IMG/VR virus record: IMGVR_UViG_3300025096_000004
Coordinates: 1 to 64,000 of that record
Source of the DNA: a virus
Strand: one strand, 5' to 3'
Length of the DNA: 64,000 bases
Shown here: one piece after another, positions 1-64,000 of the stretch
Layout: every line of letters starts with the position of its first letter
Position numbering within the stretch: the stretch's first letter is position 1
The notes under the pieces: model-generated
Database searches by the model: none
Told to the model about the DNA's origin: nothing
Seen by the model: the letters and a program-made list of their open reading frames with translations, nothing else
Position numbers and translations under genes: made by a program

Positions 1-1
1 C

Positions 2-1087
2 GATGCCCTTTATAAAGCGATAGTCGATTTTTTTGTCGATGTACTCTGGAAACCAAATAATTTTAGAGTTAGATATATACCAGCCGGGGAATCAACCCCT
101 CCCAGCGAGAGCGACTGGTATCAATCCTTTGACACAGGCGAAGACCTTAGAGCCCCGGAAAGTGAAAACGAAAAACACGCCGCCATGTATGGAGATGTCC
201 TAGCAGATGAGAAATATCTTTACAAGAGATATTTAGAGATTCTTGCGGACAACAATGTCACAGATGATCCGATTTTCTCAGATTGGTCAAAGGGCGGCAA
301 CCCGTATCGCGCACCGGCGCACCCTGATTTTGTCTACGCTATCAATAAATTTCGTTTCCGGGCTGTTTACAGAGATCCTACCGGCAACTCCGGCGGTTCA
401 ATGTCTGATAATGGTCGTATGACACTATTTCATTATGGACGGATTGACGGTGTTGATGACAACGAAGCCTTCTTGAGACTAAAGGAGAAATTTCGAAGCA
501 CATTGGATCATGAAATAGTTCACTACATAAATTCTGTTAGGTCGGGATTTGTCCGTACTCGTTCAGTCGGGGGAGAAAAACAATATGATACTGGCTCTCA
601 AGAGTATGTAGACTCCACAGAGGAAATGCAAGCAAGGCTGATTGAAGCGTTTAAAAGATTTGAACGTCTGCCTGATGTCCCCGAGCGGCGATGGACAACA
701 AAAGAAGAAGGCGGATGGTGGAAAACTTTTAAAAATTGGATTGGCATGGGCTACGATCCCTACGACCTTAGTAAAGATAAAGACAGAGATGGCCTCGCAG
801 ACCACCCCAGCCTCAAACGTAAAGGCAAAGAAAGATGGTATCTAACGCTTTACACAGGAAGTATTAGATGGTTTATCAAGCAGTGGATTGAAGTCTTTTA
901 TGCCGAGGGAATAGAAAGATATTATCTTGAAAATCACACCAAAGAGAACCAACAAAGACTACTTGGCAGGGTTTATCAATATGCCAAGGATTTGAAAGAC
1001 AGCAGGAATTATAAAAAATGGGTTGAACAAGAAGAGCGCATGAGAGCCTCAATTGACAAAGCCTTTAAGACTAACAAGGAGACATAA
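2..1087 (+). CDS. Putative zinc metallopeptidase-like protein, 5' end outside window
   Basis: The reading frame is open from base 2 with no stop before the first in-frame ATG at 185, so the gene starts upstream of the window and the visible part is a C-terminal portion of about 361 aa. The segment around base 505 encodes LDHEIVHYI, an HExxH-type zinc motif, followed by an acidic and aromatic-rich C-terminal half with no clear membrane segment. A second-site zinc ligand was not identified, so peptidase activity is inference. It is followed 2 bases later by a small membrane protein gene. Similar HExxH proteins recur at 27694, 42220 and 54362, but this one shows no obvious similarity to them outside the motif. 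Confidence 0.7.
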   Translation, partial: DALYKAIVDFFVDVLWKPNNFRVRYIPAGESTPPSESDWYQSFDTGEDLRAPESENEKHAAMYGDVLADEKYLYKRYLEILADNNVTDDPIFSDWSKGGNPYRAPAHPDFVYAINKFRFRAVYRDPTGNSGGSMSDNGRMTLFHYGRIDGVDDNEAFLRLKEKFRSTLDHEIVHYINSVRSGFVRTRSVGGEKQYDTGSQEYVDSTEEMQARLIEAFKRFERLPDVPERRWTTKEEGGWWKTFKNWIGMGYDPYDLSKDKDRDGLADHPSLKRKGKERWYLTLYTGSIRWFIKQWIEVFYAEGIERYYLENHTKENQQRLLGRVYQYAKDLKDSRNYKKWVEQEERMRASIDKAFKTNKET

Positions 1088-1089
1088 CA

Positions 1090-1254
1090 ATGACAGAGAT
1101 ATTAGCATCGAAAAACTTTAGTTTGTTTTGTGCTGTTTTAAACGGCGCGTTTGCACTTCAAGCGTTCCTTATTGGCAGTTGGTTATGGGGCGGATTCTGC
1201 TTGGCCTTCTGTGTATTATGTTCGAACAATTATCGAAATGCGGAGAAGCAGTGA
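1090..1254 (+). CDS. Small two-helix membrane protein
   Basis: 54 aa protein starting at ATG 1090 behind AAGGAG (spacing 8). Two hydrophobic stretches (around residues 9-25 and 27-41, rich in F, L, A, G, W, C) suggest a membrane protein with a short polar C-terminus (NNYRNAEKQ). It begins 2 bases after the preceding gene and its TGA overlaps the GTG start of the next, so it is probably translationally coupled to both. No family recognised. Confidence 0.6.
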   Translation: MTEILASKNFSLFCAVLNGAFALQAFLIGSWLWGGFCLAFCVLCSNNYRNAEKQ

Positions 1255-1451
1255 GCCCCGGAGACAGAGTGAGAGATTTGATTCGTGGGAGACTCGGCAC
1301 CTCTAAAGGCCCCGTATTTCGTTATGGTGTGCATTGGGTTTTGGTCGAGTGGGACACCGGCCCTGACTCCATTATTCTGGAGCACTGTCTGGAACTATTC
1401 GACCAAAAGGAGAATGATTGGGACTGTACACCCTTCGGTGAACAAAGATAA
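1251..1451 (+). CDS. Small SH3/KOW-like protein
   Basis: 66 aa from GTG 1251 (GGAG 7 bases upstream); GTGA overlaps the stop of the preceding gene. The N-terminus VSPGDRVRDLIRG and the following VHWVLVEWDTG match the pattern of the MKVGDLV family that fills 8-23 kb: a GD(L/R)V start, a G-V-x-V strand, then a VxWxDG strand. This suggests a small beta-barrel. It lies directly in front of tRNA-Gly. An upstream ATG at 1128 is possible but would overlap the membrane gene and has no ribosome-binding site. Confidence 0.6.
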   Translation: MSPGDRVRDLIRGRLGTSKGPVFRYGVHWVLVEWDTGPDSIILEHCLELFDQKENDWDCTPFGEQR

Positions 1452-1457
1452 ATAAAT

Positions 1458-1533
1458 GCAGGTGTAGCTCAGTTGGTAGAGCATCACGTTGCCAACGTGA
1501 ATGTCGTGGGTTCGAGCCCCATCACCTGCTCCA
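1458..1533 (+). tRNA. tRNA-Gly (anticodon GCC)
   Basis: A complete cloverleaf can be drawn. The acceptor stem pairs GCAGGTG with CACCTGC, discriminator T, and CCA is encoded at 1531-1533. The D-arm is the canonical agctcagttggtagagc. The anticodon stem pairs TCACG with CGTGA around the loop TTGCCAA, giving anticodon GCC. The T-arm GTGGG-TTCGAGC-CCCAT carries the invariant TTCGA. Encoded CCA and standard geometry suggest it is functional in a bacterial host. Confidence 0.95.
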
Positions 1534-1553
1534 TTTTAAAAAAGGAGGATTGA

Positions 1554-1814
1554 ATGAAAAAGATTATTCATGTCAACCAGCATAAAATTCGCAAGAATAC
1601 AAAACATGGAACTGACGAACCAGTTCTTACTGTTAAGACTTACAAAGAAAACAACTATGCCCACGAAGCTATAATGAAAACGAAAGATGGTGCCACAATC
1701 GGCAAAGTAATATATAGCCCTCACAAACCACTAAGCTGTGGAGCGAGGGTGTGGATTGAATTGGATACTGATGTTATTGATGTGGATCTAATTGTAAGAG
1801 GTGAAGATGTTTAA
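1554..1814 (+). CDS. Conserved hypothetical protein
   Basis: 86 aa, starting MKKIIHVNQHKIRKN behind AAAGGAGG, 20 bases after the tRNA. It is basic at the N-terminus with a beta-rich C-terminus (GARVWIELDTDVIDVDLIV). The pattern (a short protein with KPLSCGARVWIE) resembles small phage proteins of unknown function. It overlaps the start of the next lipoprotein gene by 8 bases. No catalytic motif seen. Confidence 0.7.
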   Translation: MKKIIHVNQHKIRKNTKHGTDEPVLTVKTYKENNYAHEAIMKTKDGATIGKVIYSPHKPLSCGARVWIELDTDVIDVDLIVRGEDV

Positions 1815-2694
1815 CTTATTATATTTATTGGCCTGTTCACCAGAAATCGGTCTGATTGGTTACAGAGACAAACAACAAGATAGCAGTGCGGTGCAAGATA
1901 CTACCACCACTACGGAACCTGCCGGAGAGCCCTCCCCCCCTGATACCTCCCTACCCCCAAGGGAGGGGGTGTCTGGATATATATATTGGAAGCTTCAACA
2001 GGTCGCTTGCCCTGCTTGCGTTGGTCAATCTCATGAAATCGCAATAGATTTTAAAGCTGAATTCCACCAACCGATTACAGATTCACATGTTGGTTGGATA
2101 CCTGAACCTTCAGAGTGTACTCAGAACTTATTTATAACCAATCCCTCAACCATACCTGAGAGTGTAGGTTCCAGCCTAACGCTACAGGGGAACATTCATT
2201 CGTTCACAGTGCCAATGACAGGCCAAGCCCAATATGAAACACAGCAGATATATGAGACACAATATGAGCGTGATACAATCTACAGCCTGTATGGTGATGG
2301 GGTCAATACCACATTCACTTCGTCTCATGGGTTTGATTATATTGAACCCTTTAATATGTTATATGTTGATCCGTCATATGCTTTTGACGCTGCAATAAGC
2401 CGCACTGGTATGACATTCTTTTGGGGTCCGAGTGGGACCAATCACAAGTTTATGATTACAGTTTCTGTTTATAGTCAAGATGGCTCTCAATTCCTTGGTT
2501 ATGTAACTTGTGTGGGCTCTGACGTTGGCTATATGACAATCTCAAGCCAGTATCTTTCTTCATATCCAGTTTGGTCGTTGGTCGCAATTCACCTTGCGAG
2601 ACACCAAGTTGATCTTATTGAGACGGATTTATTTAATTCTTATATTGAATCTCACATGGAGTGGGAAGTGGTAGGAACAGGGCACATTGAATAG
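1807..2694 (+). CDS. Putative secreted lipoprotein
   Basis: 295 aa. The start ATG 1807 is preferred over GTG 1801 because it follows AGAGGTGAAG at good spacing. The N-terminus MFNLLYLLAC ends in a lipobox-like LLAC, predicting signal peptidase II cleavage and lipid attachment at Cys10. A Thr/Pro-rich linker (residues about 28-55) contains a C-rich DNA segment shared with other loci in the window. A CPAC motif and a beta-rich body follow. No enzyme family recognised. Lipoproteins in phages may act in superinfection exclusion or envelope modification, but there is no direct support for either role here. Confidence 0.7.
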   Translation: MFNLLYLLACSPEIGLIGYRDKQQDSSAVQDTTTTTEPAGEPSPPDTSLPPREGVSGYIYWKLQQVACPACVGQSHEIAIDFKAEFHQPITDSHVGWIPEPSECTQNLFITNPSTIPESVGSSLTLQGNIHSFTVPMTGQAQYETQQIYETQYERDTIYSLYGDGVNTTFTSSHGFDYIEPFNMLYVDPSYAFDAAISRTGMTFFWGPSGTNHKFMITVSVYSQDGSQFLGYVTCVGSDVGYMTISSQYLSSYPVWSLVAIHLARHQVDLIETDLFNSYIESHMEWEVVGTGHIE

Positions 2695-2702
2695 GAGAAC
2701 CA

Positions 2703-3023
2703 ATGCCAAAAAAATCATTAGATAAAAAAAGCGACATCGGTGTCATGGATCGACAGAAGAATGAGATGGAGCCACCCAAGAAGTACAAAGTTGTCTTCCA
2801 CAATGATGACTACACTTCGTTTCAATTTGTTGAACAAGTGTTGATACAACTGTTTCACAAATCAGCCACAGCGGCCAGATCCATTGCCAAATCAATACAT
2901 CACTCTGGGAAGGGTATAGCTGGTGTCTATTCCAAGGAGATCGCTGAAACCAAAGCCCACCAAGTCAACCTTGCTGCCAGAGCACAGGGATTGCCCCTGC
3001 TGGCGGAGATTGAACCGGAATGA
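2703..3023 (+). CDS. clpS: ATP-dependent Clp protease adaptor ClpS
   Basis: 106 aa. The region from residue 26 to the end matches the ClpS core: YKVVFHNDDYTSFQFVEQVL, then helices ending in GKGIAGVYSKEIAETKAHQV and AARAQGLPL. The NDDYT-x2-x-FV and EIAETK segments are family hallmarks, with the NDD and hydrophobic pocket binding N-degron residues. ClpS delivers N-end-rule substrates to ClpAP. A phage copy could redirect host proteolysis. It overlaps a small membrane gene by 4 bases (ATGA). Confidence 0.9.
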   Translation: MPKKSLDKKSDIGVMDRQKNEMEPPKKYKVVFHNDDYTSFQFVEQVLIQLFHKSATAARSIAKSIHHSGKGIAGVYSKEIAETKAHQVNLAARAQGLPLLAEIEPE

Positions 3024-3172
3024 ATCCTATTTTGAAGAAAATTTGTTTAGTTTGTGTATTCATAAATATATATCTTATGTTCTTCAATATCATGATTGAG
3101 GCCGAATGGTACGTTCCTTTCATGAACTTTCTATTCGCAGGGCTGTGTTGGTACTCATATGACAAGTCATGA
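3020..3172 (+). CDS. Small membrane protein
   Basis: 50 aa from ATG 3020, overlapping the clpS stop as ATGA. Two hydrophobic segments (about residues 5-25 and 31-43) are separated by EAEWYVP, giving a likely two-pass inner-membrane protein. Its 3' end overlaps the metallophosphoesterase start by 14 bases. No family recognised. Confidence 0.55.
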   Translation: MNPILKKICLVCVFINIYLMFFNIMIEAEWYVPFMNFLFAGLCWYSYDKS

Positions 3173-3866
3173 TAAAGATTACGTCCGACTAATAATATCG
3201 GATGTGCATCTTGGGAGTTACTATTCAAAAGAAGCCAAGCTGCTCTCCTTTCTCAAGACCGTTGAATTTGATGAATTGGTCTTAGCTGGGGATATTATTG
3301 ACTTCATCAAGATACCTCAGTTCACCGAGACAACAATAAAGATTTTTGATTATATATCAAAGCTGAATAAAAAAATAATATATGTTGTCGGCAATCACGA
3401 TATTGCATTTGAGAAGTTCATCGGCAAACAGTTTGCCCACATTGAGTTTGTCTCTCAGTATGAGTTTGAATATGGGAACAGATCATATAGGATTCAACAT
3501 GGCGATCAGTATGAAACTGGACTGATACACTGGAGATTTACAATGAAAGTGGTCTCTGTGTTTCACGATATGTTGGAGAGATTCTTTAAAAGAAACCTCG
3601 CAGCCCTTCTTGTAAAGATGTTTGTTAAGAAGAAGAAGATCAAGCGTATCTGGAATCTCATCCAGTGGAATGATGATGTTGATGTCTTCATCATGGGACA
3701 CACTCATATTCCTGAAGTGGTCATCTGGGTAGACCAGAGCGAGAATATAAGAACCTATGCCAACACGGGAGACTGGGTTGAGCACACGACATATATCATT
3801 CTTAAAGACGGAAACCTGCGATTGAAAAAGTATGAATTGTCCCAATCTGGCGACACACCACCTTAA
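3159..3866 (+). CDS. Calcineurin-like metallophosphoesterase (LpxH-like)
   Basis: 235 aa. The metal-binding blocks are in order: ISDVHLGSYY (D-x-H), LAGDIIDF (GD), VVGNHDIAF (GNHD), QHGDQYE and MGHTHIPE (GHxH). This is the arrangement of the UDP-2,3-diacylglucosamine diphosphatase-like branch (LpxH/YbbF), where the GD is followed by DF and a helical insert precedes GHTH. The substrate is not proven: it could be a lipid A precursor or another phosphodiester or nucleotide. The ATG at 3159 overlaps the previous gene. Confidence 0.85.
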   Translation: MTSHDKDYVRLIISDVHLGSYYSKEAKLLSFLKTVEFDELVLAGDIIDFIKIPQFTETTIKIFDYISKLNKKIIYVVGNHDIAFEKFIGKQFAHIEFVSQYEFEYGNRSYRIQHGDQYETGLIHWRFTMKVVSVFHDMLERFFKRNLAALLVKMFVKKKKIKRIWNLIQWNDDVDVFIMGHTHIPEVVIWVDQSENIRTYANTGDWVEHTTYIILKDGNLRLKKYELSQSGDTPP

Positions 3867-3908
3867 TGAAATCTCGCTGCTATTTAATTGCAAACAAGGA
3901 AAGAAATT

Positions 3909-4862
3909 ATGTCTTTATCAATAGTATTTGGTGCTATTGGTTTTTTTTTGGCAGCATTTTCTGTCATTGGAAACGATAGCGCACAAACACTTGGAACTTT
4001 TATAAGCTCCAACAACAAAAAGGTTAAGTGGTATTGGATGTGGGCTTTTGCATCTGTCATTCTGACTGCTACCCTCCTATCGGGGTGGGTGCAAGGTGAC
4101 ATTGCATTTGGCCGCCTGAATAAGATTCCACTTCCCGATCAATTTCAGTGGTATCACGCTATGGCTCCAGCATTGTTACTGGGGCTTACTCGTTTTGGAA
4201 TACCCGTTTCGACGACACTCTTAACTTTAAGTGCCTTTTCGAGCGGCATTGTGTTGGAAAAGATAATCATGAAATCGGCCATGGGCTATGCGATAGCTGC
4301 TGTGGCTGCATATGCCATTTGGATGGTCATGTCGAGGTATCTAAATGAAAAGGAAAAGGTGAGCGAGAACAAGAGAAAGTTTTGGGCTATAGCTCAATGG
4401 TTTTCAACAGGTTTCTTATGGTATATGTGGTTGTCGCATGACATCGCCAACGTCTTTGTTTACCTACCAAGGGACGGCGTTTCGTTGCAGATGATGTTAG
4501 GTGTAATTGTTATTCTGGTTATTGGTTTGGCTCACCTGTTCTACAATCGAGGAGGAAAGATCCAAGAAATTGTCCTCTCCAAGAGTGGAACCCGCTTCAT
4601 CCGATCAGCTTGTCTCATTGATTTATTTTATGCAATGGTTCTCTGGTATTTTAAGATATACAATGATATTCCAATGAGTACCACATGGGTCTTTGTTGGC
4701 CTGTTGGCTGGTAGAGAGTTGGCAGTGTATCGAATATTCAATAAGGACAAAGAAGTTAAGGTCATCTTCCCAGTACTTGTTGATGACTTCTTAAAAATTA
4801 TGTTAGGTCTTGCACTTAGTGTGGCTGTAGTCACGGGTGTAATCTATTTTGATTCTTTGTGA
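3909..4862 (+). CDS. PiT-family inorganic phosphate transporter-like permease
   Basis: 317 aa; ATG 3909 sits behind AAGGAAAG, and an earlier ATG at 3888 lacks a site. It is strongly hydrophobic with about 8-9 membrane spans. The N-terminal VIGNDSAQTLGT resembles the PiT GxNDxAxxxGT signature, and RFGIPVSTTLLT matches the second PiT G-x-PVSTT signature. A second NDxA-like element, SHDIANVF, occurs in the C-terminal half. Phosphate uptake genes are known phage-carried metabolic genes, because phage DNA synthesis is phosphate-demanding. It is followed by a terminator. Confidence 0.75.
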   Translation: MSLSIVFGAIGFFLAAFSVIGNDSAQTLGTFISSNNKKVKWYWMWAFASVILTATLLSGWVQGDIAFGRLNKIPLPDQFQWYHAMAPALLLGLTRFGIPVSTTLLTLSAFSSGIVLEKIIMKSAMGYAIAAVAAYAIWMVMSRYLNEKEKVSENKRKFWAIAQWFSTGFLWYMWLSHDIANVFVYLPRDGVSLQMMLGVIVILVIGLAHLFYNRGGKIQEIVLSKSGTRFIRSACLIDLFYAMVLWYFKIYNDIPMSTTWVFVGLLAGRELAVYRIFNKDKEVKVIFPVLVDDFLKIMLGLALSVAVVTGVIYFDSL

Positions 4863-4890
4863 ATAAGTTAAGCCCCGCGTCGTTATTTCG

Positions 4891-4920
4891 GGTCAAAGTG
4901 TTAAGCTTTGGCCTTTTTTA
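4891..4920 (+). terminator. Rho-independent terminator
   Basis: GGTCAAAG (4891-4898) pairs with CTTTGGCC (4906-4913, one T-G wobble) around a 7-nt loop, followed directly by six T. It closes the unit ending with the transporter gene. Confidence 0.8.
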
Positions 4921-4931
4921 CTTTCCTTTCT

Positions 4932-4950
4932 ATAGTTATTAATAGGGGGG
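4932..4950 (+). promoter_or_regulatory. Leader element ahead of lipoprotein gene (copy 1)
   Basis: ATAGTTATTAATAGGGGGG precedes an ATGA and then the true start 10 bases on. Almost the same string stands at 36125 before another lipoprotein gene, and a shorter relative lies at 33791-33812 on the minus strand. It is probably a conserved ribosome-binding leader; its role as a promoter is not shown. Confidence 0.45.
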
Positions 4951-4959
4951 AGTTATGAA

Positions 4960-5679
4960 ATGTATTTTGGGGGATTACTTTTAAGTTTGTTGATAAGCTG
5001 TGACGTAAGGATCACAGAAGACCCGTTTTCAATAGACATTCAGTCGCAATCAGTCTGCCGCTACAATCCAAAGGGATTAAAGCAATCGATGAAATCTTCG
5101 GTGCAAATATCTTTTATGGTTGGTGGAGAGCAAGTTGGCAAAGCATCGGGCAACTATTTCAAACATCGTGGGAACACTTTTGTAATCACCGCAGCCCATG
5201 TGGCTGATGCCGCCGAACAATCTGATCTTGTGGTGAACGAAAGGATTGGTATTGGATATTCGGAGGTGGACATTGTCTACACCAACGAGATTCATGATCT
5301 GGCTATACTTAAACTCAAGAGTGACTTGGCCACTGTTGATCCTATAAAGTGGCGCAGGAAGGATCGGTGGGAGCTTGACATCGGTGAGCCTTTGTATTAC
5401 ACTGGTCATCCAATGGACTTGGATCATATTTCATTCAATGGTTCGGTTGCCAAGATTTATCAAGAAACAATTGTGATGCAGGGATTTGCCTATATGGGAT
5501 CATCCGGCTCCGCAGTATTTGACAAGAGAGGGAGAGTCGTTGGGGTCATCTCCGCAATAAAGTTTGACGTTCCGGGCGGCGCATTTCCACAGCTTCTTCC
5601 AAGCGTTGTAATGATTGGGGGCATAAGTGTGCTGCATGATGGAGAGCTTCACAGCCTCTTGGAGGCTGCTGGTGAATGA
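4960..5679 (+). CDS. Trypsin-like serine protease, lipoprotein-anchored
   Basis: 239 aa. The N-terminal signal (LLLSLLISC) ends in a lipobox-like ISC, predicting a lipoprotein. The trypsin-fold triad is visible: ITAAHVAD (His), IHDLAILKL (Asp) and YMGSSGSAVFD (Ser in GSSGS, followed by the GRVVGVIS strand). This matches the HtrA/trypsin clan in order and spacing, but no PDZ domain follows. The likely location is the periplasm or outer membrane. ATG 4960 overlaps out of frame with a nearby ATG at 4955 that gives only a 9-codon peptide. Its stop overlaps the next gene (ATGA). Confidence 0.85.
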   Translation: MYFGGLLLSLLISCDVRITEDPFSIDIQSQSVCRYNPKGLKQSMKSSVQISFMVGGEQVGKASGNYFKHRGNTFVITAAHVADAAEQSDLVVNERIGIGYSEVDIVYTNEIHDLAILKLKSDLATVDPIKWRRKDRWELDIGEPLYYTGHPMDLDHISFNGSVAKIYQETIVMQGFAYMGSSGSAVFDKRGRVVGVISAIKFDVPGGAFPQLLPSVVMIGGISVLHDGELHSLLEAAGE

Positions 5680-5912
5680 AGTGGAGATTTAAGATTGGCA
5701 CCCTTTTAGAAGACTCGGGAACCGTCGGTGTAGTCTCAGCCCACTTACCTTTGGGTTGTGAAACATTTGAAGGATTTGCAAAAATCAATTGGAGAAATAA
5801 CTATGAAATAGTATATGCAAATCAGACTACTTATATAATAGGGGCTTCCGCCCTCCACCGATTAGTTGACTCTGGTCAAATAAATTTATTAAAACTTCCT
5901 TATAAAACTTGA
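5676..5912 (+). CDS. Small SH3/KOW-like protein, divergent
   Basis: 78 aa, coupled by ATGA to the protease gene. FKIGTLLEDSGTVGVVSA followed by FAKINWRNNYEIVYA repeats the scheme of the MKVGDLV family (G-x-L start, GVV strand, INW strand). It is probably an outlying family member. Function unknown. Confidence 0.55.
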   Translation: MKWRFKIGTLLEDSGTVGVVSAHLPLGCETFEGFAKINWRNNYEIVYANQTTYIIGASALHRLVDSGQINLLKLPYKT

Positions 5913-5937
5913 CAAGAGATAGAAAATTGGTTATATT
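5909..5937 (+). promoter_or_regulatory. sigma70-type promoter without operator
   Basis: TTGACA (5909-5914), 17-bp spacer, TATATT (5932-5937) inside the GGTTATATTATA context shared by all promoters here. It lies just before ATG 5958. No GGACA dyad is present. Confidence 0.8.
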
Positions 5938-5957
5938 ATAGACACGCTGGAGAACAA

Positions 5958-6203
5958 ATGTTACTGGAAAAGGAAAAAGGAATTATAAAATCCATCGGCC
6001 CATTTGAGAGAGCCAAGACAAACTTAGAAAGGTTTGCGTGGAATTTTATGATTGTTTACACGGTGTATAACATTGTGAAAGCTTATGAATACATCGAACA
6101 GGGTGAAGAGGATAAGCTAAAACTCACCAAAATAACGGCTGATACCACCCTACAGGGGGTCTTTCACCTTATTTTGGAAAAGAACAATAATGTTTGGGAT
6201 TGA
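5958..6203 (+). CDS. Hypothetical protein
   Basis: 81 aa behind GGAGAACAA and a consensus promoter. It is mixed helical and rich in charged residues, with a central VYTVYNIVKAYEYIEQGEEDK. No motif or family recognised. First gene of a unit leading into the accessory region. Confidence 0.6.
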   Translation: MLLEKEKGIIKSIGPFERAKTNLERFAWNFMIVYTVYNIVKAYEYIEQGEEDKLKLTKITADTTLQGVFHLILEKNNNVWD

Positions 6204-6205
6204 CA

Positions 6206-6463
6206 ATGTTCGGAGAGTTACACCAATTCTTGTCGTTTGACAGCAGGAATGAAAGAAGAGAATATTGGCTTGGAAGGCTTGTGCAAGCAAAATCGCCCAT
6301 AAGGATCGATTTGTTTAACTTTTTGCCACAAGATATTCTTGGCTTAGTAATAGATTTGGAGGAATCAAATGGATCTAATTATGTATTGGTTGTTAGGTGG
6401 ACAAATGGTCTTACCTTTCCCTGTTATCAACACAGCATTTATTCACATGAAGAAGGAAAATAA
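6206..6463 (+). CDS. Small SH3/KOW-like protein, divergent
   Basis: 85 aa from ATG 6206, two bases after the preceding stop; a TTG at 6194 is an alternative. WLGRLVQAKSP is followed by DILGLVIDLEE and YVLVVRWTNG, which repeats the G-L-V, GLVxD and VRWxxG strands of the MKVGDLV family with a longer first loop. Function unknown. Confidence 0.5.
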   Translation: MFGELHQFLSFDSRNERREYWLGRLVQAKSPIRIDLFNFLPQDILGLVIDLEESNGSNYVLVVRWTNGLTFPCYQHSIYSHEEGK

Positions 6464-6464
6464 A

Positions 6465-6776
6465 ATGACAAAGTCTAAACACACAACAAAGGCCACTAAA
6501 AAAGAGATTAAAGGTGGTTTAATGACTCTGGCAACAGAAAACACCCCCAATAGGTTCAATGTCAAGTTTGATAGCGATGGCTCCGGCCCTTGTGCGGTGC
6601 TGATGGTCGAAAGAGACAAGGGGGAGGATTCCAATGGACGCTCCCCATTTAATAGCTGGACAATGATGCCAGCGAAATATATGGGCTGGCGAGTTGTTTT
6701 CTTGCATGTTCCACATGGATATATTGACACATTTTATGATGCCGATGGTAATTATAAAGTGACAGCAGACGCTTAA
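6465..6776 (+). CDS. Hypothetical protein with basic N-terminus
   Basis: 103 aa starting MTKSKHTTKATKKEIKGG at ATG 6465 (AAGGA upstream); the frame is open further up but without a ribosome-binding site. The C-terminal part (SGPCAVLMVERDKG, YMGWRVVFLHVPHGYIDTFYD) looks globular. No family recognised. The stop is 1 base before the first GGACA operator. Confidence 0.6.
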   Translation: MTKSKHTTKATKKEIKGGLMTLATENTPNRFNVKFDSDGSGPCAVLMVERDKGEDSNGRSPFNSWTMMPAKYMGWRVVFLHVPHGYIDTFYDADGNYKVTADA

Positions 6777-6777
6777 C

Positions 6778-6820
6778 GGACATTTTCTGTCCTCGACAAT
6801 CTGGTTGAACAGGTTATATT
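6778..6820 (+). promoter_or_regulatory. Operator-promoter module 1
   Basis: Dyad GGACA-ttttc-TGTCC (6778-6792) abuts -35 TCGACA (6793-6798), then N16 and -10 TATATT (6815-6820). It drives 6841 onward. This is the first of about 18 related modules up to 25 kb. Confidence 0.85.
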
Positions 6821-6840
6821 ATTAATACATTGGAGGTCAA

Positions 6841-7026
6841 ATGAAAAAAGAAAACAATGAAATTACTATCAAGATTAACGTGTCTGATGCCATGCTTTCA
6901 GCAATAGCGAATGTTTTGGTCATGACGAGTTCGCCCAAGCTACCACAAGCTCTTATGACACTGAAGTCTACTACTACCCTGCCCCCCTCACCCCCCTTGG
7001 GCTTCCGAGCAAAAGGGGGTAATTAG
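6841..7026 (+). CDS. Hypothetical protein with C-rich repeat insertion
   Basis: 61 aa behind GGAGG. The N-terminal part (ITIKINVSDAMLSAIANVLVM) looks ordered. The last 20 residues (TTTLPPSPPLGF...) come from a C-rich DNA block related to elements at 1935 and 22663, suggesting a short insertion changed the C-terminus. The stop is 1 base from the GTG of the zinc-knuckle gene. Confidence 0.5.
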   Translation: MKKENNEITIKINVSDAMLSAIANVLVMTSSPKLPQALMTLKSTTTLPPSPPLGFRAKGGN

Positions 7027-7027
7027 C

Positions 7028-7822
7028 GTGTTTAAATACGCTCACGGAGGCGTGGTTAGGTGTTCATTCTGTGGCGTAAGGGGGCATAATATACGATCTT
7101 GTAAAGATGTTGTTATAGCAGCAACTGATGAGGACAATATATCTTATGACGCACAACAGGTTTATAAAGCCAAGTCCGAGTTGGCCAAGCGAACTGCTCC
7201 AAAGTCCAAACAGGTGAACCAAAGAGGTAAACCTCGTTGCGGTTTTTGCCGATCCACAAAGCACAATAGAAAGAATTGCCGAAGAATGAAAAAGTTCAGA
7301 AACAAGCTTTATAAAGCAAATACAAACTGGCGGAAACATTTTGCAAATAGGGCTAACATTCTTGGTGTGGGACAAGGGGCTTTAATAGAGGCATGTGGTG
7401 TGCCTGTAAATGTGTTGGCGAAGTTTAGTGTTTCACCCACCAAGGGAAGTCATATTGGAATCGTAAATGAATATGATTATGACAATTTAAATGTATTTTG
7501 CAATTACTCTGGTTCATATGATTATAGGTCATCGGCAGATGTAACTGCCAAACTAATAACCACCGGCGGTTTGGTAGATATAAGCATAGGGAAATATATT
7601 GGTGAGGATTTGTTTCGTGAAAACACCCTTTTCGCTCATTGGTGCAAGTTTAAAGTTATAAATCGAAAAGAAATACAGTTTTCAAAGAAGTGGCTGGGGG
7701 ATAAGAACATCCCGATGTTGGATTGGTTGCCCCAAACACACAGTTTTGAAGAGTTACAATCGCTTGGCATTGTTGCGTTTTTAGATTATTGGACAAAAAA
7801 TGTCCTCGACAATAATGAATAG
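7028..7822 (+). CDS. Double CCHC zinc-knuckle protein, paralogue 1
   Basis: 264 aa from GTG 7028. Two C-x2-C-x4-H-x4-C knuckles are visible: CSFCGVRGHNIRSC (about residues 12-25) and CGFCRSTKHNRKNC (about 72-85), joined by a basic linker. A conserved C-terminal domain begins MKKFRNKLYKANTNWRK. Zinc knuckles of this type bind single-stranded nucleic acid in retroviral and eukaryotic proteins; RNA or ssDNA binding here is inference. Paralogues lie at 11038 and 15588 with the same architecture. The next promoter's dyad lies inside the last codons of this gene. Confidence 0.8.
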   Translation: MFKYAHGGVVRCSFCGVRGHNIRSCKDVVIAATDEDNISYDAQQVYKAKSELAKRTAPKSKQVNQRGKPRCGFCRSTKHNRKNCRRMKKFRNKLYKANTNWRKHFANRANILGVGQGALIEACGVPVNVLAKFSVSPTKGSHIGIVNEYDYDNLNVFCNYSGSYDYRSSADVTAKLITTGGLVDISIGKYIGEDLFRENTLFAHWCKFKVINRKEIQFSKKWLGDKNIPMLDWLPQTHSFEELQSLGIVAFLDYWTKNVLDNNE

Positions 7823-7833
7823 TGGGTTATATT
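7791..7833 (+). promoter_or_regulatory. Operator-promoter module 2
   Basis: GGACA-aaaaa-TGTCC (7791-7805), TCGACA (7806-7811), N16, TATATT (7828-7833). The dyad is inside the 3' end of the zinc-knuckle gene. Confidence 0.8.
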
Positions 7834-7859
7834 AGTTATGTATTCAAACGGGAGGCAAA

Positions 7860-8039
7860 ATGAAATACAATATTATTAAACTTGAACAGCAACCTAAAGG
7901 CTCAGTTCATTGTGGAACTATTCGTTCCGAAGGGAAGGTGGCGACCTATTTAACAAGGTCATCAGCTTATGAAAAGGTGAGCAAACTGAAAACAACTTCG
8001 CCCAATTCGACATTTATTGTGTCGAAGCACTGGAGGTGA
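7860..8039 (+). CDS. Hypothetical small protein
   Basis: 59 aa from ATG 7860 behind GGGAGG. MKYNIIKLEQQPKGSVHC followed by TRSSAYEKVSKLK and a C-terminal FIVSKHWR. No family recognised. Its final codons contain the GGAGGTGA ribosome-binding site of the next gene. Confidence 0.55.
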   Translation: MKYNIIKLEQQPKGSVHCGTIRSEGKVATYLTRSSAYEKVSKLKTTSPNSTFIVSKHWR

Positions 8040-8042
8040 TTC

Positions 8043-8216
8043 GTGAAAATCGGAGACACCGTTAGGATAAGACCTTCTGGTGAGGTGGGGGTAATTACGG
8101 AAAGTGTAGACCGTGTTATAGGAACACATGTAGACAAATTGCCAAGGTGGGTTGTCCACCTTGCTATAACAATGAGAAATCATATATTTTTAGAGAAGGA
8201 TTTAGAAATAATTTAA
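8043..8216 (+). CDS. MKVGDLV-family small SH3/KOW-like protein
   Basis: 57 aa from GTG 8043 (GGAGG 7 bases upstream). VKIGDTVRIRPSGEVGVIT is followed by WVVHLAITMRNHIFLEKDLEII, which is the family scheme of GD start, GVI strand, VxL strand and a C-terminal L-E-(V/I)-I. First compact member after the zinc-knuckle gene. Function unknown. Confidence 0.65.
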   Translation: MKIGDTVRIRPSGEVGVITESVDRVIGTHVDKLPRWVVHLAITMRNHIFLEKDLEII

Positions 8217-8238
8217 TACTCAGATGGAGGGGTATACA

Positions 8239-8373
8239 ATGAGCAGAATAGTAAAACGGGCAGTCGCCCTGTCCAGAAAAAATAGCGAATGGTATGCAGC
8301 CAGCAGCCAACCAAAACCATTAACCAAAGAGGTGAAAAATGAAAACAAAGAGATACAAAAGGGTCGTGTGTAA
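8239..8373 (+). CDS. Hypothetical basic peptide
   Basis: 44 aa from ATG 8239 behind GGAGGGG. Lys/Arg-rich (MSRIVKRAVALSRKNSEWYAA). Its 3' end overlaps the start of the next gene by 35 bases in another frame. No family recognised. Confidence 0.4.
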   Translation: MSRIVKRAVALSRKNSEWYAASSQPKPLTKEVKNENKEIQKGRV

Positions 8374-8665
8374 AGATGGGTTCTCAATGAGCGTTCAAGC
8401 TCATGATGGGGCTTATTGCGAACCAAGAATAGATAATGCAGCAAATTACACAGAGGTAGAAGTCGGCTATCCAACACAGATAGAAGAACTGCTCATGCCT
8501 TGGTGTGAAGACAAAGATAAGCCATGCAATACAGTCTATGGCTATGTCCCTGTCTTCACTGTTCACCTCGTTATAACAAAACATGGTGGTATGGTTGAGG
8601 GTGAGGTTCCAAACGGAGTGTTGCTTTATGATAAAGCCGGACAAAATCTGTCCTCGACAGGATGA
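8339..8665 (+). CDS. Conserved phage hypothetical protein
   Basis: 108 aa. The string GFSMSVQAHDGAYCEPR, then YTEVEVGYP and TVYGYVP with a C-terminal ITKHGG, fits a small protein widely seen in phages, though its function is unknown. ATG 8339 follows GAGGTGAAA. The last codons (AGQNLSSTG) read through the next operator, so that tail is probably not under functional constraint. Confidence 0.75.
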   Translation: MKTKRYKRVVCKDGFSMSVQAHDGAYCEPRIDNAANYTEVEVGYPTQIEELLMPWCEDKDKPCNTVYGYVPVFTVHLVITKHGGMVEGEVPNGVLLYDKAGQNLSSTG

Positions 8666-8681
8666 CGGAACAGGTTATAAT
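8639..8681 (+). promoter_or_regulatory. Operator-promoter module 3
   Basis: GGACA-aaatc-TGTCC (8639-8653), TCGACA (8654-8659), N16, TATAAT (8676-8681). It overlaps the end of the preceding gene and lies only 16 bases before ATG 8697. Confidence 0.8.
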
Positions 8682-8696
8682 GTAGGAGACTTAGTA

Positions 8697-8912
8697 ATGG
8701 TACACGGGGTTCACTTGGGTATCATTACTTTGTTTTATGCTCCCCGTGGATTGTGGGTAATAAGGCTTGCACATGACGGACAGGAACTTGCCCTATTTAG
8801 GGATGATTTTGAACCATTAAACTATATGGAGAACAATAATGGAAGAACAGATGACAATAATGGAAAAGTTAAGATATGTTCCCAAGGAGGGGGATGTGTT
8901 GATTTATCTTGA
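8697..8912 (+). CDS. MKVGDLV-family protein, start displaced by promoter
   Basis: 71 aa from ATG 8697 (AGGAGA upstream). In frame just before the ATG the sequence still reads N-V-G-D-L-V, but no start codon precedes it and the -10 box overlaps this stretch, so the canonical N-terminus seems lost. VHLGIITLFYAPRGLWVIRLAHDG matches the family core. The last 25 codons overlap the next gene, and the low-complexity NNNGRTDDNNG tail may be read-through of a lost stop. Confidence 0.5.
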   Translation: MVHGVHLGIITLFYAPRGLWVIRLAHDGQELALFRDDFEPLNYMENNNGRTDDNNGKVKICSQGGGCVDLS

Positions 8913-9084
8913 TGGGTCGCACTTGCAAATCAAAGAGATTAAGAAAACCCACGTTAAACTTGAAAAATCGGGAAGCGGTGAGGATCTTCCTTTGAAGCCC
9001 GTTGCTCACATTAGGTCAGATATGATTAAGAATGAGTGCTTCCTTTGCAGAAGAAAATTGGCGGCACCAAATGAAAACAGGTGA
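8839..9084 (+). CDS. Divergent SH3/KOW-like protein
   Basis: 81 aa from ATG 8839 (GGAGA upstream). VPKEGDVLIYLDGSHLQIKEI is a variant of the family start, and a CFLCRRK motif near the C-terminus adds a CxxC. It ends ...NENR with the 14-base overlap ATGAAAACAGGTGA into the next gene. Confidence 0.6.
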   Translation: MEEQMTIMEKLRYVPKEGDVLIYLDGSHLQIKEIKKTHVKLEKSGSGEDLPLKPVAHIRSDMIKNECFLCRRKLAAPNENR

Positions 9085-9241
9085 TTTGGTAAAAGTACAA
9101 GGACACTGCGTTGAAGAGTATGCCCTGTTGGTAGAAATTGGGGAAAAAGATGGTTGCAATTGGGTGCGGGTTCGCTATTTTGATGGTGAAGAGGAAGTGC
9201 TTCATCCAACACAGGTGAAAAGAGTTAGTGAAAGCAGGTGA
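9071..9241 (+). CDS. MKVGDLV-family small SH3/KOW-like protein
   Basis: 56 aa starting MKTGDLVKVQGHCVEEY. The core GCNWVRVRYFDGEEEVLHPTQV is almost the same as that of the gene at 10166, so these two are recent duplicates. The ATG lies inside the 3' end of the preceding gene and its stop lies in the start of the next. Confidence 0.75.
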   Translation: MKTGDLVKVQGHCVEEYALLVEIGEKDGCNWVRVRYFDGEEEVLHPTQVKRVSESR

Positions 9242-9446
9242 TTTGATATGCTTTGCTTTCAAACCCCCTTTGCGGAGGGTTCCCCCAATGGCAATAGTTG
9301 TCCATGCCTACAAGAGTCATGATTACCTCGAAGGACACGTTGAGGTTGTTTGGATAACTGGTTCGATGGCTGGACAAAGAAAGTGTTACCCCCCTTCAAA
9401 CTTGGTAAAAGTAAAACCGGACATTTTTTGTCCTTTACAACTTTAA
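9228..9446 (+). CDS. MKVGDLV-family small SH3/KOW-like protein
   Basis: 72 aa from GTG 9228, 14-base overlap with the previous member. MKAGDLICFAFK has a proline-rich insertion, then MAIVVHAYK and VEVVWITGSMAG. The last codons run into the operator at 9419, so the C-terminal PDIFCPLQL is read through regulatory DNA. Confidence 0.65.
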   Translation: MKAGDLICFAFKPPLRRVPPMAIVVHAYKSHDYLEGHVEVVWITGSMAGQRKCYPPSNLVKVKPDIFCPLQL

Positions 9447-9462
9447 GCAAATATGCTATATT
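9419..9462 (+). promoter_or_regulatory. Operator-promoter module 4 (variant -35)
   Basis: GGACA-ttttt-TGTCC (9419-9433) with -35 TTTACA (9434-9439), N17, TATATT (9457-9462). It is the only abutting module without TCGACA, and its spacer is 17 instead of 16. Confidence 0.75.
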
Positions 9463-9491
9463 ATATATGAACCCCAGAACAAGGAGTTAAC

Positions 9492-9824
9492 ATGGATGTT
9501 TGGGTAGTTATAGATAGATACGATCACAGTGAACACATTGTTACAGTTCACCTGACCGAAAAGGGTGCAATGATTCACACTTATGGTATTTTGCTTGAGT
9601 CTTATGATGGTATTTGTGATTCTGTCTGGGATGATAGCGAGGACGACGACTTCAAAGAAGAGTACCCCGATGCTTATGAGTTTGTTAAGAAGTATTGTGG
9701 AAACATCGAAGAGGCCAAGCTTGCCGATTTGAGCAAGCATCAAGTTGATTTGACCTGTTTTATTGGAAATGCTACCGACTGGTCAACCGATGTATCAATT
9801 GAACAAACACGGCTGCAAGCATGA
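9492..9824 (+). CDS. Hypothetical acidic protein
   Basis: 110 aa from ATG 9492 behind AAGGAG. It is acidic (WDDSEDDDFKEEYPDAYEF). N-terminal MDVWVVIDRYDHSEHIVTVHL reads as beta strands. No family recognised; the acidic surface could bind a basic partner or mimic DNA, which is speculative. The stop overlaps the next start by 4 bases. Confidence 0.6.
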   Translation: MDVWVVIDRYDHSEHIVTVHLTEKGAMIHTYGILLESYDGICDSVWDDSEDDDFKEEYPDAYEFVKKYCGNIEEAKLADLSKHQVDLTCFIGNATDWSTDVSIEQTRLQA

Positions 9825-9994
9825 AGGTCGGTGATTTAGTGAAACTGATACACAGCCTTTATGGTGGTTATGGCATCATTACCAATATAAGAGACTGGCC
9901 TAACAGTTCCTCCATCTGGTATACGGTTCACTGGCAAAACGGTGTAACACGGGAGACATACGAAGCTGATGAATTGGAGGCAGTATGCAAGTAG
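9821..9994 (+). CDS. MKVGDLV-family small SH3/KOW-like protein
   Basis: 57 aa, MKVGDLVKLIHSLYGGYGIITNI then IWYTVHWQNGVTRETYEADELEAV. Complete family scheme. ATG overlaps the preceding TGA. The stop TAG lies in the start region of the next gene (overlap 10). Confidence 0.7.
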   Translation: MKVGDLVKLIHSLYGGYGIITNIRDWPNSSSIWYTVHWQNGVTRETYEADELEAVCK

Positions 9995-10179
9995 GTGACT
10001 TAATCAAATGGACAGACTATAAAGGTGATACCCCCGTGGGGCATGTTGGCCTACTTATCAAAGACCTAAAGGACTATTGGTCAAACCCATCGGACTGGAA
10101 CGATTTCTACGTCCTTTGTGAAGGTCAGTATGTCTTTTGGACTTCATGGCAATGCGAGGTGTATAATGGAAGTAAATGA
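9985..10179 (+). CDS. MKVGDLV-family small SH3/KOW-like protein
   Basis: 64 aa, MQVGDLIKWTDYKGDTPVGHV. The body keeps GLLIKD and FYVLCEGQYVFW. It overlaps both neighbours by 10-14 bases. The C-terminus YNGSK departs from the usual LEVI ending. Confidence 0.7.
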   Translation: MQVGDLIKWTDYKGDTPVGHVGLLIKDLKDYWSNPSDWNDFYVLCEGQYVFWTSWQCEVYNGSK

Positions 10180-10357
10180 TTTAGTTAAGGTGCGAGGTCA
10201 CTGTGTTGAAGAGTACGCCCTCTTAATTGAAATAGAAGGAAAGAGCGGATGCAACTGGGTACGGGTGCGGTATTTTGACGGGGAGGAAGAGATACTTCAC
10301 CCAACCCAGATAACCCCAGTTAAGAAAACCGGACAAAATATGTCCTCGACAAGTTAA
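10166..10357 (+). CDS. MKVGDLV-family small SH3/KOW-like protein
   Basis: 63 aa from ATG 10166 (14-base overlap), MEVNDLVKVRGHCVEEYALL. It is nearly identical in its middle (GCNWVRVRYFDGEEE) to the protein at 9071. The last ten codons are encoded by the next operator and -35, showing that regulatory DNA was inserted at or replaced the gene end. Confidence 0.7.
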   Translation: MEVNDLVKVRGHCVEEYALLIEIEGKSGCNWVRVRYFDGEEEILHPTQITPVKKTGQNMSSTS

Positions 10358-10373
10358 GGGAACAGGTTATATT
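10331..10373 (+). promoter_or_regulatory. Operator-promoter module 5
   Basis: GGACA-aaata-TGTCC (10331-10345), TCGACA, N16, TATATT (10368-10373). Confidence 0.85.
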
Positions 10374-10401
10374 ATAAGCATAACCCAAGCAGAGGTGACT
10401 T

Positions 10402-10605
10402 ATGAAAGTCGGTGATTTAATTGGTATCGGATGGAGCGGAGTGTGGAAACAGCCTTTTGTAGCAGTGATAAGAGAGGTACACTGTTTCCGAAAACACATG
10501 ACCAAAAAAGGCGAAATCAGTGGTTATACTGTTTTCATTCCAGCTACAGGAAAAGAAACATTCATAACCCCAAGAGATGTGAGGAGTCTAAATGAAGATA
10601 GGTGA
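10402..10605 (+). CDS. MKVGDLV-family small SH3/KOW-like protein
   Basis: 67 aa, MKVGDLIGIGWSGVWKQ, first gene after module 5. FVAVIREVH and GYTVFIPATGKETFI provide the strands. It ends NEDR with the 14-base overlap into the next member. Confidence 0.7.
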   Translation: MKVGDLIGIGWSGVWKQPFVAVIREVHCFRKHMTKKGEISGYTVFIPATGKETFITPRDVRSLNEDR

Positions 10606-10759
10606 TTTAATAAAATACAAACATCGTTACATAGGGGAGCAATTTGTAGTTGTGGGTATCCGCAATTTCGGTAAAGCTGCCGCTGTGAAGTGCATATCAG
10701 CCAAAACCCTGAAAAAAACCAGATGGTCTTGTTCATCAACTGTTGAGGTACTCGCATGA
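10592..10759 (+). CDS. MKVGDLV-family small SH3/KOW-like protein
   Basis: 55 aa, MKIGDLIKYKHRYIGEQFVVVGI, very basic (Lys/Arg in KTLKKTRW). It ends TVEVLA, with its TGA overlapping the next ATG by 4 bases. Start fixed by the conserved overlap sequence. Confidence 0.7.
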   Translation: MKIGDLIKYKHRYIGEQFVVVGIRNFGKAAAVKCISAKTLKKTRWSCSSTVEVLA

Positions 10760-10977
10760 AAAAGAATAAGTTCAAGATAGGTGATTTGATAACGATGTCT
10801 GCTGCTGGTCGCAATCTGTCGAGCAATTGGGCGTACAAAGGGGAAATGGGCATCATTGTCCAGATAATGTCAAATGTTGAGAACCCTTATCAAATACGAT
10901 GGATTCGATCAAAGTGGCGAAGAGCAGCTTGGTACAAGCAATATGAGCTAAAGTTTGTCAAACCGGACAAAAAATGA
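10756..10977 (+). CDS. MKVGDLV-family small SH3/KOW-like protein
   Basis: 73 aa, MKKNKFKIGDLITMSAAGRN, four residues longer at the N-terminus than typical members. MGIIVQIM and YQIRWIRSKWRRAAW follow, giving a strongly basic core. The C-terminus runs into module 6. Confidence 0.7.
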   Translation: MKKNKFKIGDLITMSAAGRNLSSNWAYKGEMGIIVQIMSNVENPYQIRWIRSKWRRAAWYKQYELKFVKPDKK

Positions 10978-11007
10978 CCTCGACAAGTCGAGACAACAAG
11001 TTATATT
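10965..11007 (+). promoter_or_regulatory. Operator-promoter module 6 (imperfect dyad)
   Basis: GGACA-aaaaa-TGACC (10965-10979, right arm one change), TCGACA, N16, TATATT (11002-11007). A second dyad CTCGAC-aa-GTCGAG spans the -35. Confidence 0.8.
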
Positions 11008-11037
11008 ATATATGAACCTCAAAAAAAGGAGATAAAA

Positions 11038-11853
11038 ATGCAATGTGGATATTGTTACAATTACGGACACAACAAAATGGGATGCCCTAAAGCAAAAGAA
11101 AGGGCTGCTACCATCCTACCCCAGTGGGAGCAGTGGCAGAAGATGGAGCATGACAACGACTATGTCAAAACCTCGACATATAAAGCTGCTCGTCACTTTG
11201 AATGGGAATACAAATATCGCGAAGCTCTTGATATACATCTTCAAAAGCAGAAGCGCAGCACAAAAGTTAAGGTTTGCAATTTCTGCGGTCAATCCGGCCA
11301 CAACAAAAGAACCTGCCAAGAGCTTAAAGACTTTAAGGGCGAAATAAAACAAGCAACCATCGCCTATAGAAAGACCGTCATCAATGCTATCTCCGAAACT
11401 GGACAGGGCATTGGCAGCATGTTTACGGGTGAATATTCACATTGGAATCGTCATAAGGGCGAATATGATGAGGGAAAGCAGGGCATCGCTTTGGTTACTG
11501 GTATCAAGTGGCACTTGATTAACTTGGTTGATGTTCGGGAGCATGGAGAAATCAGCCTCAATCGCAGTGTCAGTGAACCTATTTTTGAAGTTAGATGGAC
11601 TCATGGTTTCGTTGAGTCTCATGTTCCGTTTGTCAATTATAGTATTGACAACCAGTCAGTACTAAGTGTCAGTTGGAGAGGCTCAGATAAAAAACTACTT
11701 GCCCCCTCTAAAACTGTAACCCCACCCGACGGTTGGGCAACTTGCGATGATTCGCTTTCCCAACGTCATTTGTCCAAAGTTCTTTCTGGTCGCAAGTCTC
11801 AAAGAAAGAACCAGCTTGAGTACTTTCGAGGAAAAATGAACCAGTGGAAGTAA
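11038..11853 (+). CDS. Double CCHC zinc-knuckle protein, paralogue 2
   Basis: 271 aa, starting directly with the first knuckle CGYCYNYGHNKMGC (residues 3-16) and carrying a second, CNFCGQSGHNKRTC, at about 79-92. The C-terminal domain LKDFKGEIKQATIAYRK aligns with MKKFRNKLYKANTNWRK (7028 gene) and MKTFLVEAYQANENWRR (15588 gene), and a G-Q-G-(I/A) turn follows in each. Likely nucleic-acid binding by established knuckle chemistry; target unknown. Own operator-promoter upstream and another directly downstream. Confidence 0.8.
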   Translation: MQCGYCYNYGHNKMGCPKAKERAATILPQWEQWQKMEHDNDYVKTSTYKAARHFEWEYKYREALDIHLQKQKRSTKVKVCNFCGQSGHNKRTCQELKDFKGEIKQATIAYRKTVINAISETGQGIGSMFTGEYSHWNRHKGEYDEGKQGIALVTGIKWHLINLVDVREHGEISLNRSVSEPIFEVRWTHGFVESHVPFVNYSIDNQSVLSVSWRGSDKKLLAPSKTVTPPDGWATCDDSLSQRHLSKVLSGRKSQRKNQLEYFRGKMNQWK

Positions 11854-11856
11854 ACC

Positions 11857-11899
11857 GGACAGAATCTGTCCTCGACAAGTTAAGAGAACAGGTTACATT
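11857..11899 (+). promoter_or_regulatory. Operator-promoter module 7
   Basis: GGACA-gaatc-TGTCC (11857-11871), TCGACA, N16, -10 TACATT (11894-11899). Confidence 0.8.
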
Positions 11900-11928
11900 A
11901 TATACATCACTCAAGCAATGGAGGTCGG

Positions 11929-12234
11929 ATGAACGACCAAGCTATAACAAACCTAATTAAAGTCCTGCTCAACGGTTCGGACGCATCTTATCGACTCAAG
12001 CGACAAATTACCAACGCTCTTGACCCTGACAATGTGGCCATCTGGTGGCATGTTTCCGATGTTGAACATATCGCAGCAAAAGAAGAAGAAGCCTATGGTG
12101 AAGCTGTCGGCTCAATCTATGACCGCTCACAGTTCCACGACTTGCTGGAGGATGTCTGCGGAAACTCCGAGTATGGGGTGACTGTCGAGACAATTGAAGA
12201 TACCCTTAACTATTACAAACAGGAAGGTGCGTAA
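11929..12234 (+). CDS. Hypothetical protein
   Basis: 101 aa behind GGAGG. Mostly helical (MNDQAITNLIKVLLNG, VEHIAAKEEEAYGEA), acidic. No family recognised. Its TAA overlaps the start of the next gene (TAATG), so the pair is probably co-translated. Confidence 0.65.
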   Translation: MNDQAITNLIKVLLNGSDASYRLKRQITNALDPDNVAIWWHVSDVEHIAAKEEEAYGEAVGSIYDRSQFHDLLEDVCGNSEYGVTVETIEDTLNYYKQEGA

Positions 12235-12578
12235 TGGGATACCGTTCAGACGTTATATTCTGGGTTCACAAGTCATTGGTCAGCAGATTGCTAACAATGA
12301 CCAACCAAGACAAAGAAGCTTTCAATGTCCTTTTCAAATGGGCAGACCTCGAAAAAGACAAAGAGGGTAACATGAAGTTTGACATAGGCCACATCAAATG
12401 GTATGATGCCTATGGAGGCGTTGCAGCCATCGAAGGCTTTATGTGTGACTTGGAAGCTGAAGACGAAGAGTGGGGCTTTGGCTTTCACAGACTTGGTGAA
12501 GAGTTTGGCGACCACGAACAACGTGGACAGTCCGAGCTTTGGGAAGTGTACCCAATGCAGAGTCTGTCATGCAATTGA
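12234..12578 (+). CDS. Conserved phage hypothetical protein (MGYRSDV type)
   Basis: 114 aa starting MGYRSDVIFWVHKS. A GYRSDV start is seen in small proteins of many phages, with no known role. IKWYDAYGGVAAIEGFM and EEWGFGFHRLGEEF suggest a compact alpha/beta fold. Ends 8 bases before the tRNA-like RNA element. Confidence 0.65.
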   Translation: MGYRSDVIFWVHKSLVSRLLTMTNQDKEAFNVLFKWADLEKDKEGNMKFDIGHIKWYDAYGGVAAIEGFMCDLEAEDEEWGFGFHRLGEEFGDHEQRGQSELWEVYPMQSLSCN

Positions 12579-12586
12579 TATTTTAT

Positions 12587-12727
12587 GGGGATGCCCTGCG
12601 CCAGCGCACACTGGCAATGGGGTTGAAACGGTGGTTCCAGTTGTGCGACTCGCACCGCCTCAGTTGATGGATCGACTGGCTGCACTCAAGGTGTGGTTGG
12701 AGCGTGGGTTCGACTCCCACCATCCCC
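12587..12727 (+). ncRNA. tRNA-like structured RNA, 141 nt
   Basis: The ends form a perfect 7-bp acceptor-like stem, GGGGATG (12587-12593) with CATCCCC (12721-12727). Directly before the 3' strand lies a perfect T-arm, GTGGG-TTCGACT-CCCAC (12704-12720), exactly as in tRNA or tmRNA. Between them, instead of about 45 nt of D and anticodon arms, are about 110 nt with hairpins GCCAG/CTGGC, GTGCG/CGCAC and CAGTTGA/TCGACTG. CCA is not encoded. It could be an intron-bearing tRNA, a degraded tRNA or a new tRNA mimic; it is much too short for tmRNA. No convincing anticodon arm found. Confidence 0.55.
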
Positions 12728-12739
12728 TTTCACTTTTTC

Positions 12740-12782
12740 GGACATTTTCTGTCCTCGACAAGTCGAGACAATATGTTATATT
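12740..12782 (+). promoter_or_regulatory. Operator-promoter module 8
   Basis: GGACA-ttttc-TGTCC (12740-12754), TCGACA, N16, TATATT (12777-12782), with CTCGAC-aa-GTCGAG over the -35. Drives the 12812-14197 chain. Confidence 0.85.
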
Positions 12783-12811
12783 ATATATGAACCTCAAAGA
12801 AAGGAGCTAAC

Positions 12812-13192
12812 ATGGCTTATTTAAAACCAAACATGACAGTATTCATGGCCAACAACGGCCAGCCCATCTATTCAACAATTGAGAAGATTGCCTTCCGCAA
12901 GTATTGGGGAAAGAAGCGAGACAAGAAAACAGGACTGATGAAAAAAGCAAGAAAATCAATGCCTTATGCGATTTGTACTGTTAAAATGTCATCTGATACC
13001 GACATACCCACGGGGGCGCAATTCACAATCGCTGGCTATCAGCTTCGCAACGTGATTATGAAAGGTGAGAAAATCCTGACCTTCGACCAAAAGTATGTGG
13101 CAGACTTCGCCCAAGAGTACGGTAACAAGTGGGTCAGACGCATGATTATTGAAGAGTTCAAGCATGATGGTGATGACAATGAAAGTCGGTGA
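12812..13192 (+). CDS. Hypothetical protein, head of a small-gene chain
   Basis: 126 aa behind AAGGAG. Basic, with MAYLKPNMTVFMANNGQP, then a Lys/Arg segment (RKYWGKKRDKKTGLMKKARK) and GAQFTIAGYQLRNVIMKG. No family recognised. It ends DDNESR through the 14-base overlap, so it feeds ribosomes into the MKVGDLV chain behind it. Confidence 0.65.
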   Translation: MAYLKPNMTVFMANNGQPIYSTIEKIAFRKYWGKKRDKKTGLMKKARKSMPYAICTVKMSSDTDIPTGAQFTIAGYQLRNVIMKGEKILTFDQKYVADFAQEYGNKWVRRMIIEEFKHDGDDNESR

Positions 13193-13364
13193 TTTGATAA
13201 AAGATAAGATGAGCGAACAAGTCGGCATCATTGTGGCCACCAAGATGGTAAATAATGGGTCTGCCCCCGCCGGTGAACTTGAGCCATATCACCGATGCTT
13301 GGTTGGCAAGGATTACATTTGGTTTTTTGAGATTTCATTGGAGGTCATCAATGAAAATCGGTGA
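13179..13364 (+). CDS. MKVGDLV-family small SH3/KOW-like protein
   Basis: 61 aa, MKVGDLIKDKMSEQVGIIVA; body ends FFEISLEVINENR. First of six members in one unbroken overlapping chain (13179-14197). ATG fixed by the shared ATGAAAGTCGGTGA overlap with the upstream gene. Confidence 0.75.
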   Translation: MKVGDLIKDKMSEQVGIIVATKMVNNGSAPAGELEPYHRCLVGKDYIWFFEISLEVINENR

Positions 13365-13551
13365 TGCAGTAAGAATAACAACAGAGTTTGGGCAATACTG
13401 GCATTATACTGTGGAGATTTCTGGCATGGTCGGAATACTCCTTCGTCTCAATCGAGGGAATGACCAAGCTGAAGTTTATCTTTCCAATGGACAGACCTGT
13501 AAAATTAGTTGCCCCCATGCTTGGTTGGAGGTGTTAAATGAAAGTAGGTGA
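13351..13551 (+). CDS. MKVGDLV-family small SH3/KOW-like protein
   Basis: 66 aa, MKIGDAVRITTEFGQYWHY. VGILLRLNRG and QAEVYLSNGQTCKI provide the strands, and WLEVLNESR closes it. 14-base overlap on both sides. Confidence 0.75.
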   Translation: MKIGDAVRITTEFGQYWHYTVEISGMVGILLRLNRGNDQAEVYLSNGQTCKISCPHAWLEVLNESR

Positions 13552-13714
13552 TTTGGTAAACGTAAGAGACTATGGAGTCGGTGTCATTGCTGATTTTACT
13601 TGGGAGTTTGTTCAGGATGTGCCGTATAAATGGGCTTCCATCTGGTTGATTGCTCAAGAACGCCTAATTTTTACTTCAATTACTTTAGTCGAGGTCATCA
13701 ATGAAAATCGGTGA
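13538..13714 (+). CDS. MKVGDLV-family small SH3/KOW-like protein
   Basis: 58 aa, MKVGDLVNVRDYGVGVIADF, then WASIWLIAQERLIF and LVEVINENR. Same 14-base overlaps. Hydrophobic and aromatic core richer than in its neighbours. Confidence 0.72.
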   Translation: MKVGDLVNVRDYGVGVIADFTWEFVQDVPYKWASIWLIAQERLIFTSITLVEVINENR

Positions 13715-13886
13715 TTTAATTATACGAAAATACGATGGTATGTTAGCCATAGTTATCAACACAGACAGGCTTCACACTGGCCTCGTCACGGTGCAGTACT
13801 ACGCAGTACCCAAAGAAGCTGAATACGGTGGCTGGCACTGTGATGACCTTGCGTCAAGCTGGAGGCTTCAAGATGAAAGTCGGTGA
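13701..13886 (+). CDS. MKVGDLV-family small SH3/KOW-like protein
   Basis: 61 aa, MKIGDLIIRKYDGMLAIVIN, then LVTVQYYAVPKEAEYGGW. It ends RLQDESR; the usual LEV is replaced, but the overlap with the next ATG is kept. Confidence 0.72.
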   Translation: MKIGDLIIRKYDGMLAIVINTDRLHTGLVTVQYYAVPKEAEYGGWHCDDLASSWRLQDESR

Positions 13887-14028
13887 TTTGGTAAGAGATA
13901 CGCAATTCAATGATGTCGGTGTCGTTGTTGAAATTGATGAAGGGGAGAACCTATATAAAATAATATTCCCCAACAGCATGGAATGGCTAACAGATGCTTA
14001 CATCGAGGTGATAAGTGAAAGTAGGTGA
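13873..14028 (+). CDS. MKVGDLV-family small SH3/KOW-like protein
   Basis: 51 aa, one of the shortest members: MKVGDLVRDTQFNDVGVVVEI, LYKIIFPNSMEWL, YIEVISESR. It shows the minimal fold: start strand, GVVVEI strand, third strand, C-terminal IEVI. Confidence 0.75.
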   Translation: MKVGDLVRDTQFNDVGVVVEIDEGENLYKIIFPNSMEWLTDAYIEVISESR

Positions 14029-14197
14029 CTTGGTCAAGTGGACAGCACCGCATCCCCACCCTGAAGACTGCATTATCGGTCTTGTCGAAGCGGTTTGCGA
14101 TAGATATATCTATGTGCGGTGGGCAGATGGCACACTCGATGAATATGAGGTTGAAGACTGGAAATCTAAACGTCTTGATTTGGAGGTGATAAGTTAA
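14015..14197 (+). CDS. MKVGDLV-family small SH3/KOW-like protein
   Basis: 60 aa from GTG 14015 in the 14-base overlap. MKVGDLVKWTAPHPHPEDC is followed by YIYVRWADGTLDEYEVEDW, and it ends LEVIS. It resembles the 17257 gene in the proline and Glu-Asp-Cys-rich first loop, suggesting a copied pair. Last gene of this chain. Confidence 0.75.
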   Translation: MKVGDLVKWTAPHPHPEDCIIGLVEAVCDRYIYVRWADGTLDEYEVEDWKSKRLDLEVIS

Positions 14198-14201
14198 GAC
14201 C

Positions 14202-14244
14202 GGACAGAATATGTCCTCGACAATTCAACCAAACAGGTTACATT
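14202..14244 (+). promoter_or_regulatory. Operator-promoter module 9
   Basis: GGACA-gaata-TGTCC (14202-14216), TCGACA, N16, TACATT (14239-14244). Drives the chain 14275-15513. Confidence 0.85.
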
Positions 14245-14274
14245 ATATACATCACTCAGACAATGGAGGTCACA

Positions 14275-14496
14275 ATGAAAAAAGGTGACTTAATCAGAAA
14301 CAAAAACGATGGCGAGTTCGCCATAATCCTTTCAACCTATACCAAGTTCTTTCAGGACTCCAACTACTCCGGTGAGCATGACTATGGGGTGGCCGACACC
14401 GCTGTCCGTATCAAGTGGATTGAAGGAGGTCATGAGCATACCTTTCAGAGGTCAAAGATGCGTCGAAATTGGGAGGTTCTCAATGAAAGTCGGTGA
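14275..14496 (+). CDS. MKVGDLV-family small SH3/KOW-like protein
   Basis: 73 aa, MKKGDLIRNKNDGEFAIILS from ATG 14275 (GGAGG upstream; the ATG at 14263 overlaps that site). TAVRIKWIEGGHEHTF gives the third strand. It ends WEVLNESR with the 14-base overlap. Heads a seven-gene chain. Confidence 0.75.
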   Translation: MKKGDLIRNKNDGEFAIILSTYTKFFQDSNYSGEHDYGVADTAVRIKWIEGGHEHTFQRSKMRRNWEVLNESR

Positions 14497-14656
14497 TTTA
14501 GTAAAGGTTAGGGGCATTAGCCAGAAGAGGTTGGGGCTTGTGGTTGAGATCCCACCCCATGATGACTATTGGGGAGATACTGCTGTTGTAGAATGGCTTT
14601 GTGGCTTTAGAGAAGAGCTAACCCAAGATAGAGTGGAGGTTGTATCATGCAAGTAG
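14483..14656 (+). CDS. MKVGDLV-family small SH3/KOW-like protein
   Basis: 57 aa, MKVGDLVKVRGISQKRLGLV, then TAVVEWLCGFREEL and VEVVSCK. 14-base overlap upstream, 10-base overlap downstream (ATGCAAGTAG). Confidence 0.75.
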   Translation: MKVGDLVKVRGISQKRLGLVVEIPPHDDYWGDTAVVEWLCGFREELTQDRVEVVSCK

Positions 14657-14859
14657 GCGATTTAGTTAAGTTCCGCTATATCTATAGCGGTTGTGACTTG
14701 AACGATAAAAAAGCCCTGTACTTGGGTGAAGCTTTCATCCATCGGAATGATGGTATCGTCGTTGAGAATCATAAGATTCTTGAGATTGGAGCCACAAAGC
14801 CAACAATCGTCGATTCTGGTTTGCTCAAGTACATGGAGGTTATCAATGAAAGTCGGTGA
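14647..14859 (+). CDS. MKVGDLV-family small SH3/KOW-like protein
   Basis: 70 aa, MQVGDLVKFRYIYSGCDLND, with a longer middle (DGIVVENHKILEIGATKP). Ends YMEVINESR. Overlaps both neighbours. Confidence 0.73.
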   Translation: MQVGDLVKFRYIYSGCDLNDKKALYLGEAFIHRNDGIVVENHKILEIGATKPTIVDSGLLKYMEVINESR

Positions 14860-14995
14860 TTTAGTTAAAGACCAGCACGGCAACACCGGAATCATTACAA
14901 AGGGATACTGGGGAAACCATAAACATTGGTGGGTTCATTGGACTCATGGCGGCTCAAATACAATCCACGAACGATGGTTGGAGGTGATAGCATGA
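14846..14995 (+). CDS. MKVGDLV-family small SH3/KOW-like protein
   Basis: 49 aa, the shortest member: MKVGDLVKDQHGNTGIITKG, HWWVHWTHGGSNTI, WLEVIA. Stop and next ATG overlap as ATGA. Confidence 0.73.
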   Translation: MKVGDLVKDQHGNTGIITKGYWGNHKHWWVHWTHGGSNTIHERWLEVIA

Positions 14996-15156
14996 AAGTC
15001 GGTGATTTAGCAATGACCCACAGGGGCAACCTTTGCGTTGTGGTCGAGGTCGGCAAAAACATTTGGGGTCGAATCGACTGGTACAACATTGTTTTCAGTT
15101 CTTCTGGATACCTACGCACCGGATACCCTGCCCACTGGCTACGGAGGCACCGATGA
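14992..15156 (+). CDS. MKVGDLV-family small SH3/KOW-like protein
   Basis: 54 aa, MKVGDLAMTHRGNLCVVVEV, GRIDWYNIVFSSSGYL, ending HWLRRHR. Basic C-terminus replaces the LEVI ending. 4-base overlaps on both sides. Confidence 0.72.
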   Translation: MKVGDLAMTHRGNLCVVVEVGKNIWGRIDWYNIVFSSSGYLRTGYPAHWLRRHR

Positions 15157-15359
15157 AAGTAGGTGATTTAGTAAGATTTACCGACAAAGGAACATATTCA
15201 AAATGGTTCTATTGCAGATATGCAAAGATTGAGAGTGTGAGCAAATGCAAAGCACATCTTCGTGTAAGATGGATTTTTCCTGTGAAATATTATGATAGAT
15301 GGACAACAATATCTGACTTTGGCGCAGATAAGTTTGAGGTCATCAATGAAGGTCGGTGA
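15153..15359 (+). CDS. MKVGDLV-family small SH3/KOW-like protein
   Basis: 68 aa, MKVGDLVRFTDKGTYSKWFY; strongly basic middle (KIESVSKCKAHLRVRWIFPVKY). Ends FEVINEGR with the 14-base overlap. Confidence 0.73.
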   Translation: MKVGDLVRFTDKGTYSKWFYCRYAKIESVSKCKAHLRVRWIFPVKYYDRWTTISDFGADKFEVINEGR

Positions 15360-15513
15360 TTTGATAAGGTCAAAAATGAATAATGGACTTCTTGGCATCA
15401 TTAAGGAAGCCTATGACTCTCCGAAGGGATTGTGGATAATCCATTGGATGGACGGTGGAACCTTTCATTCAGGGTCTTTGGCTCATGAGAACAATTTTGA
15501 GGTAATAAGTTAA
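15346..15513 (+). CDS. MKVGDLV-family small SH3/KOW-like protein
   Basis: 55 aa, MKVGDLIRSKMNNGLLGIIK, WIIHWMDGGTFHS, FEVIS. Last gene of the second chain; its stop is 2 bases before module 10. Confidence 0.74.
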   Translation: MKVGDLIRSKMNNGLLGIIKEAYDSPKGLWIIHWMDGGTFHSGSLAHENNFEVIS

Positions 15514-15515
15514 GC

Positions 15516-15558
15516 GGACATTTTCTGTCCTCGACAATCTGACCAAACAGGTTAGATT
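15516..15558 (+). promoter_or_regulatory. Operator-promoter module 10
   Basis: GGACA-ttttc-TGTCC (15516-15530), TCGACA, N16, -10 TAGATT (15553-15558). Confidence 0.8.
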
Positions 15559-15587
15559 ATAAGCATAACCCAAACCGTGGAGACACA

Positions 15588-16421
15588 ATGAACATATTTG
15601 AAAACAACGGAAGTGGCCGAAGCACATCAGCTTGCGGCTATTGCAGAACCACCGGACACGACATTAGGGACTGCCCACAGGTTCCCAAAGATTATGCCTA
15701 TTGGAAAGACTACAAAGTACCGCTTCAAGCTGGCAATCCCTGTCGCTGGTTCGCTGCTAATCAGCCCAAGTACTGGGGCGAGTGGTACACCAAGTGCATC
15801 AACGCCATGCACAGACAGCTTGAATATCAAAAGAAGAAGAACCAACCAAAAGTTAAGCGCACCTCTTATCCTCGTTCTTGCGGCTTCTGCGGTGAACTTG
15901 GACATACCCGTCGAAAGTGTCAGAAGATGAAGACCTTCTTGGTCGAAGCTTATCAAGCCAATGAGAACTGGCGACGAAAAGCCTATGAAGCTTTGGTCAA
16001 CAATCTTGGTATTTCTGTCGGTGCTGCTATAAAAGTTAAGAAAAGTGCTGGGTATCACTACGGTGCAGAGGCAACAGAGCATGTAGCCTTGGTGTCTTCG
16101 GTCAATTGGGATAAGTTAAACCTGTCCTGTGCCAATCAAACATGGGAAGACCAGTGGAGACAGCACCTCAGTGTGGAAGTCCTTCTCAACGGTCAAACCC
16201 TCACACTAAGGTTTGCAGACAGACTGCTTGAACCTGTTTTCCGTCACATTTCTGGCTATAGTGGTGTCACTTATCTTGATAAGGTCGCCCCTGCTCCAAA
16301 GCCCCTTGATGAGTCTTGGGTCACTGACTACAAAGAAGCTTTCGACTTCATCGCAAAGAAGCGCAGCTATGAAAGGCTTGAGCAAGCGGGTATCGTCGCT
16401 CTTGTCGAGAAGTGGAAATAA
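15588..16421 (+). CDS. Double CCHC zinc-knuckle protein, paralogue 3
   Basis: 277 aa. Knuckles CGYCRTTGHDIRDC (about residues 17-30) and CGFCGELGHTRRKC (about 99-112), followed by the shared MKTFLVEAYQANENWRR domain and a C-terminal region present in all three paralogues. The inter-knuckle linker is aromatic (YWKDYK, YWGEWY) unlike the basic one in paralogue 1. All three genes head their own operator-promoter, spaced about 4 kb apart. Nucleic-acid binding is inferred from the knuckles. Confidence 0.8.
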   Translation: MNIFENNGSGRSTSACGYCRTTGHDIRDCPQVPKDYAYWKDYKVPLQAGNPCRWFAANQPKYWGEWYTKCINAMHRQLEYQKKKNQPKVKRTSYPRSCGFCGELGHTRRKCQKMKTFLVEAYQANENWRRKAYEALVNNLGISVGAAIKVKKSAGYHYGAEATEHVALVSSVNWDKLNLSCANQTWEDQWRQHLSVEVLLNGQTLTLRFADRLLEPVFRHISGYSGVTYLDKVAPAPKPLDESWVTDYKEAFDFIAKKRSYERLEQAGIVALVEKWK

Positions 16422-16423
16422 AC

Positions 16424-16466
16424 GGACATTTTCTGTCCTCGACAACTGTCGAGGATAGGTTATATT
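16424..16466 (+). promoter_or_regulatory. Operator-promoter module 11 with second dyad
   Basis: GGACA-ttttc-TGTCC (16424-16438), TCGACA, N16, TATATT (16461-16466). CCTCGAC-aact-GTCGAGG, a perfect 7-bp-arm dyad, lies over the -35. Confidence 0.85.
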
Positions 16467-16495
16467 ATATACATCACTCAAGAACAGGAACTTTT

Positions 16496-17257
16496 ATGAC
16501 AGCAAAACAACAACAACTTGCCCTCATCCAAAAAACCATCGAAGCTGCCGACAAGCTTGGCAACAAAAGGGATGTTTACACTCTGGGTTCTCTCCTGCGC
16601 TATCGACAAAAGCGAAAGCTGTCCCACCGTCAGGAAGACTTCTTAAAGAAGCTAATCCAGCGCAACGATGAGTCTGCATTGAAGGCACTGGCTGATAAAA
16701 ATGCAGAGTGGGAGCGTGAATGGCGAAGCAACGATGAATTGAGGGCAAAGGCCGAGGTCATTGCAAATTATTATTTGACCACGACCTACTATAATGTACC
16801 TGCTCGAAAGGTCATTCAATGGCGCAAGATTGAAAGCTTTACAGCCCACTCAGAAGAAGAGAAGAGCGAGTTGTATGCAGACTGTCTCCCTCCGAAGCGT
16901 CAGGTTTTGAGAATGGTTAACAACAAGTATGCTGAGAACGTATGGCAAAGCCACAATGCCGAGCCTAAATGGAAGGTCGGTGACATGGTAGCTATCCGCA
17001 AGTCTTATAAAGGAACCCTTAACCTTGGAAACAAAATCGCCACAAGCCATTGGCATGGCAAACAAGGTTTCCCGATGTTCGATGAATTGAGCTATTTGAT
17101 TGTAGCAGTGGATTCAAAGCCAATCAGTGAGTCTCTCAAGTACGACAAGAGCCGAGGTGGTTGCAGATATTACAAACTGCTACCCGTAGGCTACCCTACC
17201 CCCGTGGATGTCATGGAGTGTAACCTAAAGAAGCTTCTCAAAAAACAGGTGAGCTAA
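16496..17257 (+). CDS. Hypothetical protein with C-terminal GD-x-V segment
   Basis: 253 aa from ATG 16496; the frame is open upstream through the promoter but ATG 16412 would precede it. N-terminal helical region (TAKQQQLALIQKTIEAADKLG, SHRQEDFLKKLI), middle QRNDESALKALADKNAEWERE. The C-terminal third begins WKVGDMVAIRKSYKG and continues YLIVAVDSKP, so a KOW/SH3-like module is fused to a helical domain. This may show the ancestral context of the small paralogues. Stop overlaps the next MKVGN start (TAATG). Confidence 0.7.
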   Translation: MTAKQQQLALIQKTIEAADKLGNKRDVYTLGSLLRYRQKRKLSHRQEDFLKKLIQRNDESALKALADKNAEWEREWRSNDELRAKAEVIANYYLTTTYYNVPARKVIQWRKIESFTAHSEEEKSELYADCLPPKRQVLRMVNNKYAENVWQSHNAEPKWKVGDMVAIRKSYKGTLNLGNKIATSHWHGKQGFPMFDELSYLIVAVDSKPISESLKYDKSRGGCRYYKLLPVGYPTPVDVMECNLKKLLKKQVS

Positions 17258-17451
17258 TGAAAGTCGGTAATTTAGTTACATGGTCGGAACCCTCCCCGTA
17301 CCCCGAACAATGTCAGCTTGGTGTGATTATAACAATCGAAGCTTGTACGATTTGTCCAGAAGACCAGTACGTCCAGATTCAATGGGCAGATGAGGAGAAA
17401 GGCAGCAGCAGGTCATGGGAACAAGTCCAAGACATAAAGGTGATAGCATGA
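17257..17451 (+). CDS. MKVGDLV-family small SH3/KOW-like protein
   Basis: 64 aa, MKVGNLVTWSEPSPYPEQCQ, YVQIQWADEEKGSS, ending IKVIA. The first loop resembles that of the 14015 gene. 4-base overlap with the next gene. Confidence 0.73.
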   Translation: MKVGNLVTWSEPSPYPEQCQLGVIITIEACTICPEDQYVQIQWADEEKGSSRSWEQVQDIKVIA

Positions 17452-17657
17452 AAGTCGGTGATTTAGTTAAATACAAGACAACTGGTGACATGGGCTTGAT
17501 TATTCGGATGGAGACAAAGCCAGCTTTGCCAACCGATAGAGAATGGGTTTATGTGGCATGGATAGGCCAAGAAGGTCAAGCCACTCGATGGCGATGGGGT
17601 CGAGAACTCTCAGGGTATCCCAAAGCAGACTTGGAGGTCATCAATGAAGGTCGGTGA
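17448..17657 (+). CDS. MKVGDLV-family small SH3/KOW-like protein
   Basis: 69 aa, MKVGDLVKYKTTGDMGLIIR, WVYVAWIGQEGQATRWRW, ending LEVINEGR with the 14-base overlap. Trp/Arg-rich third strand. Confidence 0.74.
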   Translation: MKVGDLVKYKTTGDMGLIIRMETKPALPTDREWVYVAWIGQEGQATRWRWGRELSGYPKADLEVINEGR

Positions 17658-17823
17658 CTTGGTTAAAATCGAAACTTATCGCAACAGTGGCGACATTGAA
17701 GCAATTGGAATACTTTTGAAATACGATCTCGTCCGAGCGCGAGCCACTGTTCATGTTACTGATGGAACCCAGCAAAATGTTCCAGTCGGTCTGATTTCGA
17801 GGTATCGTAATGAAAGTCGGTGA
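17644..17823 (+). CDS. MKVGDLV-family small SH3/KOW-like protein
   Basis: 59 aa, MKVGDLVKIETYRNSGDIEA, ATVHVTDGTQQNVPV, ending RYRNESR. 14-base overlap with both neighbours. Confidence 0.72.
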   Translation: MKVGDLVKIETYRNSGDIEAIGILLKYDLVRARATVHVTDGTQQNVPVGLISRYRNESR

Positions 17824-17989
17824 TTTGGTATCAGCCCCGAAGAGTCAATTTGATGACTTTGACATGAAGCAGTTCTTTGGTTTGGTTGTCTGGACGGATG
17901 GCTACAAGGTCACTCTTCTTGTCGATGGGCTGGAAGAAACATGGACAACCTTTGACCTCAAAGCGATAGGCGCAAAGGTCATAAGTTAA
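17810..17989 (+). CDS. MKVGDLV-family small SH3/KOW-like protein
   Basis: 59 aa, MKVGDLVSAPKSQFDDFDMK, FGLVVWTDGYKVTLLVDG, ending AKVIS. Acidic first loop. Last of the chain; stop 3 bases before module 12. Confidence 0.72.
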   Translation: MKVGDLVSAPKSQFDDFDMKQFFGLVVWTDGYKVTLLVDGLEETWTTFDLKAIGAKVIS

Positions 17990-17992
17990 ACC

Positions 17993-18035
17993 GGACAATT
18001 TCTGTCCTCGACAATCTGGCTGAACAGGTTATATT
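17993..18035 (+). promoter_or_regulatory. Operator-promoter module 12
   Basis: GGACA-atttc-TGTCC (17993-18007), TCGACA, N16, TATATT (18030-18035). Confidence 0.85.
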
Positions 18036-18059
18036 ATATACATCACAAGGAAAGCTAAC

Positions 18060-18242
18060 ATGAAAAAGCAATCATCTAAAGCCCAAATACTCAAGCAACT
18101 GGCCGCAGCCAGAGGCATCGAGCGCAAGCGACACTTTGAAGCTGGCGGGTCTTTGGTCGATTGGCGTGGAGGCACTCGAACAGTGACAAAAAACAAAAAG
18201 AAGTCAGCTTCAAAACTGGCTTGCCGAGGGCGATTCCGCTAA
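18060..18242 (+). CDS. Small basic conserved phage-type protein
   Basis: 60 aa, about a third Lys/Arg. RKRHFEAGGSLVDWRGGTRT followed by a Lys-rich tail and CRGRFR fits a short basic protein found in many phages (pattern HFxxGG-x-W-RG), function unknown. It sits alone between two operator-promoter modules, so it is transcribed as a separate short unit or read through. Confidence 0.7.
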   Translation: MKKQSSKAQILKQLAAARGIERKRHFEAGGSLVDWRGGTRTVTKNKKKSASKLACRGRFR

Positions 18243-18244
18243 AC

Positions 18245-18287
18245 CGGACAGAAATTGTCCTCGACAACTCGCCAAAACTAATTATAT
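18245..18287 (+). promoter_or_regulatory. Operator-promoter module 13
   Basis: GGACA-gaaat-TGTCC (18245-18259), TCGACA, N16, TATATT (18282-18287). Drives the MoxR-type ATPase. Confidence 0.85.
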
Positions 18288-18337
18288 TATATACATCAAA
18301 CAAAAACTTTCTTTAACCCCCCAATCTGGAGTCCATC

Positions 18338-19396
18338 ATGGCAGTAGATTTTAAAACATTCCTCTCAGTCGTTCCTCACATCGTCGCAGCACGATTCCCA
18401 ATCCTTACCCGAGGCCGCCACGGTATCGGGAAATCCACTGTGGTTTATCAGCTTGCAGACAGCATGGGTCTTCCAGTTGTCGAGCGTCGAGCTTCACAGA
18501 TGACCGAAGGTGACCTCTTGGGTCTGCCGAAGGTCGAAGGTAATATCACAAAGTGGCTTGCTCCAGAGTGGCTCCATGAAGCTTGTAATAAGCCTGTAGT
18601 CCTCTTCCTCGATGAAGTTGACCGAGCGACGATGGAAGTCCGACAGGGCATCTTTGAGCTTTGCGATTCTCGTAAAATCGCTGGCTATGAGCTTCATCCA
18701 GATACCATCATCTTTGCTGCCGTCAACGGTGGACAGCATGGAGCGCAGTACCAAGTCGGTGAAATGGATCCAGCGGAGCTTGACCGTTACACTGTCTTTG
18801 ACCTTGAGCCTTCAATTGAAGATTGGCTGATTTGGGCTAAAGACAACGTAGTTCAAGAGATTTGGGACTTCATCAACCATAATCATGGTCACTTGGAGCA
18901 CAACGATGACTATGAACCTAACAAGGTTTATCCTTCTCGTCGCTCTTGGGAACGTCTTTCTAAGACCTTGACCTCGATGGGGAAGGACATCGAATCCTCT
19001 CCGGTTCTCTATCAGCTTGCCTGTGCTTTCATCGGCTTTGAAGGTGCTGTAGCTTTCAATGACTTCATGAAGAACTATGAACGTCAAGTCACTATCGAGA
19101 ACATCCTTGATGAAGGTAAGCTTGAATTGACCAAAGATTGGAAAATCAATGACCATAACTCTCTTATCGAGAAGTTCAAGGCCAAAGAGGTTTTCAATGA
19201 GAAGCTCGATGACAATCGTTTGCAGAACCTTGCAAACTACTTTGTCACCCTTCCTTCTGAGATTGCCATGACCCTTTGGCAAGTAATGGGAACCACCGAG
19301 TTCGCCACCTACAACGTGGCAAAGCTCCACAACCTCACTGCTTCTTGTGGAACCGTTGTTCAAGACTTCATCGTCGAAATCTTGACCGCAAAATAA
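18338..19396 (+). CDS. MoxR-type AAA+ ATPase
   Basis: 352 aa. Walker A GRHGIGKST (residues 26-34), Walker B LFLDEVDRA (89-97), then a sensor-like AAVNGGQHG segment. The pattern ASQMTEGDLLGLP after the first helix is typical of the MoxR/CbbQ branch. Such ATPases act as chaperones that remodel target complexes with a VWA-domain partner, and the next gene encodes exactly such a partner. Each has its own operator-promoter, implying coordinate control. The C-terminal lid is helical. Confidence 0.88.
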   Translation: MAVDFKTFLSVVPHIVAARFPILTRGRHGIGKSTVVYQLADSMGLPVVERRASQMTEGDLLGLPKVEGNITKWLAPEWLHEACNKPVVLFLDEVDRATMEVRQGIFELCDSRKIAGYELHPDTIIFAAVNGGQHGAQYQVGEMDPAELDRYTVFDLEPSIEDWLIWAKDNVVQEIWDFINHNHGHLEHNDDYEPNKVYPSRRSWERLSKTLTSMGKDIESSPVLYQLACAFIGFEGAVAFNDFMKNYERQVTIENILDEGKLELTKDWKINDHNSLIEKFKAKEVFNEKLDDNRLQNLANYFVTLPSEIAMTLWQVMGTTEFATYNVAKLHNLTASCGTVVQDFIVEILTAK

Positions 19397-19401
19397 GAAA
19401 C

Positions 19402-19444
19402 GGACAAAAACTGTCCTCGACAATAGTCGAGGACATGTTATATT
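19402..19444 (+). promoter_or_regulatory. Operator-promoter module 14 with second dyad
   Basis: GGACA-aaaac-TGTCC (19402-19416), TCGACA, N16, TATATT (19439-19444). CCTCGAC-aata-GTCGAGG overlaps the -35. Confidence 0.85.
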
Positions 19445-19474
19445 ATATATGAACCCAATCAATGGAGGTCTTTC

Positions 19475-20650
19475 ATGGCTTTTGATTTAGATAAACACAC
19501 TTGGCGACTCCTTCAGAATGAGCCTTTCTTTGCCGCTCTCTCTCGTCGCATCCACAAGACACCGACAACAGCTATTCCAACCGCTGGTGTTAAGTTAAAC
19601 CCTGAGACTGCACAGTTTGAAATGATTTACAATCCTGAGTTCTTTGAGAAGCTGGAAGATAATCATAAGCTTGGAGTCTTGATGCACGAATACTATCACA
19701 TCATCTTTGAGCATGTCACTGGTCGCTTGCCACCGGAAGGCATGAACATGATGTGGAATATTGCGACTGACCTTGCAATCAATTCACACCTCAAAGGCAT
19801 GTTACCCGAAGGGTGCTGTATGCCCGAACAAGACCGTTTTGAAGAGTATCCTTCTGGCAAGTCTGCTGAGTGGTACTATTCAAAGCTACTCAAAGAGCAA
19901 GATGAAGAAGACCAAGACGGCAAAGGCGAAGGTGAAGGGTCAGGCAAAGGCGACCTTTCAGACCAGCAATTCGACAGTCATGAAGGATGGGGCGAAGCTG
20001 ATGAAGATACAAAGCAGATGGCTAAAGAGCGATTGCGTCAAGCAGTCGAAGACTCAGCCAAAGAAGCGCAGAATAAAGGCTCTTGGGGTACAATGTCATC
20101 CGGTATGCGAAAGAAGATTATGGATATGATTACTCCGAAGGTCGATTGGCGCAAGGTTCTTCGATATTTCATCAAAACCTCGCAACGTGCCAACAAGCGC
20201 AGCACAGTTCGACGCATCAACAAGCGTTTTCCTTACATCCACGCTGGAAAGAAGGTACAACGTCAGGCGAAGATAGCTATCTCCATCGACCAGTCAGGCT
20301 CAGTCTCTGACAAGATGCTTGCTGCGTTCTTTGCCGAGCTTAACACTTTGGCGAAGCTTGCCGAGTTCACTGTCATTCCCTTCGATACCGAAGTAGCCGA
20401 AGATAAGGTCTATGTCTGGAAAAAGAACCAGAACAAGCCTTGGGAACGTGTCCTTTGCGGTGGAACCTGTTTCGATGCTCCGACAAAGTATGTCAACAAG
20501 GGAAGCTTTGATGGTCATATCGTCTTAACCGACATGTGCGCTCCAAAGCCTGTTTCTTCCAAGTGCCAGCGCATGTGGATGACAGACAACGAAAACGCTC
20601 GAAATCCGTACTTTACAACCAATGAACGGGTTATAGCCATAGAAGCCTAA
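19475..20650 (+). CDS. VWA-like / putative metallopeptidase partner of MoxR ATPase
   Basis: 391 aa. The N-terminal domain carries LMHEYYHIIFEH (HExxH at residues 71-75) and IATDLAIN, the layout of DUF2201-type putative metallopeptidase domains. A Gly/Glu/Asp-rich linker (about 150-175) follows. The C-terminal VWA-like domain has AISIDQSGSVSD (MIDAS DxSGS), a Thr in GGTCFD and IVLTDMCA. MoxR and VWA pairs are a known system type, used to activate or assemble metalloenzymes and other complexes; the target here is unknown. Confidence 0.85.
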   Translation: MAFDLDKHTWRLLQNEPFFAALSRRIHKTPTTAIPTAGVKLNPETAQFEMIYNPEFFEKLEDNHKLGVLMHEYYHIIFEHVTGRLPPEGMNMMWNIATDLAINSHLKGMLPEGCCMPEQDRFEEYPSGKSAEWYYSKLLKEQDEEDQDGKGEGEGSGKGDLSDQQFDSHEGWGEADEDTKQMAKERLRQAVEDSAKEAQNKGSWGTMSSGMRKKIMDMITPKVDWRKVLRYFIKTSQRANKRSTVRRINKRFPYIHAGKKVQRQAKIAISIDQSGSVSDKMLAAFFAELNTLAKLAEFTVIPFDTEVAEDKVYVWKKNQNKPWERVLCGGTCFDAPTKYVNKGSFDGHIVLTDMCAPKPVSSKCQRMWMTDNENARNPYFTTNERVIAIEA

Positions 20651-20664
20651 ACAATGGCCTATTC

Positions 20665-20726
20665 AGGCATCTAAGGCGGCTCTGACAGGCTCAGAGGGGT
20701 AGGATGGTGGGAGTTCTTAGATGCCT
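20665..20726 (+). ncRNA. Structured RNA element between genes
   Basis: An 11-bp outer stem AGGCATCTAAG (20665-20675) with CTTAGATGCCT (20716-20726) encloses a 6-bp hairpin CTCTGA (20680-20685) with TCAGAG (20691-20696), and a 19-nt purine-rich single strand (20697-20715). No T-run follows, so it is not a simple terminator. It stands 38 bases before the start of 20765, in the only gap of this region without a GGACA module. Candidates: processed small RNA, riboregulator or RNase site. Confidence 0.55.
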
Positions 20727-20764
20727 CACAAACCAATCAATTACAACCAAACAATGGAGACTCT

Positions 20765-21058
20765 ATGTCAAAAAAAATGAAAAACCAACAAGTAATCAAG
20801 GCTTTCTTCAATGGCCGAAAAGCTTGTTCTCACACTTGGAACCTTTCCACAGATGGAGCCAAGCTTTATTCCTATAACCTTGAGATAGCAAGGCGAGACA
20901 CCGAAGGGGGTTATGTAGTCTTTGACTATACAGCACCTGCCGACGGATTTGCTTCACAGACAACCTCTCAGCACGTTGGCATGACCAAGAGAGCAGCACC
21001 ATCCAGACTCACAACCATCATGAGGCCAGATGCCGCAAAGGTCGCAGGTTTAATATAA
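20765..21058 (+). CDS. Hypothetical basic protein
   Basis: 97 aa behind AATGGAG. MSKKMKNQQVIKAFFNGRKA, then GAKLYSYNLEIARRDTEGGYVVFDYTA reads as beta strands. SQHVGMTKRAA is basic. No family recognised. It has no promoter of its own, so it is read through the structured element at 20665. Confidence 0.65.
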   Translation: MSKKMKNQQVIKAFFNGRKACSHTWNLSTDGAKLYSYNLEIARRDTEGGYVVFDYTAPADGFASQTTSQHVGMTKRAAPSRLTTIMRPDAAKVAGLI

Positions 21059-21060
21059 AC

Positions 21061-21103
21061 GGACATTTTCTGTCCTCGACAATAGTCGAGGATAGGTTAT
21101 ATT
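21061..21103 (+). promoter_or_regulatory. Operator-promoter module 15 with second dyad
   Basis: GGACA-ttttc-TGTCC (21061-21075), TCGACA, N16, TATATT (21098-21103). CCTCGAC-aata-GTCGAGG overlaps the -35, as in module 14. Confidence 0.85.
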
Positions 21104-21174
21104 ATATATGTTAAACCCTTTCAGCGGATTCAATTTATGATTCTTTCACTTCTCACATATCTGGAGACACTATT

Positions 21175-21405
21175 ATGCAAAATCTTATTCTTACTCGCCT
21201 CGTTGACGGCTCCAAAGCCGTTATCACCCATTGGGATCACTTTTATGTTAATCGCTCTACTGGTTCCACAATCGACAGGGCTTTTACAATCAAATACCTC
21301 GATGGAGACTATGAAGGTCAAAGCCACTGTTGGTCAATCCACAGTCTTCACACGCTATTCCACATCGTCGGAAAGAACGAGGTCAGCAATGACAAAATCT
21401 CCTAA
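21175..21405 (+). CDS. Hypothetical small protein
   Basis: 76 aa from ATG 21175 behind TGGAGAC. MQNLILTRLVDGSKAVITHW, AFTIKYLDGDYEGQ; beta-rich and possibly a distant SH3/KOW-like fold (IKYLDG strand). A longer frame starting at 21137 covers the same DNA but lacks a ribosome-binding site and is read as a shadow. Overlaps the next start by 17 bases. Confidence 0.6.
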   Translation: MQNLILTRLVDGSKAVITHWDHFYVNRSTGSTIDRAFTIKYLDGDYEGQSHCWSIHSLHTLFHIVGKNEVSNDKIS

Positions 21406-21733
21406 GTGTGCATATAAACAAGGCGACCTTGTGAACAAGGCAGGGCAAATGGGCATCGTCACCAACACCGACGATACTTTTTACACCTTTCAGTTGCTTG
21501 GCAGTCAACCCATTACTCATACCACGATGAACATCACAGTTAGACACTATCTCAAACTGGTCAAGGCTCAAGAACAGATTACAACTGGCAGGGGCGTTTC
21601 AAGTGACTTCGTTGTAAGGAACCTAACCTTAGAAGAAGAGCTTCTTGAAGGCGACCCACAACCGCTAATCACAGGCAAAGTCAACCGACATGCCGAGAAC
21701 ACTTTAAATAAGTTAAGTCAAGGAGAAGTATAA
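21389..21733 (+). CDS. SH3/KOW-like protein with C-terminal extension
   Basis: 114 aa from ATG 21389 within the preceding gene's end. YKQGDLVNKAGQMGIVTNTDDTFYTFQL follows the family scheme in residues 9-50. An extra 55 residues (TGRGVSSDFVVRNLTLEEELLEG) follow, absent from the short paralogues. Stop overlaps the next start (TAATG). Confidence 0.6.
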   Translation: MTKSPKCAYKQGDLVNKAGQMGIVTNTDDTFYTFQLLGSQPITHTTMNITVRHYLKLVKAQEQITTGRGVSSDFVVRNLTLEEELLEGDPQPLITGKVNRHAENTLNKLSQGEV

Positions 21734-21954
21734 TGAACAGGTTCAATAGAAGCAGAAGAAAGCAAGTCGAAACCTATGAAGTGGGAGCTTTAGTAGAGTA
21801 TCGTTGTGACCCATCTGGAATGGAACCCTTTGACCTGCTGGCTATAGTCTTAGAGTATATGCCCAAAGAGGGCTATTACCTTATTAGGTTCATGGATGAT
21901 GGCTCTACTCTACATTGTGTCCATTCAGAGATATGCCGACCGGAGGCAGTATGA
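21733..21954 (+). CDS. SH3/KOW-like protein with basic N-terminus
   Basis: 73 aa. The basic N-terminus MNRFNRSRRKQ is followed by YEVGALVEYRCDPSGMEP, LAIVLEYMPKEGYYLIRFMDDGSTL. The strand order of the family is kept, with VGALVE for VGDLVK. 4-base overlap to the next member. Confidence 0.65.
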   Translation: MNRFNRSRRKQVETYEVGALVEYRCDPSGMEPFDLLAIVLEYMPKEGYYLIRFMDDGSTLHCVHSEICRPEAV

Positions 21955-22151
21955 AGATAGGAAGCTTGGTAAGGTTCAACCCACCGCTTGGAGCATCCGA
22001 ATTGGGTGAACTGTTCATGGTTATTGGGAAGCGTCCAGCAATTTCGCTGAAGAGCGGAGGCGCATGTCCGGAAGCTGTGAAGTGTGTATCGGTTAAGACC
22101 GGAAAGAAAACCCCGTTCGTTCGCACCACTCGCCTCAGTGTGTACGCATGA
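21951..22151 (+). CDS. MKVGDLV-family small SH3/KOW-like protein
   Basis: 66 aa, MKIGSLVRFNPPLGASELGE, MVIGKRPAISLKSGG, ending LSVYA. ATGA overlaps at both ends. Confidence 0.68.
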   Translation: MKIGSLVRFNPPLGASELGELFMVIGKRPAISLKSGGACPEAVKCVSVKTGKKTPFVRTTRLSVYA

Positions 22152-22315
22152 AGGTGGGTGATTTGGTTAGGCCGTGGAAAGCACAACGAGCAATCGGTCT
22201 TGTGGTCGAGGTCATAAATAAAAAAGAAGTAAAGGTTCAATGGATAGGAAAGAAGAATCAATTGATGTATGCCTATCAGAAACATAAGTTAGAGGTGATT
22301 AATGAAAGTAGGTGA
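22148..22315 (+). CDS. MKVGDLV-family small SH3/KOW-like protein
   Basis: 55 aa, MKVGDLVRPWKAQRAIGLVV, EVINKKEVKVQWIGKKNQL, ending LEVINESR with the 14-base overlap. Compact and highly basic. Confidence 0.74.
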   Translation: MKVGDLVRPWKAQRAIGLVVEVINKKEVKVQWIGKKNQLMYAYQKHKLEVINESR

Positions 22316-22490
22316 CTTGGTAAGGTATGTAAGGGGAGAAGCAGCCAAAGGTTTCGATATGAATGTGATTGGTCTGGTTATCAATGTAGGGAATGACCCA
22401 CTAAGAAACAATAGACCATCTGCTCGTATCCACTGGTTGAATGACTCATGGTCTGTGGAAGCACAGAAGATATTGGAGGTGCTTGCATGA
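22302..22490 (+). CDS. MKVGDLV-family small SH3/KOW-like protein
   Basis: 62 aa, MKVGDLVRYVRGEAAKGFDM, IGLVINVGND, ARIHWLNDSWSVEA, ending LEVLA. 14-base overlap upstream, 4-base overlap downstream. Confidence 0.74.
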   Translation: MKVGDLVRYVRGEAAKGFDMNVIGLVINVGNDPLRNNRPSARIHWLNDSWSVEAQKILEVLA

Positions 22491-22660
22491 AAGTAGGTGA
22501 CCTTCTTCGGAGCAAAGACACTGGTCTTATTTGCATAATAAAGAGGATAGAAAAGCCCAAGGAAAGAGGCGGTGTAACTTTATTCTTTTTAGACTGTCAG
22601 TCAATTGTCTGTGGCTATTGGAGTAGGGAAGTGATAACTGATTTTTATCATTTGACCTGA
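22487..22660 (+). CDS. MKVGDLV-family small SH3/KOW-like protein, last of the series
   Basis: 57 aa, MKVGDLLRSKDTGLICIIKR, VTLFFLDCQSIVCGYW. The C-terminus differs (ITDFYHLT). After its stop the DNA changes to a 900-base stretch without clear genes. Confidence 0.7.
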   Translation: MKVGDLLRSKDTGLICIIKRIEKPKERGGVTLFFLDCQSIVCGYWSREVITDFYHLT

Positions 22661-22783
22661 TACTACCCTACCCCCGTGGGCTGCGCTTTCAGTTATATTT
22701 TTTTGCCTACTACCCCGATACCCCCCTACCCCCGACTGAATCTGCTGACATGTCAATGGGTATTCATGCGGATTGTAGGAGCA

Positions 22784-22812
22784 AGCCCCCGAAGGGGCTG
22801 CAAGGTTTTTGG
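22784..22812 (+). terminator. Hairpin with CGAA tetraloop, possible terminator
   Basis: AGCCCC-cgaa-GGGGCT (22784-22799) followed after 6 bases by TTTTT. It lies about 125 bases after the last gene of the preceding unit. The T-run is slightly displaced, so strength is uncertain. Confidence 0.45.
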
Positions 22813-23010
22813 AGAAAAGGAGAGAGATGGCTAAGATTTGTGGGATTCAAAGGGTTTATGTTGAATATCGTTGACTTAAATCGACCAAGTGCAAATCTTA
22901 TGCCAATCTCTCAAAAGCGCAGGGCTTCCCTTGTAAATAGCCCATTTGTTATTAAACTCCCACAAATCTCACAAAATATGCCACGGTTTTCAACACTGAG
23001 AAGATACCTC

Positions 23011-23165
23011 TCATACGCACGAATATCCGCACGATGCACACAGGCTCACACATATACCACACGCATCACACACATAACCCACACGAAACACGCATGTATT
23101 CACTCACGCATAATGCACGTTGCACCTCGCATATCACGCACATACACGTTACGCATAACAAACCT
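23011..23165. repeat. CA-rich low-complexity tract
   Basis: About 155 bases dominated by C and A on the + strand, with repeated short words CACGCAT, CGCACA and CACACA. There is strong strand asymmetry and no stable coding sense. Such tracts occur near origins as unwinding or primase regions. Confidence 0.55.
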
Positions 23166-23343
23166 TGTGACACAAAGTTATGCCACTTGGCTCAAAGCTC
23201 TTGACACAGGTGTTACGGCCTCTAAGGGAAAGCTTCATTAACCCCTTGATTTTCCTACGCTTTTTGAATCATCAAAAGTCTTGACGGAACCCAGTGTTAT
23301 GCAGCGAATAAGTTAAACCTTCAGGTAATTTCGAGGGTTTCTC

Positions 23344-23475
23344 TTGACGCGTCAAAAACTTGACATAACTATGGAACGGTAAAATACTTGACATAACTAT
23401 GGAAAATTATGGAAACCCAAATACTTGACATAACTATAGGATGGGAAAATACTTGACATAACTATAGGATGAAGC
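23344..23475 (+). repeat. Four iteron-like direct repeats plus palindrome
   Basis: ACTTGACATAACTAT occurs at 23358, 23386, 23423 and 23451 (spacings 28, 37, 28), the last three preceded by AAATACT-like context and the last two extended by AGGATG. A perfect palindrome TTGACGCGTCAA at 23344 stands beside them. The repeats contain TTGACA but no -10 at 16-18 bp, so iterons fit better than promoters. Confidence 0.65.
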
Positions 23476-23530
23476 TGGCTTCACCGCTCAGAGTGCTTCC
23501 AGCGGAGGGCATAAGAAAAAACTTCAAAAC

Positions 23531-23574
23531 GGACATATTTTGACCGTGACATTTTGCTCTTGCCGTGATACATT
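23531..23574 (+). promoter_or_regulatory. Operator-promoter module 16 (degenerate)
   Basis: GGACA-tattt-TGACC (23531-23545), -35 GTGACA (23546-23551), N17, TACATT (23569-23574). Drives the putative nuclease at 23625. Confidence 0.65.
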
Positions 23575-23579
23575 ATAGT

Positions 23580-23601
23580 ATGAAAAGAAAAAACTTTTCA
23601 T
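23580..23601 (+). promoter_or_regulatory. 5' leader hairpin (copy 1)
   Basis: ATGAAAAG (23580-23587) pairs with CTTTTCAT (23594-23601) around six A. It lies at the expected transcript start of the 23625 gene and is repeated at 24988. It may protect the 5' end or control translation. Confidence 0.5.
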
Positions 23602-23624
23602 GTTTTGAAAATAATGGAGAACAT

Positions 23625-24119
23625 ATGTCAATCAAAACTTTGGATACTCAACAATTAATCAATCTCTGCGGACTTGACCTTTCAGGTAAAGGTGGAAAGG
23701 AAAACGAGATTGCGAAGGCTCTTGGACATGAACGTAATCATCAACCTCTTGTGGACGCTAAGTGTCCTAAATCTGGTGTACTCTATGAGTACAAAAAGCA
23801 ATCTGGCACTCAATGGTTTGACCTGCATAAGCTGGCCAACCTCACCAAAGAACAGGCTCAGGTCGCTGTCCTCTTCGTGGTTCACAAAGGTGGCAAGTTC
23901 ATCGGCCTGTATCAGACAACCTATCAAGGAGTCAAGAACTCCATCGGTCTTAAACCAGCGGATTGGGCATGGGCTAAGAAAGCTCCAGCCGGAGCACAGG
24001 TTAAGTATGCTCTCAAATTGGCTCAAATCAAGAAGTTCACTTGTTTGACCTACAGTTCGGAACGGTTCATTGATGACCAGACAGGCCGAGTATCTTGGGA
24101 GAACTCAGCTAAAAAATAA
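23625..24119 (+). CDS. Putative PD-(D/E)xK (PvuII-like) nuclease
   Basis: 164 aa from ATG 23625 (GGAG upstream). LVDAKCPKSGVLYEYKKQSG gives D-x10-E-x-K, close to the D-x9-E-x-K active site of PvuII, with the same Y-E-x-K wording and a following strand VAVLFVVHKGGKFIGLYQ like the PvuII AIYRGIAIEAIYR segment. PvuII is 157 aa, so length fits. No methyltransferase gene is adjacent, so a stand-alone nuclease or a host-genome degrading enzyme is more likely than a restriction system. Alternative: a DNA-binding protein with a nuclease-like fold. Confidence 0.55.
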   Translation: MSIKTLDTQQLINLCGLDLSGKGGKENEIAKALGHERNHQPLVDAKCPKSGVLYEYKKQSGTQWFDLHKLANLTKEQAQVAVLFVVHKGGKFIGLYQTTYQGVKNSIGLKPADWAWAKKAPAGAQVKYALKLAQIKKFTCLTYSSERFIDDQTGRVSWENSAKK

Positions 24120-24128
24120 TTTCATTTC

Positions 24129-24182
24129 GGACATATTCTGTCCGCTTGTCACTTGACAAACCCCTCAAAAATATGGTATAAT
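24129..24182 (+). promoter_or_regulatory. Operator-promoter module 17 (spaced type)
   Basis: GGACA-tattc-TGTCC (24129-24143) lies 9 bases upstream of a consensus TTGACA (24153-24158); N18; TATAAT (24177-24182). Here the operator does not touch the -35. Confidence 0.75.
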
Positions 24183-24211
24183 ATAGTATACCCTGAAGAC
24201 ATGGAGTTAAA

Positions 24212-24304
24212 ATGTCAAATCAACCAGAAACCCCCTTCCAATCTTTTATCGCAGCTTGCGGCTTTGTCCTCTTTGTCGCTGCTCTGCTTGTTGTCACGAT
24301 ATGA
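24212..24304 (+). CDS. Single-span small membrane peptide
   Basis: 30 aa from ATG 24212 behind TGGAG. MSNQPETPFQSF then a hydrophobic span IAACGFVLFVAALLVVTI to the C-terminus. It is probably a small inner-membrane protein. Its stop overlaps the next ATG (ATGA). Confidence 0.5.
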   Translation: MSNQPETPFQSFIAACGFVLFVAALLVVTI

Positions 24305-24573
24305 GGAATCGGCTCAAGCAATTAGCCTTCGGCTTTTCGATGGCTTCACTCATTTACACTTATCTTATTATCAATTCATTCCGTCGAGGTAAACATGGAA
24401 AATACAACTCTAACAAAAGCACAGCGCATGGTCGAAAACATGATGATTTCATGGGCTATTCAAGATGCCATCAACCAGAAGGCAATTCACCCAACTCCGG
24501 AGCAACAGAAGGCAATCGAATTAATGATTGCAACACTCGCGGAACACTTCCAACCTGCGGAGGCATAAGATGA
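24301..24573 (+). CDS. Possible membrane-peptide gene overlapping the next gene
   Basis: Frame of 90 codons starting ATGA-coupled at 24301. The first 28 residues contain a hydrophobic segment (LAFGFSMASLIYTYLII) and RR, which look real. Downstream the frame is entirely overlapped by the better-supported gene at 24395 and reads as low-quality sequence. Either the C-terminus is unconstrained or the original stop was lost. Confidence 0.3.
   Translation: MRNRLKQLAFGFSMASLIYTYLIINSFRRGKHGKYNSNKSTAHGRKHDDFMGYSRCHQPEGNSPNSGATEGNRINDCNTRGTLPTCGGIR
24395..24568 (+). CDS. Hypothetical helical protein
   Basis: 57 aa from ATG 24395 (GAGG upstream). MENTTLTKAQRMVENMMISW and TPEQQKAIELMIATLAEHF suggest two helices. 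No family recognised. One base separates it from the next ATG. Confidence 0.6.
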   Translation: MENTTLTKAQRMVENMMISWAIQDAINQKAIHPTPEQQKAIELMIATLAEHFQPAEA

Positions 24574-24833
24574 GCTTGTATCAACTTACAAAAGAAGCCC
24601 GAGAAGAGGCAACCCGAACAGCTTGCACTCATTTCGTTGTTGTCATTCGGGAGCCTCTCAAAAACGGTGGCTTTGAATACGACTATGACATCTTTCAACA
24701 GGTCGATTATGAAGACCCAGACGTTACAGTCGTTAGGGAATGTCGGCCAGACTTTAAAAAGCATCAAGAAATGCACGGACTCAATGACCATCTTTTTAAA
24801 AAAGGTGTTCGCAACTTTGTTAAAACCCGATAG
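24570..24833 (+). CDS. Hypothetical protein
   Basis: 87 aa from ATG 24570. MSLYQLTKEAREEATRTACTH, FVVVIREP, GGFEYDYDIFQQVDYEDPDV; mixed alpha/beta. The acidic middle and basic end (KKGVRNFVKTR) are notable. No family recognised. Followed by a tiny membrane peptide gene. Confidence 0.6.
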   Translation: MSLYQLTKEAREEATRTACTHFVVVIREPLKNGGFEYDYDIFQQVDYEDPDVTVVRECRPDFKKHQEMHGLNDHLFKKGVRNFVKTR

Positions 24834-24841
24834 GAGACTCT

Positions 24842-24925
24842 ATGTCACGAAGAACAAAACTTACCCTCGCCTTGACTGCCGACATCATATGTTGGTCAAC
24901 CTTAATTTATTTCCTTTTATTTTAA
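24842..24925 (+). CDS. Tiny single-span membrane peptide
   Basis: 27 aa behind TAGGAGAC. MSRRTKLTLA then a hydrophobic run (DIICWSTLIYFLLF). Short but with a strong ribosome-binding site and positive-inside N-terminus. Stop is 4 bases before the operator of module 18. Confidence 0.4.
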   Translation: MSRRTKLTLALTADIICWSTLIYFLLF

Positions 24926-24929
24926 TAAC

Positions 24930-24982
24930 GGACACAATCTGTCCGGTTTGGGTTTGACAAGACCCTCAAAAAATGTTATATT
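24930..24982 (+). promoter_or_regulatory. Operator-promoter module 18 (spaced type)
   Basis: GGACA-caatc-TGTCC (24930-24944), 9 bases, TTGACA (24954-24959), N17, TATATT (24977-24982). Last operator copy seen in the window. Confidence 0.8.
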
Positions 24983-24987
24983 ATAGT

Positions 24988-25008
24988 ATGAAAAGAAATA
25001 CTTTTCAT
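24988..25008 (+). promoter_or_regulatory. 5' leader hairpin (copy 2)
   Basis: ATGAAAAG (24988-24995) with CTTTTCAT (25001-25008), 5-base loop, followed by GTTTT as in copy 1. The same placement relative to the -10 supports a function in the transcript leader. Confidence 0.5.
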
Positions 25009-25037
25009 GTTTTTTCACTTCCCCCTTTGGAGCTTAT

Positions 25038-25418
25038 ATGTTTTCTCACCTTCCCCCTCTCGACTTTCTTAACCTTGAACGTCATTCCGAGAACATCGAG
25101 GATTATGCAGACCAGCATAACCCTGCGTATCTCGTTGACCTGTCCATCCGCATGAATGAGCAAGCTGACCGCTTGGCTAAGATGTTCACCGAGATTCAGG
25201 AGTCCCCTGACCATCAACCCATCGAGTACAAGGACATCATGCACTGGAAAGCTCGATACACTTATCTGAAGAATGTCGGTCAAGCTAAAGCGGCTCAAGC
25301 CCTTGCGAAAGCTGAAGCACTCAAGGAAGCTAAGGAAGCTGACAGTGACGAAGAGTTCATGGAAGGTTACAAAGAGTTCCTTGCCACCGAGTTCGATGGC
25401 GAGGTGTTTAATGATTAA
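25038..25418 (+). CDS. Hypothetical helical protein
   Basis: 126 aa behind TTTGGAGC. Long helices with an Ala/Lys/Glu-rich coiled-coil-like stretch (residues about 76-100, AKAAQALAKAEALKEAKEAD) and an acidic end. No family recognised. Expressed from module 18. Confidence 0.65.
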   Translation: MFSHLPPLDFLNLERHSENIEDYADQHNPAYLVDLSIRMNEQADRLAKMFTEIQESPDHQPIEYKDIMHWKARYTYLKNVGQAKAAQALAKAEALKEAKEADSDEEFMEGYKEFLATEFDGEVFND

Positions 25419-25464
25419 ATACCCTCCTTCCTATTTATTACCAACCCCCTCAATTGGAGACGCT

Positions 25465-25584
25465 ATGTCAACCATCACTGAACACACTAACCATTATCTT
25501 GTAACCCGACCCGATGGAACAACCATCAAGTGTCATAACCTTGCGACTGCCAGATGGTACGTTCGTAATCCAGAAGCCAAGTAA
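25465..25584 (+). CDS. Hypothetical small protein
   Basis: 39 aa from ATG 25465 behind TTGGAGAC. MSTITEHTNHYLVTRPDGTT, then IKCHNLATARWYVRNPEAK. It resembles a single beta-alpha unit. No family recognised. Confidence 0.45.
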   Translation: MSTITEHTNHYLVTRPDGTTIKCHNLATARWYVRNPEAK

Positions 25585-25637
25585 CCCTTGGCTCTACACC
25601 TCTACCCTCATACACCCCTGCCCTCCTTGGAGAATAC

Positions 25638-25973
25638 ATGTCACTGTCATCTTATCGCTCTGAAGCTTCTTACGCTCACTCTCACCGCAAGTTCGGTGGT
25701 TGCTCTACAAAGCAGGTGAAGCTTTTGCGAAAGGCTACCAACGATTATCATCGTGCGCTGCGTCGAAACAAACGTAACATCATTGCTGCTGACATTGCAG
25801 CCGAGGCGCGTGAATACTACGGACATGTGGGGAGGACTTACCACGATGGGGGATGGGATTGGTTCAATGACGATGTAGGTGTCTGGTCTGTGGCCGAAGG
25901 ACGTTACATTCTGTTGCGCCATGACATTGACCACGAACGCATTGAGTTATTGTGTCAACAGTTTGAAGGTTGA
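25638..25973 (+). CDS. Hypothetical basic protein
   Basis: 111 aa behind TTGGAG. Basic N-terminal half (SHRKFGGCSTKQVKLLRKAT, RALRRNKRN) with a helix IIAADIAAEAREYY, and a C-terminal part rich in W, G and D. No family recognised. Last gene of the operator-controlled region. Confidence 0.6.
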   Translation: MSLSSYRSEASYAHSHRKFGGCSTKQVKLLRKATNDYHRALRRNKRNIIAADIAAEAREYYGHVGRTYHDGGWDWFNDDVGVWSVAEGRYILLRHDIDHERIELLCQQFEG

Positions 25974-26177
25974 GGCTTTTTGTTTCGTTTTGTTACGAAA
26001 TGAAACATGTTGTTTTGACGGGGGGTGCTCCCCCCTCCCCCCTACTGGTCGAGGGAAAAAAGGTCTTCGAATAAGTACTTAGAAACTGGCTTTTCGGCGA
26101 CCTTAGTATATGGTACATTTGCAATCGCCCCAAAAAATCACAAATCCAAAAATTCGGCGGCAAAAATTTTACAGTTT
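25974..26177. other. Convergent intergenic region with G/C hairpin
   Basis: Between the last + strand accessory gene and the minus-strand thymidine kinase. Contains TTTCGT/ACGAAA (near 25985-26003) and GGGGGG-tgct-CCCCCC (about 26021-26036), possible bidirectional terminator elements without clean T-runs. The rest shows nothing recognisable. Confidence 0.45.
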
Positions 26178-26750
26178 TCATGCCAATCCCGTTCGTAATG
26201 CCCGTTCCAAATCAAATTCACCCCTATGAATGGACTCGTAATTGAGTCCAATTTGCATTTGTGTGCCATGCCATAGACGTTCACCTTCAGCATTGAGCCT
26301 CATATTCATCATGGATTTGCATCCATTGCCGTCATAGCTCTCAATTTCGTGAATCTCATCCGACCATGCCATAAGGTACGTGGCGCCCTCAAAGGGCTCC
26401 CCCTTGAAATCTGTTCGAAGCCCATAGCAAAAAATTGTTATACCATGCCCATCAACGAGCTTTGTCAATTGAAGCACCTGCTTTTTTGTCAAAAATTGCG
26501 CCTCATCAATGAAAATATAATCGGATGCGCAGTTGCTGTTGTCACAGAAATCCGTATCCGTCGCAAATAGCTCCGCTTCCGCAGAGATACCCACCCGTGA
26601 AGCAATCTTCCCAGCGCCAAACCTGTCGTCAAGGGCAAAGGTGTGCCTCTTCACCTTAAATCCCTTACTTTCCAGATTGTGGCTCTTTTGGAGCAGTTGT
26701 GCAGATTTCCCGGCGTTCATCGCCGAATAGTAAAATGTTAATTTGGCCAT
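26178..26750 (-). CDS. tdk: Thymidine kinase (TK1/Tdk family)
   Basis: 190 aa from ATG 26750 (minus); an upstream in-frame ATG at 26789 overlaps the promoter. P-loop YYSAMNAGKSAQL (residues 7-19), DDRFG, IFIDEAQFL (Walker B-like) and ITIFCYGLRTDFKGEPFEG are family hallmarks. Phosphorylates thymidine for phage DNA synthesis. Oddity: where the family usually has two CxxC zinc pairs, only C in GNGC and no CR-H pair is seen, so the lasso-domain zinc site looks lost. It is one of only two minus-strand genes. Confidence 0.92.
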   Translation of the reverse strand: MAKLTFYYSAMNAGKSAQLLQKSHNLESKGFKVKRHTFALDDRFGAGKIASRVGISAEAELFATDTDFCDNSNCASDYIFIDEAQFLTKKQVLQLTKLVDGHGITIFCYGLRTDFKGEPFEGATYLMAWSDEIHEIESYDGNGCKSMMNMRLNAEGERLWHGTQMQIGLNYESIHRGEFDLERALRTGLA

Positions 26751-26768
26751 TGACCCTCCGTTTGATAT

Positions 26769-26797
26769 ATTATAACCCATTTTGGGCATTTTGTCAA
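26769..26797 (-). promoter_or_regulatory. sigma70-type promoter of tdk
   Basis: On the minus strand: TTGACA (26797-26792), 17-bp spacer, TATAAT (26774-26769). The spacer holds a short dyad CCCA-aaa-TGGG. The GGACA operator is absent. Confidence 0.8.
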
Positions 26798-26846
26798 GAC
26801 AATAGATGTTAAAAAACTAATTATCATAGAAAATGGAGGATTATTG

Positions 26847-27182
26847 ATGAAATATTTGCTATTATTGACATTAATGGGGTGTGGCAAGGCCAATCTTATT
26901 AAAAAAGCTCGAAGTCAATTTGCAAATGATGTAAATTGCATTCTTGTTCTTAGAGAACAAGTTGAAAAAACCGGATGCAAAGCATTGCAAGTTGAATACA
27001 GAAAAAAATCGACACTTATTCGATGCAAAAGGCCGGACGAAGAGCGAGGACCGTTTTGGGATAATTATGTTTTTAAAATTTCATCAGCAAAACAGAGAAT
27101 CGGTCAAGAATTTCTTCCAGAAATTGAAAAACATACCATTTGCATTGATAAAAATATTCGAATTGAGGCATATGCTCCATGA
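26847..27182 (+). CDS. Small putative lipoprotein
   Basis: 111 aa from ATG 26847 behind GGAGG (a TTG lies one codon upstream). MKYLLLLTLMGCGKANL has a lipobox-like LMGC, so lipid attachment at Cys12 is predicted. The mature part has four further Cys, possibly disulfide bonded in the periplasm. No family recognised. ATGA overlap with the next gene. Confidence 0.65.
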   Translation: MKYLLLLTLMGCGKANLIKKARSQFANDVNCILVLREQVEKTGCKALQVEYRKKSTLIRCKRPDEERGPFWDNYVFKISSAKQRIGQEFLPEIEKHTICIDKNIRIEAYAP

Positions 27183-27697
27183 AATTGACAACACAACAAT
27201 TGAAACGAATCATAAAGGAAGAATTGGATGTCGTGCTTGACGAAGCCCTACCAGCAAAAGAAGAGTGGGTCGCTATTATGAATGATTGCATCAAATCCGG
27301 CAAAGATCACTATGATTGCATCGACTTGGCGACACAAGTATTCGGCAGAAGTTGGGATGATGAAACCATTAAAAAACATTTAGATTATGAATACGGAAAC
27401 AAACATCCAGAAAAATTGCGCCCGAAAAAAAGTGAAACAGATGAAATAAATGCTTGGATTGCTCAATCAGCGGAGGACGCTTACCAAAAACGAAACGCTG
27501 CCGCGATAGAGGCGGAAAAATGGGAAAAGCTTTACACTTCTTTCGATTGGAGCCAAGTAGGCCACATGTCAAACATATGGGTTGCAGATCGCTATGAGAA
27601 GGTTTTTGGAAAAGCACCAGATAGCAACCAACACGCCAAAAGAATCAAAAGAAAAATTATAAAGTGGATGAACGTACATGAGGCACAGAAATCATGA
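27179..27697 (+). CDS. Tagged protein of unknown function (class A tag)
   Basis: 172 aa. It begins MKLTTQQLKRIIKEELD, the amphipathic tag found on several unrelated proteins in 27-47 kb, ending in an IKE sequence that fits a T4-type prohead-protease site. The body is helical, with NDCIKSGKDHYDCIDLA and a C-terminal HAKRIKRKIIKWM. No enzyme motif. Likely virion-associated by tag logic only. Confidence 0.65.
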   Translation: MKLTTQQLKRIIKEELDVVLDEALPAKEEWVAIMNDCIKSGKDHYDCIDLATQVFGRSWDDETIKKHLDYEYGNKHPEKLRPKKSETDEINAWIAQSAEDAYQKRNAAAIEAEKWEKLYTSFDWSQVGHMSNIWVADRYEKVFGKAPDSNQHAKRIKRKIIKWMNVHEAQKS

Positions 27698-28035
27698 AGT
27701 TTCCATTCGTATTAGAAAACAGCGTAATTCCCAAGCTTCTGTCAATCTTCATATCCATTGAGGCAATCACCCTCTGGCCGTTCATCATATCAAGAAAGAA
27801 GCTCAATTCCACAATGTTCAACCATGAAATGATACATATCAAGCAACAACAGGAACTGCTTGTCGTTGGATTCTATTTGCTATATGTTTTCTACTGGCTA
27901 AGGGGATTTTGGCTTTATCGGGACAGTGAAATAGCCTATCTTGCCATTCCGTTTGAACAAGAGGCGTACAGTCACGAATTCAATCAAGATTATTTGGAAA
28001 ACCGCAAGATCTTTTCTTGGTGGAAGTATAGATAA
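27694..28035 (+). CDS. Membrane protein with HExxH-like motif
   Basis: 113 aa. Hydrophobic segments around residues 13-32 and 54-72 flank FNHEMIHIKQQQEL (HExIH). Further on, PFEQEAYSHEFNQDY supplies acidic residues that could be a third ligand, and it ends KIFSWWKYR. The layout recalls small membrane zinc-dependent proteins of unknown function. No tag. Overlaps the upstream gene by ATGA. Confidence 0.65.
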   Translation: MKFPFVLENSVIPKLLSIFISIEAITLWPFIISRKKLNSTMFNHEMIHIKQQQELLVVGFYLLYVFYWLRGFWLYRDSEIAYLAIPFEQEAYSHEFNQDYLENRKIFSWWKYR

Positions 28036-28069
28036 TTAATAAGGCGCGAATCGCCGGGAGAACAATTAA

Positions 28070-28360
28070 ATGTCTGAAGCAGAAAAAGATTTATATATGA
28101 GAATTGGCAGATTAGAAGACGGCATTGCCGACCTCAAAGTTGAAAGTGCCAAAACCTATAAGGACCTAATTGGCCACCACGAGATGGACAAAGTAAATTC
28201 GGCCTATATGAAGAAAGCTCTTGAGCAGCTTAAGGAAGCAACGAAGGATCCTCTTGCCGGGAAGGGCACATTTGCTCGATGGCTTGCGGCGGTACTAACC
28301 CCGCAAACAATAGCCATTGTAGCTGCCATCGTAGCTGCCGTGGTTGGCGCAAAACTATGA
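28070..28360 (+). CDS. Coiled-coil protein with C-terminal membrane anchor
   Basis: 96 aa behind GGGAGAAC. N-terminal heptad-like helix (MRIGRLEDGIADLKVESAK) and a C-terminal hydrophobic anchor (PQTIAIVAAIVAAVVGAKL). This is the general shape of tail-anchored proteins or some holin/spanin accessory proteins, but no lysis gene lies next to it, so the role is open. ATGA overlap with the next gene. Confidence 0.6.
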   Translation: MSEAEKDLYMRIGRLEDGIADLKVESAKTYKDLIGHHEMDKVNSAYMKKALEQLKEATKDPLAGKGTFARWLAAVLTPQTIAIVAAIVAAVVGAKL

Positions 28361-29142
28361 AATTGACGTTAGAGCAATTAGAACAAATGGTGCTAGACGA
28401 AATGTACAAGAAGTACAATCGCAAAGCTCCATTGGGAAAATATGTATTTCCAAAATATCTAACTCACGATTTACAAGATGAATTCCCCGATGCAGAGAGA
28501 GAAAGAGATACCCCGTTAGAAAAAATAATATCAAAAGCATTGAGAGTGCATGTCGCCCGAAACAGGGCATTGCCGAACAATGTCATAAAAAAATTGAAAA
28601 ACCTTATGTACGCCGGGCATTATCCAGAAATATTTAAATTTCGTAACGAAGGTCTGGTATATAGGGGAATGAATCTTTCAAAAGAATTTATACAGCATCA
28701 TTTCGGCTCATTACCCAAAAAACCAGTGTGGTATAAGCAACCTATTGACTGGTGGAATACGCGAGCAGAAAAAGTGTTAAGCAGAAAAATGCCGTATTCA
28801 TTTTCGACAAAAACTCGTTACAAAAAGAAAAAATGGCACAGCGGAAAACAGTGGGGAAGAGGGGCGGATTCTAAAGCATCATCATGGACAGACGACCTGC
28901 AATCCGCGAAGGGCTTTGCTGGTGATAATAAAGACGGCTTTGCCGTTATTCTCGTTGCCGATGCAAGCAAAAATCGCGATGTTTTTATTGATCTTGATCC
29001 GTTGTATAAATTATTCGAACCGTTTGAAGGCTTTGACCATGAAAATGAACTCATCGCCACGGATGATGTTAGGGTTCATTCAATAATATGGAACTACCTC
29101 TGGGCTGGGGAAGAAGCCCCTGATCAAAACTGGCTGCCTTAA
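28357..29142 (+). CDS. Probable mono-ADP-ribosyltransferase with N-terminal tag
   Basis: 261 aa. Tag MKLTLEQLEQMVLDEM at the N-terminus. The R-S-E elements of arginine-type ARTs follow in order: LVYRGM (Arg103), ASSWTDDLQSAKGFA (SxxT with A-x2-F, about 174-188) and HENELIA (Glu229-x-Glu231). ExE is typical of arginine-modifying enzymes. T4 Alt, a packaged and injected ART that modifies host RNA polymerase, is the functional precedent, although no sequence relation beyond the fold signature is claimed. Coupled by ATGA to the coiled-coil gene. Confidence 0.7.
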   Translation: MKLTLEQLEQMVLDEMYKKYNRKAPLGKYVFPKYLTHDLQDEFPDAERERDTPLEKIISKALRVHVARNRALPNNVIKKLKNLMYAGHYPEIFKFRNEGLVYRGMNLSKEFIQHHFGSLPKKPVWYKQPIDWWNTRAEKVLSRKMPYSFSTKTRYKKKKWHSGKQWGRGADSKASSWTDDLQSAKGFAGDNKDGFAVILVADASKNRDVFIDLDPLYKLFEPFEGFDHENELIATDDVRVHSIIWNYLWAGEEAPDQNWLP

Positions 29143-29170
29143 AGTCGATTAACAAAACTGGAACTAAAAG

Positions 29171-29851
29171 ATGAAATTATCAAAAGAGCAACTTAGAAGG
29201 ATTATCAAAGAAGAGTATCGCAAACTGCTCAATGAAGATTGGATGGAAGATGTTCATAAAATCGGCGAGCTTTGGAATGCCGGCAAGGGTGATGAGAAAA
29301 ACGTAAGAATGGTTTTGCAACTTCTTCCATCCATTGGGGAAGCTCTGGCCCAATTGGACCCCGCTTGGAAACCCCTAATCGATGCATACCCTGACAACAT
29401 TGTTGTTGACTATACAACAAATTTGTCCAAACGATGGATTCGCGTCTTTTACGAATCAAAAGAAACTGCCGATGTTGTATTGATATTTTTTCGAAATTAT
29501 ATTACGGGTTCCAAATGGCGGAGTTCCGGCATGCCAAGCAAATGGGAAGGTGGAAATTGGATTCAACACAATTTGCCGCGAGAAAAGAATAAGCTGGGAC
29601 CAAGCGAAATACCAAATGCACCAACAATAGAAATCTTGGCCATGATGCTTGATGTGGGTGATGTAGGCCGGGGCGTCGGCATAAAAGAATTGCAGAACAG
29701 GGGCTATGTTGGAGACATCCCGCCACGAACAATGGCATTTCACGAAGACCCGCATTATTACCAGATGCAGTCTGATGGGTCCGTCAAGAAGATCAACGGA
29801 CACTTTGAATTGGACAATGCCACGCTTATGCGATTACAACAGGAATTGTAA
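29171..29851 (+). CDS. Tagged protein of unknown function (class A tag)
   Basis: 226 aa starting MKLSKEQLRRIIKEEYRKLL, the clearest example of the class A tag. The body (WIRVFYESKETADVVLIFFRN; WKPLIDAYPDNIVVDY) seems alpha/beta; a late segment reads IKELQNRGYVG. No catalytic motif recognised. It ends directly at the start of the thioesterase gene. Confidence 0.65.
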   Translation: MKLSKEQLRRIIKEEYRKLLNEDWMEDVHKIGELWNAGKGDEKNVRMVLQLLPSIGEALAQLDPAWKPLIDAYPDNIVVDYTTNLSKRWIRVFYESKETADVVLIFFRNYITGSKWRSSGMPSKWEGGNWIQHNLPREKNKLGPSEIPNAPTIEILAMMLDVGDVGRGVGIKELQNRGYVGDIPPRTMAFHEDPHYYQMQSDGSVKKINGHFELDNATLMRLQQEL

Positions 29852-30244
29852 ATGGATCTTATATCAACGCACATATGCAAAGGCAAAAATATCGGCGTTC
29901 ATGGCAATCTCTTTGGCGGGATCATGCTATCTTGGCTAGATGAAGCAGGTGGTGCATATGCTTGCCAATGCTGCGATACGCCGAGGATGGTTACCGTTCG
30001 AATGGGGGAAACCCTTTTTAAGAAACCTGTTCGTCCGGGACATCTGCTTAAGATTTATGGTGAGGTCGTCCGTGTCGGGACCACATCCATAACAATAAAC
30101 CTAGAAGCAAGGCGTCATAGCGTGTATAATGGCACTCAAGTTCTTGCCTGCACCAGTAGCCTTGTCTTCGTTCGCGTCGATGGGGATGGAACAGCTATAC
30201 CCCTTAGTGATAAAGTTAAGAAGAAATACGCAAAAAAAGACTAA
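29852..30244 (+). CDS. Hotdog-fold acyl-CoA thioesterase (YciA-like)
   Basis: 130 aa. GNLFGGIMLSWLDEAGGAYA is the hotdog helix with the catalytic Asp typical of YciA/ACOT-type thioesterases. FKKPVRPGHLLKIYGEVVRVG and ITINLEARRHSVYNG follow in family order. It hydrolyses acyl-CoAs; the substrate is unknown. A thioesterase is unusual in a phage and could alter host fatty-acid or CoA pools. No tag. Confidence 0.82.
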   Translation: MDLISTHICKGKNIGVHGNLFGGIMLSWLDEAGGAYACQCCDTPRMVTVRMGETLFKKPVRPGHLLKIYGEVVRVGTTSITINLEARRHSVYNGTQVLACTSSLVFVRVDGDGTAIPLSDKVKKKYAKKD

Positions 30245-30268
30245 TTAATGTAAGCATGAGAAAAAAGC

Positions 30269-30355
30269 ATGTATAACACAGATAAAGATTGGATTTTGAT
30301 AATTGCCGTTATGATATTTGTTATCATTGGCTACGCAATGTGCATGGGAGCCTAA
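30269..30355 (+). CDS. Tiny single-span membrane peptide
   Basis: 28 aa, MYNTDKDW then a hydrophobic span ILIIAVMIFVIIGYAMCMGA to the end. Its stop is 3 bases before the next ATG and its last codons supply the GGGAG site for that gene. Confidence 0.4.
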   Translation: MYNTDKDWILIIAVMIFVIIGYAMCMGA

Positions 30356-30358
30356 ACG

Positions 30359-32569
30359 ATGAAAATAAGAATAAGAAAAAAGAAAGTACCATTTCTCAAT
30401 GAAGCATTAACTGGACTGCACTTGCCGGATATTATTAATACGAAGATCATGGAAGAGGTTACAATCAACGCCAAAGCTCAAGAAGTCTACGGCAAGATCA
30501 TTCGAGATACATTATTTCGATGGCGTGGACGATGGTTTCAAAATAAAATGTTCCATATCATGATGGCGAGAAGAACCATGGCTGGAGACAGCGAGTACAT
30601 TCTTGATGGTGTAAACGAATCAATTTTTAATCAATTTATCAAAAACAATATAGAGAAGGCAGGGCTAACTGCGAAAGAAGATGAACATGGAATGAATTGG
30701 GAAAAATGGATTTCAAGATTAAATCCCGACAATCCCGATATTCAAATTGGCGCTGATGCTGATTGGGCAATTATGGTTGGTGATACGGAAGCTTCTTTTC
30801 CGGAAGGGTGGGAAGATGAAATGAGTCCCACGCGAGCTAGGTTATATAGAAGGCGCGTAGAGCGGGACGTTAAGCGTTTTGAAGGATACGTGCCAAATGG
30901 GCGAAAGGCTCTCCATGCTGCTCAAAAAGAATATGTTCAATTTAGAAACGAACTCAAAGACGTTGCGGCTGGGCTATTTGAAAAGTTAAAGGTTCAAGGT
31001 GGCAACCGAAGATTTGTCCAAGTAAATCGAGATTTATGGGTAGATATTCGGAGAGCCCTTAAGAGCACCCGAAAGAAATTTAAGAAATGGGGGTTCCAAC
31101 AAATTTATGAAGATGAGATTGTTCCGGCTGTCGATTCATTATATTTGATGATTTGGAAATATGCGGCTGAGAAAGAAGACATGGTGAAGATTGCGGCTTA
31201 TTTGAATAGATCTCCGAGAAATCATGCTGGGGTTGAGAAAGCCATGAATAAGGCCATTGATAATGGCGATGATATTCTTACTCATGTTGTTAAATTTTTG
31301 GCGACAGGTGAAATGGAGAAATCTTTAAAAACCTCTTGCGAAGATGTTGCCGCTGAGAAGGGAAGCGATAACATGTTTTGGACCGATGGGACGCCATGTG
31401 TTATCAAGAAATATGATGATGGGCACTTTTGGTTTAATCGAGCATCAAGAAATTGTGAGGCGTTTGGGACTGAAGGGAGAAATTGTGGTAGTGGAGCATA
31501 TCTGCTGATCGATCTTCAAAAGATGGGAGATACGAGGACATGGCACATTGGGCTGGATTATGATCCGAATAGTAATATACTGCACCAAGTGCTTAGCAAA
31601 GGAAATGTGTTTCCTGTGGAGAAGTATTGGCCTTATATTAAGGATTTTGTGGAAAAATTTGGCGTCAAAGACATCGAGGTCGATGCCTTTACTCATTCAC
31701 AAGATTCAAGTCCGTCGCAAATTGCTAAATTCATGACCTTTGTGATGGGAGAGGACCATGAGCGAGGCAAAGAAGATGAAGCATTAAAAGAAATCATATC
31801 AAAGATAGACAATGGTGAATATAATTTCGGTATTGTCGATTCAATGGCTGAAAGATTTAGAAAAGTTGGAAAGGTTGAAGTATGGGGAGCTTTAAGGGAT
31901 AGCGAGGGCATCCATTTTGATGTTGCTTTCGATTCCAAATGGCAGTCCGACTTTCCGATAAAACCCAAAGAGTGGAGAGAGAAGTATGCACATGACCGAG
32001 GTTTTTTAGAAAGAACCATGTCTGAGAAAGCAACAAATTTAATTGAAGAATGGTGGAACCAGCACCATCACCGGTTCTTCTTTAATATGTATTCTCACTT
32101 GGGACCGCTAGCTATCGGGGTGAAACCAACATTGGCGTTCAGCATGAAGATCGATATGCACGAAAAGTTCTGGCGGGAAGAGTTCCCCGAACGGGCCAGT
32201 GATACCGGGTTTATAAGAGGCACAGAACTAGAGATGGCACACAAGGCTTTTACCAATAACGGCGGCATGATGAATGGAATCTATTATCCAATTAAAAATG
32301 AGGATAATATGAATAGATACATTCAAAAGATGAGGTCCTCTATATTTCCAAGACAGGAAAGAAGAAAATTTTTAAGCCACTTTGATGAGGAGATGGAAAA
32401 AGAGTGGGCGGATGCTTTAAAAGAAGTTGAAAGACAGGCTGCTGTACTTAGAGGCGATACTGACTTGGCCGAGGTTTGGAAGAAAAATGCAAATATTAAA
32501 CCCAAGAAAAAGATCAATGTCCATGAAGCAGCAGCCAAAAACAATTGGTATAGGAAGAGACAGAAATGA
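30359..32569 (+). CDS. Large tagged protein with NCG motif domain (paralogue of 33837)
   Basis: 736 aa. It begins MKIRIRKKKVPFLNEALTG: a class B tag of alternating basic and hydrophobic residues followed by LNE-A, a T4-type processing site. The central domain (about 335-400) has DDGHFWFNRASRNCEAFG and EGRNCGSGAYLLIDL, aligning with GNGFFWYN, SCSVEAARMGHCG and ILFSLRS in the 33837 protein, so the two share a Cys-x2-E-x(n)-(N/H)CG domain. A long helical N-terminal region precedes it. A Cys-based activity is possible but not shown. Candidate injected virion protein. Confidence 0.7.
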   Translation: MKIRIRKKKVPFLNEALTGLHLPDIINTKIMEEVTINAKAQEVYGKIIRDTLFRWRGRWFQNKMFHIMMARRTMAGDSEYILDGVNESIFNQFIKNNIEKAGLTAKEDEHGMNWEKWISRLNPDNPDIQIGADADWAIMVGDTEASFPEGWEDEMSPTRARLYRRRVERDVKRFEGYVPNGRKALHAAQKEYVQFRNELKDVAAGLFEKLKVQGGNRRFVQVNRDLWVDIRRALKSTRKKFKKWGFQQIYEDEIVPAVDSLYLMIWKYAAEKEDMVKIAAYLNRSPRNHAGVEKAMNKAIDNGDDILTHVVKFLATGEMEKSLKTSCEDVAAEKGSDNMFWTDGTPCVIKKYDDGHFWFNRASRNCEAFGTEGRNCGSGAYLLIDLQKMGDTRTWHIGLDYDPNSNILHQVLSKGNVFPVEKYWPYIKDFVEKFGVKDIEVDAFTHSQDSSPSQIAKFMTFVMGEDHERGKEDEALKEIISKIDNGEYNFGIVDSMAERFRKVGKVEVWGALRDSEGIHFDVAFDSKWQSDFPIKPKEWREKYAHDRGFLERTMSEKATNLIEEWWNQHHHRFFFNMYSHLGPLAIGVKPTLAFSMKIDMHEKFWREEFPERASDTGFIRGTELEMAHKAFTNNGGMMNGIYYPIKNEDNMNRYIQKMRSSIFPRQERRKFLSHFDEEMEKEWADALKEVERQAAVLRGDTDLAEVWKKNANIKPKKKINVHEAAAKNNWYRKRQK

Positions 32570-33255
32570 AACTTATAATGGAGACATGGCGAAGGTATTT
32601 AACAGAATCCCAAGTGACAAAGCTTAGGATTTTTGACTTTGATGAGACCATTGCCTTTACAAAGTCTTCCGTTCGAGTAATAACCCCAAGGGGAAAGAAA
32701 ATTGAATTTCCTTCTCAATTAGAATATGATAAGTGGATCAGCAAGATGGGACAAGAACTTGACATTCAAGACTTCGATCCAGTAGGTGCGATGGTCAGGA
32801 TGGGCTTTAAATTCGATTATAGTGATTTTGATAAAGTTATCGATCCGGAAGAAAATAATAGGGTTGTCAAGATTTTAGGACGTGTTGTTGGAGCGAACCG
32901 ACTTGATCCGCAGAGAGAAGTTTATATTATGACTGCTCGAGGTCCAGAAGCTAAGAAACCAATAATGGATTATCTTATGACTTTAAAGAGAGAAGATGGG
33001 TCTCCAAGGTTTGAAAAAAGTGACTTCACCGGCATACTCACTTTGACAGGGCAATCCAAACAACGAGCGATTGAAAAGCTTATTCTCAAACACTCAACAG
33101 ACGGGCAAACCTCAATTAGACAAATTTCATTTTTTGATGATTCTCAAAAGAACCTCGATGATGTCATGCAATTGAGAAACAAATATCCAGATATTGACAT
33201 TGCAATAGAAAAGGTCGAGCATGGAGATATTACAAGTTTGGAGGAAGAGATATGA
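32566..33255 (+). CDS. HAD-superfamily phosphatase with N-terminal tag
   Basis: 229 aa. Tag MKLIMETWRRYLTES (LTE site), then HAD motif I LRIFDFDETIAFTKS, motif II YIMTARG and motif IV ISFFDDSQKN with the motif III Lys near QSKQRAIEKLI. The enzyme part starts within 20 residues of the N-terminus, so the tag is a clean addition. Substrate unknown; candidates are nucleotides or polynucleotide 3' phosphates. ATGA overlaps with both neighbours. Confidence 0.8.
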   Translation: MKLIMETWRRYLTESQVTKLRIFDFDETIAFTKSSVRVITPRGKKIEFPSQLEYDKWISKMGQELDIQDFDPVGAMVRMGFKFDYSDFDKVIDPEENNRVVKILGRVVGANRLDPQREVYIMTARGPEAKKPIMDYLMTLKREDGSPRFEKSDFTGILTLTGQSKQRAIEKLILKHSTDGQTSIRQISFFDDSQKNLDDVMQLRNKYPDIDIAIEKVEHGDITSLEEEI

Positions 33256-33542
33256 AACTCATAATGGAAAATTGGAGAAAATACATTAAAGAAGGTGAAC
33301 TTATCCAAGGTCCATGGGTTTCGGCCAAAGATCAAGCAGTTGAAGAATTTATAAAATTATTCCCTCCGGCGATGGCACCAGATGAAGTGGAGGCAGAGGA
33401 GTTCATATTTGCGCTTCAAAGTAAAGAGGTCGAGTCTGCTCTAAAGGCCATTGGTTATCGACCGGAGACCTTTGGTATGGACCATCTTGGAAATATCTAC
33501 ATTTGGGTTGACAGGTGGTTTAACAAAAAGAGTATGCTATAA
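33252..33542 (+). CDS. Small tagged protein (class A tag)
   Basis: 96 aa, MKLIMENWRKYIKEGEL (IKE-G site), followed by a compact acidic domain ending GNIYIWVDRWFNKKS. The tag is nearly identical to that of the preceding HAD protein, although the bodies are unrelated. Function unknown. Confidence 0.65.
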   Translation: MKLIMENWRKYIKEGELIQGPWVSAKDQAVEEFIKLFPPAMAPDEVEAEEFIFALQSKEVESALKAIGYRPETFGMDHLGNIYIWVDRWFNKKSML

Positions 33543-33785
33543 AGAATCAAGTTTGTAAACCTTTATGCGATCTACAGGTATAAGATATAGCGTAACACCC
33601 TTGGCAAACCATAAATCCACAACATCAATTCCGTCTTTTGAGTCATCTTGGTAAATATCCGATATAACTATCCCAAAGGTGCCAAATATATCAGTAACTC
33701 TTTCCAATATTTCAAGATATTTTTTCGTTTCAAGCTCATTTGGTTGCGAAAATACAACCATTGATCCTTTTTTTATTTGTTCCAA
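33537..33785 (-). CDS. SH3/KOW-like protein on the minus strand
   Basis: 82 aa on the minus strand from TTG 33785, with GGGGGGA 7 bases upstream. The reading KGSMVVFSQPNE, FGIVISDIYQDD, VVDLWFAKGVTLYLI, VDRIKVYK matches the G-x-(M/L)-V, G-I-V, V-x-L-W and I-x-V pattern of the MKVGDLV family. It fills the only gap between + strand genes here, so it is likely real. Its leader resembles those at 4932 and 36125. Confidence 0.6.
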   Translation of the reverse strand: MEQIKKGSMVVFSQPNELETKKYLEILERVTDIFGTFGIVISDIYQDDSKDGIDVVDLWFAKGVTLYLIPVDRIKVYKLDSL

Positions 33786-33836
33786 TCATTTATCCCCCCA
33801 ATGTAACTAATTACAACAAGTTTGGAGTTTTTTTAA

Positions 33837-36110
33837 ATGATAAAAATAAAGATTAGGAAGAATCCTGTGTTGCAAGAAGCGATGAAACTTGAAGGCATGG
33901 GTTTGCCAGCAATTTTAATCACTTCGATCAAAGAAGATCTCACTAAAAGAGAAGATCAAGTCCGCCTCGCATTAATGCTCAAAGATGAACCAATAAGTTT
34001 GCGGGCAGCAATGAAGGCCTCCAAGCTATTTGATTGGAATGGGCACAACCCATGGGTGGGTAATTTTTATAAACAAATGGAAAAGAAATATCTCAATCAT
34101 GATATAGGCATGAAAGAGTTTAAAGGCTTTTACGATAAATATTCCAATTATTTTGTCAATCACAAAGCTGTTGCAATGAGTGGCGAATATTATTGGAAAA
34201 GCAAATTGCAAAACCCCGATCGGCCAAGCCCTTTTTGGGTCAGAAATGGTGTTGACTCGACAAGACCTTTAAAACTTAAAGATTTGAAAGGAATGAGAAA
34301 ATCTGTTGCCAAGTTTATTAAAAAAAATGATGAATTGTCAACTGAACATTATACCAAAAAATTCAATGATGAAATGGATGGAACTATTCTTGAATTCTAT
34401 AATGATAAAATTAGAGGAAGTGGGTCTGGATCAAAACTAATCGCCTTTTTGAAAGAACATCCAGACAACCAACAATCGCTTGCAGGTATGGGTTTAAAGG
34501 AAGCGGTGGAGTTTGCTGAAGGTTATTTTAATGAAAAAGAAGATCCTGACAACATTATTAAAGATTACGGTAATGGATTTTTCTGGTACAACATAGGAGA
34601 AGATAGTTGTAGTGTCGAAGCGGCTCGCATGGGTCATTGCGGCTCAGCGGATAGAGGGATTTTATTTTCCCTTCGGTCTAAGGGTCGGAAGCAAAAAATT
34701 TCCGATTCCCATATTACTATCTCGTTTGATGGAGGAGAGGTATTTCAAATCAAAGGAAAACAAAATTGTACACCTGATGAGAAGTATGGCAAGTATATTA
34801 TTGATTTTTTAAAATTTATGGAAGTAGAGGTTATTCATGAGTCAGGACAACATTCAAGTTGTGATTTTGGGCCATTTCTTGAATGGCTCCAAGAGAAGTA
34901 TCCCGAAGCAGAATATCCGGGAAATATGGAAGAAGAACTCATGCAAACCATCAATGCAATAAACAATGGTAATTACAACACAGAATATGTTGAGTTTTAT
35001 TCAGATTGGGTAGATGACCCTCATATAGGGAGGCCTCAAATTTATATTGATGCAGAAGCTTTCTTTCGTGTGGAACTGCCTTTTTTAAATGATTTGGATT
35101 GGGAATTTGTGGCAGATATTTATAACGATGAAGAGGAAAAGTTAAAAGAACTCATTGTTGAGGCGTGTGACTTTGAAGATTATGATGTATATTCTGATGC
35201 TATTGATATTCACCTCCGAGAGGGCGAGTTTTCCGATGAGGGGCTCATGTTGGATGTTAGACTTCGTCTTTCTCCAGATAATAACAATTACGCTGAAAGT
35301 CAGGAAGAGGCGGAAGGAAATATAAGAAACATCTATTATGGTTATGAAGGGGACAACATTGAAGACCATCAAAAGAAAATACAAACGGTTTTCATGCGAG
35401 AGTATGACGATGTTATTAACCCCGCCGGGCGGGAAGAATTCCAAGGTGTTTTGGAAAGAATCGAAGAATTAAAGCAACAATATAAATTTTTTGATGTATA
35501 CGTTGACGATGAGTCCGAAGAGATCTCAATGGAAGCAAAGATCCCGCTGCCAATTAGATTTAAATTTATTCAGAATGCGGGACGATACAGCAGAGATCAA
35601 ATTGGAAGAGCTATCAATACTTATTGGCAAGAGTTGGAAACCATATTCCCGACCAAAACAATTGCAAAAGATATAGAAAAAGCAATGGATGATAGACATG
35701 ACAAGATAAAGGCTGCTGCCGAAAAACAGGTTCAAATACCCTTTCCGGGATTTGAAGTTGAAAAACCTCACCAAGGGAAACTTAAAAAGCCATTTTCTTT
35801 TGAAATGGGAATTAAGAGACCAAGCACGGCTGCGCTGAGTGGTGCAATCAAAGGGGCAGAGTGGCTTGTTCCAAAGTTGGCAATGGGCATGATGATAAGT
35901 TGGCTAGATAATAAAGACACGATTTTATATGTTATGGAATATATCGACTTCCTTGAGGATGAGATAGAAAATATAATAAATGGTCTTCCTTTGGACAGAA
36001 TGCAGAGAGAAGTTAACGCGGCTCATAAAGAAGCAGTGAGTTCTCTTCCCAACTACACACAACTCTCCGAGAACAGAAAAAGAAGAAGAAAAATTAAAAT
36101 AATTAAATAA
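33837..36110 (+). CDS. Large tagged protein with GHCG motif domain (paralogue of 30359)
   Basis: 757 aa behind TTTGGAG. Starts MIKIKIRKNPVLQEAMKL: class B tag with LQE-A site. The central domain (about 240-335) reads GNGFFWYNIGEDSCSVEAARMGHCG, continuing ILFSLRS, SHITISFDGGEVFQIKGKQN and KYIIDFLKFMEV. A domain with W-x(n)-C-x2-E-x(n)-MGHCG and QIKGKxN is recurrent in phage proteins without known function. Beyond it, a long acidic region and a basic C-terminus (KRRRKIKIIK). Candidate packaged effector. Confidence 0.7.
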   Translation: MIKIKIRKNPVLQEAMKLEGMGLPAILITSIKEDLTKREDQVRLALMLKDEPISLRAAMKASKLFDWNGHNPWVGNFYKQMEKKYLNHDIGMKEFKGFYDKYSNYFVNHKAVAMSGEYYWKSKLQNPDRPSPFWVRNGVDSTRPLKLKDLKGMRKSVAKFIKKNDELSTEHYTKKFNDEMDGTILEFYNDKIRGSGSGSKLIAFLKEHPDNQQSLAGMGLKEAVEFAEGYFNEKEDPDNIIKDYGNGFFWYNIGEDSCSVEAARMGHCGSADRGILFSLRSKGRKQKISDSHITISFDGGEVFQIKGKQNCTPDEKYGKYIIDFLKFMEVEVIHESGQHSSCDFGPFLEWLQEKYPEAEYPGNMEEELMQTINAINNGNYNTEYVEFYSDWVDDPHIGRPQIYIDAEAFFRVELPFLNDLDWEFVADIYNDEEEKLKELIVEACDFEDYDVYSDAIDIHLREGEFSDEGLMLDVRLRLSPDNNNYAESQEEAEGNIRNIYYGYEGDNIEDHQKKIQTVFMREYDDVINPAGREEFQGVLERIEELKQQYKFFDVYVDDESEEISMEAKIPLPIRFKFIQNAGRYSRDQIGRAINTYWQELETIFPTKTIAKDIEKAMDDRHDKIKAAAEKQVQIPFPGFEVEKPHQGKLKKPFSFEMGIKRPSTAALSGAIKGAEWLVPKLAMGMMISWLDNKDTILYVMEYIDFLEDEIENIINGLPLDRMQREVNAAHKEAVSSLPNYTQLSENRKRRRKIKIIK

Positions 36111-36124
36111 CAATTATTTTACCC

Positions 36125-36144
36125 ATAGTTACTAATAGGGGGGG
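36125..36144 (+). promoter_or_regulatory. Leader element ahead of lipoprotein gene (copy 2)
   Basis: ATAGTTACTAATAGGGGGGG, 18 of 19 positions as at 4932, followed by the same TATGA just upstream of the true start. The two genes it precedes are both lipoproteins but otherwise unrelated. Confidence 0.45.
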
Positions 36145-36151
36145 CTATGAG

Positions 36152-37150
36152 GTGTTTTATTTAATTTTCTTTTTATTGTCTTGTGTTAATGACCATATGA
36201 TTGCCTATAAGGTCGTTGAAACGGAGACTGAGACCGTTCATGCGCAGGACATTTACGTCTATATTGAGGGTGACACGATTGAAGACACGGCGTTTGATGG
36301 TGCGCCAATATGGGTTGACTCATTTACACAACCATCGTCGGTCAACGGTGTTGACATTCTATGGGTTATTGATCCTTCGGGTTCTATGAATTCCCACCAA
36401 AGCAGACTGTTGGCTGGGATTGATGTGATGATGCAAGCCTTGCCGCCAAATGGATGGAGGTTGGCAATCATTCCGGCAGACTATAGGTTTGCAGAACAAG
36501 AGCAACAGTTCCCGTTGGTTCCGGGCGACACATATCAAATGGCAGAGAATATGTACATCCAATCCAAGAAGGGAGCCTTCGAAGCTGGGTTTGATGCTGT
36601 CTACGGTTATACAATGAACAATTCTTATTCATCAACATGGATGAGACATGATGCTGCGTTATTAATAGTTTTTGTCTCCGACGAACCGGAACAAAGCAAT
36701 GTGTATCTGCCGGCGACCACTGATTTCATAATGTGGGCATCAGCTTATAGAGAGAATGTCTTTGTGGCCTCGATTGTTAATATCGATCCACCGGAGACAC
36801 TCTGTAACCACTCCGGAATAAACACTGGTACGAAATATATCGATGCTGCTAATCATTTTAATGGTCAAGTTGTTGATATCTGTTCTGTAGATTGGACTGC
36901 TGGTGTTAATGATGCATCAAACCAAGTAGAGCCCTATGAAGAGTGGCCGTTGACACACGAGCCAGCAGACCCTGCACATATATATGTATTTCATGATGGA
37001 GTTCCAGTACCGGACAGTGACGGGGTTGATGTTTATTGGCATTATGATCAGTCATCAAACTCCATAATTTTTGATAAAGTACCAAGTTCTCAGGTTTTGG
37101 TTGAAATTGCTTATTATTATGAAGAAGAGGATCAAGATACAGGAAGTTAA
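36152..37150 (+). CDS. VWA-domain lipoprotein
   Basis: 332 aa from GTG 36152. MFYLIFFLLSC ends in a lipobox-like LLSC (Cys11). The VWA domain starts VDILWVIDPSGSMNSHQ (MIDAS DxSGS), with later LLIVFVSDEPEQSN providing the third MIDAS Asp. The C-terminal 80 residues (AHIYVFHDGVPVPDSDG, VLVEIAYYYEEE) read as a separate beta domain. A cell-surface adhesion-like protein would be unusual for a phage. No tag. Confidence 0.8.
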   Translation: MFYLIFFLLSCVNDHMIAYKVVETETETVHAQDIYVYIEGDTIEDTAFDGAPIWVDSFTQPSSVNGVDILWVIDPSGSMNSHQSRLLAGIDVMMQALPPNGWRLAIIPADYRFAEQEQQFPLVPGDTYQMAENMYIQSKKGAFEAGFDAVYGYTMNNSYSSTWMRHDAALLIVFVSDEPEQSNVYLPATTDFIMWASAYRENVFVASIVNIDPPETLCNHSGINTGTKYIDAANHFNGQVVDICSVDWTAGVNDASNQVEPYEEWPLTHEPADPAHIYVFHDGVPVPDSDGVDVYWHYDQSSNSIIFDKVPSSQVLVEIAYYYEEEDQDTGS

Positions 37151-37172
37151 CTATTTATAGTTGAGGATCTGT

Positions 37173-38642
37173 ATGAAGGTTAAAATCAAAAGAAAGATGG
37201 ACGAGCTTTTTGCTCTTCCGGGTAAGCCCGGCAAACGAGTTGAAGAAGATGAAGAGTTCCCAGAATTAGTCCACAAGAAGGCCAACGAATGGGCTAGCGA
37301 GCCCGGAATGACACGCAAACAAGCTTATGGCAAGGCCATAGGTATGTATAAAAGCGGTGATCTTAAAGAAGTCTTTCCTCATGGTGGGTTGCCATATGGC
37401 GCAGCGAGAAAACAAAATGGTGAAAAAGAACATGCAGGTCATGTCGAGAGATCGTGTCATCAAGGGCTTCGAAATGTAATGAATGAAGAAGACAATCCCC
37501 ACATTCAGGCAATCCAAGATATAGGTTTTAGCAATATAGAATATATTAGTAAAGGGCTATATGGGTCGGTTTACCGAGGAACTTGGGATAATCACGATGG
37601 CGTTGAACATGCAATCAAAGTCCTCCCTGCAAACGGAGATGGGAGACACGAAGCCAAAGTTTATAGAACTATTTCCGATATGAGGTCAAAAGTAAAGTCA
37701 ATTGCCAAACATTTTCCGAGAGTAGACATGGTTCGGATGGATCAAAAGAGAAATTTAATCTTAATCGTCATGGAGCTTCTTGAAAATGATCCAAATGCTA
37801 AAGGAGTTATTCAAGATATATTTGGAGGAACAGAAGTTGCAGTCTGGAGGCCAGATCTGGCTCTTCAAGATCTAGATATACACAAGAATATCGGACACAG
37901 AGCGGACATGATGATAACAGATCCGAAGACCAAAGAGTTCGTTGTAAACAAATTGATACAAACTGTGCCGGCTGGTAAAGGATATGTCAAAGATGCCTTA
38001 ATGAGGGCTAATTTTCGAGGAATGAAATTTCCAAAATTAAAATGGCAAAATGCGATAGGAAAAATGAAACAGAACGCTCAAGTTTTTGATTTAGTTGATG
38101 TTATTTGGGATGATATGAAGACCCGAGATTTGGGACCATCGAAGGAAAGTTCCGGGAAAACATCAATTGCATTTTTAGCTTATTTTCTCAATGCTGCTGT
38201 TGAAGCATGGGAAAAAGATTTTGATGTTGAAAAAATGGGTTATGATGCACTATTTGATGAACTTTATCTTTCTTTAGAAGATTTTATACATATGTATCGT
38301 TCTTGGACACCAATTGGTATATCGCCAGACGGCTCCACCGACATGATGAAGGGTGCGCCTCCAGAGATAAAAGGAGCGGGATACCCCGGAACAGAAAGTC
38401 TTTTAAAGGCCATTAAGGCTGTTCGGGCAACAACGGGTCTTGGAGCATACGATATGCATGACGACAATGTCTTGGTCCGGCCGGGGACAAAAGATTTGGT
38501 TATAGTTGATGTCGGACTGTTCAGAGAGAAGTCCGCAAGAATAAAAAGCCCAGATAAACAGGTGACAGCACTTGGCGAGGTCAACAAAAAAGACTTTTTG
38601 AGAGTTATTATACAAGAAATACAAAAATTTAACTTGACATAA
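37173..38642 (+). CDS. Protein-kinase-like protein with N-terminal basic tag
   Basis: 489 aa from ATG 37173 (GAGG upstream). Class B tag MKVKIKRKMDELFALPG. After about 120 residues: Gly-rich loop KGLYGSVYRG (127-136), HAIKVL (Lys149), candidate Glu in HEAKVYR, hinge-like VMELLEN, a catalytic-loop-like MHDDNVLV (H429-x-D-N) and VDVGLF in place of DFG (D446). The order is that of protein kinase folds, with HDDN reduced compared with HRDxxxxN. Active kinase or pseudokinase is open. If packaged through its tag, it would parallel phage kinases that modify host proteins early. Confidence 0.7.
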   Translation: MKVKIKRKMDELFALPGKPGKRVEEDEEFPELVHKKANEWASEPGMTRKQAYGKAIGMYKSGDLKEVFPHGGLPYGAARKQNGEKEHAGHVERSCHQGLRNVMNEEDNPHIQAIQDIGFSNIEYISKGLYGSVYRGTWDNHDGVEHAIKVLPANGDGRHEAKVYRTISDMRSKVKSIAKHFPRVDMVRMDQKRNLILIVMELLENDPNAKGVIQDIFGGTEVAVWRPDLALQDLDIHKNIGHRADMMITDPKTKEFVVNKLIQTVPAGKGYVKDALMRANFRGMKFPKLKWQNAIGKMKQNAQVFDLVDVIWDDMKTRDLGPSKESSGKTSIAFLAYFLNAAVEAWEKDFDVEKMGYDALFDELYLSLEDFIHMYRSWTPIGISPDGSTDMMKGAPPEIKGAGYPGTESLLKAIKAVRATTGLGAYDMHDDNVLVRPGTKDLVIVDVGLFREKSARIKSPDKQVTALGEVNKKDFLRVIIQEIQKFNLT

Positions 38643-38662
38643 CAATCGCAATATGTTATATT
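38634..38662 (+). promoter_or_regulatory. sigma70-type promoter without operator
   Basis: TTGACA (38634-38639), N17, TATATT (38657-38662), overlapping the end of the kinase-like gene and preceding ATG 38682 by 20 bases. Confidence 0.8.
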
Positions 38663-38681
38663 ATTATAGGATTATCTTAAA

Positions 38682-39386
38682 ATGAAGCAGTTAATGGAAA
38701 ATTGGAGACAATATCTCGAAGAAGATCAACTTGAAGAAAAACTATCCCTCAAAAAAGGTAAAATGGGTTGGTGGAAGTACTCAGAACTTGTTGCGGAGGC
38801 CTATATGACTGCTCCAGCATATGATTCTGCTGTTGAACCCCTTTATGAGAAGCTTGGATTGTGGCTTGAAGGTACTTTTGGTCGAATTTCAAGTCAACTT
38901 GAGATCAAATTTGTCCCAGAACACCCCTACACCTCCGCCAAAGAGATGAGACAACGCGTAAATAAAGAAAAAATCATGTATGTTTCGACTTCAGACGCAG
39001 AACATCCGGTGTGGACAGGCGAAAAAGGCCTAATTTGGAACACCATGTTTCGTGCTTGGCACGATTGGGAAGGCCACATAGCCAAAGGAAGAGGTTTCAG
39101 GCTCCAAGGGGAAATAGCAGCTTACAATGCACACGCAAAAACAGTACCAAGAGCGTGTATTCCCATACTCTTTACCGAAGTGGTGGGCCAAATCTGTTGT
39201 TTTTATCAATCAGGTAAGCAAAATTGCGAACAAAAAGCTATAATTATGCCAGAATTCGATTATATTAACGTTGGAAATCTAACTTCGGAGGGCGAATCAA
39301 GGTTTGGAATGAGATTAAACTCACAAACGAAGCTTCTGGAGCCAATCAATGATTCGATTGGCGCGGAAATCGATAAAAATGAGTAA
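38682..39386 (+). CDS. Tagged protein with WHDxxGH motif
   Basis: 234 aa. Tag MKQLMENWRQYLEEDQL (LEE-D site). The body has FRAWHDWEGHIAKGRGF, LQGEIAAYNAHA and LFTEVVGQICCFYQSG: an ordered set of His, Glu and Gln residues (HDxxGH ... GE ... E-x3-Q) that resembles a metal-binding helical bundle seen in phage proteins of unknown function. Iron or diiron binding is a guess. Overlaps the next gene by 8 bases. Confidence 0.65.
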   Translation: MKQLMENWRQYLEEDQLEEKLSLKKGKMGWWKYSELVAEAYMTAPAYDSAVEPLYEKLGLWLEGTFGRISSQLEIKFVPEHPYTSAKEMRQRVNKEKIMYVSTSDAEHPVWTGEKGLIWNTMFRAWHDWEGHIAKGRGFRLQGEIAAYNAHAKTVPRACIPILFTEVVGQICCFYQSGKQNCEQKAIIMPEFDYINVGNLTSEGESRFGMRLNSQTKLLEPINDSIGAEIDKNE

Positions 39387-40581
39387 TACCGTAACATTTG
39401 ACTTTGATAATACCATTGTAATGTCCTACATGGACATTGAAAGTGATGATTTAAAGTATAAATTCCAAGGTTACAACAAAGAAATGATAAAAATTCTTAT
39501 GTCTCACATCCAAAAAGGAGATGATGTACACATTGTCACGTCAAGACATGAAGAAAAAGAAGGAATGTTCCCCGAAGATACAGTTCAAAAACATCTTGAA
39601 GGCCTAAATTTGGCAAGATTCTTCTGGCCTGATAAGGTTCATTATACAAATGGCAAATATAAGACCGAAATATTAAATAAATTGGGTTCAACTTTGCACT
39701 ATGACGACGATATGGAGGAACATATCAACAATCATGGTGGCATTTCAGTCAAAAACCCACTTGATTTCTATCCAGACTCCCATATTGTGGGTAAAGCGGT
39801 CATTTTTGACATGAATGATCGGCTTTTATTGCTCAAAAGGGGCGATACAGGCAAAAAATGGGACCTTCCCGGAGGACACATCAAAGAAATTGAGGCTCAA
39901 AGGGGTGAGCAAGGCTTTTTAGATGGCCTTGAGAGGGAAGTCGCCGAAGAAACAGGCATTATTTTGCCATTTGCGGACAAAATTGGTGACCAAGCATTCG
40001 AATTTAAGGGCAATAAGTCACATGTACACGTATACATGGTCAAAATGAAGCAATCTCAACCCAATATTAACCTTGATATGCAGGATTTTCGCGAAAATGA
40101 GGAGTTTCGGTGGGTTTCGATGGACGAAATCGATCATTATCTGTCAAATTCGACCCAAGTGCTCCAAAAAGCCATTGAATTCGCCAAAAACAGGGGTTTA
40201 TTAACCGAAAAAGAGGCTTGGTACCTCCGAAGACGTCGGAAAGACGTTAAAAATCGCAAAAAACTCATTGGAATGGGCGGAAACAAACACACAGGCGGCG
40301 GAAAAGGACACAAAAGGCCCAAAATGGGGTCTCCAAAGAGCGCTCCTGCTGCTGTTGGGGTCCTAGAAGAGGAAAATGAGACAAAAATGAAGAAAATTAA
40401 GGTAAGAATCAAGCCAAAACAATCGAATATAGAGGAAAAAAGACGGAAAAGACGGAAAAAACACAAAAAAACATCTAAAAGACGTCGAAATAAGGGGTCA
40501 AATTGGCCCTATATTGGCAGTTATATCCATGATTTTGGTGATTCTGGTGGCGATGCGGGTGATGGCGGCGGTGGAGAATAG
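39379..40581 (+). CDS. HAD phosphatase-Nudix hydrolase fusion with basic tail
   Basis: 400 aa. Residues 1-130: HAD fold (VTFDFDNTIVMS motif I; HIVTSRHEE motif II; LHYDDDMEEH motif IV). Residues about 145-275: Nudix, AVIFDMNDRLLLLKRG, WDLPGGHIKE and REVAEETGI, with six extra residues inside the Nudix box. The C-terminal 110 residues are very basic and glycine-rich and include an internal MKKIKVRIKPKQ at ATG 40387, which matches the class B tag. Possible role: cleansing of nucleotide or ADP-ribose/NAD-type phosphates. Confidence 0.82.
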   Translation: MSNTVTFDFDNTIVMSYMDIESDDLKYKFQGYNKEMIKILMSHIQKGDDVHIVTSRHEEKEGMFPEDTVQKHLEGLNLARFFWPDKVHYTNGKYKTEILNKLGSTLHYDDDMEEHINNHGGISVKNPLDFYPDSHIVGKAVIFDMNDRLLLLKRGDTGKKWDLPGGHIKEIEAQRGEQGFLDGLEREVAEETGIILPFADKIGDQAFEFKGNKSHVHVYMVKMKQSQPNINLDMQDFRENEEFRWVSMDEIDHYLSNSTQVLQKAIEFAKNRGLLTEKEAWYLRRRRKDVKNRKKLIGMGGNKHTGGGKGHKRPKMGSPKSAPAAVGVLEEENETKMKKIKVRIKPKQSNIEEKRRKRRKKHKKTSKRRRNKGSNWPYIGSYIHDFGDSGGDAGDGGGGE

Positions 40582-40607
40582 TGTTTTATTAGCGCTAGTT
40601 ATAACAC
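40581..40607. promoter_or_regulatory. 27-bp imperfect palindrome
   Basis: Centred on TAGCGCTA, with outer arms GTGTT/AACAC and a few mismatches between. It sits alone between two genes. Could be a protein-binding site or an RNA hairpin; there is no T-run for termination. Confidence 0.45.
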
Positions 40608-40623
40608 ATGGAGTATCTAGCGT

Positions 40624-40902
40624 ATGGATTTCGTTAAATTAGCACAAAAAATAGCAAATTTATTAAAAAAAGGCGAAAAAAATAACCTTGATGCCGTGAT
40701 GATCGAAGGAGAGGGGGCAGGATATTACTATAACCTTTCAACAATGCAGTTTTGCCTAATACAAAGAAAATCTGAAATGTATTTTTTGCCGCTGGAGCCC
40801 GATGAGATGGGAAATTTTTATATTTTCTTGCCCTATACTTTTTCTCAAGGGGCTATAATATTAGTACCGATCGAAGAGGTTGATTTTATAGGGTCGAATT
40901 GA
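40624..40902 (+). CDS. Hypothetical protein
   Basis: 92 aa. N-terminal helix (MDFVKLAQKIANLLKKGEK), then MQFCLIQRKSEMYFLPLEPD strands and IILVPIEEVDFIG at the end. The beta part resembles the pattern in the 45663 protein (TLYILPSIED), so the two may be distant relatives. No known family. Confidence 0.6.
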   Translation: MDFVKLAQKIANLLKKGEKNNLDAVMIEGEGAGYYYNLSTMQFCLIQRKSEMYFLPLEPDEMGNFYIFLPYTFSQGAIILVPIEEVDFIGSN

Positions 40903-40908
40903 GGACAT

Positions 40909-41046
40909 ATGAACGAAAATTTATTGATAAATTTAGCCAGTCAAGTTATTTTTTTACTAATGTGGCTCTTATTATACATTATTTTAGATTTTGAGACCAC
41001 CGTTGTTTTGATATTACTATTTATTTTAACCAGAATGAGGAAATAA
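40909..41046 (+). CDS. Small two-helix membrane protein
   Basis: 45 aa from ATG 40909 behind GAGGACAT. Two hydrophobic spans (about residues 5-26 and 30-41) and a basic end TRMRK. Ends 2 bases before the next gene. Confidence 0.5.
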   Translation: MNENLLINLASQVIFLLMWLLLYIILDFETTVVLILLFILTRMRK

Positions 41047-41048
41047 AA

Positions 41049-41357
41049 ATGAAAATTGATAAAAAAAGACTTGTTCAGATAATTGAAGAAGAAATGGATA
41101 TGATGAACAAACACCATCATCGAGGCGAACATATGACAGATCCCGATAAAGAGGGTAAAATGGCTATGTCACAGCTTAAAAATATAGCTGAGTATGCCAT
41201 GGAACTACATCAAATGCTTGAGCCATATGGTGATAACCTTCAGCTTGAGTCTTGGGTACAGTCAAAAATCACTTTAGCAAATGATTATATGTCAAAAGTT
41301 AAACACTTTCTTGAAAACGAATTAAATGTTGGACCTTCTATCGGAGGAGAAAAATAA
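41049..41357 (+). CDS. Conserved phage protein with class A tag
   Basis: 102 aa, tag MKIDKKRLVQIIEEEMDMM (IEE-E). The core MSQLKNIAEYAMELHQML, then LESWVQSKITLANDYMSKVKHFL, matches a short helical protein recurring in T4-like and other myoviruses (the WVQSKITxAxDY string), function unknown. Supports the myovirus-like assignment. Confidence 0.7.
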   Translation: MKIDKKRLVQIIEEEMDMMNKHHHRGEHMTDPDKEGKMAMSQLKNIAEYAMELHQMLEPYGDNLQLESWVQSKITLANDYMSKVKHFLENELNVGPSIGGEK

Positions 41358-41358
41358 A

Positions 41359-41697
41359 TTGTTTACTGTTGATCATATAGCTATTAGGGTTTCAGATTTA
41401 GATCGAGCCCAAGAGTGGTATGAAGAAAATTTAGGAGCAGTACTTCAATTTAAAGACCGTTTTTACCGAAGAATGTCCCTAAATAACACAACTTTAGCAC
41501 TCATAGATGAAAACCGGTACCCAAGTAACCATATAGGCGTATTGGTCGAGAACATTGCGAATTTGCCAGATGTTGGGACAAGGGTTGAACATCGAGATGG
41601 AACTATCGGAGTCTATGTGGAAGACCCATTCGGAAACGTGGTTGAATATATATGGTATTCGTCCGGGGCCATTCAAAAATTTACAAAGGAAAATTAA
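41359..41697 (+). CDS. VOC/glyoxalase-superfamily protein
   Basis: 112 aa from TTG 41359 (GGAGGAG upstream, just after the preceding stop). FTVDHIAIRVSDLDRAQEWYEENLG is the first VOC module, with His in DHIAI. YPSNHIGVLVENIANL and YVEDPFGNVVEYIW (Glu metal ligand) form the second. The metal ligand set suggests a dioxygenase/glyoxalase-type or resistance-type enzyme; substrate unknown. Confidence 0.8.
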   Translation: MFTVDHIAIRVSDLDRAQEWYEENLGAVLQFKDRFYRRMSLNNTTLALIDENRYPSNHIGVLVENIANLPDVGTRVEHRDGTIGVYVEDPFGNVVEYIWYSSGAIQKFTKEN

Positions 41698-41698
41698 A

Positions 41699-41980
41699 AT
41701 GAAATATAAAGAAATATATGGAGATGTTAGTGATGGCGCGTTGAATATGATTGATAGAAATATGAGAAAAGTTAATGATAATTATTGGAAATTAGGGAAA
41801 GGACATTTTCCAAGAACGATGAAGGCATCATATGTCAATATTATGATGATTTGCCCCGACACCGGGGATAAAAAGAAACATATTATGGGACCTTACTCTA
41901 AAAAAATAGCAGAATCTATCATGACTGATTATCTTAAGCAGGGACAGTGCTGTTGGGTTGAAGAAGATTATATCCGATAA
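41699..41980 (+). CDS. Hypothetical protein
   Basis: 93 aa from ATG 41699; earlier in-frame starts lie inside the VOC gene. MKYKEIYGDVSDGALNMIDRN, ASYVNIMMICPDTGDKKKHIMGPYSKK; ends CCWVEEDYIR. The middle looks like a three-stranded beta segment. No family recognised. Confidence 0.6.
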   Translation: MKYKEIYGDVSDGALNMIDRNMRKVNDNYWKLGKGHFPRTMKASYVNIMMICPDTGDKKKHIMGPYSKKIAESIMTDYLKQGQCCWVEEDYIR

Positions 41981-42215
41981 GCCATTTGGTGCCAGCGCAT
42001 TAAAAAAAGTTAGTATTGGTGACTTGGTAGAATGGGCTTCGCTTGAAGTAGACGAAAACAATAAATGGTTTGAAAAAAAGTCTCAAGGAATACTAACTGA
42101 TATAACTATCGAATATATTGGCGGAAGAAATGTTTATTTTGGTACAGTTGTACCAGTAAAAAATCAAATTAGTTGTAATGTCTTTCTATACTTGTTAGAG
42201 AAAGTAACTATTTAA
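41958..42215 (+). CDS. SH3/KOW-like protein outside the main array
   Basis: 85 aa from TTG 41958, overlapping the previous gene by 23 bases. After ALKKVSIGDLVEWASLEVDE comes QGILTDITIEYI and VYFGTVVPV: the MKVGDLV family pattern with a 17-residue N-terminal extension. Start codon uncertain because no good ribosome-binding site is seen. Confidence 0.55.
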   Translation: MKKIISDKPFGASALKKVSIGDLVEWASLEVDENNKWFEKKSQGILTDITIEYIGGRNVYFGTVVPVKNQISCNVFLYLLEKVTI

Positions 42216-42219
42216 TAGT

Positions 42220-43005
42220 ATGAAATATATTATTAATGCTAAAGATTATTCCAATGAAGTAAAGGGTTTAACAAATTTTGCTCGAAAAAGATTCGGCTTT
42301 TCTCAACAACCCAAGATCTTATTTGATGATGATGTCCCGAATAGTCACAAAACCTTGGGAAAAACAGGGCATTATGATCCGGGCAGCATGCAGATACATA
42401 TATATGCCACTGGGCGACACATTAAAGATATTTTAAGATCTTTGGCACACGAACTGGTTCACCATATGCAAAATGAAAATGGTGAACTTTCCCATGATGG
42501 GTATATGGGACAAGGATATGCACAAAAAAACCCTCACATGAGGGAAATGGAAAAACAAGCATATGAAATGGGTAACCTCTGTTTTAGAGATTGGGAAGAT
42601 AGCTTAAAACAAAAACACCCAACTATTTATAATGAAAGGAGAAATCATCAAATGTCACTAAAAGATTGGAAAAATAAAGAGTTAAACGAAAACCTCAATG
42701 AAAAATGGGGATTTAAAATGAAACTCAATGAAATGGGGATGCACCCCGGAGCCCAACAGGGAAGTATAGAACGAATGAATAGTATCTATGGTGCTGAACC
42801 ACCTCTGGCTCCGGAAGAATACATAGATCCAGAAGAATGTGAAGCCGTCGATCCAGTTTCTGGGGAATGTCTTGACCCTCCAGAAGAATCACCCTGTGCA
42901 ATGGCACAGCAGGAAAATCCATCCCCAATGGGATCGGAAATGCCAAGAGACGTACCATTTCAAGAGTCTCTCAATAGGAAAATCCGAGTTAAAATTAAAA
43001 AATGA
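42220..43005 (+). CDS. Zinc metallopeptidase-like protein with internal start and C-terminal tag
   Basis: 261 aa. LAHELVHHMQNENGEL (HExxH) followed by MREMEKQAYEMG, where a Glu could be the third ligand; this layout occurs in several phage genomes. At 42652 an in-frame ATG follows AAAGGAG: MSLKDWKNKELNENL, a string typical of protein starts and ending GFKMKLNE, another [LI]xE site. The C-terminus RKIRVKIKK repeats the class B tag. The gene may yield a full-length protein and a tagged C-terminal product. Confidence 0.75.
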   Translation: MKYIINAKDYSNEVKGLTNFARKRFGFSQQPKILFDDDVPNSHKTLGKTGHYDPGSMQIHIYATGRHIKDILRSLAHELVHHMQNENGELSHDGYMGQGYAQKNPHMREMEKQAYEMGNLCFRDWEDSLKQKHPTIYNERRNHQMSLKDWKNKELNENLNEKWGFKMKLNEMGMHPGAQQGSIERMNSIYGAEPPLAPEEYIDPEECEAVDPVSGECLDPPEESPCAMAQQENPSPMGSEMPRDVPFQESLNRKIRVKIKK

Positions 43006-44051
43006 AATTTGAAAAATTAAATCAATTTATTATTGAAGCAGTTCAAAATTACAATGAGGACGAAGTCATTGAAATTAAATCCTTTAAGGATCTTATGGAA
43101 GTCTCTGGTGTAAGTGGGCTTGCTGGATATGCAGGAATTCCATTTGGTAAAAAAAATGAAATCGAAGAGTTTAACAAAAAAGAAGAATTAAGACAACGTC
43201 TTAAAGGAAAAAAAATATCTGAAGGAGCAAATAACATGATTAAGAGAGAAAATATCCTCATTGAAAGAAGAATTCGACAGTATATCAGAACCAAAATTAA
43301 AAACCTAATGCATGAACAAAAAAAGGCGGAGATGCAAGAAGAAATGCAATTACGCCATGTTATTCGTCATTTGATCAAAGAAGGTGATATCTCTGATATT
43401 CATCCTCACCGATCTACTGGTATTAATATCTTGGAAGACCTTCTTAAAAAAATGATTCCAACTCTTCGGACTGATTTCAAACGATTAACAACAGATAAAT
43501 CTCAAAGGGATTCTTTCCGGGCTCATTTGGTTAAAGCTATCAAAGACTCACTTATGCCAATGATGGTAAATGATAAATATCGACCTGAAGACGAAGAACC
43601 TGCTGCTCCGGTGGCTGAACCGGGCGCACTATTAAGTGAACCTCCTGCTGATGTAGGTGCAGGTGAAGACGAAGAGGTTTTGGCCAATTTAGAAGAAATG
43701 GTGATGGCTGAACTTGGGGATCTGACGGAAATAGATATTGAAGTGCAGGACGGCGATGAAGAAAAAAAGGTTCCTGTCGAAGATGACGATACTCCTTCAG
43801 ATGAAGAAGCCTTTGGGACGGGCCTCGAAGGCTTGGATGAAACGGGGAGGAATATGGCTTTTACCTGTTTTAAAAAGGTTAGTCAATACATCCTTGATGC
43901 CTACGATTCGTTGGCCAATCCCAAAGACAAAGAAATCTTCATCGATTATTTGGTCACCAATGTTAAATTGTATTTTGATAAGTTCGAAGACGAGCTTGCA
44001 AAATCTGTTGATGAACCAACAACAAGTCAATATGATGATGCCATTGCTTGA
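43002..44051 (+). CDS. Probable virion-internal or core protein with capsid-targeting-like start
   Basis: 349 aa. MKFEKLNQFIIEAVQNY strongly resembles the T4 capsid-targeting start (MKTYQEFIAEA) with an IIE-A processing site. A second in-frame ATG at 43236 has GAAGGAG 9 bases upstream. The body is helical (LRHVIRHLIKEGDIS, RAHLVKAIKDSLMPM) with an acidic Pro/Glu-rich middle (about 190-280) typical of scaffold/core proteins. Likely prohead core or internal protein, by analogy. Confidence 0.65.
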   Translation: MKFEKLNQFIIEAVQNYNEDEVIEIKSFKDLMEVSGVSGLAGYAGIPFGKKNEIEEFNKKEELRQRLKGKKISEGANNMIKRENILIERRIRQYIRTKIKNLMHEQKKAEMQEEMQLRHVIRHLIKEGDISDIHPHRSTGINILEDLLKKMIPTLRTDFKRLTTDKSQRDSFRAHLVKAIKDSLMPMMVNDKYRPEDEEPAAPVAEPGALLSEPPADVGAGEDEEVLANLEEMVMAELGDLTEIDIEVQDGDEEKKVPVEDDDTPSDEEAFGTGLEGLDETGRNMAFTCFKKVSQYILDAYDSLANPKDKEIFIDYLVTNVKLYFDKFEDELAKSVDEPTTSQYDDAIA

Positions 44052-44104
44052 TATATATAATATAACTTGCTTTTGTAATCTTGTCAAGGATAAAATGTAA
44101 AAAA

Positions 44105-44470
44105 ATGGCTTGGAAAAAGAAACTTAGCTCATATCAAGGGAAGAACAAGGATTATTCATTCAGAAATAAATTAAAAAAAGATAAAAAACTGAATGATACA
44201 TTTGAATCTATATTAAGTTCTTTAACATTAGAAGAGATTATATCTTTAAAGTTAGAATTATCTTCTTCTTATATTAATAATAGATTATATAATATACCTA
44301 TATATAATAGTTTAATATATATAGTAAAAGAAGCATGTCTGAAATATGCACTCTCCGCATGTCGAACTAAGGGAGATGCTGCTCGGATGCTTGGATTGTC
44401 GAAGGCTAATTTTCAGACAGAATTGAAGAAATTCGGAATCAGACAAAAAAAACTTGAAGAAAGTACTTGA
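44105..44470 (+). CDS. Fis-type HTH DNA-binding protein
   Basis: 121 aa. Basic, Lys-rich N-terminus, a helical middle (TLEEIISLKLELSSSY), and a C-terminal ACRTKGDAARMLGLSKANFQ...LKKFGI that matches the Fis-family helix-turn-helix (AAxxLGxxxxxLxxKLKxxGI). Candidate transcription regulator or DNA-bending protein of the phage. Its stop lies in the -35 of the next promoter. Confidence 0.75.
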   Translation: MAWKKKLSSYQGKNKDYSFRNKLKKDKKLNDTFESILSSLTLEEIISLKLELSSSYINNRLYNIPIYNSLIYIVKEACLKYALSACRTKGDAARMLGLSKANFQTELKKFGIRQKKLEEST

Positions 44471-44495
44471 CAACTTCTCAGTTATAGGTTATATT
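44467..44495 (+). promoter_or_regulatory. sigma70-type promoter without operator
   Basis: TTGACA (44467-44472), N17, TATATT (44490-44495) in GGTTATATTATATAC context; drives 44525 and the phosphomannomutase unit. Confidence 0.8.
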
Positions 44496-44524
44496 ATATA
44501 TACTGGATTACTATGGGAGGTAAG

Positions 44525-44791
44525 ATGACAGTAACTGTAGATGATATTATAAAGAAATATAAAAACAAGAAAGGTGATATAGAGTCTGAAACGATACTAA
44601 TTGATAATAATTACGAGCGGAAAGCCAATGGAACAGTATCTGTTTGGGGATGCACAGCAGATATTGCGAATATAGCGGCAAGATGTAGAGACCAAATTGT
44701 CTCCATCCGCGATGATGCTGATGGTTGTTCTCTAGAAATCAATAGAAAGGCATTCAGAGGCGTTTTATACGCCTTTCGGAATGTAAAATGA
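44525..44791 (+). CDS. Hypothetical protein
   Basis: 88 aa from ATG 44525 behind GGGAGGT; ATG 44513 overlaps that site. MTVTVDDIIKKYKNKKGDIE, GTVSVWGCTADIANIAARCRDQI. No family recognised. ATGA overlap with the phosphomannomutase gene. Confidence 0.6.
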   Translation: MTVTVDDIIKKYKNKKGDIESETILIDNNYERKANGTVSVWGCTADIANIAARCRDQIVSIRDDADGCSLEINRKAFRGVLYAFRNVK

Positions 44792-45666
44792 GTTATGGCA
44801 AAAGAATAACTTGGCTTAATGATATAAAAAAATCTCAGCAGACTTCTGAGTGGGAGTTACCCCACCCAAAAAATATTATTTTGTTTGATATGGATGGGAC
44901 GTTGACTGCTCCAAGACAATCTTTTGATATGAATCTTTTGCAGCCTCTCCGAAAACTTTCTGAGATTGCTGATATTGGGATAGTATCAGGATCAGACTTC
45001 GATTATATTAAAGAACAATTGCATTATCTGCTTTTTAAATCAGAAATAAGATTTAAACTGCATTTATTGCCTTGCAATGGTACAAAATACTATGCACCAC
45101 CTACTTTTTCAACAGATCAATATATTTTGTCTCACAAAGTTAATATGAAAGAAGAAATAGGATCGCTGTCTTTTCATCAAATGATGAAAATTCTAACATC
45201 ATTGCAGAGTCATATAGCAGAGTTGGGAATCCCACTATCAGGAAATTTTATTCAATATAGGGGTTCCATGATTAATTGGTGTCCTATAGGTAGGAACGCT
45301 TCTCTTGAAGAAAGAGAACAATTTGTCAAGCGCGATCTTGAGTCAAATATTCGGAAAGACTATTTGCGGAGATTAAAGAGAAAACTCTCTCTTTCTAATA
45401 TGGATAAAAAAATAACTTGTACTTTGGGAGGAGAAACAAGTTTTGATATTTATCCAAATGGGTGGGATAAAACCTATGCCCTGCAACACTTTGAACATCA
45501 AGATGTTTGGTTTGTCGGTGATCGATGTGAAGATGGCGGAAACGATCAAGCTTTATATGAAGTTTTGATCAACAAGGGTCGATCCTATAAAACAAAAGGG
45601 CCAAAAAATACTAGAGAAATTATTGATGTAATAGGTCAACATTTATTAAACTTGGAAGATGAATGA
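44788..45666 (+). CDS. pmm: Eukaryotic-type phosphomannomutase (HAD family)
   Basis: 292 aa. The full signature of the PMM1/PMM2 branch is present: IILFDMDGTLTAPRQ (nucleophile Asp), IADIGIVSGSDFDYIKEQL, NWCPIGRNASLEEREQF, GGETSFDIYPNGWDKTYALQ and VWFVGDRCEDGGNDQALYE. It converts mannose-6-P to mannose-1-P, the step before GDP-mannose. The protein is about 45 aa longer than human PMM2, with about 27 extra residues at the N-terminus. It complements the GDP-mannose dehydratase operon at 59.6 kb. Confidence 0.88.
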   Translation: MSYGKRITWLNDIKKSQQTSEWELPHPKNIILFDMDGTLTAPRQSFDMNLLQPLRKLSEIADIGIVSGSDFDYIKEQLHYLLFKSEIRFKLHLLPCNGTKYYAPPTFSTDQYILSHKVNMKEEIGSLSFHQMMKILTSLQSHIAELGIPLSGNFIQYRGSMINWCPIGRNASLEEREQFVKRDLESNIRKDYLRRLKRKLSLSNMDKKITCTLGGETSFDIYPNGWDKTYALQHFEHQDVWFVGDRCEDGGNDQALYEVLINKGRSYKTKGPKNTREIIDVIGQHLLNLEDE

Positions 45667-46019
45667 AATCGGATGATAATAATTATTTTTTGAACATGAT
45701 TGTGAGAATATTGGAAGATGGTATATATTTGGGTGAAATTTCATCTTCAAAGGAATACTTAGATGATATAGCTAATTTTTTTAATCAAGATGGAAATCTA
45801 TATTGTAAGTTTGACTATAAAACTTTGGTTATTGAAGATTCAATGTGTAATCCAATTTTAAATTTGGTGATTAGAAGCAATACTTTATATATCTTACCTT
45901 CAATAGAAGATAATTTCTTTTCTTGTTTTGTTAAGATCATCTCTTATGTCTCCACCCCAAAGAGAAAGAAGAAAAATGTCAAAAAAGAAATCGACGAAAA
46001 AGAATTTGAATGGATTTAA
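45663..46019 (+). CDS. Hypothetical protein
   Basis: 118 aa, ATGA-coupled to pmm. The pattern IYLGEISSSKEYLDDIANFF, LVIEDSMCNPILNLVIRSNTLYILP resembles part of the 40624 protein. Lys-rich tail (PKRKKKNVKKE). No family recognised. Confidence 0.55.
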   Translation: MKSDDNNYFLNMIVRILEDGIYLGEISSSKEYLDDIANFFNQDGNLYCKFDYKTLVIEDSMCNPILNLVIRSNTLYILPSIEDNFFSCFVKIISYVSTPKRKKKNVKKEIDEKEFEWI

Positions 46020-46044
46020 GAATCTCAAACGTGGGAGAAAAATA

Positions 46045-46371
46045 ATGAAAATATTTTATTTAAAAAGGGTTGAAGATGAATCTGGCGTGTCCGGAACAGG
46101 CCGCATTGCTCAAGGGTTTATTTTTGATAATGGAAAAGTTGCCCTGACTTGGCTTTCAGAACACCCTTCTGTTACGGTTTACGATAGTATAGGCGAGGTC
46201 CGCGCTATTCACGGCCACGGTGGCAAAACAGAAGTTATTATGGAACCTGACTATAAAAGGGCATATAACGAAGTGAAGAGCTTTGTTGACAACTTTAAAC
46301 TGGAGGATGTTATGAAAGATAAACTCCCTGTTGAAGGTTCCGCCGCCAAACTATTAAAGGAGAAAGAATGA
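46045..46371 (+). CDS. Conserved phage protein (SGVSGTG/IHGHxG type)
   Basis: 108 aa from ATG 46045 (GGGAG upstream). YLKRVEDESGVSGTGRIAQGF, VALTWLSEHPSVTVYDS and IHGHGGKTEV are the recurrent strings of a short protein found in many phages and some bacteria; function unknown. Overlaps the next gene by ATGA. Confidence 0.75.
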   Translation: MKIFYLKRVEDESGVSGTGRIAQGFIFDNGKVALTWLSEHPSVTVYDSIGEVRAIHGHGGKTEVIMEPDYKRAYNEVKSFVDNFKLEDVMKDKLPVEGSAAKLLKEKE

Positions 46372-46799
46372 ATAAAAAAATGATAGCAATAAGTGGGGGA
46401 TTTGACCCCATTCATGTTGGTCACATCCGCATGATAGAAGAGGCATCAAAGCACGGGTCTGTTCTTGTTATCCTTAATTCTGATGATTGGCTTCAAAGAA
46501 AGAAGGGTTATGTGTTTATGGCGTGGAAAGAACGAGCATACATAATGGGAAATATCAAGGGTGTTTCTGTAGTAACAAATGTAGATGATTCCGATGATAC
46601 AGTGTGTCAAGCTCTCCGTCGACACAAGCCAGATGCATTTGCAAATGGCGGAGATCGCAAATCCAATAACACACCAGAAATGCAACTATGTAGCGACCTT
46701 GATATAGAATTGTTATGGAATATTGGCGGTGAAAAGGTTCAATCTTCTTCCGAGTTGGTTACCAACAGTCAAAACCAAAAAGGAGCAAAGCATGTCTGA
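46368..46799 (+). CDS. Cytidylyltransferase-like nucleotidyltransferase
   Basis: 143 aa. ISGGFDPIHVGHIRMIEEA carries the (H/T)xGH signature, followed by VLVILNSDDWL and ANGGDRKSNN. The length and pattern fit the glycerol-3-phosphate cytidylyl/heptose-1-phosphate adenylyltransferase group. It could activate a sugar phosphate or polyol phosphate. Another option is a pantetheine-phosphate or NMN adenylyltransferase-like role, less likely from the GGDR motif. Confidence 0.8.
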   Translation: MNKKMIAISGGFDPIHVGHIRMIEEASKHGSVLVILNSDDWLQRKKGYVFMAWKERAYIMGNIKGVSVVTNVDDSDDTVCQALRRHKPDAFANGGDRKSNNTPEMQLCSDLDIELLWNIGGEKVQSSSELVTNSQNQKGAKHV

Positions 46800-47046
46800 A
46801 AAATATAATCCCGGCGGAGCGGATAGGTTGTTGGATCGAGTGGAAAAAGACAAAACTGGTAAAATAAAAAAACTAGTTCTAATGTTGATGGATTCTGTGA
46901 AACGATTATCTATGGAGGGTATTCCGATTGATGAAATTGCCGCGACGACTACAATGGCATGGTACATCGGTCAAAACCCAGAAATGGAAAATATTGTACA
47001 AGCGTTCGCAAATTTGGACCAATCTGATGAAAATAATTATAATTGA
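46792..47046 (+). CDS. Hypothetical helical protein
   Basis: 84 aa from ATG 46792 behind AAAGGAG. MSEKYNPGGADRLLDRVEKDK, helices KIKKLVLMLMDSVKRLSME and IDEIAATTTMAWYI. No family recognised. Last gene before a terminator. Confidence 0.6.
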   Translation: MSEKYNPGGADRLLDRVEKDKTGKIKKLVLMLMDSVKRLSMEGIPIDEIAATTTMAWYIGQNPEMENIVQAFANLDQSDENNYN

Positions 47047-47051
47047 ACACA

Positions 47052-47078
47052 AAGGAGGGAGAAATCTCTCCTTTTTTG
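47052..47078 (+). terminator. Rho-independent terminator
   Basis: AAGGA (47052-47056) and GAG pair with CTC and TCCTT (47066-47073), GG bulge, AAAT loop, followed by six T. It separates the sugar/nucleotide unit from the putative structural genes. Confidence 0.65.
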
Positions 47079-47109
47079 CTATTTAGAGTATGATATAAGA
47101 GGAATTTAG

Positions 47110-47721
47110 ATGTCCACTGCCATGAGATTGATAATGGAAGGTTGGCGAGAGTTTTCTATTTTGGAATCAATTCTTGCTGAAGATAAAAAAGCAACACAAA
47201 TGAACATTGACCAGCTTGCTGATGTTCAAGCAAAATATGCAAAAAATCCAGAAATCCAAAAGAAAATATATATCGCCTTAACTTCAGACCCAGAGGTGCA
47301 AAAGCTCGCAGCTTTTCTCGTAAAATCTATCGAATCCGGAGTTGAAAGTTCTGAAGAGATTTCTGGCGATGCTGCTACAGATCTCGAATCAGCCGGACTC
47401 CAAGAGGGATTGGGAGATTTTGTTCAAGCAATCACTGATGCGATGGTCCTCGCCGGCGCTGGAGAAATGGAAGCTGCTTTGCGCTCTGTTGGTTTAGGTA
47501 TGATTGCGGATGCAAATCCAAAAATTATTGGAGCAGCAGTGCTGGCCATCACCGCCGGGGCGTCGTTAACCGGCGCCATAGACCCTCTTGATGCAGTTAA
47601 ATTGGCAGGTATCGGTGGCAAAATTGCAGTTGGCGGCATTGACAGCGCAACACCAGAAGATTTTGCTGATATTGCCACTTCAGCCTCCGGCCTCGAGGGT
47701 GGCAAGAAAGCAGAACAATAA
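47110..47721 (+). CDS. Tagged Ala/Gly-rich protein
   Basis: 203 aa. MSTAMRLIMEGWREFSILESI contains the class A tag wording (MRLIMEGW, ILE-S site). The C-terminal half is Ala/Gly/Ile-rich (IIGAAVLAITAGASLTGAID) and could contact membranes or form a flexible virion component. No enzyme motif. Confidence 0.65.
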   Translation: MSTAMRLIMEGWREFSILESILAEDKKATQMNIDQLADVQAKYAKNPEIQKKIYIALTSDPEVQKLAAFLVKSIESGVESSEEISGDAATDLESAGLQEGLGDFVQAITDAMVLAGAGEMEAALRSVGLGMIADANPKIIGAAVLAITAGASLTGAIDPLDAVKLAGIGGKIAVGGIDSATPEDFADIATSASGLEGGKKAEQ

Positions 47722-47738
47722 CCTTTGGAGTGTAAAAA

Positions 47739-50700
47739 GTGAATATAGCTAAACAACTAATTGAAAGTGCCGTAAATGAACTTATGGAAGAATATAATCT
47801 AGATGAAGGACCACTTGCCGACCGAACCAAGGCCGCCGCATCAGAAAAATATCCAGATGCCGCAGACAAAGATCTAGAAGATGCGGGCATTGAATCAGAA
47901 AAAGAGGAGGCCGCACCCGAAAAAGAAGATCCAAATATAAAAATTCTTAAAGAGTTGATTCAAATATTGTCTCAAAAAGACCCATCCGTCATTGCCACAG
48001 AACTCAAAACCGATGCAAAAAAAGAACAATTCGACAAAATCCAAAATGCCATCGAAGCTCTCGGGGGTCTTGAAAAAATAATGTCTGATCCCAACCTTGA
48101 GGCCAAGCCAAAAAAATTGTTGCAGCAATTCGCCCAAGCATTGGCTCAAGCCCCAGACCAAGAGACTTCCAAAGAGGTAGAGAGGTGGTTTGCCAACAAT
48201 GATCCCGATGGTGCATTTTTAAAACTACTAGACGATAAGGAAAAAGAAGCATTTTCAACCTTATTTTCAATCTTGCTCAAAGGTAAGGTTATATCTGAAG
48301 ACAGCTTCATAGACACAATTGATAACAGCCCAATTGACCGGATGAAATTTCTTGTGGCATTAAGGGATGTCGGCGGTCCTGCCGCCGAGATTATTAAAAA
48401 TGCTTTAATAAAGCCAGAAACCGCCAAGGCGTTCATCGCAATGATGAAATATAGCAAAGGTGAGGCAACCCCTGCCGAAAAACCAGAAGATGCTGCTGAA
48501 ATAGAAGAGTTGAGTGATGAAGTTAAAAAGATTGTTGAGGAACTCAATGCGGCCAAAATCGCATTACAACCTCAACAAATTAAAGTAATCCAATCAATAT
48601 ACAACACAATAAAAGAATACGCTTCGACATTACAAGAAGTAGGAGACCTTCCTCAAGTCAGAGACCCGGGTGATCTCCCACAGGTTAAAAAAGAACCATC
48701 CGGTGAGATGGCAAAAGATGTTTTATTGGGTTTTATTTTCAATATTATCCAAGATGAGGACAAATCAGTTGAATTGTTTAAAAAAATTCAACCAGATATC
48801 CGACAAGAGTTTAAAAAGATCCTATCCAACTCCGCCGCACAGGATATTCTGAAAAAAGGATTTGAGGGCATCTCATCAAAACAGCCACAAGATCCAGAGA
48901 AGAAAAAATCACCCGCATCTCTGGGCGCCACAAAACCAGAAAATATTGATGCAGTCGAGGGGCTTGTTGAAGCTCTCGACGAGTTCATGGGCCAACCCCC
49001 CGGAAGCGAACCAAATTTTTCTTTTCCAGAATCTAACCTGTTAAAGGATCAGGGTGTCATGCTTATGGGGTTGTTTTCTAAAATTCGCATTCTTTTGGGC
49101 ATGCCAACAATTGAAGCTCACAAGGCTTTGTTGGCGATTAATAGAAGAAACACAGGACCAGATCAGGAATCTCCCGGAAAACCGGCACCAGAGCAAGATA
49201 CTTCAAAGCCCGAATCTTCGCCTCCTGCTCCCAAGAGAGATGATATTTATGAAGCGAAGGAATTGGCACCCAACGAGGTAGAACCCAAAAACTTGGTTAT
49301 TCTTCGGGATTACATTAAGGAAGCAATAACAACGGTTCAAATTTATCTTGAAACTGCCAAAGAAGGCAAAAAAGGTTCAGAAGAATTGTATAGTAAATAT
49401 GGAAATGTTCTTGGACAAGACGCTTGGGATCCAAAAAAGGTTCTATATCAGATTAATTTGAAAAATATTATAAATCTATGTAATGCTTTTATTACACATC
49501 TTGATACGATTATGAAGAAAGCAGATGTCGAAGAAGAACCTCTTCAAGAGGCCCAAGCTGTTCCCTTTGCTCAAATTGTAAAAGAGGTCGAATCTGTATT
49601 CAATTTTGTTGTAGAACAGGGCACCCAATTGAAAAAGATGATTGCTGACCATGCTGTTGAGACCAAAGGAGATGAAAAGCCCGCCGCTAAGCGCGATGCA
49701 CTCTATGAAGCCGAAGAAGACAAGAATATAGCCGATCCGGCAGTGAGAGCGTCCCAAGCCGCATCCTTGGCATCCTTCGACGTTCAACTTGTTGAACCTC
49801 AAGTCGATGCAATTCGTAAAACAGGCCAAGCAATCCATGATCAACTTGATTCAATAAAACAGCATTTTCCATTGGTCAATCCTTTTGATTCAGATCTATA
49901 TGGAACCAAGGGTTTCGAAGATGCTATCAATAAATTAAAAAGTCTTTTGAAGGATATCGTAAATATTTCGGGACAAATTAGCAGTGCCCAAAGTTTCGCC
50001 GAGGTCACCCCAGCCGCGAAGAAAGTTTTATATGACACTCTTGAACGGATTGTTAAAAATATCAAAGATACCTTCACCGGTGGGTTTGATAAACGCCCAG
50101 CGGTCAATAATGAAACAGACTCCAAAGATTTTGAAGACAAGGCACCCCAAATTGGTGGAGATGAGGCAGAAACTGAAGACCCCGGAGAAGAGGGGACTGA
50201 AGATGATGAGTTATCACAATATCTCACTCAAGAAGAAAAATTTTATAAAAGAATACTGGGCATAAGAGACCAATTTAGAAAAGACGGCCTAAAGGGTATG
50301 GATATCGAGGAAGCCGCAATCAAAGATCCGATAAAATACCTCGGAGATTTAAGAATAAAGATTGAAGAATATGAGGCCAAACTAAAAGAAGATGATATAA
50401 AAGCGGATAAATTTACTTTTCGACAAGCAATGAAGGTCTATGAGCAGTATCTTGAAAGATATATTACTGTTTATGAACAATTTAAAGAAGGTAACCTTGA
50501 GGTTTCATTTGCCCAAACTCCAGAAGAAATAGCCGGTGTTTGGTTGAATGAAAAACAACTAGAATTTCTTAAGGGTGTGATGGAAGAATATGCCAACTTT
50601 CACGAAGCGGTTACTCAGTTCAATTTATCCGTCAAAGGCGGGAAACCAAGCGCCCAAACCGTTGGTAGAATTATGGATGTCCTTCAGGTCGCCGGTGGCA

Positions 50701-52271
50701 AAGCTGGAAAAGTAACAACACTACCTGCTGTCGTCACTTCTGCCGAAAAGGAGAATAGAACGACAAAAGCAACACAAGAAAGACAAAAAGAACGTGCGCT
50801 AAAGTCTAAGAAAAATATAGCCTCGCTATTTGTTTCAGGTGGTGTATCGGCACTAAAGAGAATTATAACTCCAGCCAATATTTTTGCCGCCGCCGCAGGC
50901 GTGGCTGGCGGCATCAAAGCCGCCAAAGCCCTTGGAGCTTTCGAAGAGGCTCAAGAGGAACCAACCGACCCAGATGTCGCTGACGACCTCCTAGACGATC
51001 CAGAGATGGAAAAGGCCGCAGAAGACTATGAAGCCCTTGAGGGCATAGGCAAAGAGTTTGCTGATAAGATGCAAGAGTTTGATATGAATTATCAACTTGG
51101 GGAGCACTTTAAAGAAAATATAGTCTCTTATTCAAAGGAGATTAAAAGTAAATTGGGAGTCATACAAACACATGCAAAGTTAATTCGCAGACAAGCTAGA
51201 GAACTTGCCAGTTTTATATCTGAAAATTCTGATCAAATTAGAAATAGTTTAATAAAGGTTGCCAAGATCAAACTACCCGGATTCAATCCAGAAAATGTCG
51301 CCGACATGCAAGACGAACCAAAAGGCCTCCCCGGTGAGACTGCAATTGAGGTAAAATATAAGAGGGTTTTGGATAAATATGACGGACCCCAGCGTGTTGC
51401 TTTGGAGACACTATTAAATAAATTACAAGAACTCGGCGAAGAAATGTTACAAGAGCACAAATGGCTTGCTGAAATGATTGAGCGCGAGTTGGACCTTATA
51501 CAAGAAGTATCATCATTTCCACCAAGACCAACAACTGGCCCCCACTCGGCTTCTCAAGATATTAAACAGCGTTCCGCCGAAACCGGCAAAACGTCTGATA
51601 AAGGTCGTCAAACGACAATGCGTACCAAATCCGGAGAAGAATTTGAAGAATTGCCAATGACAGATGTCGGTCCCGGCGGCAAAAAGGCGCCCCCAAGGGC
51701 CAAAACTCTAGAAGAGCTTGTCACCGCTGTTTTAGGAAAAGGAAATTTTGATAAATTGAAACAAGGCAAGCACAAACTTACAGATCAACAAATAAGCATG
51801 CTTACTGATATGTTCAACAAAGACGATAAACTGACGAAGGAGATTTTAAAAATATCAAAAAAATCGGCCCGGCGTTACCCCGATGATCGGGTCGACCGGT
51901 CGGAAGAGCGCTTCGAAGCCGCGAAAGCCATAGCGAAAGCATCAGAGATTATGAGCGTAGACAGTTTGGTTAAGAGCACCGGCTGGGAGCAGAAGTGGGC
52001 CAGACAAACTCTTGACCGCTTAGAAGATGAAGGCATCGTTGGTCCTTACAATAAAGAAAAAGGAGGCTTCCCTGTAATAAAAACCAGCAAAGATGAACCT
52101 GAAGAAGAATTTATTCAAGGTGAAGAGCCTTCCGCTGCCGACCTTGCCGCCGCAGGCCCGAATAAGCCAGTTCGTGTTGCTTCACCACGCAGGAAGATTC
52201 CTACTTCTGAGGCTCTGATGGAAAAGCTAATACCAATAATCAAAGATATGATGCGAGGCTCAAATGGCTAA
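47739..52271 (+). CDS. Giant 1510-aa virion-like protein with C-terminal winged-helix-like domain
   Basis: 1510 aa from GTG 47739 (TTGGAG upstream). N-terminal MNIAKQLIESAVNELMEEYN resembles the tags. The protein is acidic and repetitive in composition, with long helices separated by Pro/Glu/Lys-rich linkers, and two near-identical junctions AKRDALYEAEE and PKRDDIYEAKE (about 510 and 655) hinting at an internal duplication. Residues about 1400-1450 read IMSVDSLVKSTGWEQKWARQ and LDRLEDEGIVGP, similar to the FtsK-gamma winged helix. Scaffold, tape-measure-like or injected DNA-bound protein are all possible. Confidence 0.7.
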   Translation: MNIAKQLIESAVNELMEEYNLDEGPLADRTKAAASEKYPDAADKDLEDAGIESEKEEAAPEKEDPNIKILKELIQILSQKDPSVIATELKTDAKKEQFDKIQNAIEALGGLEKIMSDPNLEAKPKKLLQQFAQALAQAPDQETSKEVERWFANNDPDGAFLKLLDDKEKEAFSTLFSILLKGKVISEDSFIDTIDNSPIDRMKFLVALRDVGGPAAEIIKNALIKPETAKAFIAMMKYSKGEATPAEKPEDAAEIEELSDEVKKIVEELNAAKIALQPQQIKVIQSIYNTIKEYASTLQEVGDLPQVRDPGDLPQVKKEPSGEMAKDVLLGFIFNIIQDEDKSVELFKKIQPDIRQEFKKILSNSAAQDILKKGFEGISSKQPQDPEKKKSPASLGATKPENIDAVEGLVEALDEFMGQPPGSEPNFSFPESNLLKDQGVMLMGLFSKIRILLGMPTIEAHKALLAINRRNTGPDQESPGKPAPEQDTSKPESSPPAPKRDDIYEAKELAPNEVEPKNLVILRDYIKEAITTVQIYLETAKEGKKGSEELYSKYGNVLGQDAWDPKKVLYQINLKNIINLCNAFITHLDTIMKKADVEEEPLQEAQAVPFAQIVKEVESVFNFVVEQGTQLKKMIADHAVETKGDEKPAAKRDALYEAEEDKNIADPAVRASQAASLASFDVQLVEPQVDAIRKTGQAIHDQLDSIKQHFPLVNPFDSDLYGTKGFEDAINKLKSLLKDIVNISGQISSAQSFAEVTPAAKKVLYDTLERIVKNIKDTFTGGFDKRPAVNNETDSKDFEDKAPQIGGDEAETEDPGEEGTEDDELSQYLTQEEKFYKRILGIRDQFRKDGLKGMDIEEAAIKDPIKYLGDLRIKIEEYEAKLKEDDIKADKFTFRQAMKVYEQYLERYITVYEQFKEGNLEVSFAQTPEEIAGVWLNEKQLEFLKGVMEEYANFHEAVTQFNLSVKGGKPSAQTVGRIMDVLQVAGGKAGKVTTLPAVVTSAEKENRTTKATQERQKERALKSKKNIASLFVSGGVSALKRIITPANIFAAAAGVAGGIKAAKALGAFEEAQEEPTDPDVADDLLDDPEMEKAAEDYEALEGIGKEFADKMQEFDMNYQLGEHFKENIVSYSKEIKSKLGVIQTHAKLIRRQARELASFISENSDQIRNSLIKVAKIKLPGFNPENVADMQDEPKGLPGETAIEVKYKRVLDKYDGPQRVALETLLNKLQELGEEMLQEHKWLAEMIERELDLIQEVSSFPPRPTTGPHSASQDIKQRSAETGKTSDKGRQTTMRTKSGEEFEELPMTDVGPGGKKAPPRAKTLEELVTAVLGKGNFDKLKQGKHKLTDQQISMLTDMFNKDDKLTKEILKISKKSARRYPDDRVDRSEERFEAAKAIAKASEIMSVDSLVKSTGWEQKWARQTLDRLEDEGIVGPYNKEKGGFPVIKTSKDEPEEEFIQGEEPSAADLAAAGPNKPVRVASPRRKIPTSEALMEKLIPIIKDMMRGSNG

Positions 52272-53613
52272 AAAAAACTATGTGATTGACACATCCGTGT
52301 GTCTAACTGATGCCGATTGTATTTTGAGGTTTGGATATAATGACGTATTCATCCCCCTAAAGGTTCTTGAAGAAATCGACAAACATAAAAAACGACAAGA
52401 TTCTGTTGGATTCAATGCTCGAAAGATAATTAAACATTTTGATGCATTTCGATCAAGAGGTTCTTTGGATAAAGGCATTCGTATTGGAAAAGGTAAAGGA
52501 GTAATTAAGGTTTGTCAACCATCAAAATTGCTTCCAAAGTCTCTTGATACAAGAGTGGCGGATCATATTATACTATCATCTGCTCTTGCAATTCAACAAG
52601 AATGGGAAAAACGAAAAACCATTGTTGTATCCAGAGATATTAATATGCGGGTCATTGCCAATTCTATTGGACTTGAGTCGGAGGATTATAAAACAGAACA
52701 GGTCATCGACGATGCAGACAAACTTTATTCAGGTTTTGAACAATTGGTTGTGGATGGTGAATTAATTGATCAATTCTACGCCGGCGAAGGTATCGTTATA
52801 TCTAAAGATTTGGCAATGTCTCAAAAGTGCAAGCTTTATCCAAATCAGTTTTTGATGTTGATATCTTCATCAAACCCAAAGAAGACCGCCTTGGCAAGAT
52901 TCAAGGATTATTCCAACCCTATCGAGCCGACCAAGAAGTGGAACGGCAATTTGTCTTGGGGAATCACTCCAAGAAATAAGGAACAATCGTTCGCATACGA
53001 TTTACTATTTGATCCCAAGGTTCCGCTTGTGACTTTAATTGGAAAAGCCGGATCTGGAAAAACCTTGATGGCGATCGCCGCCGCAATGGAATTATCTCTT
53101 GACACGAAAAGAGCACTTGATTTGTCTAAAGCCCAATATAAAAAGATTGTTGTGTCTCGACCAGTCCAGCCACTTGGAAAGGACATTGGGTTTCTTCCCG
53201 GTTCAATGCACGAGAAGATGATGCCATGGCTTATGCCCATTCAAGATAATATGCAATCCATTCTTGGCGATGATCGAGCAAAACTCAAAGAATATCTTGA
53301 AACTGGACAGATTGAGATTGAAGCCTTAACTTATATTCGTGGACGATCAATTTCAAACGCCTTTATCATTATTGATGAAGCTCAAAACCTGACAGCGCAT
53401 GAGGTTAAGACCATCATCACTCGAGTTGGAGAAAACACAAAAATTGTTTTAACTGGTGACATTGAACAAATTGATAATATTTATACTAATGAGACCTCCA
53501 ATGGATTAGCATATGCGGTAGAAAGATTCAAAAATAGCCCACTTTCTGGACACATCACGTTCAAGAAGGGTGAGAGGTCACAAATAGCTACATTAGCTTC
53601 AAAGATTCTATAA
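52264..53613 (+). CDS. phoH: PIN-PhoH fusion ATPase/ribonuclease
   Basis: 449 aa. Residues 1-150: PIN domain with NYVIDTSVCL, LEEIDKH, DTRVADHII and VVSRDINMR, giving the four acidic residues. Residues about 240-449: PhoH ATPase with IGKAGSGKT (259-267) and AFIIIDEAQNLTAHEVK, TKIVLTGDIEQID. PIN-PhoH proteins unwind and cleave RNA in bacteria; PhoH is very common in phages, the PIN fusion less so. It overlaps the giant gene by 8 bases. Confidence 0.92.
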   Translation: MAKKNYVIDTSVCLTDADCILRFGYNDVFIPLKVLEEIDKHKKRQDSVGFNARKIIKHFDAFRSRGSLDKGIRIGKGKGVIKVCQPSKLLPKSLDTRVADHIILSSALAIQQEWEKRKTIVVSRDINMRVIANSIGLESEDYKTEQVIDDADKLYSGFEQLVVDGELIDQFYAGEGIVISKDLAMSQKCKLYPNQFLMLISSSNPKKTALARFKDYSNPIEPTKKWNGNLSWGITPRNKEQSFAYDLLFDPKVPLVTLIGKAGSGKTLMAIAAAMELSLDTKRALDLSKAQYKKIVVSRPVQPLGKDIGFLPGSMHEKMMPWLMPIQDNMQSILGDDRAKLKEYLETGQIEIEALTYIRGRSISNAFIIIDEAQNLTAHEVKTIITRVGENTKIVLTGDIEQIDNIYTNETSNGLAYAVERFKNSPLSGHITFKKGERSQIATLASKIL

Positions 53614-53625
53614 TAGGGGAATGTT

Positions 53626-54303
53626 ATGACTATTCTGATGATGTTTTGGGTGTTCTTTACATCCGCACTGGCAGAGGCACCGGATCATGCGATCGTTGTC
53701 GAAGAAAAGAGATCTGACTATCAAGTTATCCAAATCTACGTTGATATTACGGAGGTTCATGCACCTGATGGATCAAGGGGTACCTCAATTCCGTTGAACC
53801 TCATGGTTTCATCCGAGGCCCAAAAAACCTCAATGCTCAATCACCGATTGCAATACCTCGCCGCCCATAATATTTGGAGTGGTGAGATCAATGTCTATGA
53901 TTGGAGAAATGTTCAATATCTTCCAACTTTTAATAAATGTGATTATTCTGATGCTGTCCGCTGTGGAATGCAGAATAGCCACTGGACTCTTCGAACAATT
54001 GTATCCGTCGGAGAGAAGTTCTCTCTTTTACAAATAACGCTTTATGATGAGAAGGGCAAGATCATTGGCAATTCAAGTCAAACCGCATGGGGCAGAATTC
54101 GATGGAAGCCTCAATGGAAGATAACAAAGGTTAAACAAAATACAATGTATGGCCCCTCGACAACTGAAGTATTCGAACAGTGGCCACCAAAGATGGAGGA
54201 GATTCCACCTTTAATAACACCCTATATGGTGGGCCAATCTGTATTTAGTTTCTATGGCGCCGCCGCCAAAACAGCTTGTAGATTAAATTTTTGCAGAAAG
54301 TGA
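53626..54303 (+). CDS. Secreted protein of unknown function
   Basis: 225 aa with an N-terminal signal peptide (MTILMMFWVFFTSALAEA, AxA-type cleavage), so periplasmic or exported. Mature part beta-rich (YQVIQIYVDITEVHAPDG; FSLLQITLYDEKGKIIG); two Cys pairs possible. No family recognised. Upstream TAATAGGGGAATGTTATGA resembles the lipoprotein leader elements. Confidence 0.65.
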   Translation: MTILMMFWVFFTSALAEAPDHAIVVEEKRSDYQVIQIYVDITEVHAPDGSRGTSIPLNLMVSSEAQKTSMLNHRLQYLAAHNIWSGEINVYDWRNVQYLPTFNKCDYSDAVRCGMQNSHWTLRTIVSVGEKFSLLQITLYDEKGKIIGNSSQTAWGRIRWKPQWKITKVKQNTMYGPSTTEVFEQWPPKMEEIPPLITPYMVGQSVFSFYGAAAKTACRLNFCRK

Positions 54304-54313
54304 AAAAAAATAC

Positions 54314-54342
54314 TTGACAACCTCATCATGCCATGTTATATT
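54314..54342 (+). promoter_or_regulatory. sigma70-type promoter without operator
   Basis: TTGACA (54314-54319), N17, TATATT (54337-54342), 20 bases before ATG 54362. Starts the metallopeptidase-nuclease-glutamine synthetase unit. Confidence 0.8.
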
Positions 54343-54361
54343 ATATACATAAGGACAAAAT

Positions 54362-55033
54362 ATGACTTGGATACATGAAACCGCTCAAGTGGGAAAACAA
54401 ATGAACAATTTTTATTCCTTTAGTGGGACTGATTTATATATCATGCACCCCTTGCCTGAGCATATTTCAATCGAAACTGTGCTTGAATCTGTTGCTTCAA
54501 GGGTTCCAATACATCTTCAAAAAGGCGTTGATGTAATTTATGTTGGATACTTTCAAAATATGGTTGATCGTGAAGTAAATGCGTTATTTGAAGATGGCGC
54601 AATATATGTTAGTAACGAACAAGATGATGAAGAAGACATGATCGATGATATTGTGCATGAAATTGCACATTCAGTCGAAAAAGAATATCCGGATTTAATA
54701 TTTGAAGATGGAAGATTATTTAAAGAGTTTATTGGAAAAAGAAAAAGACTTAACAGTATGTTAGAATCCGAAGGTTTCGACGTTGATCCAATCTTCCGAA
54801 CGAGACCAGAATTTAATCAAAAAATAGATGATTTTCTGTACAAAGAAGTGGGTTATGATTTACTAAACGCTTTGATTATAGGTTTATTTCCGGGACCCTA
54901 TTCAACAACATCATTAAGGGAATACTTTGCTGTTGGCTTTGAGGAGTTTTTTATCGGAGATCGACAACATTTAAAAGAAATATGTCCAATTTTGTATACC
55001 AAGTTGGAATCACTAGCATCCTTGGGGGGATAA
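54362..55033 (+). CDS. Putative zinc metallopeptidase
   Basis: 223 aa behind AAGGAC. DDIVHEIAHSVEKEYP gives HExxH. A downstream LREYFAVGFEEFFIGD segment supplies candidate Glu ligands (E-x-F-A-x-GFE), as in M48- or anthrax-lethal-factor-like families where an E-Y/F-F-A helix holds the third ligand. Substrate unknown. Overlaps the next start (TAATG). Confidence 0.72.
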   Translation: MTWIHETAQVGKQMNNFYSFSGTDLYIMHPLPEHISIETVLESVASRVPIHLQKGVDVIYVGYFQNMVDREVNALFEDGAIYVSNEQDDEEDMIDDIVHEIAHSVEKEYPDLIFEDGRLFKEFIGKRKRLNSMLESEGFDVDPIFRTRPEFNQKIDDFLYKEVGYDLLNALIIGLFPGPYSTTSLREYFAVGFEEFFIGDRQHLKEICPILYTKLESLASLGG

Positions 55034-55812
55034 TGAAAAAACATATATCGTATTCAGAACTAAAAATTTGGTCTGAATGTGCGTTTAAGCACAAACTTGT
55101 CTATATAGACAAAATAAAAAAATTCATTGGTAATGAATTTACTGCCTTTGGCAAAGCTATTCACGCTGTATGTGAGCTTACTGCTAAGGGTGAGTTGCCA
55201 GATGATGAACAAGAGCAATTCTTTGATTATGAATTCTTGCGGGAACTGAAGGCACTCAAGGGCGAGGTCGAGTTTCGACCAAATCTGGTGGAGGAAATGA
55301 GAAGACAGGCTAAACAAATCACCCCCCAAATATTCCCTGCTTTAGCCAAAACATTCGGCAATTATGAAGTCTTCTCTGTTGAAGAACAACTGTTCGAGGG
55401 TATATCTGAGTTTGAACCTGAAGAGATAAAGCTTAAAGGGTTTATAGACTTAGTTATTAAAACCGAAGATGGCAAATACCACGTCATCGATTGGAAATCT
55501 TGTTCATGGGGTTGGAATGCAGAGAAAAGATCGAACAAATTGATAACATATCAATTAACCTTGTATAAAAAATATTTTTGTATAAAACACAAGGTTGACC
55601 CCAAATTAGTCGAAACTCACTTCGCCCTTCTTAAACGCACTGCAAAGAAAGATAACGTAGAGATCTTTAGAGTTTCTTCTGGTCCTCGCAAGACCGATAA
55701 TGCAACTAAATTATTGACCAATGCTCTTCATAATTTACATTCAGGCTTTCCTGTTAAAAATCGAAGTAGTTGTGAAAAATGTGAATTTTATAAAACCACC
55801 CACTGCCCATAA
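55033..55812 (+). CDS. RecB/Cas4-family PD-(D/E)xK nuclease with Fe-S cysteines
   Basis: 259 aa from ATG 55033. SYSELKIWSECAFKHKL, FTAFGKAIHAVCE (His motif), KLKGFIDLVIK (Asp), YHVIDWKSCSWGW (D-x-K) and YQLTLYKKYF make the complete RecB nuclease set. One Cys near the N-terminus plus C-terminal CEKC and THC give the four-Cys pattern of iron-sulfur Cas4/AddB-type nucleases. Likely DNA end processing in replication or recombination. No CRISPR genes nearby. Confidence 0.85.
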   Translation: MKKHISYSELKIWSECAFKHKLVYIDKIKKFIGNEFTAFGKAIHAVCELTAKGELPDDEQEQFFDYEFLRELKALKGEVEFRPNLVEEMRRQAKQITPQIFPALAKTFGNYEVFSVEEQLFEGISEFEPEEIKLKGFIDLVIKTEDGKYHVIDWKSCSWGWNAEKRSNKLITYQLTLYKKYFCIKHKVDPKLVETHFALLKRTAKKDNVEIFRVSSGPRKTDNATKLLTNALHNLHSGFPVKNRSSCEKCEFYKTTHCP

Positions 55813-55825
55813 AGAGGAATTAAAA

Positions 55826-56824
55826 ATGACAGTATTAGCAGAATACATTTGGATTGATGGAACCGATCCAACTCCACTTCTAAGAAGTAAGACAAAAATT
55901 TTAGATAGTGATGAAGATCCCCCGCTCTGGGGGTTTGATGGATCATCAACAAAACAGGCCAATGGAACCAATAGCGACTGTGTTTTAAAGCCAGTTTTGG
56001 TCACCCCCGATCCCATTCGCGGAGCAAACAGTGTTCTTGTTTTATGCGAGGTTTATAACACAGACGGCACACCGCATGTTTCGAACAAAAGACACGCATG
56101 TACCCAAGCTGAAGAGCAATATAAAGATCATGAGTGCTGGTATGGGTTAGAACAAGAATATACTCTTTTAAAGCCCGATGGACGCCCTATTGGTTTCCCA
56201 ACAGATACAAGTAAATTTCCAGAACCACAGGGAGATTACTATTGTGGTGCAGGAACCGGCCGAGCGTTTGGTAGAGAAATAGCAGAAGTTCATTTATTTA
56301 AATGTCTTCAAGCTGGTCTTAAAATTAGCGGTATCAATGCTGAAGTTTGCCCGGGACAATGGGAATTTCAAGTTGGCCCCTGTGGAACAGTAGAGGCTGG
56401 AGATCATCTTTGGCTTGCGCGTTATCTTTTGGAAAGAACAGTTGAGAATTATGGAGTGATGGTTTCGCTTGATCCAAAACCTGTTGAGGGAGATTGGAAT
56501 GGCGCTGGTTGTCATACTAATTTTAGCACCAAGGAAATGAGAGGTTCATATGATGCCTGTATAACAGCAGCAGAACGCCTCGGAGAGAACATTCAAGAAC
56601 ATATTGAAAATTATGGCCACGGCATTGAACGCAGACTTACTGGAAAACATGAAACCTGCTCGTATAAAGAATTCAAATGGGGTGTTTCAGACAGAACAGC
56701 GTCTATTCGAATCCCTTGGCAAGTGGCCAATGGTGAAACTGGCTATATTGAGGATCGAAGACCGAATGCAAATTGTGACCCATATGTTGTTACAAGACTT
56801 ATCATAAATACAGTGTGCAGTTGA
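55826..56824 (+). CDS. Type II (eukaryotic-like) glutamine synthetase
   Basis: 332 aa from ATG 55826 (AGAGGAA upstream). YIWIDG, LLRSKTKIL, PPLWGFDGSSTKQA, DCVLKPV, CWYGLEQEYTLL, CPGQWEFQVGP, DWNGAGCHTNFSTKEMR, HGIERRLTGKHET, SDRTASIRIPW and EDRRPNANCDPY follow the GSII order. These include the metal-binding Glu residues and the ATP and glutamate loops. GSII is about 350 aa and found in eukaryotes and some bacteria. It makes glutamine, the amide donor for nucleotide and amino-sugar synthesis. Very unusual phage cargo. Confidence 0.92.
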   Translation: MTVLAEYIWIDGTDPTPLLRSKTKILDSDEDPPLWGFDGSSTKQANGTNSDCVLKPVLVTPDPIRGANSVLVLCEVYNTDGTPHVSNKRHACTQAEEQYKDHECWYGLEQEYTLLKPDGRPIGFPTDTSKFPEPQGDYYCGAGTGRAFGREIAEVHLFKCLQAGLKISGINAEVCPGQWEFQVGPCGTVEAGDHLWLARYLLERTVENYGVMVSLDPKPVEGDWNGAGCHTNFSTKEMRGSYDACITAAERLGENIQEHIENYGHGIERRLTGKHETCSYKEFKWGVSDRTASIRIPWQVANGETGYIEDRRPNANCDPYVVTRLIINTVCS

Positions 56825-57126
56825 TGTCAAAGGATTTAGAAATAGATTGGTCTGAAGCAACAAGATCATATATCAAAACAAGCTTTATTGAGACCCCACC
56901 AGTCCACCCAGATTATACTGTCAAGATGAACCCTAGATTAAAAAAGGGAGATTTGGTAGAAACACATGATTTAAAAATAGGGCTGGTGCTGGGTATCGAA
57001 GAGAGTGATTTAAATATTCAAATATACATCAATGGTGCCGATAATAAATATTATAAAATTATGGTTGGCCAAGAAGAAAAAGTATATGTTGGATATTCTT
57101 TAAAAAAAATTGAAAAAAAAACTTGA
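56824..57126 (+). CDS. SH3/KOW-like protein with N-terminal extension
   Basis: 100 aa from ATG 56824, overlapping the glutamine synthetase stop (TGATG). After about 38 residues: RLKKGDLVETHDLKIGLVLGI and YYKIMVGQEEKVYVGYSLKKIE, the MKVGDLV family pattern. Stands alone far from the main arrays; function unknown. Confidence 0.6.
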   Translation: MSKDLEIDWSEATRSYIKTSFIETPPVHPDYTVKMNPRLKKGDLVETHDLKIGLVLGIEESDLNIQIYINGADNKYYKIMVGQEEKVYVGYSLKKIEKKT

Positions 57127-57151
57127 CACATTTGTTAAGGTGTGTTATAAT
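57123..57151 (+). promoter_or_regulatory. sigma70-type promoter of the glycan operon
   Basis: TTGACA (57123-57128), N17, TATAAT (57146-57151), overlapping the end of the preceding gene. Starts the glycosyltransferase-perosamine operon. Confidence 0.8.
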
Positions 57152-57177
57152 AATATTATATAATAATGGAGTTTAAA

Positions 57178-58428
57178 TTGTCTAAGAAAATTAGAGTCCT
57201 AACATTGGGAGATCATCCACTTTCTCCTTCTGGAGTCGGGACGCAAACAAAATATATTTGTCAAGGTCTATTGGACACTGGCAATTTTTCTATTTTGAGT
57301 CTTGGTGGAGCAGTCAAGCACAAAGACTACCGTCAGGTTCAAGTCGAACCTTATGACAATGATTGGAGAATTATTCCGATTGATGGTTATGGAACGCCGG
57401 AGATGATTCGTTCTGTAATTAGAACAGAAAGTATCGACATGGTATGGATTATGACAGATCCTCGTTTCTGGGATTGGCTTTGGATGATGGAAAATGAAAT
57501 ACGACCGCTGTGTCCGTTGATTTATTATCATGTGTGGGACAACTTTCCCGCACCGATGTTTAATAGAGATTTTTATTTGTCAAACGATCATATAGTTACA
57601 ATCTCAAAAGTAACAGATGCGATTGTCAAAGAGGTTGCACCAGAGGTACCTAGAACATACTTGCCTCACGCCGTCGACCAAACCATATTTAAACCATATT
57701 CAGATGATGAACTGGTCAAAGTAAAACATCAACTTTGGGCACAACAAGATCACGACCCAGATGTTTTTACTGTATTTTGGAACAATCGAAATGCCCGACG
57801 AAAACAATCTGGAACTTTAATATATTGGTTTAAATATTTTTTAGATAAGGTTGGTCATGATAAAGCTCGATTACTTATGCATACGGACCCTAGAGATCCC
57901 CATGGACAAGATTTGCCACTTCTCATCGAGAGCCTCGGGTTGAATAATAAACAGGTGATGCTTTCTACGGAGAAACTTCCACCTGAACATTTAGCTGCAA
58001 TTTATAATGCAGCCGATTGCACAATAAATATTTCTGACGCCGAGGGTTTTGGCCTCTCTACTTTGGAATCTTTGTCCTGCGGCACACCTATCATTGTTAA
58101 TTTGACAGGGGGACTTCAAGAACAAGTAACAAATGGTACAGATTGGTTTGGTTTTGGCATACCCCCCATTTCTAAGGCCCTGATTGGTAGTCAAAATGTT
58201 CCTTATATTTATGAAGATCGTATTAGCAAGGATCAATTTGTAGAGACCTTATTTAAAATGTATTCAATGACTTCTCAATCTAGACGAAAAATGGGCATGG
58301 AAGGTCGATTGCACGTAGAGGCGAATTATAATTTTAATAATTATAAGAAACAATGGGCGGAGTTGATGATGAAGATCTTCGAAGAAGGTAACAGCTATAA
58401 TAATATTATGTTTAAGGAGGTAGCGTGA
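57178..58428 (+). CDS. GT-B glycosyltransferase (GT4-like)
   Basis: 416 aa from TTG 57178, which has GGAG 6 bases upstream; ATG 57166 adds four residues but lacks a site. LSPSGVGTQTKYICQGL is the GT4 N-terminal loop. Late motif: AAIYNAADCTINISDAEGFGLSTLESLSCGTP, the E-x7-E nucleotide-sugar site. Likely transfers a sugar from a nucleotide donor, perhaps the perosamine made by this operon. GTGA overlap with the next gene. Confidence 0.87.
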   Translation: MSKKIRVLTLGDHPLSPSGVGTQTKYICQGLLDTGNFSILSLGGAVKHKDYRQVQVEPYDNDWRIIPIDGYGTPEMIRSVIRTESIDMVWIMTDPRFWDWLWMMENEIRPLCPLIYYHVWDNFPAPMFNRDFYLSNDHIVTISKVTDAIVKEVAPEVPRTYLPHAVDQTIFKPYSDDELVKVKHQLWAQQDHDPDVFTVFWNNRNARRKQSGTLIYWFKYFLDKVGHDKARLLMHTDPRDPHGQDLPLLIESLGLNNKQVMLSTEKLPPEHLAAIYNAADCTINISDAEGFGLSTLESLSCGTPIIVNLTGGLQEQVTNGTDWFGFGIPPISKALIGSQNVPYIYEDRISKDQFVETLFKMYSMTSQSRRKMGMEGRLHVEANYNFNNYKKQWAELMMKIFEEGNSYNNIMFKEVA

Positions 58429-59651
58429 AAAAGAGAATTTTAGTCAGAGGTCCTGTTTTGTCTCAATCTGGTTATGGAGAACAAGCCCGGTTTGCTCTTC
58501 GAGCCTTAAGGTCACAAGAGGATAAATATGATATACATATCCAACCAATCAGGTGGGGTCAAACAGGCTGGATTTGGGAAGATACCGAAGAACGCCGCTG
58601 GATGGACGAAATGATTACTAAGGGCGCAAATTATATGCGCCAAAAGGGACAGTATGATATTTCATTACAGATTACTATTCCAAATGAGTGGGACCAAACC
58701 GCGCCTCTTAATATTGGATACACTGCTGGTATTGAGTCCGACCGCGTTGCTCCACAATGGCTCTTTAAAGCGAATCAAATGGACAAAGTGGTTGTGGTAT
58801 CTAATCATTCAAAAACTGTATTTGAAAAAACTCAAGTTGAGGGGAAGGATCCCTCTACTGGCCAAACAATGAAATATGAACTGACAACCCCAATTGATGC
58901 TGTTGGTTATGCTGTAACTGATTATCCAACAGAGAATATTAAAGAATTTAGCCCCACCACTGATTTCAACTTTTTGTGTATTTCACAATGGGGCCCAAGA
59001 AAGAATTTTGAAAACACTATTAGATGGTGGGTTGAGGAATTTCATGATCAAAATATTGGCTTGATTCTTAAAACTTCGATTGCAAGCAATAGTACTATTG
59101 ATAAAACTAAAACAGAAGAATTGTTGACCTCGATTTTATCTAAATATAAAAGTCGAAAATGTAAAGTTTATATGCTTCATGGGGATTTATCTGCCGGCCA
59201 AATGCGCTGGCTATATAGCCACGAAAAAGTAAAATGTTTGATAAATTTGGCACACGGCGAAGGCTTTGGACTTCCAATGTTTGAGGCTTCTCAAAATGGT
59301 TTGCCCGTTATGACCATTGGCTGGTCTGGACAAATGGACTATTTGACTCAAGATAACAAAGAATACTTTATTAAAATTGATCATAAATTGGAGCCAATAG
59401 GGACCAATGCTGTTTGGGATGGTGTATTGCAAGCAGATTCAAAGTGGGCATATGCCGAACAGGGTTCTTTTAAGATGAATCTCCGAAAGGTCCGGAAAAA
59501 TTGGAAAAAATTCAAAAAACAAGCAACAAAACTACAATCATTAATTAAAGAAAGATATACTCAAGAAATTATGTATAAACAGTTTTGTGATTCAATAGAA
59601 AATATAAAACTTCATACTCACCCTATGTTTGGAGAACTAGAGACAGAATGA
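58425..59651 (+). CDS. GT-B glycosyltransferase (GT4-like)
   Basis: 408 aa from GTG 58425 (AAGGAGG upstream). RGPVLSQSGYGEQARFALRAL and INLAHGEGFGLPMFEASQNGLP show the same GT-B architecture as the preceding protein, and IAHGEGFGLP-like wording is typical. Two adjacent GTs suggest assembly of at least two linkages. ATGA overlap with gmd. Confidence 0.86.
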   Translation: MKKRILVRGPVLSQSGYGEQARFALRALRSQEDKYDIHIQPIRWGQTGWIWEDTEERRWMDEMITKGANYMRQKGQYDISLQITIPNEWDQTAPLNIGYTAGIESDRVAPQWLFKANQMDKVVVVSNHSKTVFEKTQVEGKDPSTGQTMKYELTTPIDAVGYAVTDYPTENIKEFSPTTDFNFLCISQWGPRKNFENTIRWWVEEFHDQNIGLILKTSIASNSTIDKTKTEELLTSILSKYKSRKCKVYMLHGDLSAGQMRWLYSHEKVKCLINLAHGEGFGLPMFEASQNGLPVMTIGWSGQMDYLTQDNKEYFIKIDHKLEPIGTNAVWDGVLQADSKWAYAEQGSFKMNLRKVRKNWKKFKKQATKLQSLIKERYTQEIMYKQFCDSIENIKLHTHPMFGELETE

Positions 59652-60628
59652 GAACAGCTTTTATAACTGGGGTTAATGGACAAGATGGTTCCTATTTATC
59701 TGAATATCTATTACAAAAAGGGTATAGGGTTGTTGGTTTAATAAGAAGAACAAGCACATCAGAGAGAGAAAAATATAAAAATCTTGAAAATATCTTGGAT
59801 AATAAAAATTTCATTTTGGAGACCGGAGATTTAACGGATATAACTTCAATAATAAGAATTATAAAAAAACATAAGCCCCACGAATTATATAATTTGGCGG
59901 CACAATCCCATGTTGGGGAGTCTTTTAATAGCCCCGTAATGACAATGAATGTTAATGCTCTAGGCACAATAAATATTTTAGAAGCCATTAGGATTTGTGA
60001 CAAAAATATTAAATTATATCAGGCTTCAACTTCGGAAATGTTTGGAGACTTGAGCGCAATCCAGAATGAAAATACCACATTTAACCCTGTTTCTCCATAC
60101 GCATGCTCTAAGGTGTGTGCCCACAACATGGTAGTTAACTATAGAAAGGCATATAATTTGTTTGCAAGTTGTGGTATATTATTTAATCATGAATCTCCAA
60201 GACGAGGTGAAGATTTTGTCACCAGAAAAATAACCAAAGCCGCCGCCCGAATTAAATTAGGTAAACAAAGCAAGATTTACCTAGGGAATATAAAAACTTA
60301 TAGGGATTGGGGATATGCTGGTGATTATGTCGAGGCTATGTGGAAAATATTAAATCACACTAAGCCTGATGATTTTGTTATAGCAAGTAGTAATAGTATC
60401 ACCGTTGAAGATTTTTTGAAAATTGTTTTTAATATAGCAGATTTAGATTATAAAGACTTTCTTGTCATAGACAAGTCTTTGTTTCGACCACATGATGTTC
60501 CGTATTTGAAAGGCGATGCGACAAAAGCAAAAGAAGTATTGGATTGGAAACCCAAAACCACCCTAGAGGAACTTGCCAAGATGATGTATGAAAATGATTT
60601 TGTATTGGAGAGCAAAGATGTCAAATAG
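59648..60628 (+). CDS. gmd: GDP-mannose 4,6-dehydratase
   Basis: 326 aa. AFITGVNGQDGSYLSEYLL (NADP Rossmann motif GxxGxxG-type), LIRRTST, ELYNLAAQSHVGESF, STSEMFGD, PYACSKVCAHNMV (YxxxK) and FNHESPRRGEDFVTRKI are diagnostic of Gmd. Converts GDP-mannose to GDP-4-keto-6-deoxymannose. Lies between the glycosyltransferases and the GT9-like gene in a tight operon. Confidence 0.94.
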   Translation: MRTAFITGVNGQDGSYLSEYLLQKGYRVVGLIRRTSTSEREKYKNLENILDNKNFILETGDLTDITSIIRIIKKHKPHELYNLAAQSHVGESFNSPVMTMNVNALGTINILEAIRICDKNIKLYQASTSEMFGDLSAIQNENTTFNPVSPYACSKVCAHNMVVNYRKAYNLFASCGILFNHESPRRGEDFVTRKITKAAARIKLGKQSKIYLGNIKTYRDWGYAGDYVEAMWKILNHTKPDDFVIASSNSITVEDFLKIVFNIADLDYKDFLVIDKSLFRPHDVPYLKGDATKAKEVLDWKPKTTLEELAKMMYENDFVLESKDVK

Positions 60629-61523
60629 TGTGACTGTAGTATGTTTTGGGGCGTATGGAGATATCTTAAATTCAACCCCAATAGCAAAGCATTACAAAAT
60701 GGAAGGAAAAGATGTTACTTGGGTGACCAAAAGAAAATATTCATCTTGTATAGACAATAATCCATATATTGATCAAATTTTTTATTTTAAAAAAGATATA
60801 GAAAATCAATTTGATTATGTATATATGACTTTTAGCTGCATGGAGCATCCTTTATTCAATACCCCATCATCAATGTCTATATCTAAGATATTGCCAAATT
60901 CAAAAGTGATCTTTTCCGCTCCTTATGCATCACCATATGCAGATGGCAGCCCAAGAAGCACTTTACTTAATATAATAAAAGACGAATGTAGTGGAATAAA
61001 AGAGTGGAATTGTGATTTTATTCCTATTGTTCGCTTGGCTTCCACCGAAGAAAAAGAAGCCATTAAATTTTACAGCAAGCTACAGGGCAATAAGAAAATT
61101 TTAATAGAATACGAATTTCACTCCGCTCAATCAATGTGGGACAAAGAATATCTTATTGAGACGTGTAAATATTTAAACAATAAAGATGTGGATATAATTT
61201 TAACTGGCAAGAACGAATTACCCTACTTAGAAGAATTAAAAACCCAATTTGATATCAATTTTTATCATTATCATGGCAGTTTTATGTCTAATGCTAAATT
61301 ATATAATCTAGTTGATATGTTTATAGGAGTCTCTTCAGGGATTACTTGTTTGACATCGTCTGATTATTGCGATACAAACAAAGAAAGAATTGAAGTAATC
61401 AAGGGTCCACATTGGGGCACTGCGGATTGGAAACACAATCAAGAAAACAAGACAATATGCTATAATTTTGATGAATATTGTAGAGCCCTTGATAAAACTA
61501 AGGAAGTTTTAAAAAGTGCTTAA
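60618..61523 (+). CDS. GT9-like (heptosyltransferase-type) glycosyltransferase
   Basis: 301 aa from ATG 60618, 11-base overlap with gmd. VVCFGAYGDILNSTPIAKHYK is the GT9 opening (GxxGDxLxxTP). KKILIEYEFHSAQSMWDKEYL and MFIGVSSGITCLTSSDYC match the C-terminal donor region where GT9 enzymes have GxSSG. May add a sugar to an LPS-like acceptor or act on the phage decoration; the substrate is unknown. Confidence 0.75.
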   Translation: MSNSVTVVCFGAYGDILNSTPIAKHYKMEGKDVTWVTKRKYSSCIDNNPYIDQIFYFKKDIENQFDYVYMTFSCMEHPLFNTPSSMSISKILPNSKVIFSAPYASPYADGSPRSTLLNIIKDECSGIKEWNCDFIPIVRLASTEEKEAIKFYSKLQGNKKILIEYEFHSAQSMWDKEYLIETCKYLNNKDVDIILTGKNELPYLEELKTQFDINFYHYHGSFMSNAKLYNLVDMFIGVSSGITCLTSSDYCDTNKERIEVIKGPHWGTADWKHNQENKTICYNFDEYCRALDKTKEVLKSA

Positions 61524-62193
61524 TATTATTTATTTGAGCAATGAGGGGGATTTTGGAAAAAAAGGATTACAGTTATTGGAAGAAATAACCAATTTAGAGG
61601 TAAAAGGTAAATTTTTTGGGACAGAGATGACAAAGGGTGATATACCAGATAACACTGATTTAATAATTTCTTTTTGTTATCCCAAGCTTATCAAAAAAGA
61701 AGTTTTTGAAGTCGCACGTTTTGGGTGTATAAATTTCCATCCTGCCCCCCTTCCGGAATATAAGGGCTTCGCCGTGTATAATTTTGCAATACTAAATGGC
61801 GAAAAAGAGTGGGGTGTTTCTGCACATTTCATTGATCAAAAATTTGATACTGGAGATATTATAAAAGTTAATAGGTTTAAAATTGGTAAAGAAACAGCCC
61901 ATTCGTTGAGAAAAAAAAGCAGAGATAGGTTGCTTATTTTACTCAAAGAAGTAGCCAATGAATTTGCTTTGAGTGGTAAACTAACATCAATCAAGCAAGA
62001 CAAAAATAAAGGAAAATATTATTCGAAAAAGATGATGAATGAAAACAGAGTGATAACCCCATCCGATGATGCTATCACGATAGAGAGGAAAATTAGAGCA
62101 TTCTGGTGCCCCCCTTATGCCGGCGCCGCTATAAAATTAAATAATATTGAGTATACTTTAATAAATAAAGAGATATTAAAAACAATAGAATAG
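61516..62193 (+). CDS. Formyltransferase, probable GDP-perosamine N-formyltransferase
   Basis: 225 aa from GTG 61516. CINFHPAPLPEYKGFAVYNFAIL (the N-H-P-LP-G formyltransferase core), WGVSAHFIDQKFDTGDII (Asp) are family motifs, with the domain ending early compared with methionyl-tRNA formyltransferase. In this operon context (gmd plus DegT aminotransferase) the best fit is the WbkC-type enzyme that N-formylates GDP-perosamine. Confidence 0.8.
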   Translation: MLNIIYLSNEGDFGKKGLQLLEEITNLEVKGKFFGTEMTKGDIPDNTDLIISFCYPKLIKKEVFEVARFGCINFHPAPLPEYKGFAVYNFAILNGEKEWGVSAHFIDQKFDTGDIIKVNRFKIGKETAHSLRKKSRDRLLILLKEVANEFALSGKLTSIKQDKNKGKYYSKKMMNENRVITPSDDAITIERKIRAFWCPPYAGAAIKLNNIEYTLINKEILKTIE

Positions 62194-62201
62194 GAGAAAA
62201 A

Positions 62202-62510
62202 ATGGCCGATACACTTGGAGGTTTAATAGATAAACTCATCACTATCGATATGAAAATGTGGAACAATCAAGAGTTTCTCTATGAAGTGAGGCGCCTTTCC
62301 TTTGATGAGTTTCAAAAAAAATACACTGAAACAGAGAAGAAAAGAATAGATTTGTTTAGTTCAGTTAAAAAATGTTGCGACTTAAATATGCAAAGGAATC
62401 AACTGATTGATGAAATCGATGAAAAAATAATAGACATTGTCAAGACAGCCCTTTCGGGCAAAAATATAGATGATGGAAAATTTATTCAAAGAAAACATAA
62501 AACATATTAA
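62202..62510 (+). CDS. Hypothetical helical protein
   Basis: 102 aa behind AGGAG. MADTLGGLIDKLITIDMKMW, FDEFQKKYTETEKKRIDLFS, IDEIDEKIIDIVKTALSGKN; helical. Sits between formyltransferase and aminotransferase genes, so it probably belongs to the operon as an accessory. No family recognised. Confidence 0.6.
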   Translation: MADTLGGLIDKLITIDMKMWNNQEFLYEVRRLSFDEFQKKYTETEKKRIDLFSSVKKCCDLNMQRNQLIDEIDEKIIDIVKTALSGKNIDDGKFIQRKHKTY

Positions 62511-62533
62511 TCGAAGTCCTTAAGAGATACCAT

Positions 62534-63640
62534 ATGATAAGAATTTATGAACCATATTTAACAGAGTCAACTAAGAAGTACGCCCATGATGCAATAGAGT
62601 CTGGGTGGATTTCTTCTCAAGGCTCCTATATTGCTGTGGCTAGAGAAAGTTTGGCATCACTTATGGGAGTGAAACATTGTGTTCTTTTATCAAATGGAAC
62701 AACTGCAACCCATTGCTTGTCTAAAGGATTAAATTTTAAATATCCAAAAATAAAGAATTTAATTGTACCAAACAACGTCTATGTAGCAGCATGGAATTCT
62801 TTTTTACACGATGGTCAATATGAAGACATTACTGCGATCGATGCTTGCGAAGATACGTGGAATTACAATTTGGACAAATTATATAAAACTCTTGAAGAAG
62901 TAGATTTTGATACAACAGCGCTCTTGTGTGTTCACAATTTGGGAAACATTATAAATATACCGAAAATCAAAAGAGATTTTCCATCTTTGGTTATCGTTGA
63001 GGATAACTGTGAAGGGTTTTTGGGAAAATATGAGAATTCTTACTCTGGTACTCAATCTTTCTGCGCTTCAGTTTCTTTTTATGCTAACAAGAACATTACT
63101 TCGGGAGAAGGCGGCGCCTTTTTCACCAATTGTGATGAGACATATCATTATATTTCGTCATTTATAAATCAAGGAAACACAAAGGAGAAGTTTATTCATG
63201 ATAAGTTGTCGCAAAACTATAGAATGACAAATATCCAAGCCGCTCTTTTATTGGGACAAATTGAAGATTTGGAGTTGATTCGAGAAAAAAAGAATGTTAT
63301 TTTTGAAAAGTATAAACAAAAATTACCAAATATTGATAATGTAACAATCCAATCAAGAGAGGCTAATACAGACCCCGCCGATTGGATGATGGGCGTAAGA
63401 GTTACAAATGGCAAAACCTATAGCACCATTGAGTCGGAATTAAAATCAATGGGCGTCGAAACCCGTCCTATGTTTTATTGTTATAATAGACACAAACATC
63501 TTAAAAAGATTATAAAATCAGAAACAAACAAAGTAGCCGAACACCTTAGCTTATGTGGCTTTATGATACCAAGCCACCCCTTGTTGTCTGAATATGAGAC
63601 AGATTTTATAATAGATAGTATTGCAAAAATATCAAAATAA
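62534..63640 (+). CDS. DegT/DnrJ/EryC1 aminotransferase, probable perosamine synthase
   Basis: 368 aa. N-terminal EPYLTESTKKYAHDAIESGWISSQG, VLLSNGTTATH, VEDNCEGFLGKY (PLP Asp) and SFYANKNITSGEGGAFF (Lys186 Schiff base) define the family. Together with Gmd, the likely substrate is GDP-4-keto-6-deoxymannose, product GDP-perosamine. Its start MIRIYEPYL and GW-S-Q-G match perosamine synthases (Per/RfbE group) rather than ArnB. Confidence 0.87.
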   Translation: MIRIYEPYLTESTKKYAHDAIESGWISSQGSYIAVARESLASLMGVKHCVLLSNGTTATHCLSKGLNFKYPKIKNLIVPNNVYVAAWNSFLHDGQYEDITAIDACEDTWNYNLDKLYKTLEEVDFDTTALLCVHNLGNIINIPKIKRDFPSLVIVEDNCEGFLGKYENSYSGTQSFCASVSFYANKNITSGEGGAFFTNCDETYHYISSFINQGNTKEKFIHDKLSQNYRMTNIQAALLLGQIEDLELIREKKNVIFEKYKQKLPNIDNVTIQSREANTDPADWMMGVRVTNGKTYSTIESELKSMGVETRPMFYCYNRHKHLKKIIKSETNKVAEHLSLCGFMIPSHPLLSEYETDFIIDSIAKISK

Positions 63641-63652
63641 AGGAGAAAACAG

Positions 63653-63868
63653 ATGAAATTAAGCGATCAAGCAATGGGGGCTATTATGATGGCCTTGCAG
63701 AAATCTCTAATGGAGCAGAGTGACATTGTTCCGTTGCTGAAGGAGATGAACTTTGTTGAGATGGACAATGGAGAATTGTTGGTTGAAAATCCGCCAACAG
63801 TTAAAGCTCCTAACACAGGTGTTAAAATTGTTGAAGAGGACAAAACAGTTTTAAACTATGGGAATTGA
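63653..63868 (+). CDS. Hypothetical small protein
   Basis: 71 aa behind AAGGAG. MKLSDQAMGAIMMALQKSLM, LLKEMNFVEMDNGELLVENP. Resembles small phage proteins with a C-terminal NPPTVK, function unknown. Its last codons overlap the possible start of the next gene. Confidence 0.65.
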   Translation: MKLSDQAMGAIMMALQKSLMEQSDIVPLLKEMNFVEMDNGELLVENPPTVKAPNTGVKIVEEDKTVLNYGN

Positions 63869-63872
63869 ATGG

Positions 63873-64000
63873 ATGCCAAGATATGTTTACAAGTGTAAAG
63901 ATTGCGAAGCCAGCTTCATGACTGTGCATGGTATTATGGAGGATCAAGATCATTGCGAGGTTTGTTTTAATTTTGGTTCAGTCTTTCGAATCCCCCAGAT
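63873..64000 (+). CDS. FmdB-like zinc-ribbon protein, 3' end outside window
   Basis: Partial, 42 codons visible. MPRYVYKCKDCEASFMTVHG and HCEVCFNFGSVFRIP contain CxxC and CxxC, the arrangement of FmdB/zinc-ribbon regulatory proteins (MPxYxYxCxxCx...). ATG 63858 is an in-frame alternative start. The gene runs off the window end. Confidence 0.7.
   Translation, partial: MPRYVYKCKDCEASFMTVHGIMEDQDHCEVCFNFGSVFRIPQ

Follow-up and report, generated by a model that had tools for sequence, protein, structure and literature searches.

A tandem array of small genes with a predicted SH3/KOW-like fold and shared junctions in a large marine phage

About 32 small cassette genes of one family were identified by iterated profile search on the + strand at positions 8043–22660 of the window (the whole 64,000-nucleotide stretch analysed). 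The genes share a predicted fold, short overlapping junctions and locus-specific promoters, and related phages differ by cassette-sized recombination and rapid turnover of array content. Their function we infer from sequence. We give roughly even odds to a library of binders with a single fold, exchanged at the junctions and used in host takeover or counter-defence.

The array and its source genome

The full record (191,495 bp) belongs to a large, uncultured marine phage of bacteria that is T4-like (Gp23). A profile built from 24 window members located 28 family sites in this record, all at 8.0–22.7 kb and with 0 internal stops. An exact M[KQE][VIK]G[DN]L-type start motif was present in 25 ORFs, all on the + strand (minus strand, 0). 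The long tandem run reported in a preliminary description was therefore recovered with all members intact, as was its wide sequence divergence at conserved length. The outlying relatives proposed at 1251, 5676, 16496, 33537 and 41958 fell to noise level (E 0.16–2.1; iterated profile, Z=1000), whereas the one at 6206 was marginal (E 0.008) and the one at 56824 retained weak support (E 0.002). More than 900 distinct members were gathered, hardly any of which falls in a known family. The family is nearly confined to one strand across 110 loci (1.6 Mb), occurs in nearly all related phages and yielded no broken copies.

No cultured relative was detected among 50,697 phage records by 25-kb megablast, single-member tblastn or capsid-region blastn, and the consensus family protein gave only two matches to these records, both at chance level. 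Capsid tblastn placed the phage near Gp23 phages, Flavobacterium phage immuto and Microcystis phage Mel-JY01 among them (~43% identity); the capsid gene lies at 134–136 kb, far from the array. Among 85k genomes searched for cellular homologues, MKVGDLV[KR] occurred in 38 stretches, none of which was confirmed. The literature found by targeted searches did not describe the array. Features of the locus are as follows.

6778–6830, +: promoter/dyad motif GGACAnnnnnTGTCC-TCGACA-N16/17-TATATT, copy 1 of 15 (pattern search, alignment); the other 14 at 7791, 8639, 9419, 10331, 10965, 11857, 12740, 14202, 15516, 16424, 17993, 18246, 19402 and 21061
7028–7822, +: two-CCHC zinc-knuckle protein, paralogue 1
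8043–8216, +: SH3-like cassette, GTG start (profile match)
8583–8912, +: probable family member (profile E 8e-4), promoter 8639 within its 5′ end, start uncertain
9071–9241, +: SH3-like cassette (profile), close paralogue of the 10166 gene; the two look like one recent duplicate pair
9228–9446, +: SH3-like cassette, GTG start, overlapping the 9071 gene by 14 nt (profile E 3e-5)
9821–9994, +: SH3-like cassette, best profile match
9985–10179, +: divergent SH3-like cassette, second predicted structure (profile, pLDDT 83.5)
10166–10357, +: SH3-like cassette (profile)
10402–10605, +: SH3-like cassette, first gene of its operon (start motif, profile)
10592–10759, +: SH3-like cassette, 14-nt overlap (profile, overlap analysis)
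10756–10977, +: SH3-like cassette, 4-nt overlap (profile, overlap analysis)
11038–11853, +: two-CCHC zinc-knuckle protein, paralogue 2
13179–15513, +: 13 SH3-like cassettes in two operons, starting at 13179, 13351, 13538, 13701, 13873, 14015, 14275, 14483, 14647, 14846, 14992, 15153 and 15346 (start motif, profile, overlaps)
15588–16421, +: two-CCHC zinc-knuckle protein, paralogue 3 (family in 58/69 related loci)
16496–17257, +: conserved array gene, no assigned function (48/69 loci)
17257–17989, +: four SH3-like cassettes, at 17257, 17448, 17644 and 17810 (start motif, profile, overlaps)
18338–19396, +: MoxR-type AAA+ ATPase, the locus anchor (Pfam AAA_5; 69/69 loci)
19475–20650, +: DUF2201 metallopeptidase and VWA protein, MoxR partner (Pfam PF13203/PF09967; 64/69 loci)
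21733–22660, +: five SH3-like cassettes, at 21733, 21951, 22148, 22302 and 22487 (profile); 22148 is the first predicted structure (pLDDT 91)

Predicted fold and gene junctions

AF2 models of two divergent members each contained five strands (pLDDT 91.0 for 22148 and 83.5 for 9985). Foldseek matched the first to KOW domains (TMq 0.7–0.8), its top structural matches being KOW/Spt5/NusG/ribosomal eL14 and MutS2 SH3, and the second to SH3, Tudor and ribosomal structures (TMq ~0.5–0.7). With a best Foldseek E value of ~0.01, these matches indicate fold class, not homology. The two members are predicted to share one five-stranded SH3/KOW barrel, as anticipated in the preliminary description. The best PDB profile match was the NusG KOW domain (E 0.0026). 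The cut-off for Pfam KOW (PF00467) was not reached, with one of 100 members matching at E 0.005 and none of the rest at E 0.01, and KOW matches were absent among 10 window members. Cut-offs for DUF4314, DUF2158, DUF1918 and DUF2098 were likewise not reached (best E 0.0018–0.005, 1–2 of 100 members each); in the 10 window members, DUF1918 and DUF2098 matches lay below cut-off. No single PHROG family covered most members, at most three of 100 matching any PHROG (best E 2.3e-5). Conserved columns were those of the core and those encoded by the junction, with K/R at position 8 as the only conserved basic surface residue, and the loops were the most variable part. Net charge centred on 0 (5–95% range −8 to +6) and the median pI was 6.2.

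Gene overlaps were quantised at 14, 10 and 4 nt (310, 80 and 64 distinct junctions, respectively), with any other value seen five times or fewer. Residue 2 was K in 64 of 67 genes of the 4-nt class and Q or R in 77 of 83 of the 10-nt class. The V3 codon was GTA in all 48 cases of the 10-nt class, and the G4 codon was GGT in all 311 of the 14-nt class. GAG encoded the terminal Glu in 307 of 314 coupled genes compared to 44% elsewhere. The terminal LEVI encodes a putative Shine-Dalgarno sequence for the next gene, which doubles as codons of the last β-strand (LEV). Each cassette's stop sits within the start of the next (ATGAAAGTCGGTGAT), and most cassettes are probably translationally coupled. 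The junction, of 20–30 nt, is a translation signal and a shared repeat at once. Both NESR* and K/Q at residue 2 arise from the quantised 14/10/4-nt overlaps. The terminal LEVI and M(K/Q) motifs, earlier taken as marks of the protein family, are real features that reflect in part a DNA-level constraint and not protein conservation alone.

Cassette turnover, promoters and neighbouring genes

DNA homology blocks between related phages ended at junctions (98%/92% versus 33% expected), to which gene-specific rates and alignment through the conserved junction possibly contribute in part; few events were seen directly. Single-cassette indels distinguished near-identical phages (L055/L056 and L078/L082). 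In the pair L039/L070, one cassette was 99% identical, the MoxR proteins were 76% identical and the following genes differed. As in gene-cassette arrays, individual cassettes appeared, disappeared or changed place at a shared junction. Reciprocal best hits at ≥50% were found for only 30% of members even where MoxR was 85–98% identical, and array content changed far faster than the neighbouring anchor genes.

The best within-genome paralogue had a median core identity of 23%, and recent tandem duplication was rejected as the main process on this basis. Only 1.5% of members had a paralogue at ≥50% core identity, versus 31% that matched another genome at that level, often in a displaced position; repeated duplication and diversification, the history first suggested for the family, is not upheld as a recent process. 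The family could be tracked across related phages, with 9–29 copies in most relatives of 150–205 kb and a dN/dS of ~0.22 (dS near saturation), a ratio that rejects positive selection as the driver at the gene-average level. Cassette exchange at junctions appears to fit the data better than repeated recent duplication. Turnover probably proceeds mainly via gain, loss and shuffling, over recent local duplication or positive selection.

The promoter/dyad motif occurred 15 times in forward and 0 times in reverse orientation, 0 times with a reversed-pattern control, and nowhere else in the 191-kb record. It is shared by 15 operons, MoxR and DUF2201 among them, and the putative promoters are σ70-like by sequence, of host type. 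Clustered small genes in operons with their own promoters resemble an SPO1-like takeover module. Counts of the T4 late promoter TATAAATA were no higher than those of the reversed control and are therefore uninformative on expression timing.

In ~70 related loci the array surrounds the MoxR ATPase and DUF2201 metallopeptidase-VWA genes, which as adjacent MoxR AAA+ and VWA genes constitute a MoxR-vWA pair. The zinc-knuckle proteins gave only weak matches, and their interpretation as family fusions was unsupported. The KVGDM stretch of the 16496 gene was not significant against the family profile.

Function and known systems

We hypothesize that the ~32 single-domain SH3/KOW-fold genes form operons driven by the locus-specific promoter, and that recombination at the junction repeat inserts, deletes or swaps entire cassettes between related phages. 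Exchange at this point would leave all genes in frame and translatable. The barrels would be expressed from host-type promoters during cell takeover, and the variable loops of each might bind a different host protein so as to neutralise or redirect it. The turnover could be driven by variable hosts that impose frequency-dependent selection. An inhibitor arsenal, as first proposed, is plausible, and no family member matches a known inhibitor.

The structural and profile matches to KOW domains allow for barrels that act on nucleic acid or on host transcription/translation machinery, with variants tuned to sites or hosts. NusG and T4 MotB, which binds DNA and has a predicted N-terminal KOW domain (PMC7827196), would be the models. 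However, the near-neutral charges and median pI are unlike a uniform DNA-binding set, the Pfam KOW motif appears in just one of 100 members, and conserved basic surface residues are confined to position 8. We consider this role fairly unlikely. The proposed link to RNA polymerase- or ribosome-associated KOW factors is weakened, since net charges spread around zero.

Alternatively, the barrels may be adaptors through which the linked MoxR ATPase and its DUF2201 metallopeptidase-VWA partner are brought to their targets, proteins of the host or of the phage. DUF2201 accompanies 64 of 69 loci and MoxR all 69, the latter by construction as loci were located through it; a search with the small family alone recovered MoxR in 7/7 larger contigs, one of them with a MoxR only 39% identical. 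One promoter motif is common to the cassettes, MoxR and DUF2201, and an SPO1 takeover protein is an adaptor-like ClpCP modulator (PMC6873191). All contigs may, however, belong to one phage clade, so the linkage may be inherited, and a published survey proposes virion assembly as the role of the phage MoxR-vWA-peptidase pair (PMC7824862); an adaptor role is, on balance, unlikely. That proposal could extend to array proteins as virion or assembly components, but structural genes would not be expected to have locus-specific σ70-like promoters, to turn over so extremely or to vary in copy number, and the capsid gene is distant, making this extremely improbable. High turnover and junction-repeat recombination would also arise without selection on content if the repeat merely fostered gain and loss of small genes of little individual weight. 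Such a near-neutral by-product is very unlikely given the dN/dS, the lack of broken copies and the copy numbers kept in most relatives.

Were the favoured host-targeting binders confirmed, every phage would come already equipped with a set of natural mini-binders directed at bacterial machinery. A junction that serves recombination, ribosome binding and the overlap of genes alike would account for reshuffling of the library without gene breakage, and would be a simple way for cassettes to evolve without an integrase. A fuller version, an integrase-free combinatorial library of one-fold cassettes, traded at a junction in which start/stop overlap, ribosome-binding site and recombination site coincide, whose products are adaptors steering the MoxR/metallopeptidase-VWA machine to host proteins for removal, strikes us as distinctly doubtful.

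In predicted fold the array proteins resemble the KOW/SH3-like domains of NusG, Spt5, eL14, MutS2 (MSSS) and the T4 MotB N-terminus. Unlike these, they stand alone at ~60 aa, match Pfam below cut-off and lack uniform basic charge. The small SH3-like DUF4314, DUF2158, DUF1918 and DUF2098 show weak profile likeness to single members; they are not known to form arrays.

In Bacillus phage G, an example of paralogue expansion in jumbo phages, a small protein has likewise expanded on a large scale within one lineage, to ~35 zinc-ribbon copies; its fold differs, and the available part of the survey reports no cassette junction or exchange (PMC7824862). Integron arrays also consist of head-to-tail promoterless small genes gained, lost or reordered at a common junction (PMC1382264). 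In the phage array, by contrast, this junction is a Shine-Dalgarno/start overlap and not attC, for which the 4–14-nt gene overlaps leave no separate space, and the cassettes are mostly of one protein family. The host takeover module of Bacillus phage SPO1 similarly clusters ~26 mostly small genes in several operons, with promoters and ribosome sites like those of genes expressed at a high level; its products and targets are varied where the array has one fold, and the portion of the report available describes no shared cassette junction (PMC6873191). Anti-defence genes share conserved early regulatory sequences (PMC11065993), a precedent, like the SPO1 module, for the favoured reading.

A tandem family of small, predicted barrel proteins

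The small SH3/KOW-like protein family of the preliminary description is real. Its strict N-terminal motif returned 25 ORFs, all on the plus strand and none on the minus strand. A profile built from 24 motif ORFs matched 28 places genome-wide, every one within 8.0–22.7 kb and free of internal stops. Iteration of this profile over related phages gave about 32 members in the window. The more distant relatives once proposed fared less well: 1251, 5676, 16496, 33537 and 41958 scored at noise level in the iterated profile, 6206 was marginal and 56824 weak. Two family barrels are naturally fused in one 153-aa protein on the complement strand of related-phage locus L100. At 8583–8912, a promoter copy at 8639 has its -10 within the part of a family gene that encodes YNVGDLV; this gene may have been truncated recently or may begin farther downstream.

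In an alignment of 100 members, glycine and hydrophobic residues form a core pattern, and the loops vary greatly. Structure prediction, the check suggested for a common fold, yielded the same five-stranded barrel in AlphaFold2 models of member 22148–22315 (pLDDT 91.0, pTM 0.75) and divergent member 9985–10179 (pLDDT 83.5, pTM 0.66). The first model resembles Spt5 and NusG KOW domains, ribosomal eL14 and the MutS2 SH3 domain (TMq 0.7–0.8), and the second generic SH3, Tudor and ribosomal barrels. As the best Foldseek E-value was about 0.01, these matches indicate fold class and not homology. The top PDB match by sequence was the NusG KOW domain (E 0.0026); Pfam and PHROG matches were weak and scattered.

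Genomic setting and shared promoters

The full virus record spans 191,495 bp, of which the window covers bases 1–64,000. At 134.7–136.4 kb of the record lies a T4-type Gp23 capsid gene, only about 43% identical to its best cultured relatives, and the window's first 25 kb had no match in annotated phage DNA. Relevant features are as follows.

8043–22660, plus strand: tandem array of family genes (cassettes)
18338–19396, plus strand: MoxR, an AAA+ ATPase gene
19475–20650, plus strand: DUF2201 metallopeptidase-VWA gene
2703–3023: ClpS-like adaptor (PHROG 27368, E 1.8e-21), another protease-related gene near the array
3888–4862: phosphate-permease-like gene, by sequence reading
55721–56824: glutamine-synthetase-like gene, likewise
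52264–53613: PhoH-like gene, likewise
57166–63640: sugar/glycosyltransferase cluster, likewise; this and the three entries before it would be phage-borne metabolic genes of host type
27179, 29171, 32566, 33252, 38682, 41049, 47110: otherwise unrelated proteins with a short N-terminal leader of MKLxxExWRxxLxE or MKLxxEQLxxIIKEE type, which may be a signal for virion targeting or cleavage
30359–32569 and 33837–36110: large proteins of 736 and 757 aa, alike in layout and basic MKIxIRK start, possibly paralogous

Across 69 non-redundant related loci, MoxR was present in 69 (by construction, the search being built on it), DUF2201 in 64, a two-CCHC zinc-knuckle protein in 58 and the 16496 protein in 48. 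When the search was begun from the small family, MoxR was found in 7/7 larger contigs tested, including a distant one of 293 kb (MoxR 39% identity). The PHROG 1314 label of 19475–20650, 'HNH endonuclease', looks wrong, Pfam giving DUF2201 metallopeptidase plus VWA domain. A virion-assembly role for phage MoxR-vWA-peptidase pairs is inferred in a published survey (PMC7824862).

In this genome, the motif GGACAnnnnnTGTCC-TCGACA-N16/17-TATATT stands upstream of 15 operons in the region, among them the MoxR and DUF2201 operons. All copies lie on the plus strand between 6.8 and 21.1 kb; none occurs elsewhere in the record, and reverse and reversed-pattern controls gave zero. In several further lineages, this region has repeated motifs particular to the lineage that contain TTGACA or TATATT. 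The imperfect dyad GGACAnnnnnTGTCC, immediately upstream of the -35 in the fifteen copies (6778–21110), several also with CTCGACAAnnGTCGAG, may serve as operator for a regulator of phage or host origin.

Gene junctions and cassette exchange

Where family genes adjoin in about 100 related loci, distinct junctions with 14-, 10- and 4-nt overlaps numbered 310, 80 and 64, other spacings occurring at most five times each. In the 14-nt class the upstream stop is the TGA inside the next gene's GGTGAT (Gly4 is GGT in 311/311), and the C-terminus therefore reads ...NESR or SESR. The 10-nt class uses the TAG in the next gene's GTA-G, with Val3 encoded by GTA in 48/48 and Q or R at residue 2 in 77/83; the 4-nt class (ATGA) has K there in 64/67. 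Since residue 2 tracks overlap class (10 nt versus 4 nt), the M(K/Q) alternation noted earlier is genuine but largely set by the reading-frame relation between neighbors. The terminal LEVI also has a double character. This last strand is still conserved at the protein level, and its coding sequence, (TT)GGAGGTNAT, is a strong Shine-Dalgarno correctly spaced from the next start; one sequence thus serves two purposes. The terminal Glu codon is GAG in 307/314 coupled genes, versus 44% of other Glu codons in the same genes.

In tandem runs, when related phages were compared, 98% of left and 92% of right ends of DNA homology blocks fell near a family start codon (-20 to +30 nt), versus 33% expected for uniform breakpoints; by itself, this statistic could partly reflect gene-specific divergence. 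Three direct events argue for cassette recombination between related phages. Loci L055 and L056 (DNA 97% identical) are distinguished by a single cassette; at the L056 junction, parts of both L055 junctions are joined as a hybrid across the common GTCGGTGATTT. Between L078 and L082 the difference is one segment of about 200 bp, with 15 nt common to its two flanks. L039 and L070 (MoxR 76% identical) have in common a 363-bp block that is 99% identical; its relative positions in the two loci are about 8 kb apart, and the cassettes that follow it differ.

With MoxR 85–98% identical, a reciprocal best hit of at least 50% identity exists for only 30% of array members; with MoxR at 65–75%, the figure is 5%. 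Copy number ranges from 2 to 29 in sixteen relatives of 150–205 kb. Best paralogue matches inside one genome have a median core identity of 23%, and 1.5% of members reach 50%, versus 31% across genomes, which speaks against the proposed duplication as a recent local process. Cross-genome matches of at least 60% are displaced by a median of 1.4 kb relative to MoxR. Existing array orthologues have a dN/dS of about 0.22 versus about 0.07 for MoxR, dS being near saturation and dN truncated by the identity threshold. These comparisons describe a shared, shuffled gene pool in which old paralogues are constrained at the protein level, rather than recent duplication in place.

Possible functions and known systems

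Takeover clusters in phages, expanded paralogue families and arrays of cassettes all have precedents. A search of the open-access literature turned up no account of a cassette array built on one fold in which the junction serves at once as recombination homology, Shine-Dalgarno and start/stop overlap, an absence that is not proof.

The barrels are unlikely to work in a KOW-type transcription or translation role: the members' net charge is centered on zero and widely spread, which disfavors one common nucleic-acid role. That they are adaptors for MoxR/DUF2201 we regard as quite improbable. A library of host-protein binders, to which we give about an even chance, is preferred because the array fits the pattern of phage takeover genes (PMC6873191) and anti-defense genes (PMC11065993) in its small size, clustering, strong-looking common promoters, turnover and purifying selection.

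Follow-up and report, generated by a model that had tools for sequence, protein, structure and literature searches.

Why should long chains of very small phage genes be built so that the last bases of each gene are also the first bases of the next, and what happens at these joins when related viruses are compared? To address this question, we analysed a window of 64,000 nucleotides from a 191-kb virus record, in which a sequence-only reading had pointed to a chain of genes joined by a constant 14-base overlap and had proposed that this overlap allows duplication and shuffling of whole genes by recombination while enforcing translational coupling. The record carries a gp23-type major capsid protein (E 8.9e-62), as do 26 of the 31 array-bearing contigs over 100 kb, placing it among the large T4-like viruses known from metagenomes. 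Gene overlaps are usually explained by compaction or by translational coupling. Here, the overlap is also where genes are joined and exchanged, so that a coding overlap doubles as a standard connector, which offers a concrete answer to how large phages turn over their many small unknown genes.

A family of small genes with overlapping ends

The observation itself is confirmed, although the overlap is not constant. All 16 listed starts overlap the upstream ORF by exactly 14 nt, read as ...(N/S)-E-S-R-stop upstream and M-K-V-G-D downstream. With up to 3 mismatches the 14-mer occurs 34 times in the window, whereas 100 dinucleotide shuffles gave a mean of 7.0 and a maximum of 16. However, of 28 family starts in the window, 16 have the 14-nt overlap, 6 have a 4-nt overlap (ATGA; 9821, 14992, 15153, 17448, 22148 and 22487), 2 have a 10-nt overlap (9985 and 14647), one has a 1-nt overlap (17257) and 3 have no overlapping upstream ORF (8043, 10402 and 14275). 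The start at 10166 is a weak copy of the 14-mer (ATGGAAGTAAATGA). Furthermore, the conserved stretch is longer than 14 nt, with a consensus over -12..+21 of TgGAGGTnaTcA(A/G)TGAAAGTCGGTGATtTgGTnA, in which the Shine-Dalgarno GGAGGT of the next gene encodes the C-terminal 'LEV' strand of the previous protein. We collected 1,104 distinct members of the family (cassettes) from 138 loci, of which 743 have the 14-nt overlap; outside the family, adjacent ORFs in the same loci overlap by 14 nt in only 11 of 990 cases.

The genes are paralogues of 49-77 aa, at least 26 of which lie in the window; the cassettes given here, the ORF at 12812..13192 and the promoter element at 14199..14271 are on the + strand. 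The first cassette, at 8043..8216 (57 aa, M-KIGDTV...LEII), is not overlapped. The cassette at 9071..9241 (56 aa) starts in a 14-nt overlap with the ORF at 8839-9084 and is 72% identical at the DNA level to the cassette at 10166, an intragenomic duplicate. It is followed by cassettes at 9228..9446 (72 aa; 14-nt overlap 9228-9241), 9821..9994 (57 aa; 4-nt overlap at its start), 9985..10179 (64 aa; 10-nt overlap at its start) and 10166..10357 (MEVNDLV...; 14-nt overlap 10166-10179). A new run begins behind a promoter element at 10328 with the cassette at 10402..10605 (67 aa), followed by that at 10592..10759 (55 aa; 14-nt overlap 10592-10605).

The main chain starts at the end (DDNESR-stop) of an ORF of 126 aa outside the family, at 12812..13192, which forms the first 14-nt junction. 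It continues through cassettes at 13179..13364 (61 aa; overlap 13179-13192), 13351..13551 (66 aa; 13351-13364), 13538..13714 (58 aa; 13538-13551), 13701..13886 (61 aa; 13701-13714), 13873..14028 (51 aa; 13873-13886) and 14015..14197 (60 aa; 14015-14028), all with 14-nt overlaps, the last ending the run with EVIS-TAA. The next run, behind the promoter element at 14199, comprises cassettes at 14275..14496 (73 aa), 14483..14656 (57 aa; 14-nt overlap 14483-14496), 14647..14859 (70 aa; 10-nt overlap at its start), 14846..14995 (49 aa; 14-nt overlap 14846-14859, ending LEVIA-stop in a 4-nt overlap with the next), 14992..15156 (54 aa) and 15153..15359 (68 aa), both with 4-nt overlaps at their starts, and 15346..15513 (55 aa; 14-nt overlap 15346-15359), which ends the run with EVIS-TAA. 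Further downstream lie cassettes at 17257..17451 (64 aa; 1-nt overlap at its start), 17448..17657 (69 aa; 4-nt overlap at its start), 17644..17823 (59 aa; 14-nt overlap 17644-17657) and 17810..17989 (59 aa; 14-nt overlap 17810-17823, ending its run with KVIS-TAA), and then cassettes at 22148..22315 (55 aa; 4-nt overlap at its start), 22302..22490 (62 aa; 14-nt overlap 22302-22315) and 22487..22660 (57 aa; 4-nt overlap at its start).

To gain insight into the proteins, we modelled one member, that at 13873..14028, using AlphaFold2. The model is a five-strand SH3-like barrel (pLDDT 95.8), closest to the KOW domains of Spt5 and NusG (Z 9.3 to MjSpt5 and 8.3 to NusG), the SH3 domain of MutS2 and PsaE. 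A profile of the family alignment hits Spt5 KOW chains at E 9e-5, but the curated Pfam KOW model (PF00467) matched just 1 of 69 members, at E 0.003, which leaves membership of that Pfam family undecided. No Pfam match above cut-off was found in the ten window members scanned, and neither Pfam nor PHROGs gave a convincing single-protein assignment. KOW/SH3-like barrels occur in Spt5, the NusG C-terminal domain and uL24, and MotB, an early T4 protein, has a predicted KOW domain at its N-terminus (PMC7827196). In contrast to these, the cassette proteins are single-domain and heavily paralogous, and their net charge scatters from -8 to +5, so that uniform nucleic-acid binding was rejected as a default common function. 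Megablast of the region, and tblastn of two members against 50,697 phage records, gave no match; a 38-nt junction searched against the same collection gave only chance-level partial hits, and a scan with the neighbouring zinc-knuckle protein found only the same lineage. The family is large, almost unannotated and undergoing rapid exchange, and is therefore a good place to look for host-takeover or anti-defence proteins.

Cassettes are exchanged singly with joins in and around the overlap

The sequence-only reading had predicted gain, loss and reordering of whole cassettes with junctions in the overlap, and had named junctions lying randomly inside genes as the outcome that would overturn it. 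To put this to the test, we compared 111 non-redundant loci. Indeed, 708 of 912 left ends and 710 of 876 right ends of alignment blocks inside arrays lie at -15..+24 of a start codon, against about 210 and 200 expected (78-81% versus 23%). About a fifth of alignment ends lie inside cassette bodies, owing to divergence or internal recombination. Cassettes are gained, lost and reordered singly: orthologues 90-97% identical have a homologous left neighbour in only 13% of pairs. At 70-97% identity, flanks are homologous in 10-13% (left) and 14-37% (right) of family pairs, whereas for other genes in the same loci the left figure is 35-100%, rising with identity. Cassette bodies are under purifying selection (dN/dS 0.16). 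The interpretation offered beforehand is thus supported, with limits on where the exchange falls, on what drives it and on translational coupling.

We next asked where parentage changes within the junction. In orthologous cassettes with unrelated neighbours, DNA identity steps from background (~0.27) to ~0.8-0.9 across -12..+21 of the start on one side, with the mirror image on the other. Variable sites inside and around the 14-mer track both sides; at -12 the values are 0.13 for the downstream lineage and 0.72 for the upstream lineage, and at +15 they are 0.87 and 0.33. Single junctions can be split into two parents, and examples show loss, replacement and movement of one cassette with the switch inside or next to the 14-mer. 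For instance, the junction L038:6898 (loci are numbered with the prefix L, followed by position) matches L023:6695 for 60 nt up to GTGCAA and then L023:6867 from CGGTGA onward, a clean one-cassette difference with the switch in the 14-mer, while L049:8523 switches from the L015:8671 to the L015:11720 parent between bases 0 and +3. Of 18 resolved crossovers, 10 overlap the 14-mer, 4 lie just upstream and 4 just downstream; the exchange zone is therefore the whole ~33-nt junction element (Shine-Dalgarno, overlap and first codons of the next gene) rather than the 14-mer only. In addition, L024 and L049 share four cassettes in rank order 16, 8, 4, 18 between collinear flanks. A near-identical pair, L030/L031, differs after the end of an array run rather than inside one and does not bear on the overlap. 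We also compared the shuffling of 14-nt and 4-nt junctions, but the class counts are confounded because moved cassettes change class, and the consensus scoring was off by one base, so nothing is claimed from them.

A proposed model of scarless cassette shuffling

Taken together, we read the chain as an array of interchangeable gene cassettes, shuffled without an integrase and without scars by recombination at overlapping coding ends, a reading that we hold with good though not full confidence; a site-specific integrase gene was not searched for. In this view, each cassette encodes one small SH3-like (KOW-type) barrel, and its 5' end carries a standard junction made up of the Shine-Dalgarno (which encodes the last beta strand, LEV, of the previous protein), the start codon, M-K-V-G-D-L-V, and the previous gene's stop codon in another frame. 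Because every cassette would begin and end with the same ~33-nt coding element, general recombination between any two junctions, in the same genome or with another virus in a mixed infection, would exchange, add or remove one whole cassette, leaving no scar while both neighbours keep their reading frame, ribosome-binding site and stop. The E-S-R tail would be mostly a by-product of the second reading frame. What the comparisons demonstrate directly is gain, loss, replacement and reordering at the level of the cassette, breakpoints concentrated in the element, mosaic parentage inside it and purifying selection on cassette bodies, whereas it is by inference that we propose short homology, presumably served by the phage's own RecA/UvsX-type system, as the guide of exchange, coupled translation, and proteins that are early-made, fast-turnover factors acting on the host or its defences. 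We consider cassette exchange at the element very likely and homology as its cause more likely than not, whereas a host-directed function is tentative and somewhat less likely than not. A RecA-family gene is present in the genome. However, the exact shared runs are only about 14-25 nt, which is short for classical RecA recombination, and element variants are only slightly more alike within a locus than between loci (0.585 versus 0.556), a difference beyond the permutations but tiny, giving little sign of ongoing homogenisation; it was not used as support. Translational coupling is plausible, since an SD-like motif is found in 91% of 14-nt junctions, but it was not examined and no expression or functional data exist. 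A wider possibility, which we regard as tentative, is a population-wide, integrase-free cassette system in which large T4-like viruses share one standard overlapping stop/start junction as an interchange format, letting them trade single SH3-like effector genes at high rate, without scars, as a fast-evolving arsenal against diverse hosts or their defences.

It is possible, though we think it unlikely, that selection alone accounts for the pattern. Illegitimate recombination is the favoured account of phage mosaic joints in general (PMC3029335), and if it were random, with the element conserved because it encodes an SD, a start, a structural N-terminus and a stop, only exchanges that keep whole genes would survive, and breakpoints would appear at the overlap because there is no intergenic space. 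Selection would also remove products with breakpoints inside genes, so the location of breakpoints does not prove that homology guides them. The element does have clear coding and SD constraints; GTT, which would put Trp in the upstream tail, is almost absent at codon 3 when the overlap is 14 nt (0.8%) and returns at 13-17% otherwise. On the other hand, GTC at codon 3 stays at 57-65% in cassettes without the 14-nt overlap, against a 21% background, and the switch of parentage is spread through the element, including bases within the overlap, without small insertions or deletions in the resolved examples, whereas illegitimate joins should often miss the exact register.

Two further accounts appear very unlikely. 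Were the array a static family grown by local tandem duplication in each lineage, with the common 14-mer reflecting ancestry plus the usual overlapping-gene economy of phages and with little exchange between viruses, this would fit the shared start motif, the one fold (as far as modelled) and the single within-window duplicate pair (9071 and 10166). This account is already disfavoured, as members are mostly 22-55% identical to the reference member while near-identical cassettes are found in otherwise different contigs with different neighbours, and 14-nt overlaps are rare in other gene pairs. Alternatively, the short repeat might have caused assemblers to join unrelated cassettes, since repeats in mixed viral populations can produce chimeric contigs and all comparisons rest on metagenome assemblies. 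However, exact repeats of about 14-25 nt are below the usual final k-mer sizes of metagenome assemblers, reading frames and SDs stay intact across joins, and the same array orders appear in separate contigs with different IMG sample numbers (L011/L012, L015/L016 and L019/L020; 99.9% for the first two pairs).

Relation to known exchange systems

Searches of the literature for cassette exchange at overlapping junctions gave nothing specific, and no paper searched contains the string MKVGDLVR. Homologous boundary sequences have been proposed for phage mosaicism as short conserved sequences at module borders used for exchange of non-homologous modules (discussed in PMC3029335). The junction element likewise is a short sequence common to otherwise unrelated modules at which exchange joints lie, although whether homology at the boundary is required for exchange was not assayed. 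Those sequences are said not to be identifiable at most mosaic boundaries, whereas here one standard element recurs hundreds of times, within genomes and across viruses. Integron gene cassettes, too, form arrays of single-gene units that are exchanged whole and lack a promoter of their own, but here no attC-like site fits between the overlapping genes, there is no scar or spacer, and the junction itself encodes protein in two frames.

The promoter-early stem-loops (PeSLs) of T4-like phages are repeated short elements reported to mediate shuffling of genes (Arbiol et al. 2010 and Comeau et al. 2014, as cited in PMC4503421). The junction element shares with them its coincidence with gene-shuffling boundaries. 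However, PeSLs are composite promoter-terminator motifs between genes, whereas the junction element is coding on both sides, lies inside an operon and holds an SD and start in its consensus, not a promoter. The window does contain separate PeSL-like repeats, whose coincidence with shuffling boundaries was not tested. These are at least 13 copies of a 73-nt element, CGGACA-N5-TGTCCTCGACAA...GTTATATTATATA, a hairpin plus sigma70-like promoter at the head of runs, exemplified by the copy at 14199..14271; the nine full-length copies lie at 10328, 10962, 11854, 12737, 14199, 15513, 16421, 17990 and 18243.

Gene arrays in a gp23-bearing virus

The 64-kb window is the first part of a 191,495-bp virus record that has a gp23-type capsid protein and a RecA-family gene. 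Its capsid protein is at best about 44% identical to those of the top-listed phage records, which are an uncultured phage and Flavobacterium and Microcystis phages. Between 8.0 and 22.7 kb, all on the + strand, lie runs of small ORFs (mostly 49-77 aa) that begin M-K-V-G-D-L-V and often end L-E-V-I-(S/N). A profile built from 69 members of this family finds 26 in this part of the window and one more at 175.5 kb. Within the window, one cassette has a duplicate (9071-9227 and 10166-10322, 72% identical) whose similarity stops at the junction. Several runs are headed by a repeated 73-nt hairpin-promoter element. At least 13 copies of this hairpin plus sigma70-like promoter repeat (CGGACA-N5-TGTCCTCGACAA...GTTATATTATATA) occur at operon heads on the + strand between 6789 and 21157; they resemble PeSLs, the promoter/stem-loop repeats of T4-like phages, although no exact-pattern copy was found in the other loci.

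A sequence-only reading had proposed that neighbouring genes in this region share a constant 14-nt overlap. Its observation holds, as all 16 of the sites that it named are indeed 14-nt overlaps between an upstream stop and a downstream start, and the motif is far above chance (34 matches against a shuffle mean of 7.0). The overlap is, however, not universal, since overlaps of 4, 10 and 1 nt occur in the same chains. The conserved unit is about 33 nt, TgGAGGTnaTcA(A/G)TGAAAGTCGGTGATtTgGTnA, with 45.6 bits over -15..+24 of the start, of which 24.4 are in the 14-mer. In one frame it reads L-E-V-I-(N/S)-E-S-R-stop, whereas in the other it provides the SD, the start and M-K-V-G-D-L-V. Where a run ends, the protein stops at E-V-I-S with TAA (14197 and 15513; K-V-I-S at 17989), and the only residue of the structural model with a pLDDT under 70 is the last (block mean 68), so that E-S-R looks like a passenger tail.

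Predicted fold, selection and breadth of the family

To examine what these genes encode, we modelled one member by AlphaFold2 with 69 sequences, which gave a five-strand SH3-like barrel at pLDDT 95.8. The closest solved structures are KOW domains of archaeal Spt5 (Z 9.3), MutS2 (8.9), PsaE and NusG (8.3), and the sequence profile also finds Spt5 KOW (E 9e-5). The cassette bodies of orthologous pairs show a dN/dS of 0.16, with pN below pS in 142 of 146 pairs, so they behave as real proteins under purifying selection.

One protein search and one DNA-pattern search of viral contigs gave at least 138 loci with at least 1,104 distinct cassettes, in which 743 starts have the 14-nt overlap, 171 have 4 nt and 16 have 10 nt; these counts are lower bounds and not unbiased. 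Of 31 array-bearing contigs over 100 kb, 26 have gp23 and all 31 have 7-32 members. Members are also carried by three bacterial MAG contigs (L170, L171 and L172, the last being CP070664.1), one of which is labelled as a candidate WOR-3 chromosome; these arrays are probably viral sequence binned with bacteria. The sample types of the viral contigs were not checked, but one of the three MAG titles names the Tara Red Sea.

Cassettes are exchanged at the junction element

The sequence-only reading had staked its interpretation on whole cassettes being gained, lost or reordered with joins at the overlap, as opposed to joins scattered at random inside genes, and we therefore set out to compare the arrays across loci. 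Orthologous cassettes (at least 70% DNA identity) were compared with their neighbours. Even at 90-97% identity, only 13% have a homologous left flank and 37% a homologous right flank, whereas other genes of the same loci are more often collinear (for example, left 47-74% at 80-90% identity). The ortholog thresholds and flank scores are simple choices, for which nulls were determined. In pairs with unrelated neighbours, identity is at background up to -13 of the start and at cassette level beyond about +22, with the reverse on the other side. Of the alignment-block ends inside arrays, 708 of 912 and 710 of 876 fall at -15..+24 of a start, against 210 and 200 expected. The variable bases of the element change allegiance gradually from the upstream to the downstream gene across about -2..+17. 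All loci are metagenomic, and although separate contigs reproduce the same orders in several pairs, this is weaker support than long reads would give. The interpretation of the sequence-only reading is supported by these comparisons as far as the exchange of whole cassettes at the junction is concerned.

Single events could also be traced between individual loci (L numbers denote loci in our collection, followed by positions). L038 lacks one cassette present in L023, and its junction is the first junction of L023 up to GTGCAA and the second junction of L023 from CGGTGA on. L023:6405 and L038:6590 are a one-cassette replacement. L015:8478 and L049:8330 are a moved cassette, 96% identical in a core comparison, and the junction at L049:8523 switches parent between bases 0 and +3. 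Similar exchanges are shown by L135/L153 and L036/L040. L024 and L049 share four cassettes in rank order 16, 8, 4, 18 while their flanks are collinear. The near-identical contigs L030 and L031 do not test the overlap, as they differ by replacement of the sequence that follows an array-end spacer (L030:8300-9060 and L031:8300-8920) and not inside an array run; the spacer has tRNA T-arm-like sequence, but ARAGORN finds no tRNA there. Of 29 junctions for which both parental forms exist elsewhere, 18 give a bounded crossover with at most one inconsistent site, of which 10 overlap the 14-mer, 4 lie just before it and 4 just after it. Inconsistency in this analysis is 0.08 per informative site, against 0.23 for random triples.

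Homology or selection at the junction

The simplest reading is that the junction is both the gene-expression connector and the place of exchange. In this view, any two junctions can recombine, and the product always has intact genes on both sides. The exchanges and their positions are shown by the comparisons, whereas the cause is inferred, because position data do not settle whether homology guides the event or selection merely keeps such events. In favour of homology are the spread of switches through the element without small indels, and the excess of GTC at codon 3 even where no 14-nt overlap constrains it (57-65%, background 21%; GGT at codon 4 64-72%, background 30%). The shared runs are, however, short, and the efficiency of such recombination was not assayed. 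In favour of constraint is the loss of GTT at codon 3 only where it would put Trp in the upstream tail. Both probably act.

T4-like phages are reported to shuffle genes at PeSLs (cited in PMC4503421), and short boundary sequences have been proposed for phage mosaicism, although they are said not to be identifiable at most mosaic boundaries (PMC3029335). The present element differs in being coding in two frames and in recurring as one standard connector.

The hairpin-promoter heads, small size, high turnover and purifying selection fit early, host-directed proteins, although this function was not shown, and T4 MotB is a known early protein with a predicted KOW domain (PMC7827196). Net charge varies from -8 to +5 (5th to 95th percentile), which speaks against one common nucleic-acid role and for varied partners.

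Other features of the window

Between the cassette runs lie three similar-looking proteins with two CxxC-type zinc-knuckle motifs, like CGYCxxxGHxxxxC (7028-7822, 11038-11853 and 15588-16421). The three have no PHROG match, and the one that was searched was found only in the same lineage. A tRNA/tmRNA-like element on the + strand at 12586-12728 has a 7-bp acceptor-like stem GGGGAUG/CAUCCCC and a T-arm, but its tmRNA match is weak (17.6 bits, gathering score 47). Further downstream on the + strand, between 27179 and 47800, several otherwise different proteins (27179, 29171, 32566, 38682, 47110) share an N-terminal leader such as MKLTxEQLxxIIKEE or MKxLMExWRxYLxE, perhaps a sorting or capsid-targeting signal.
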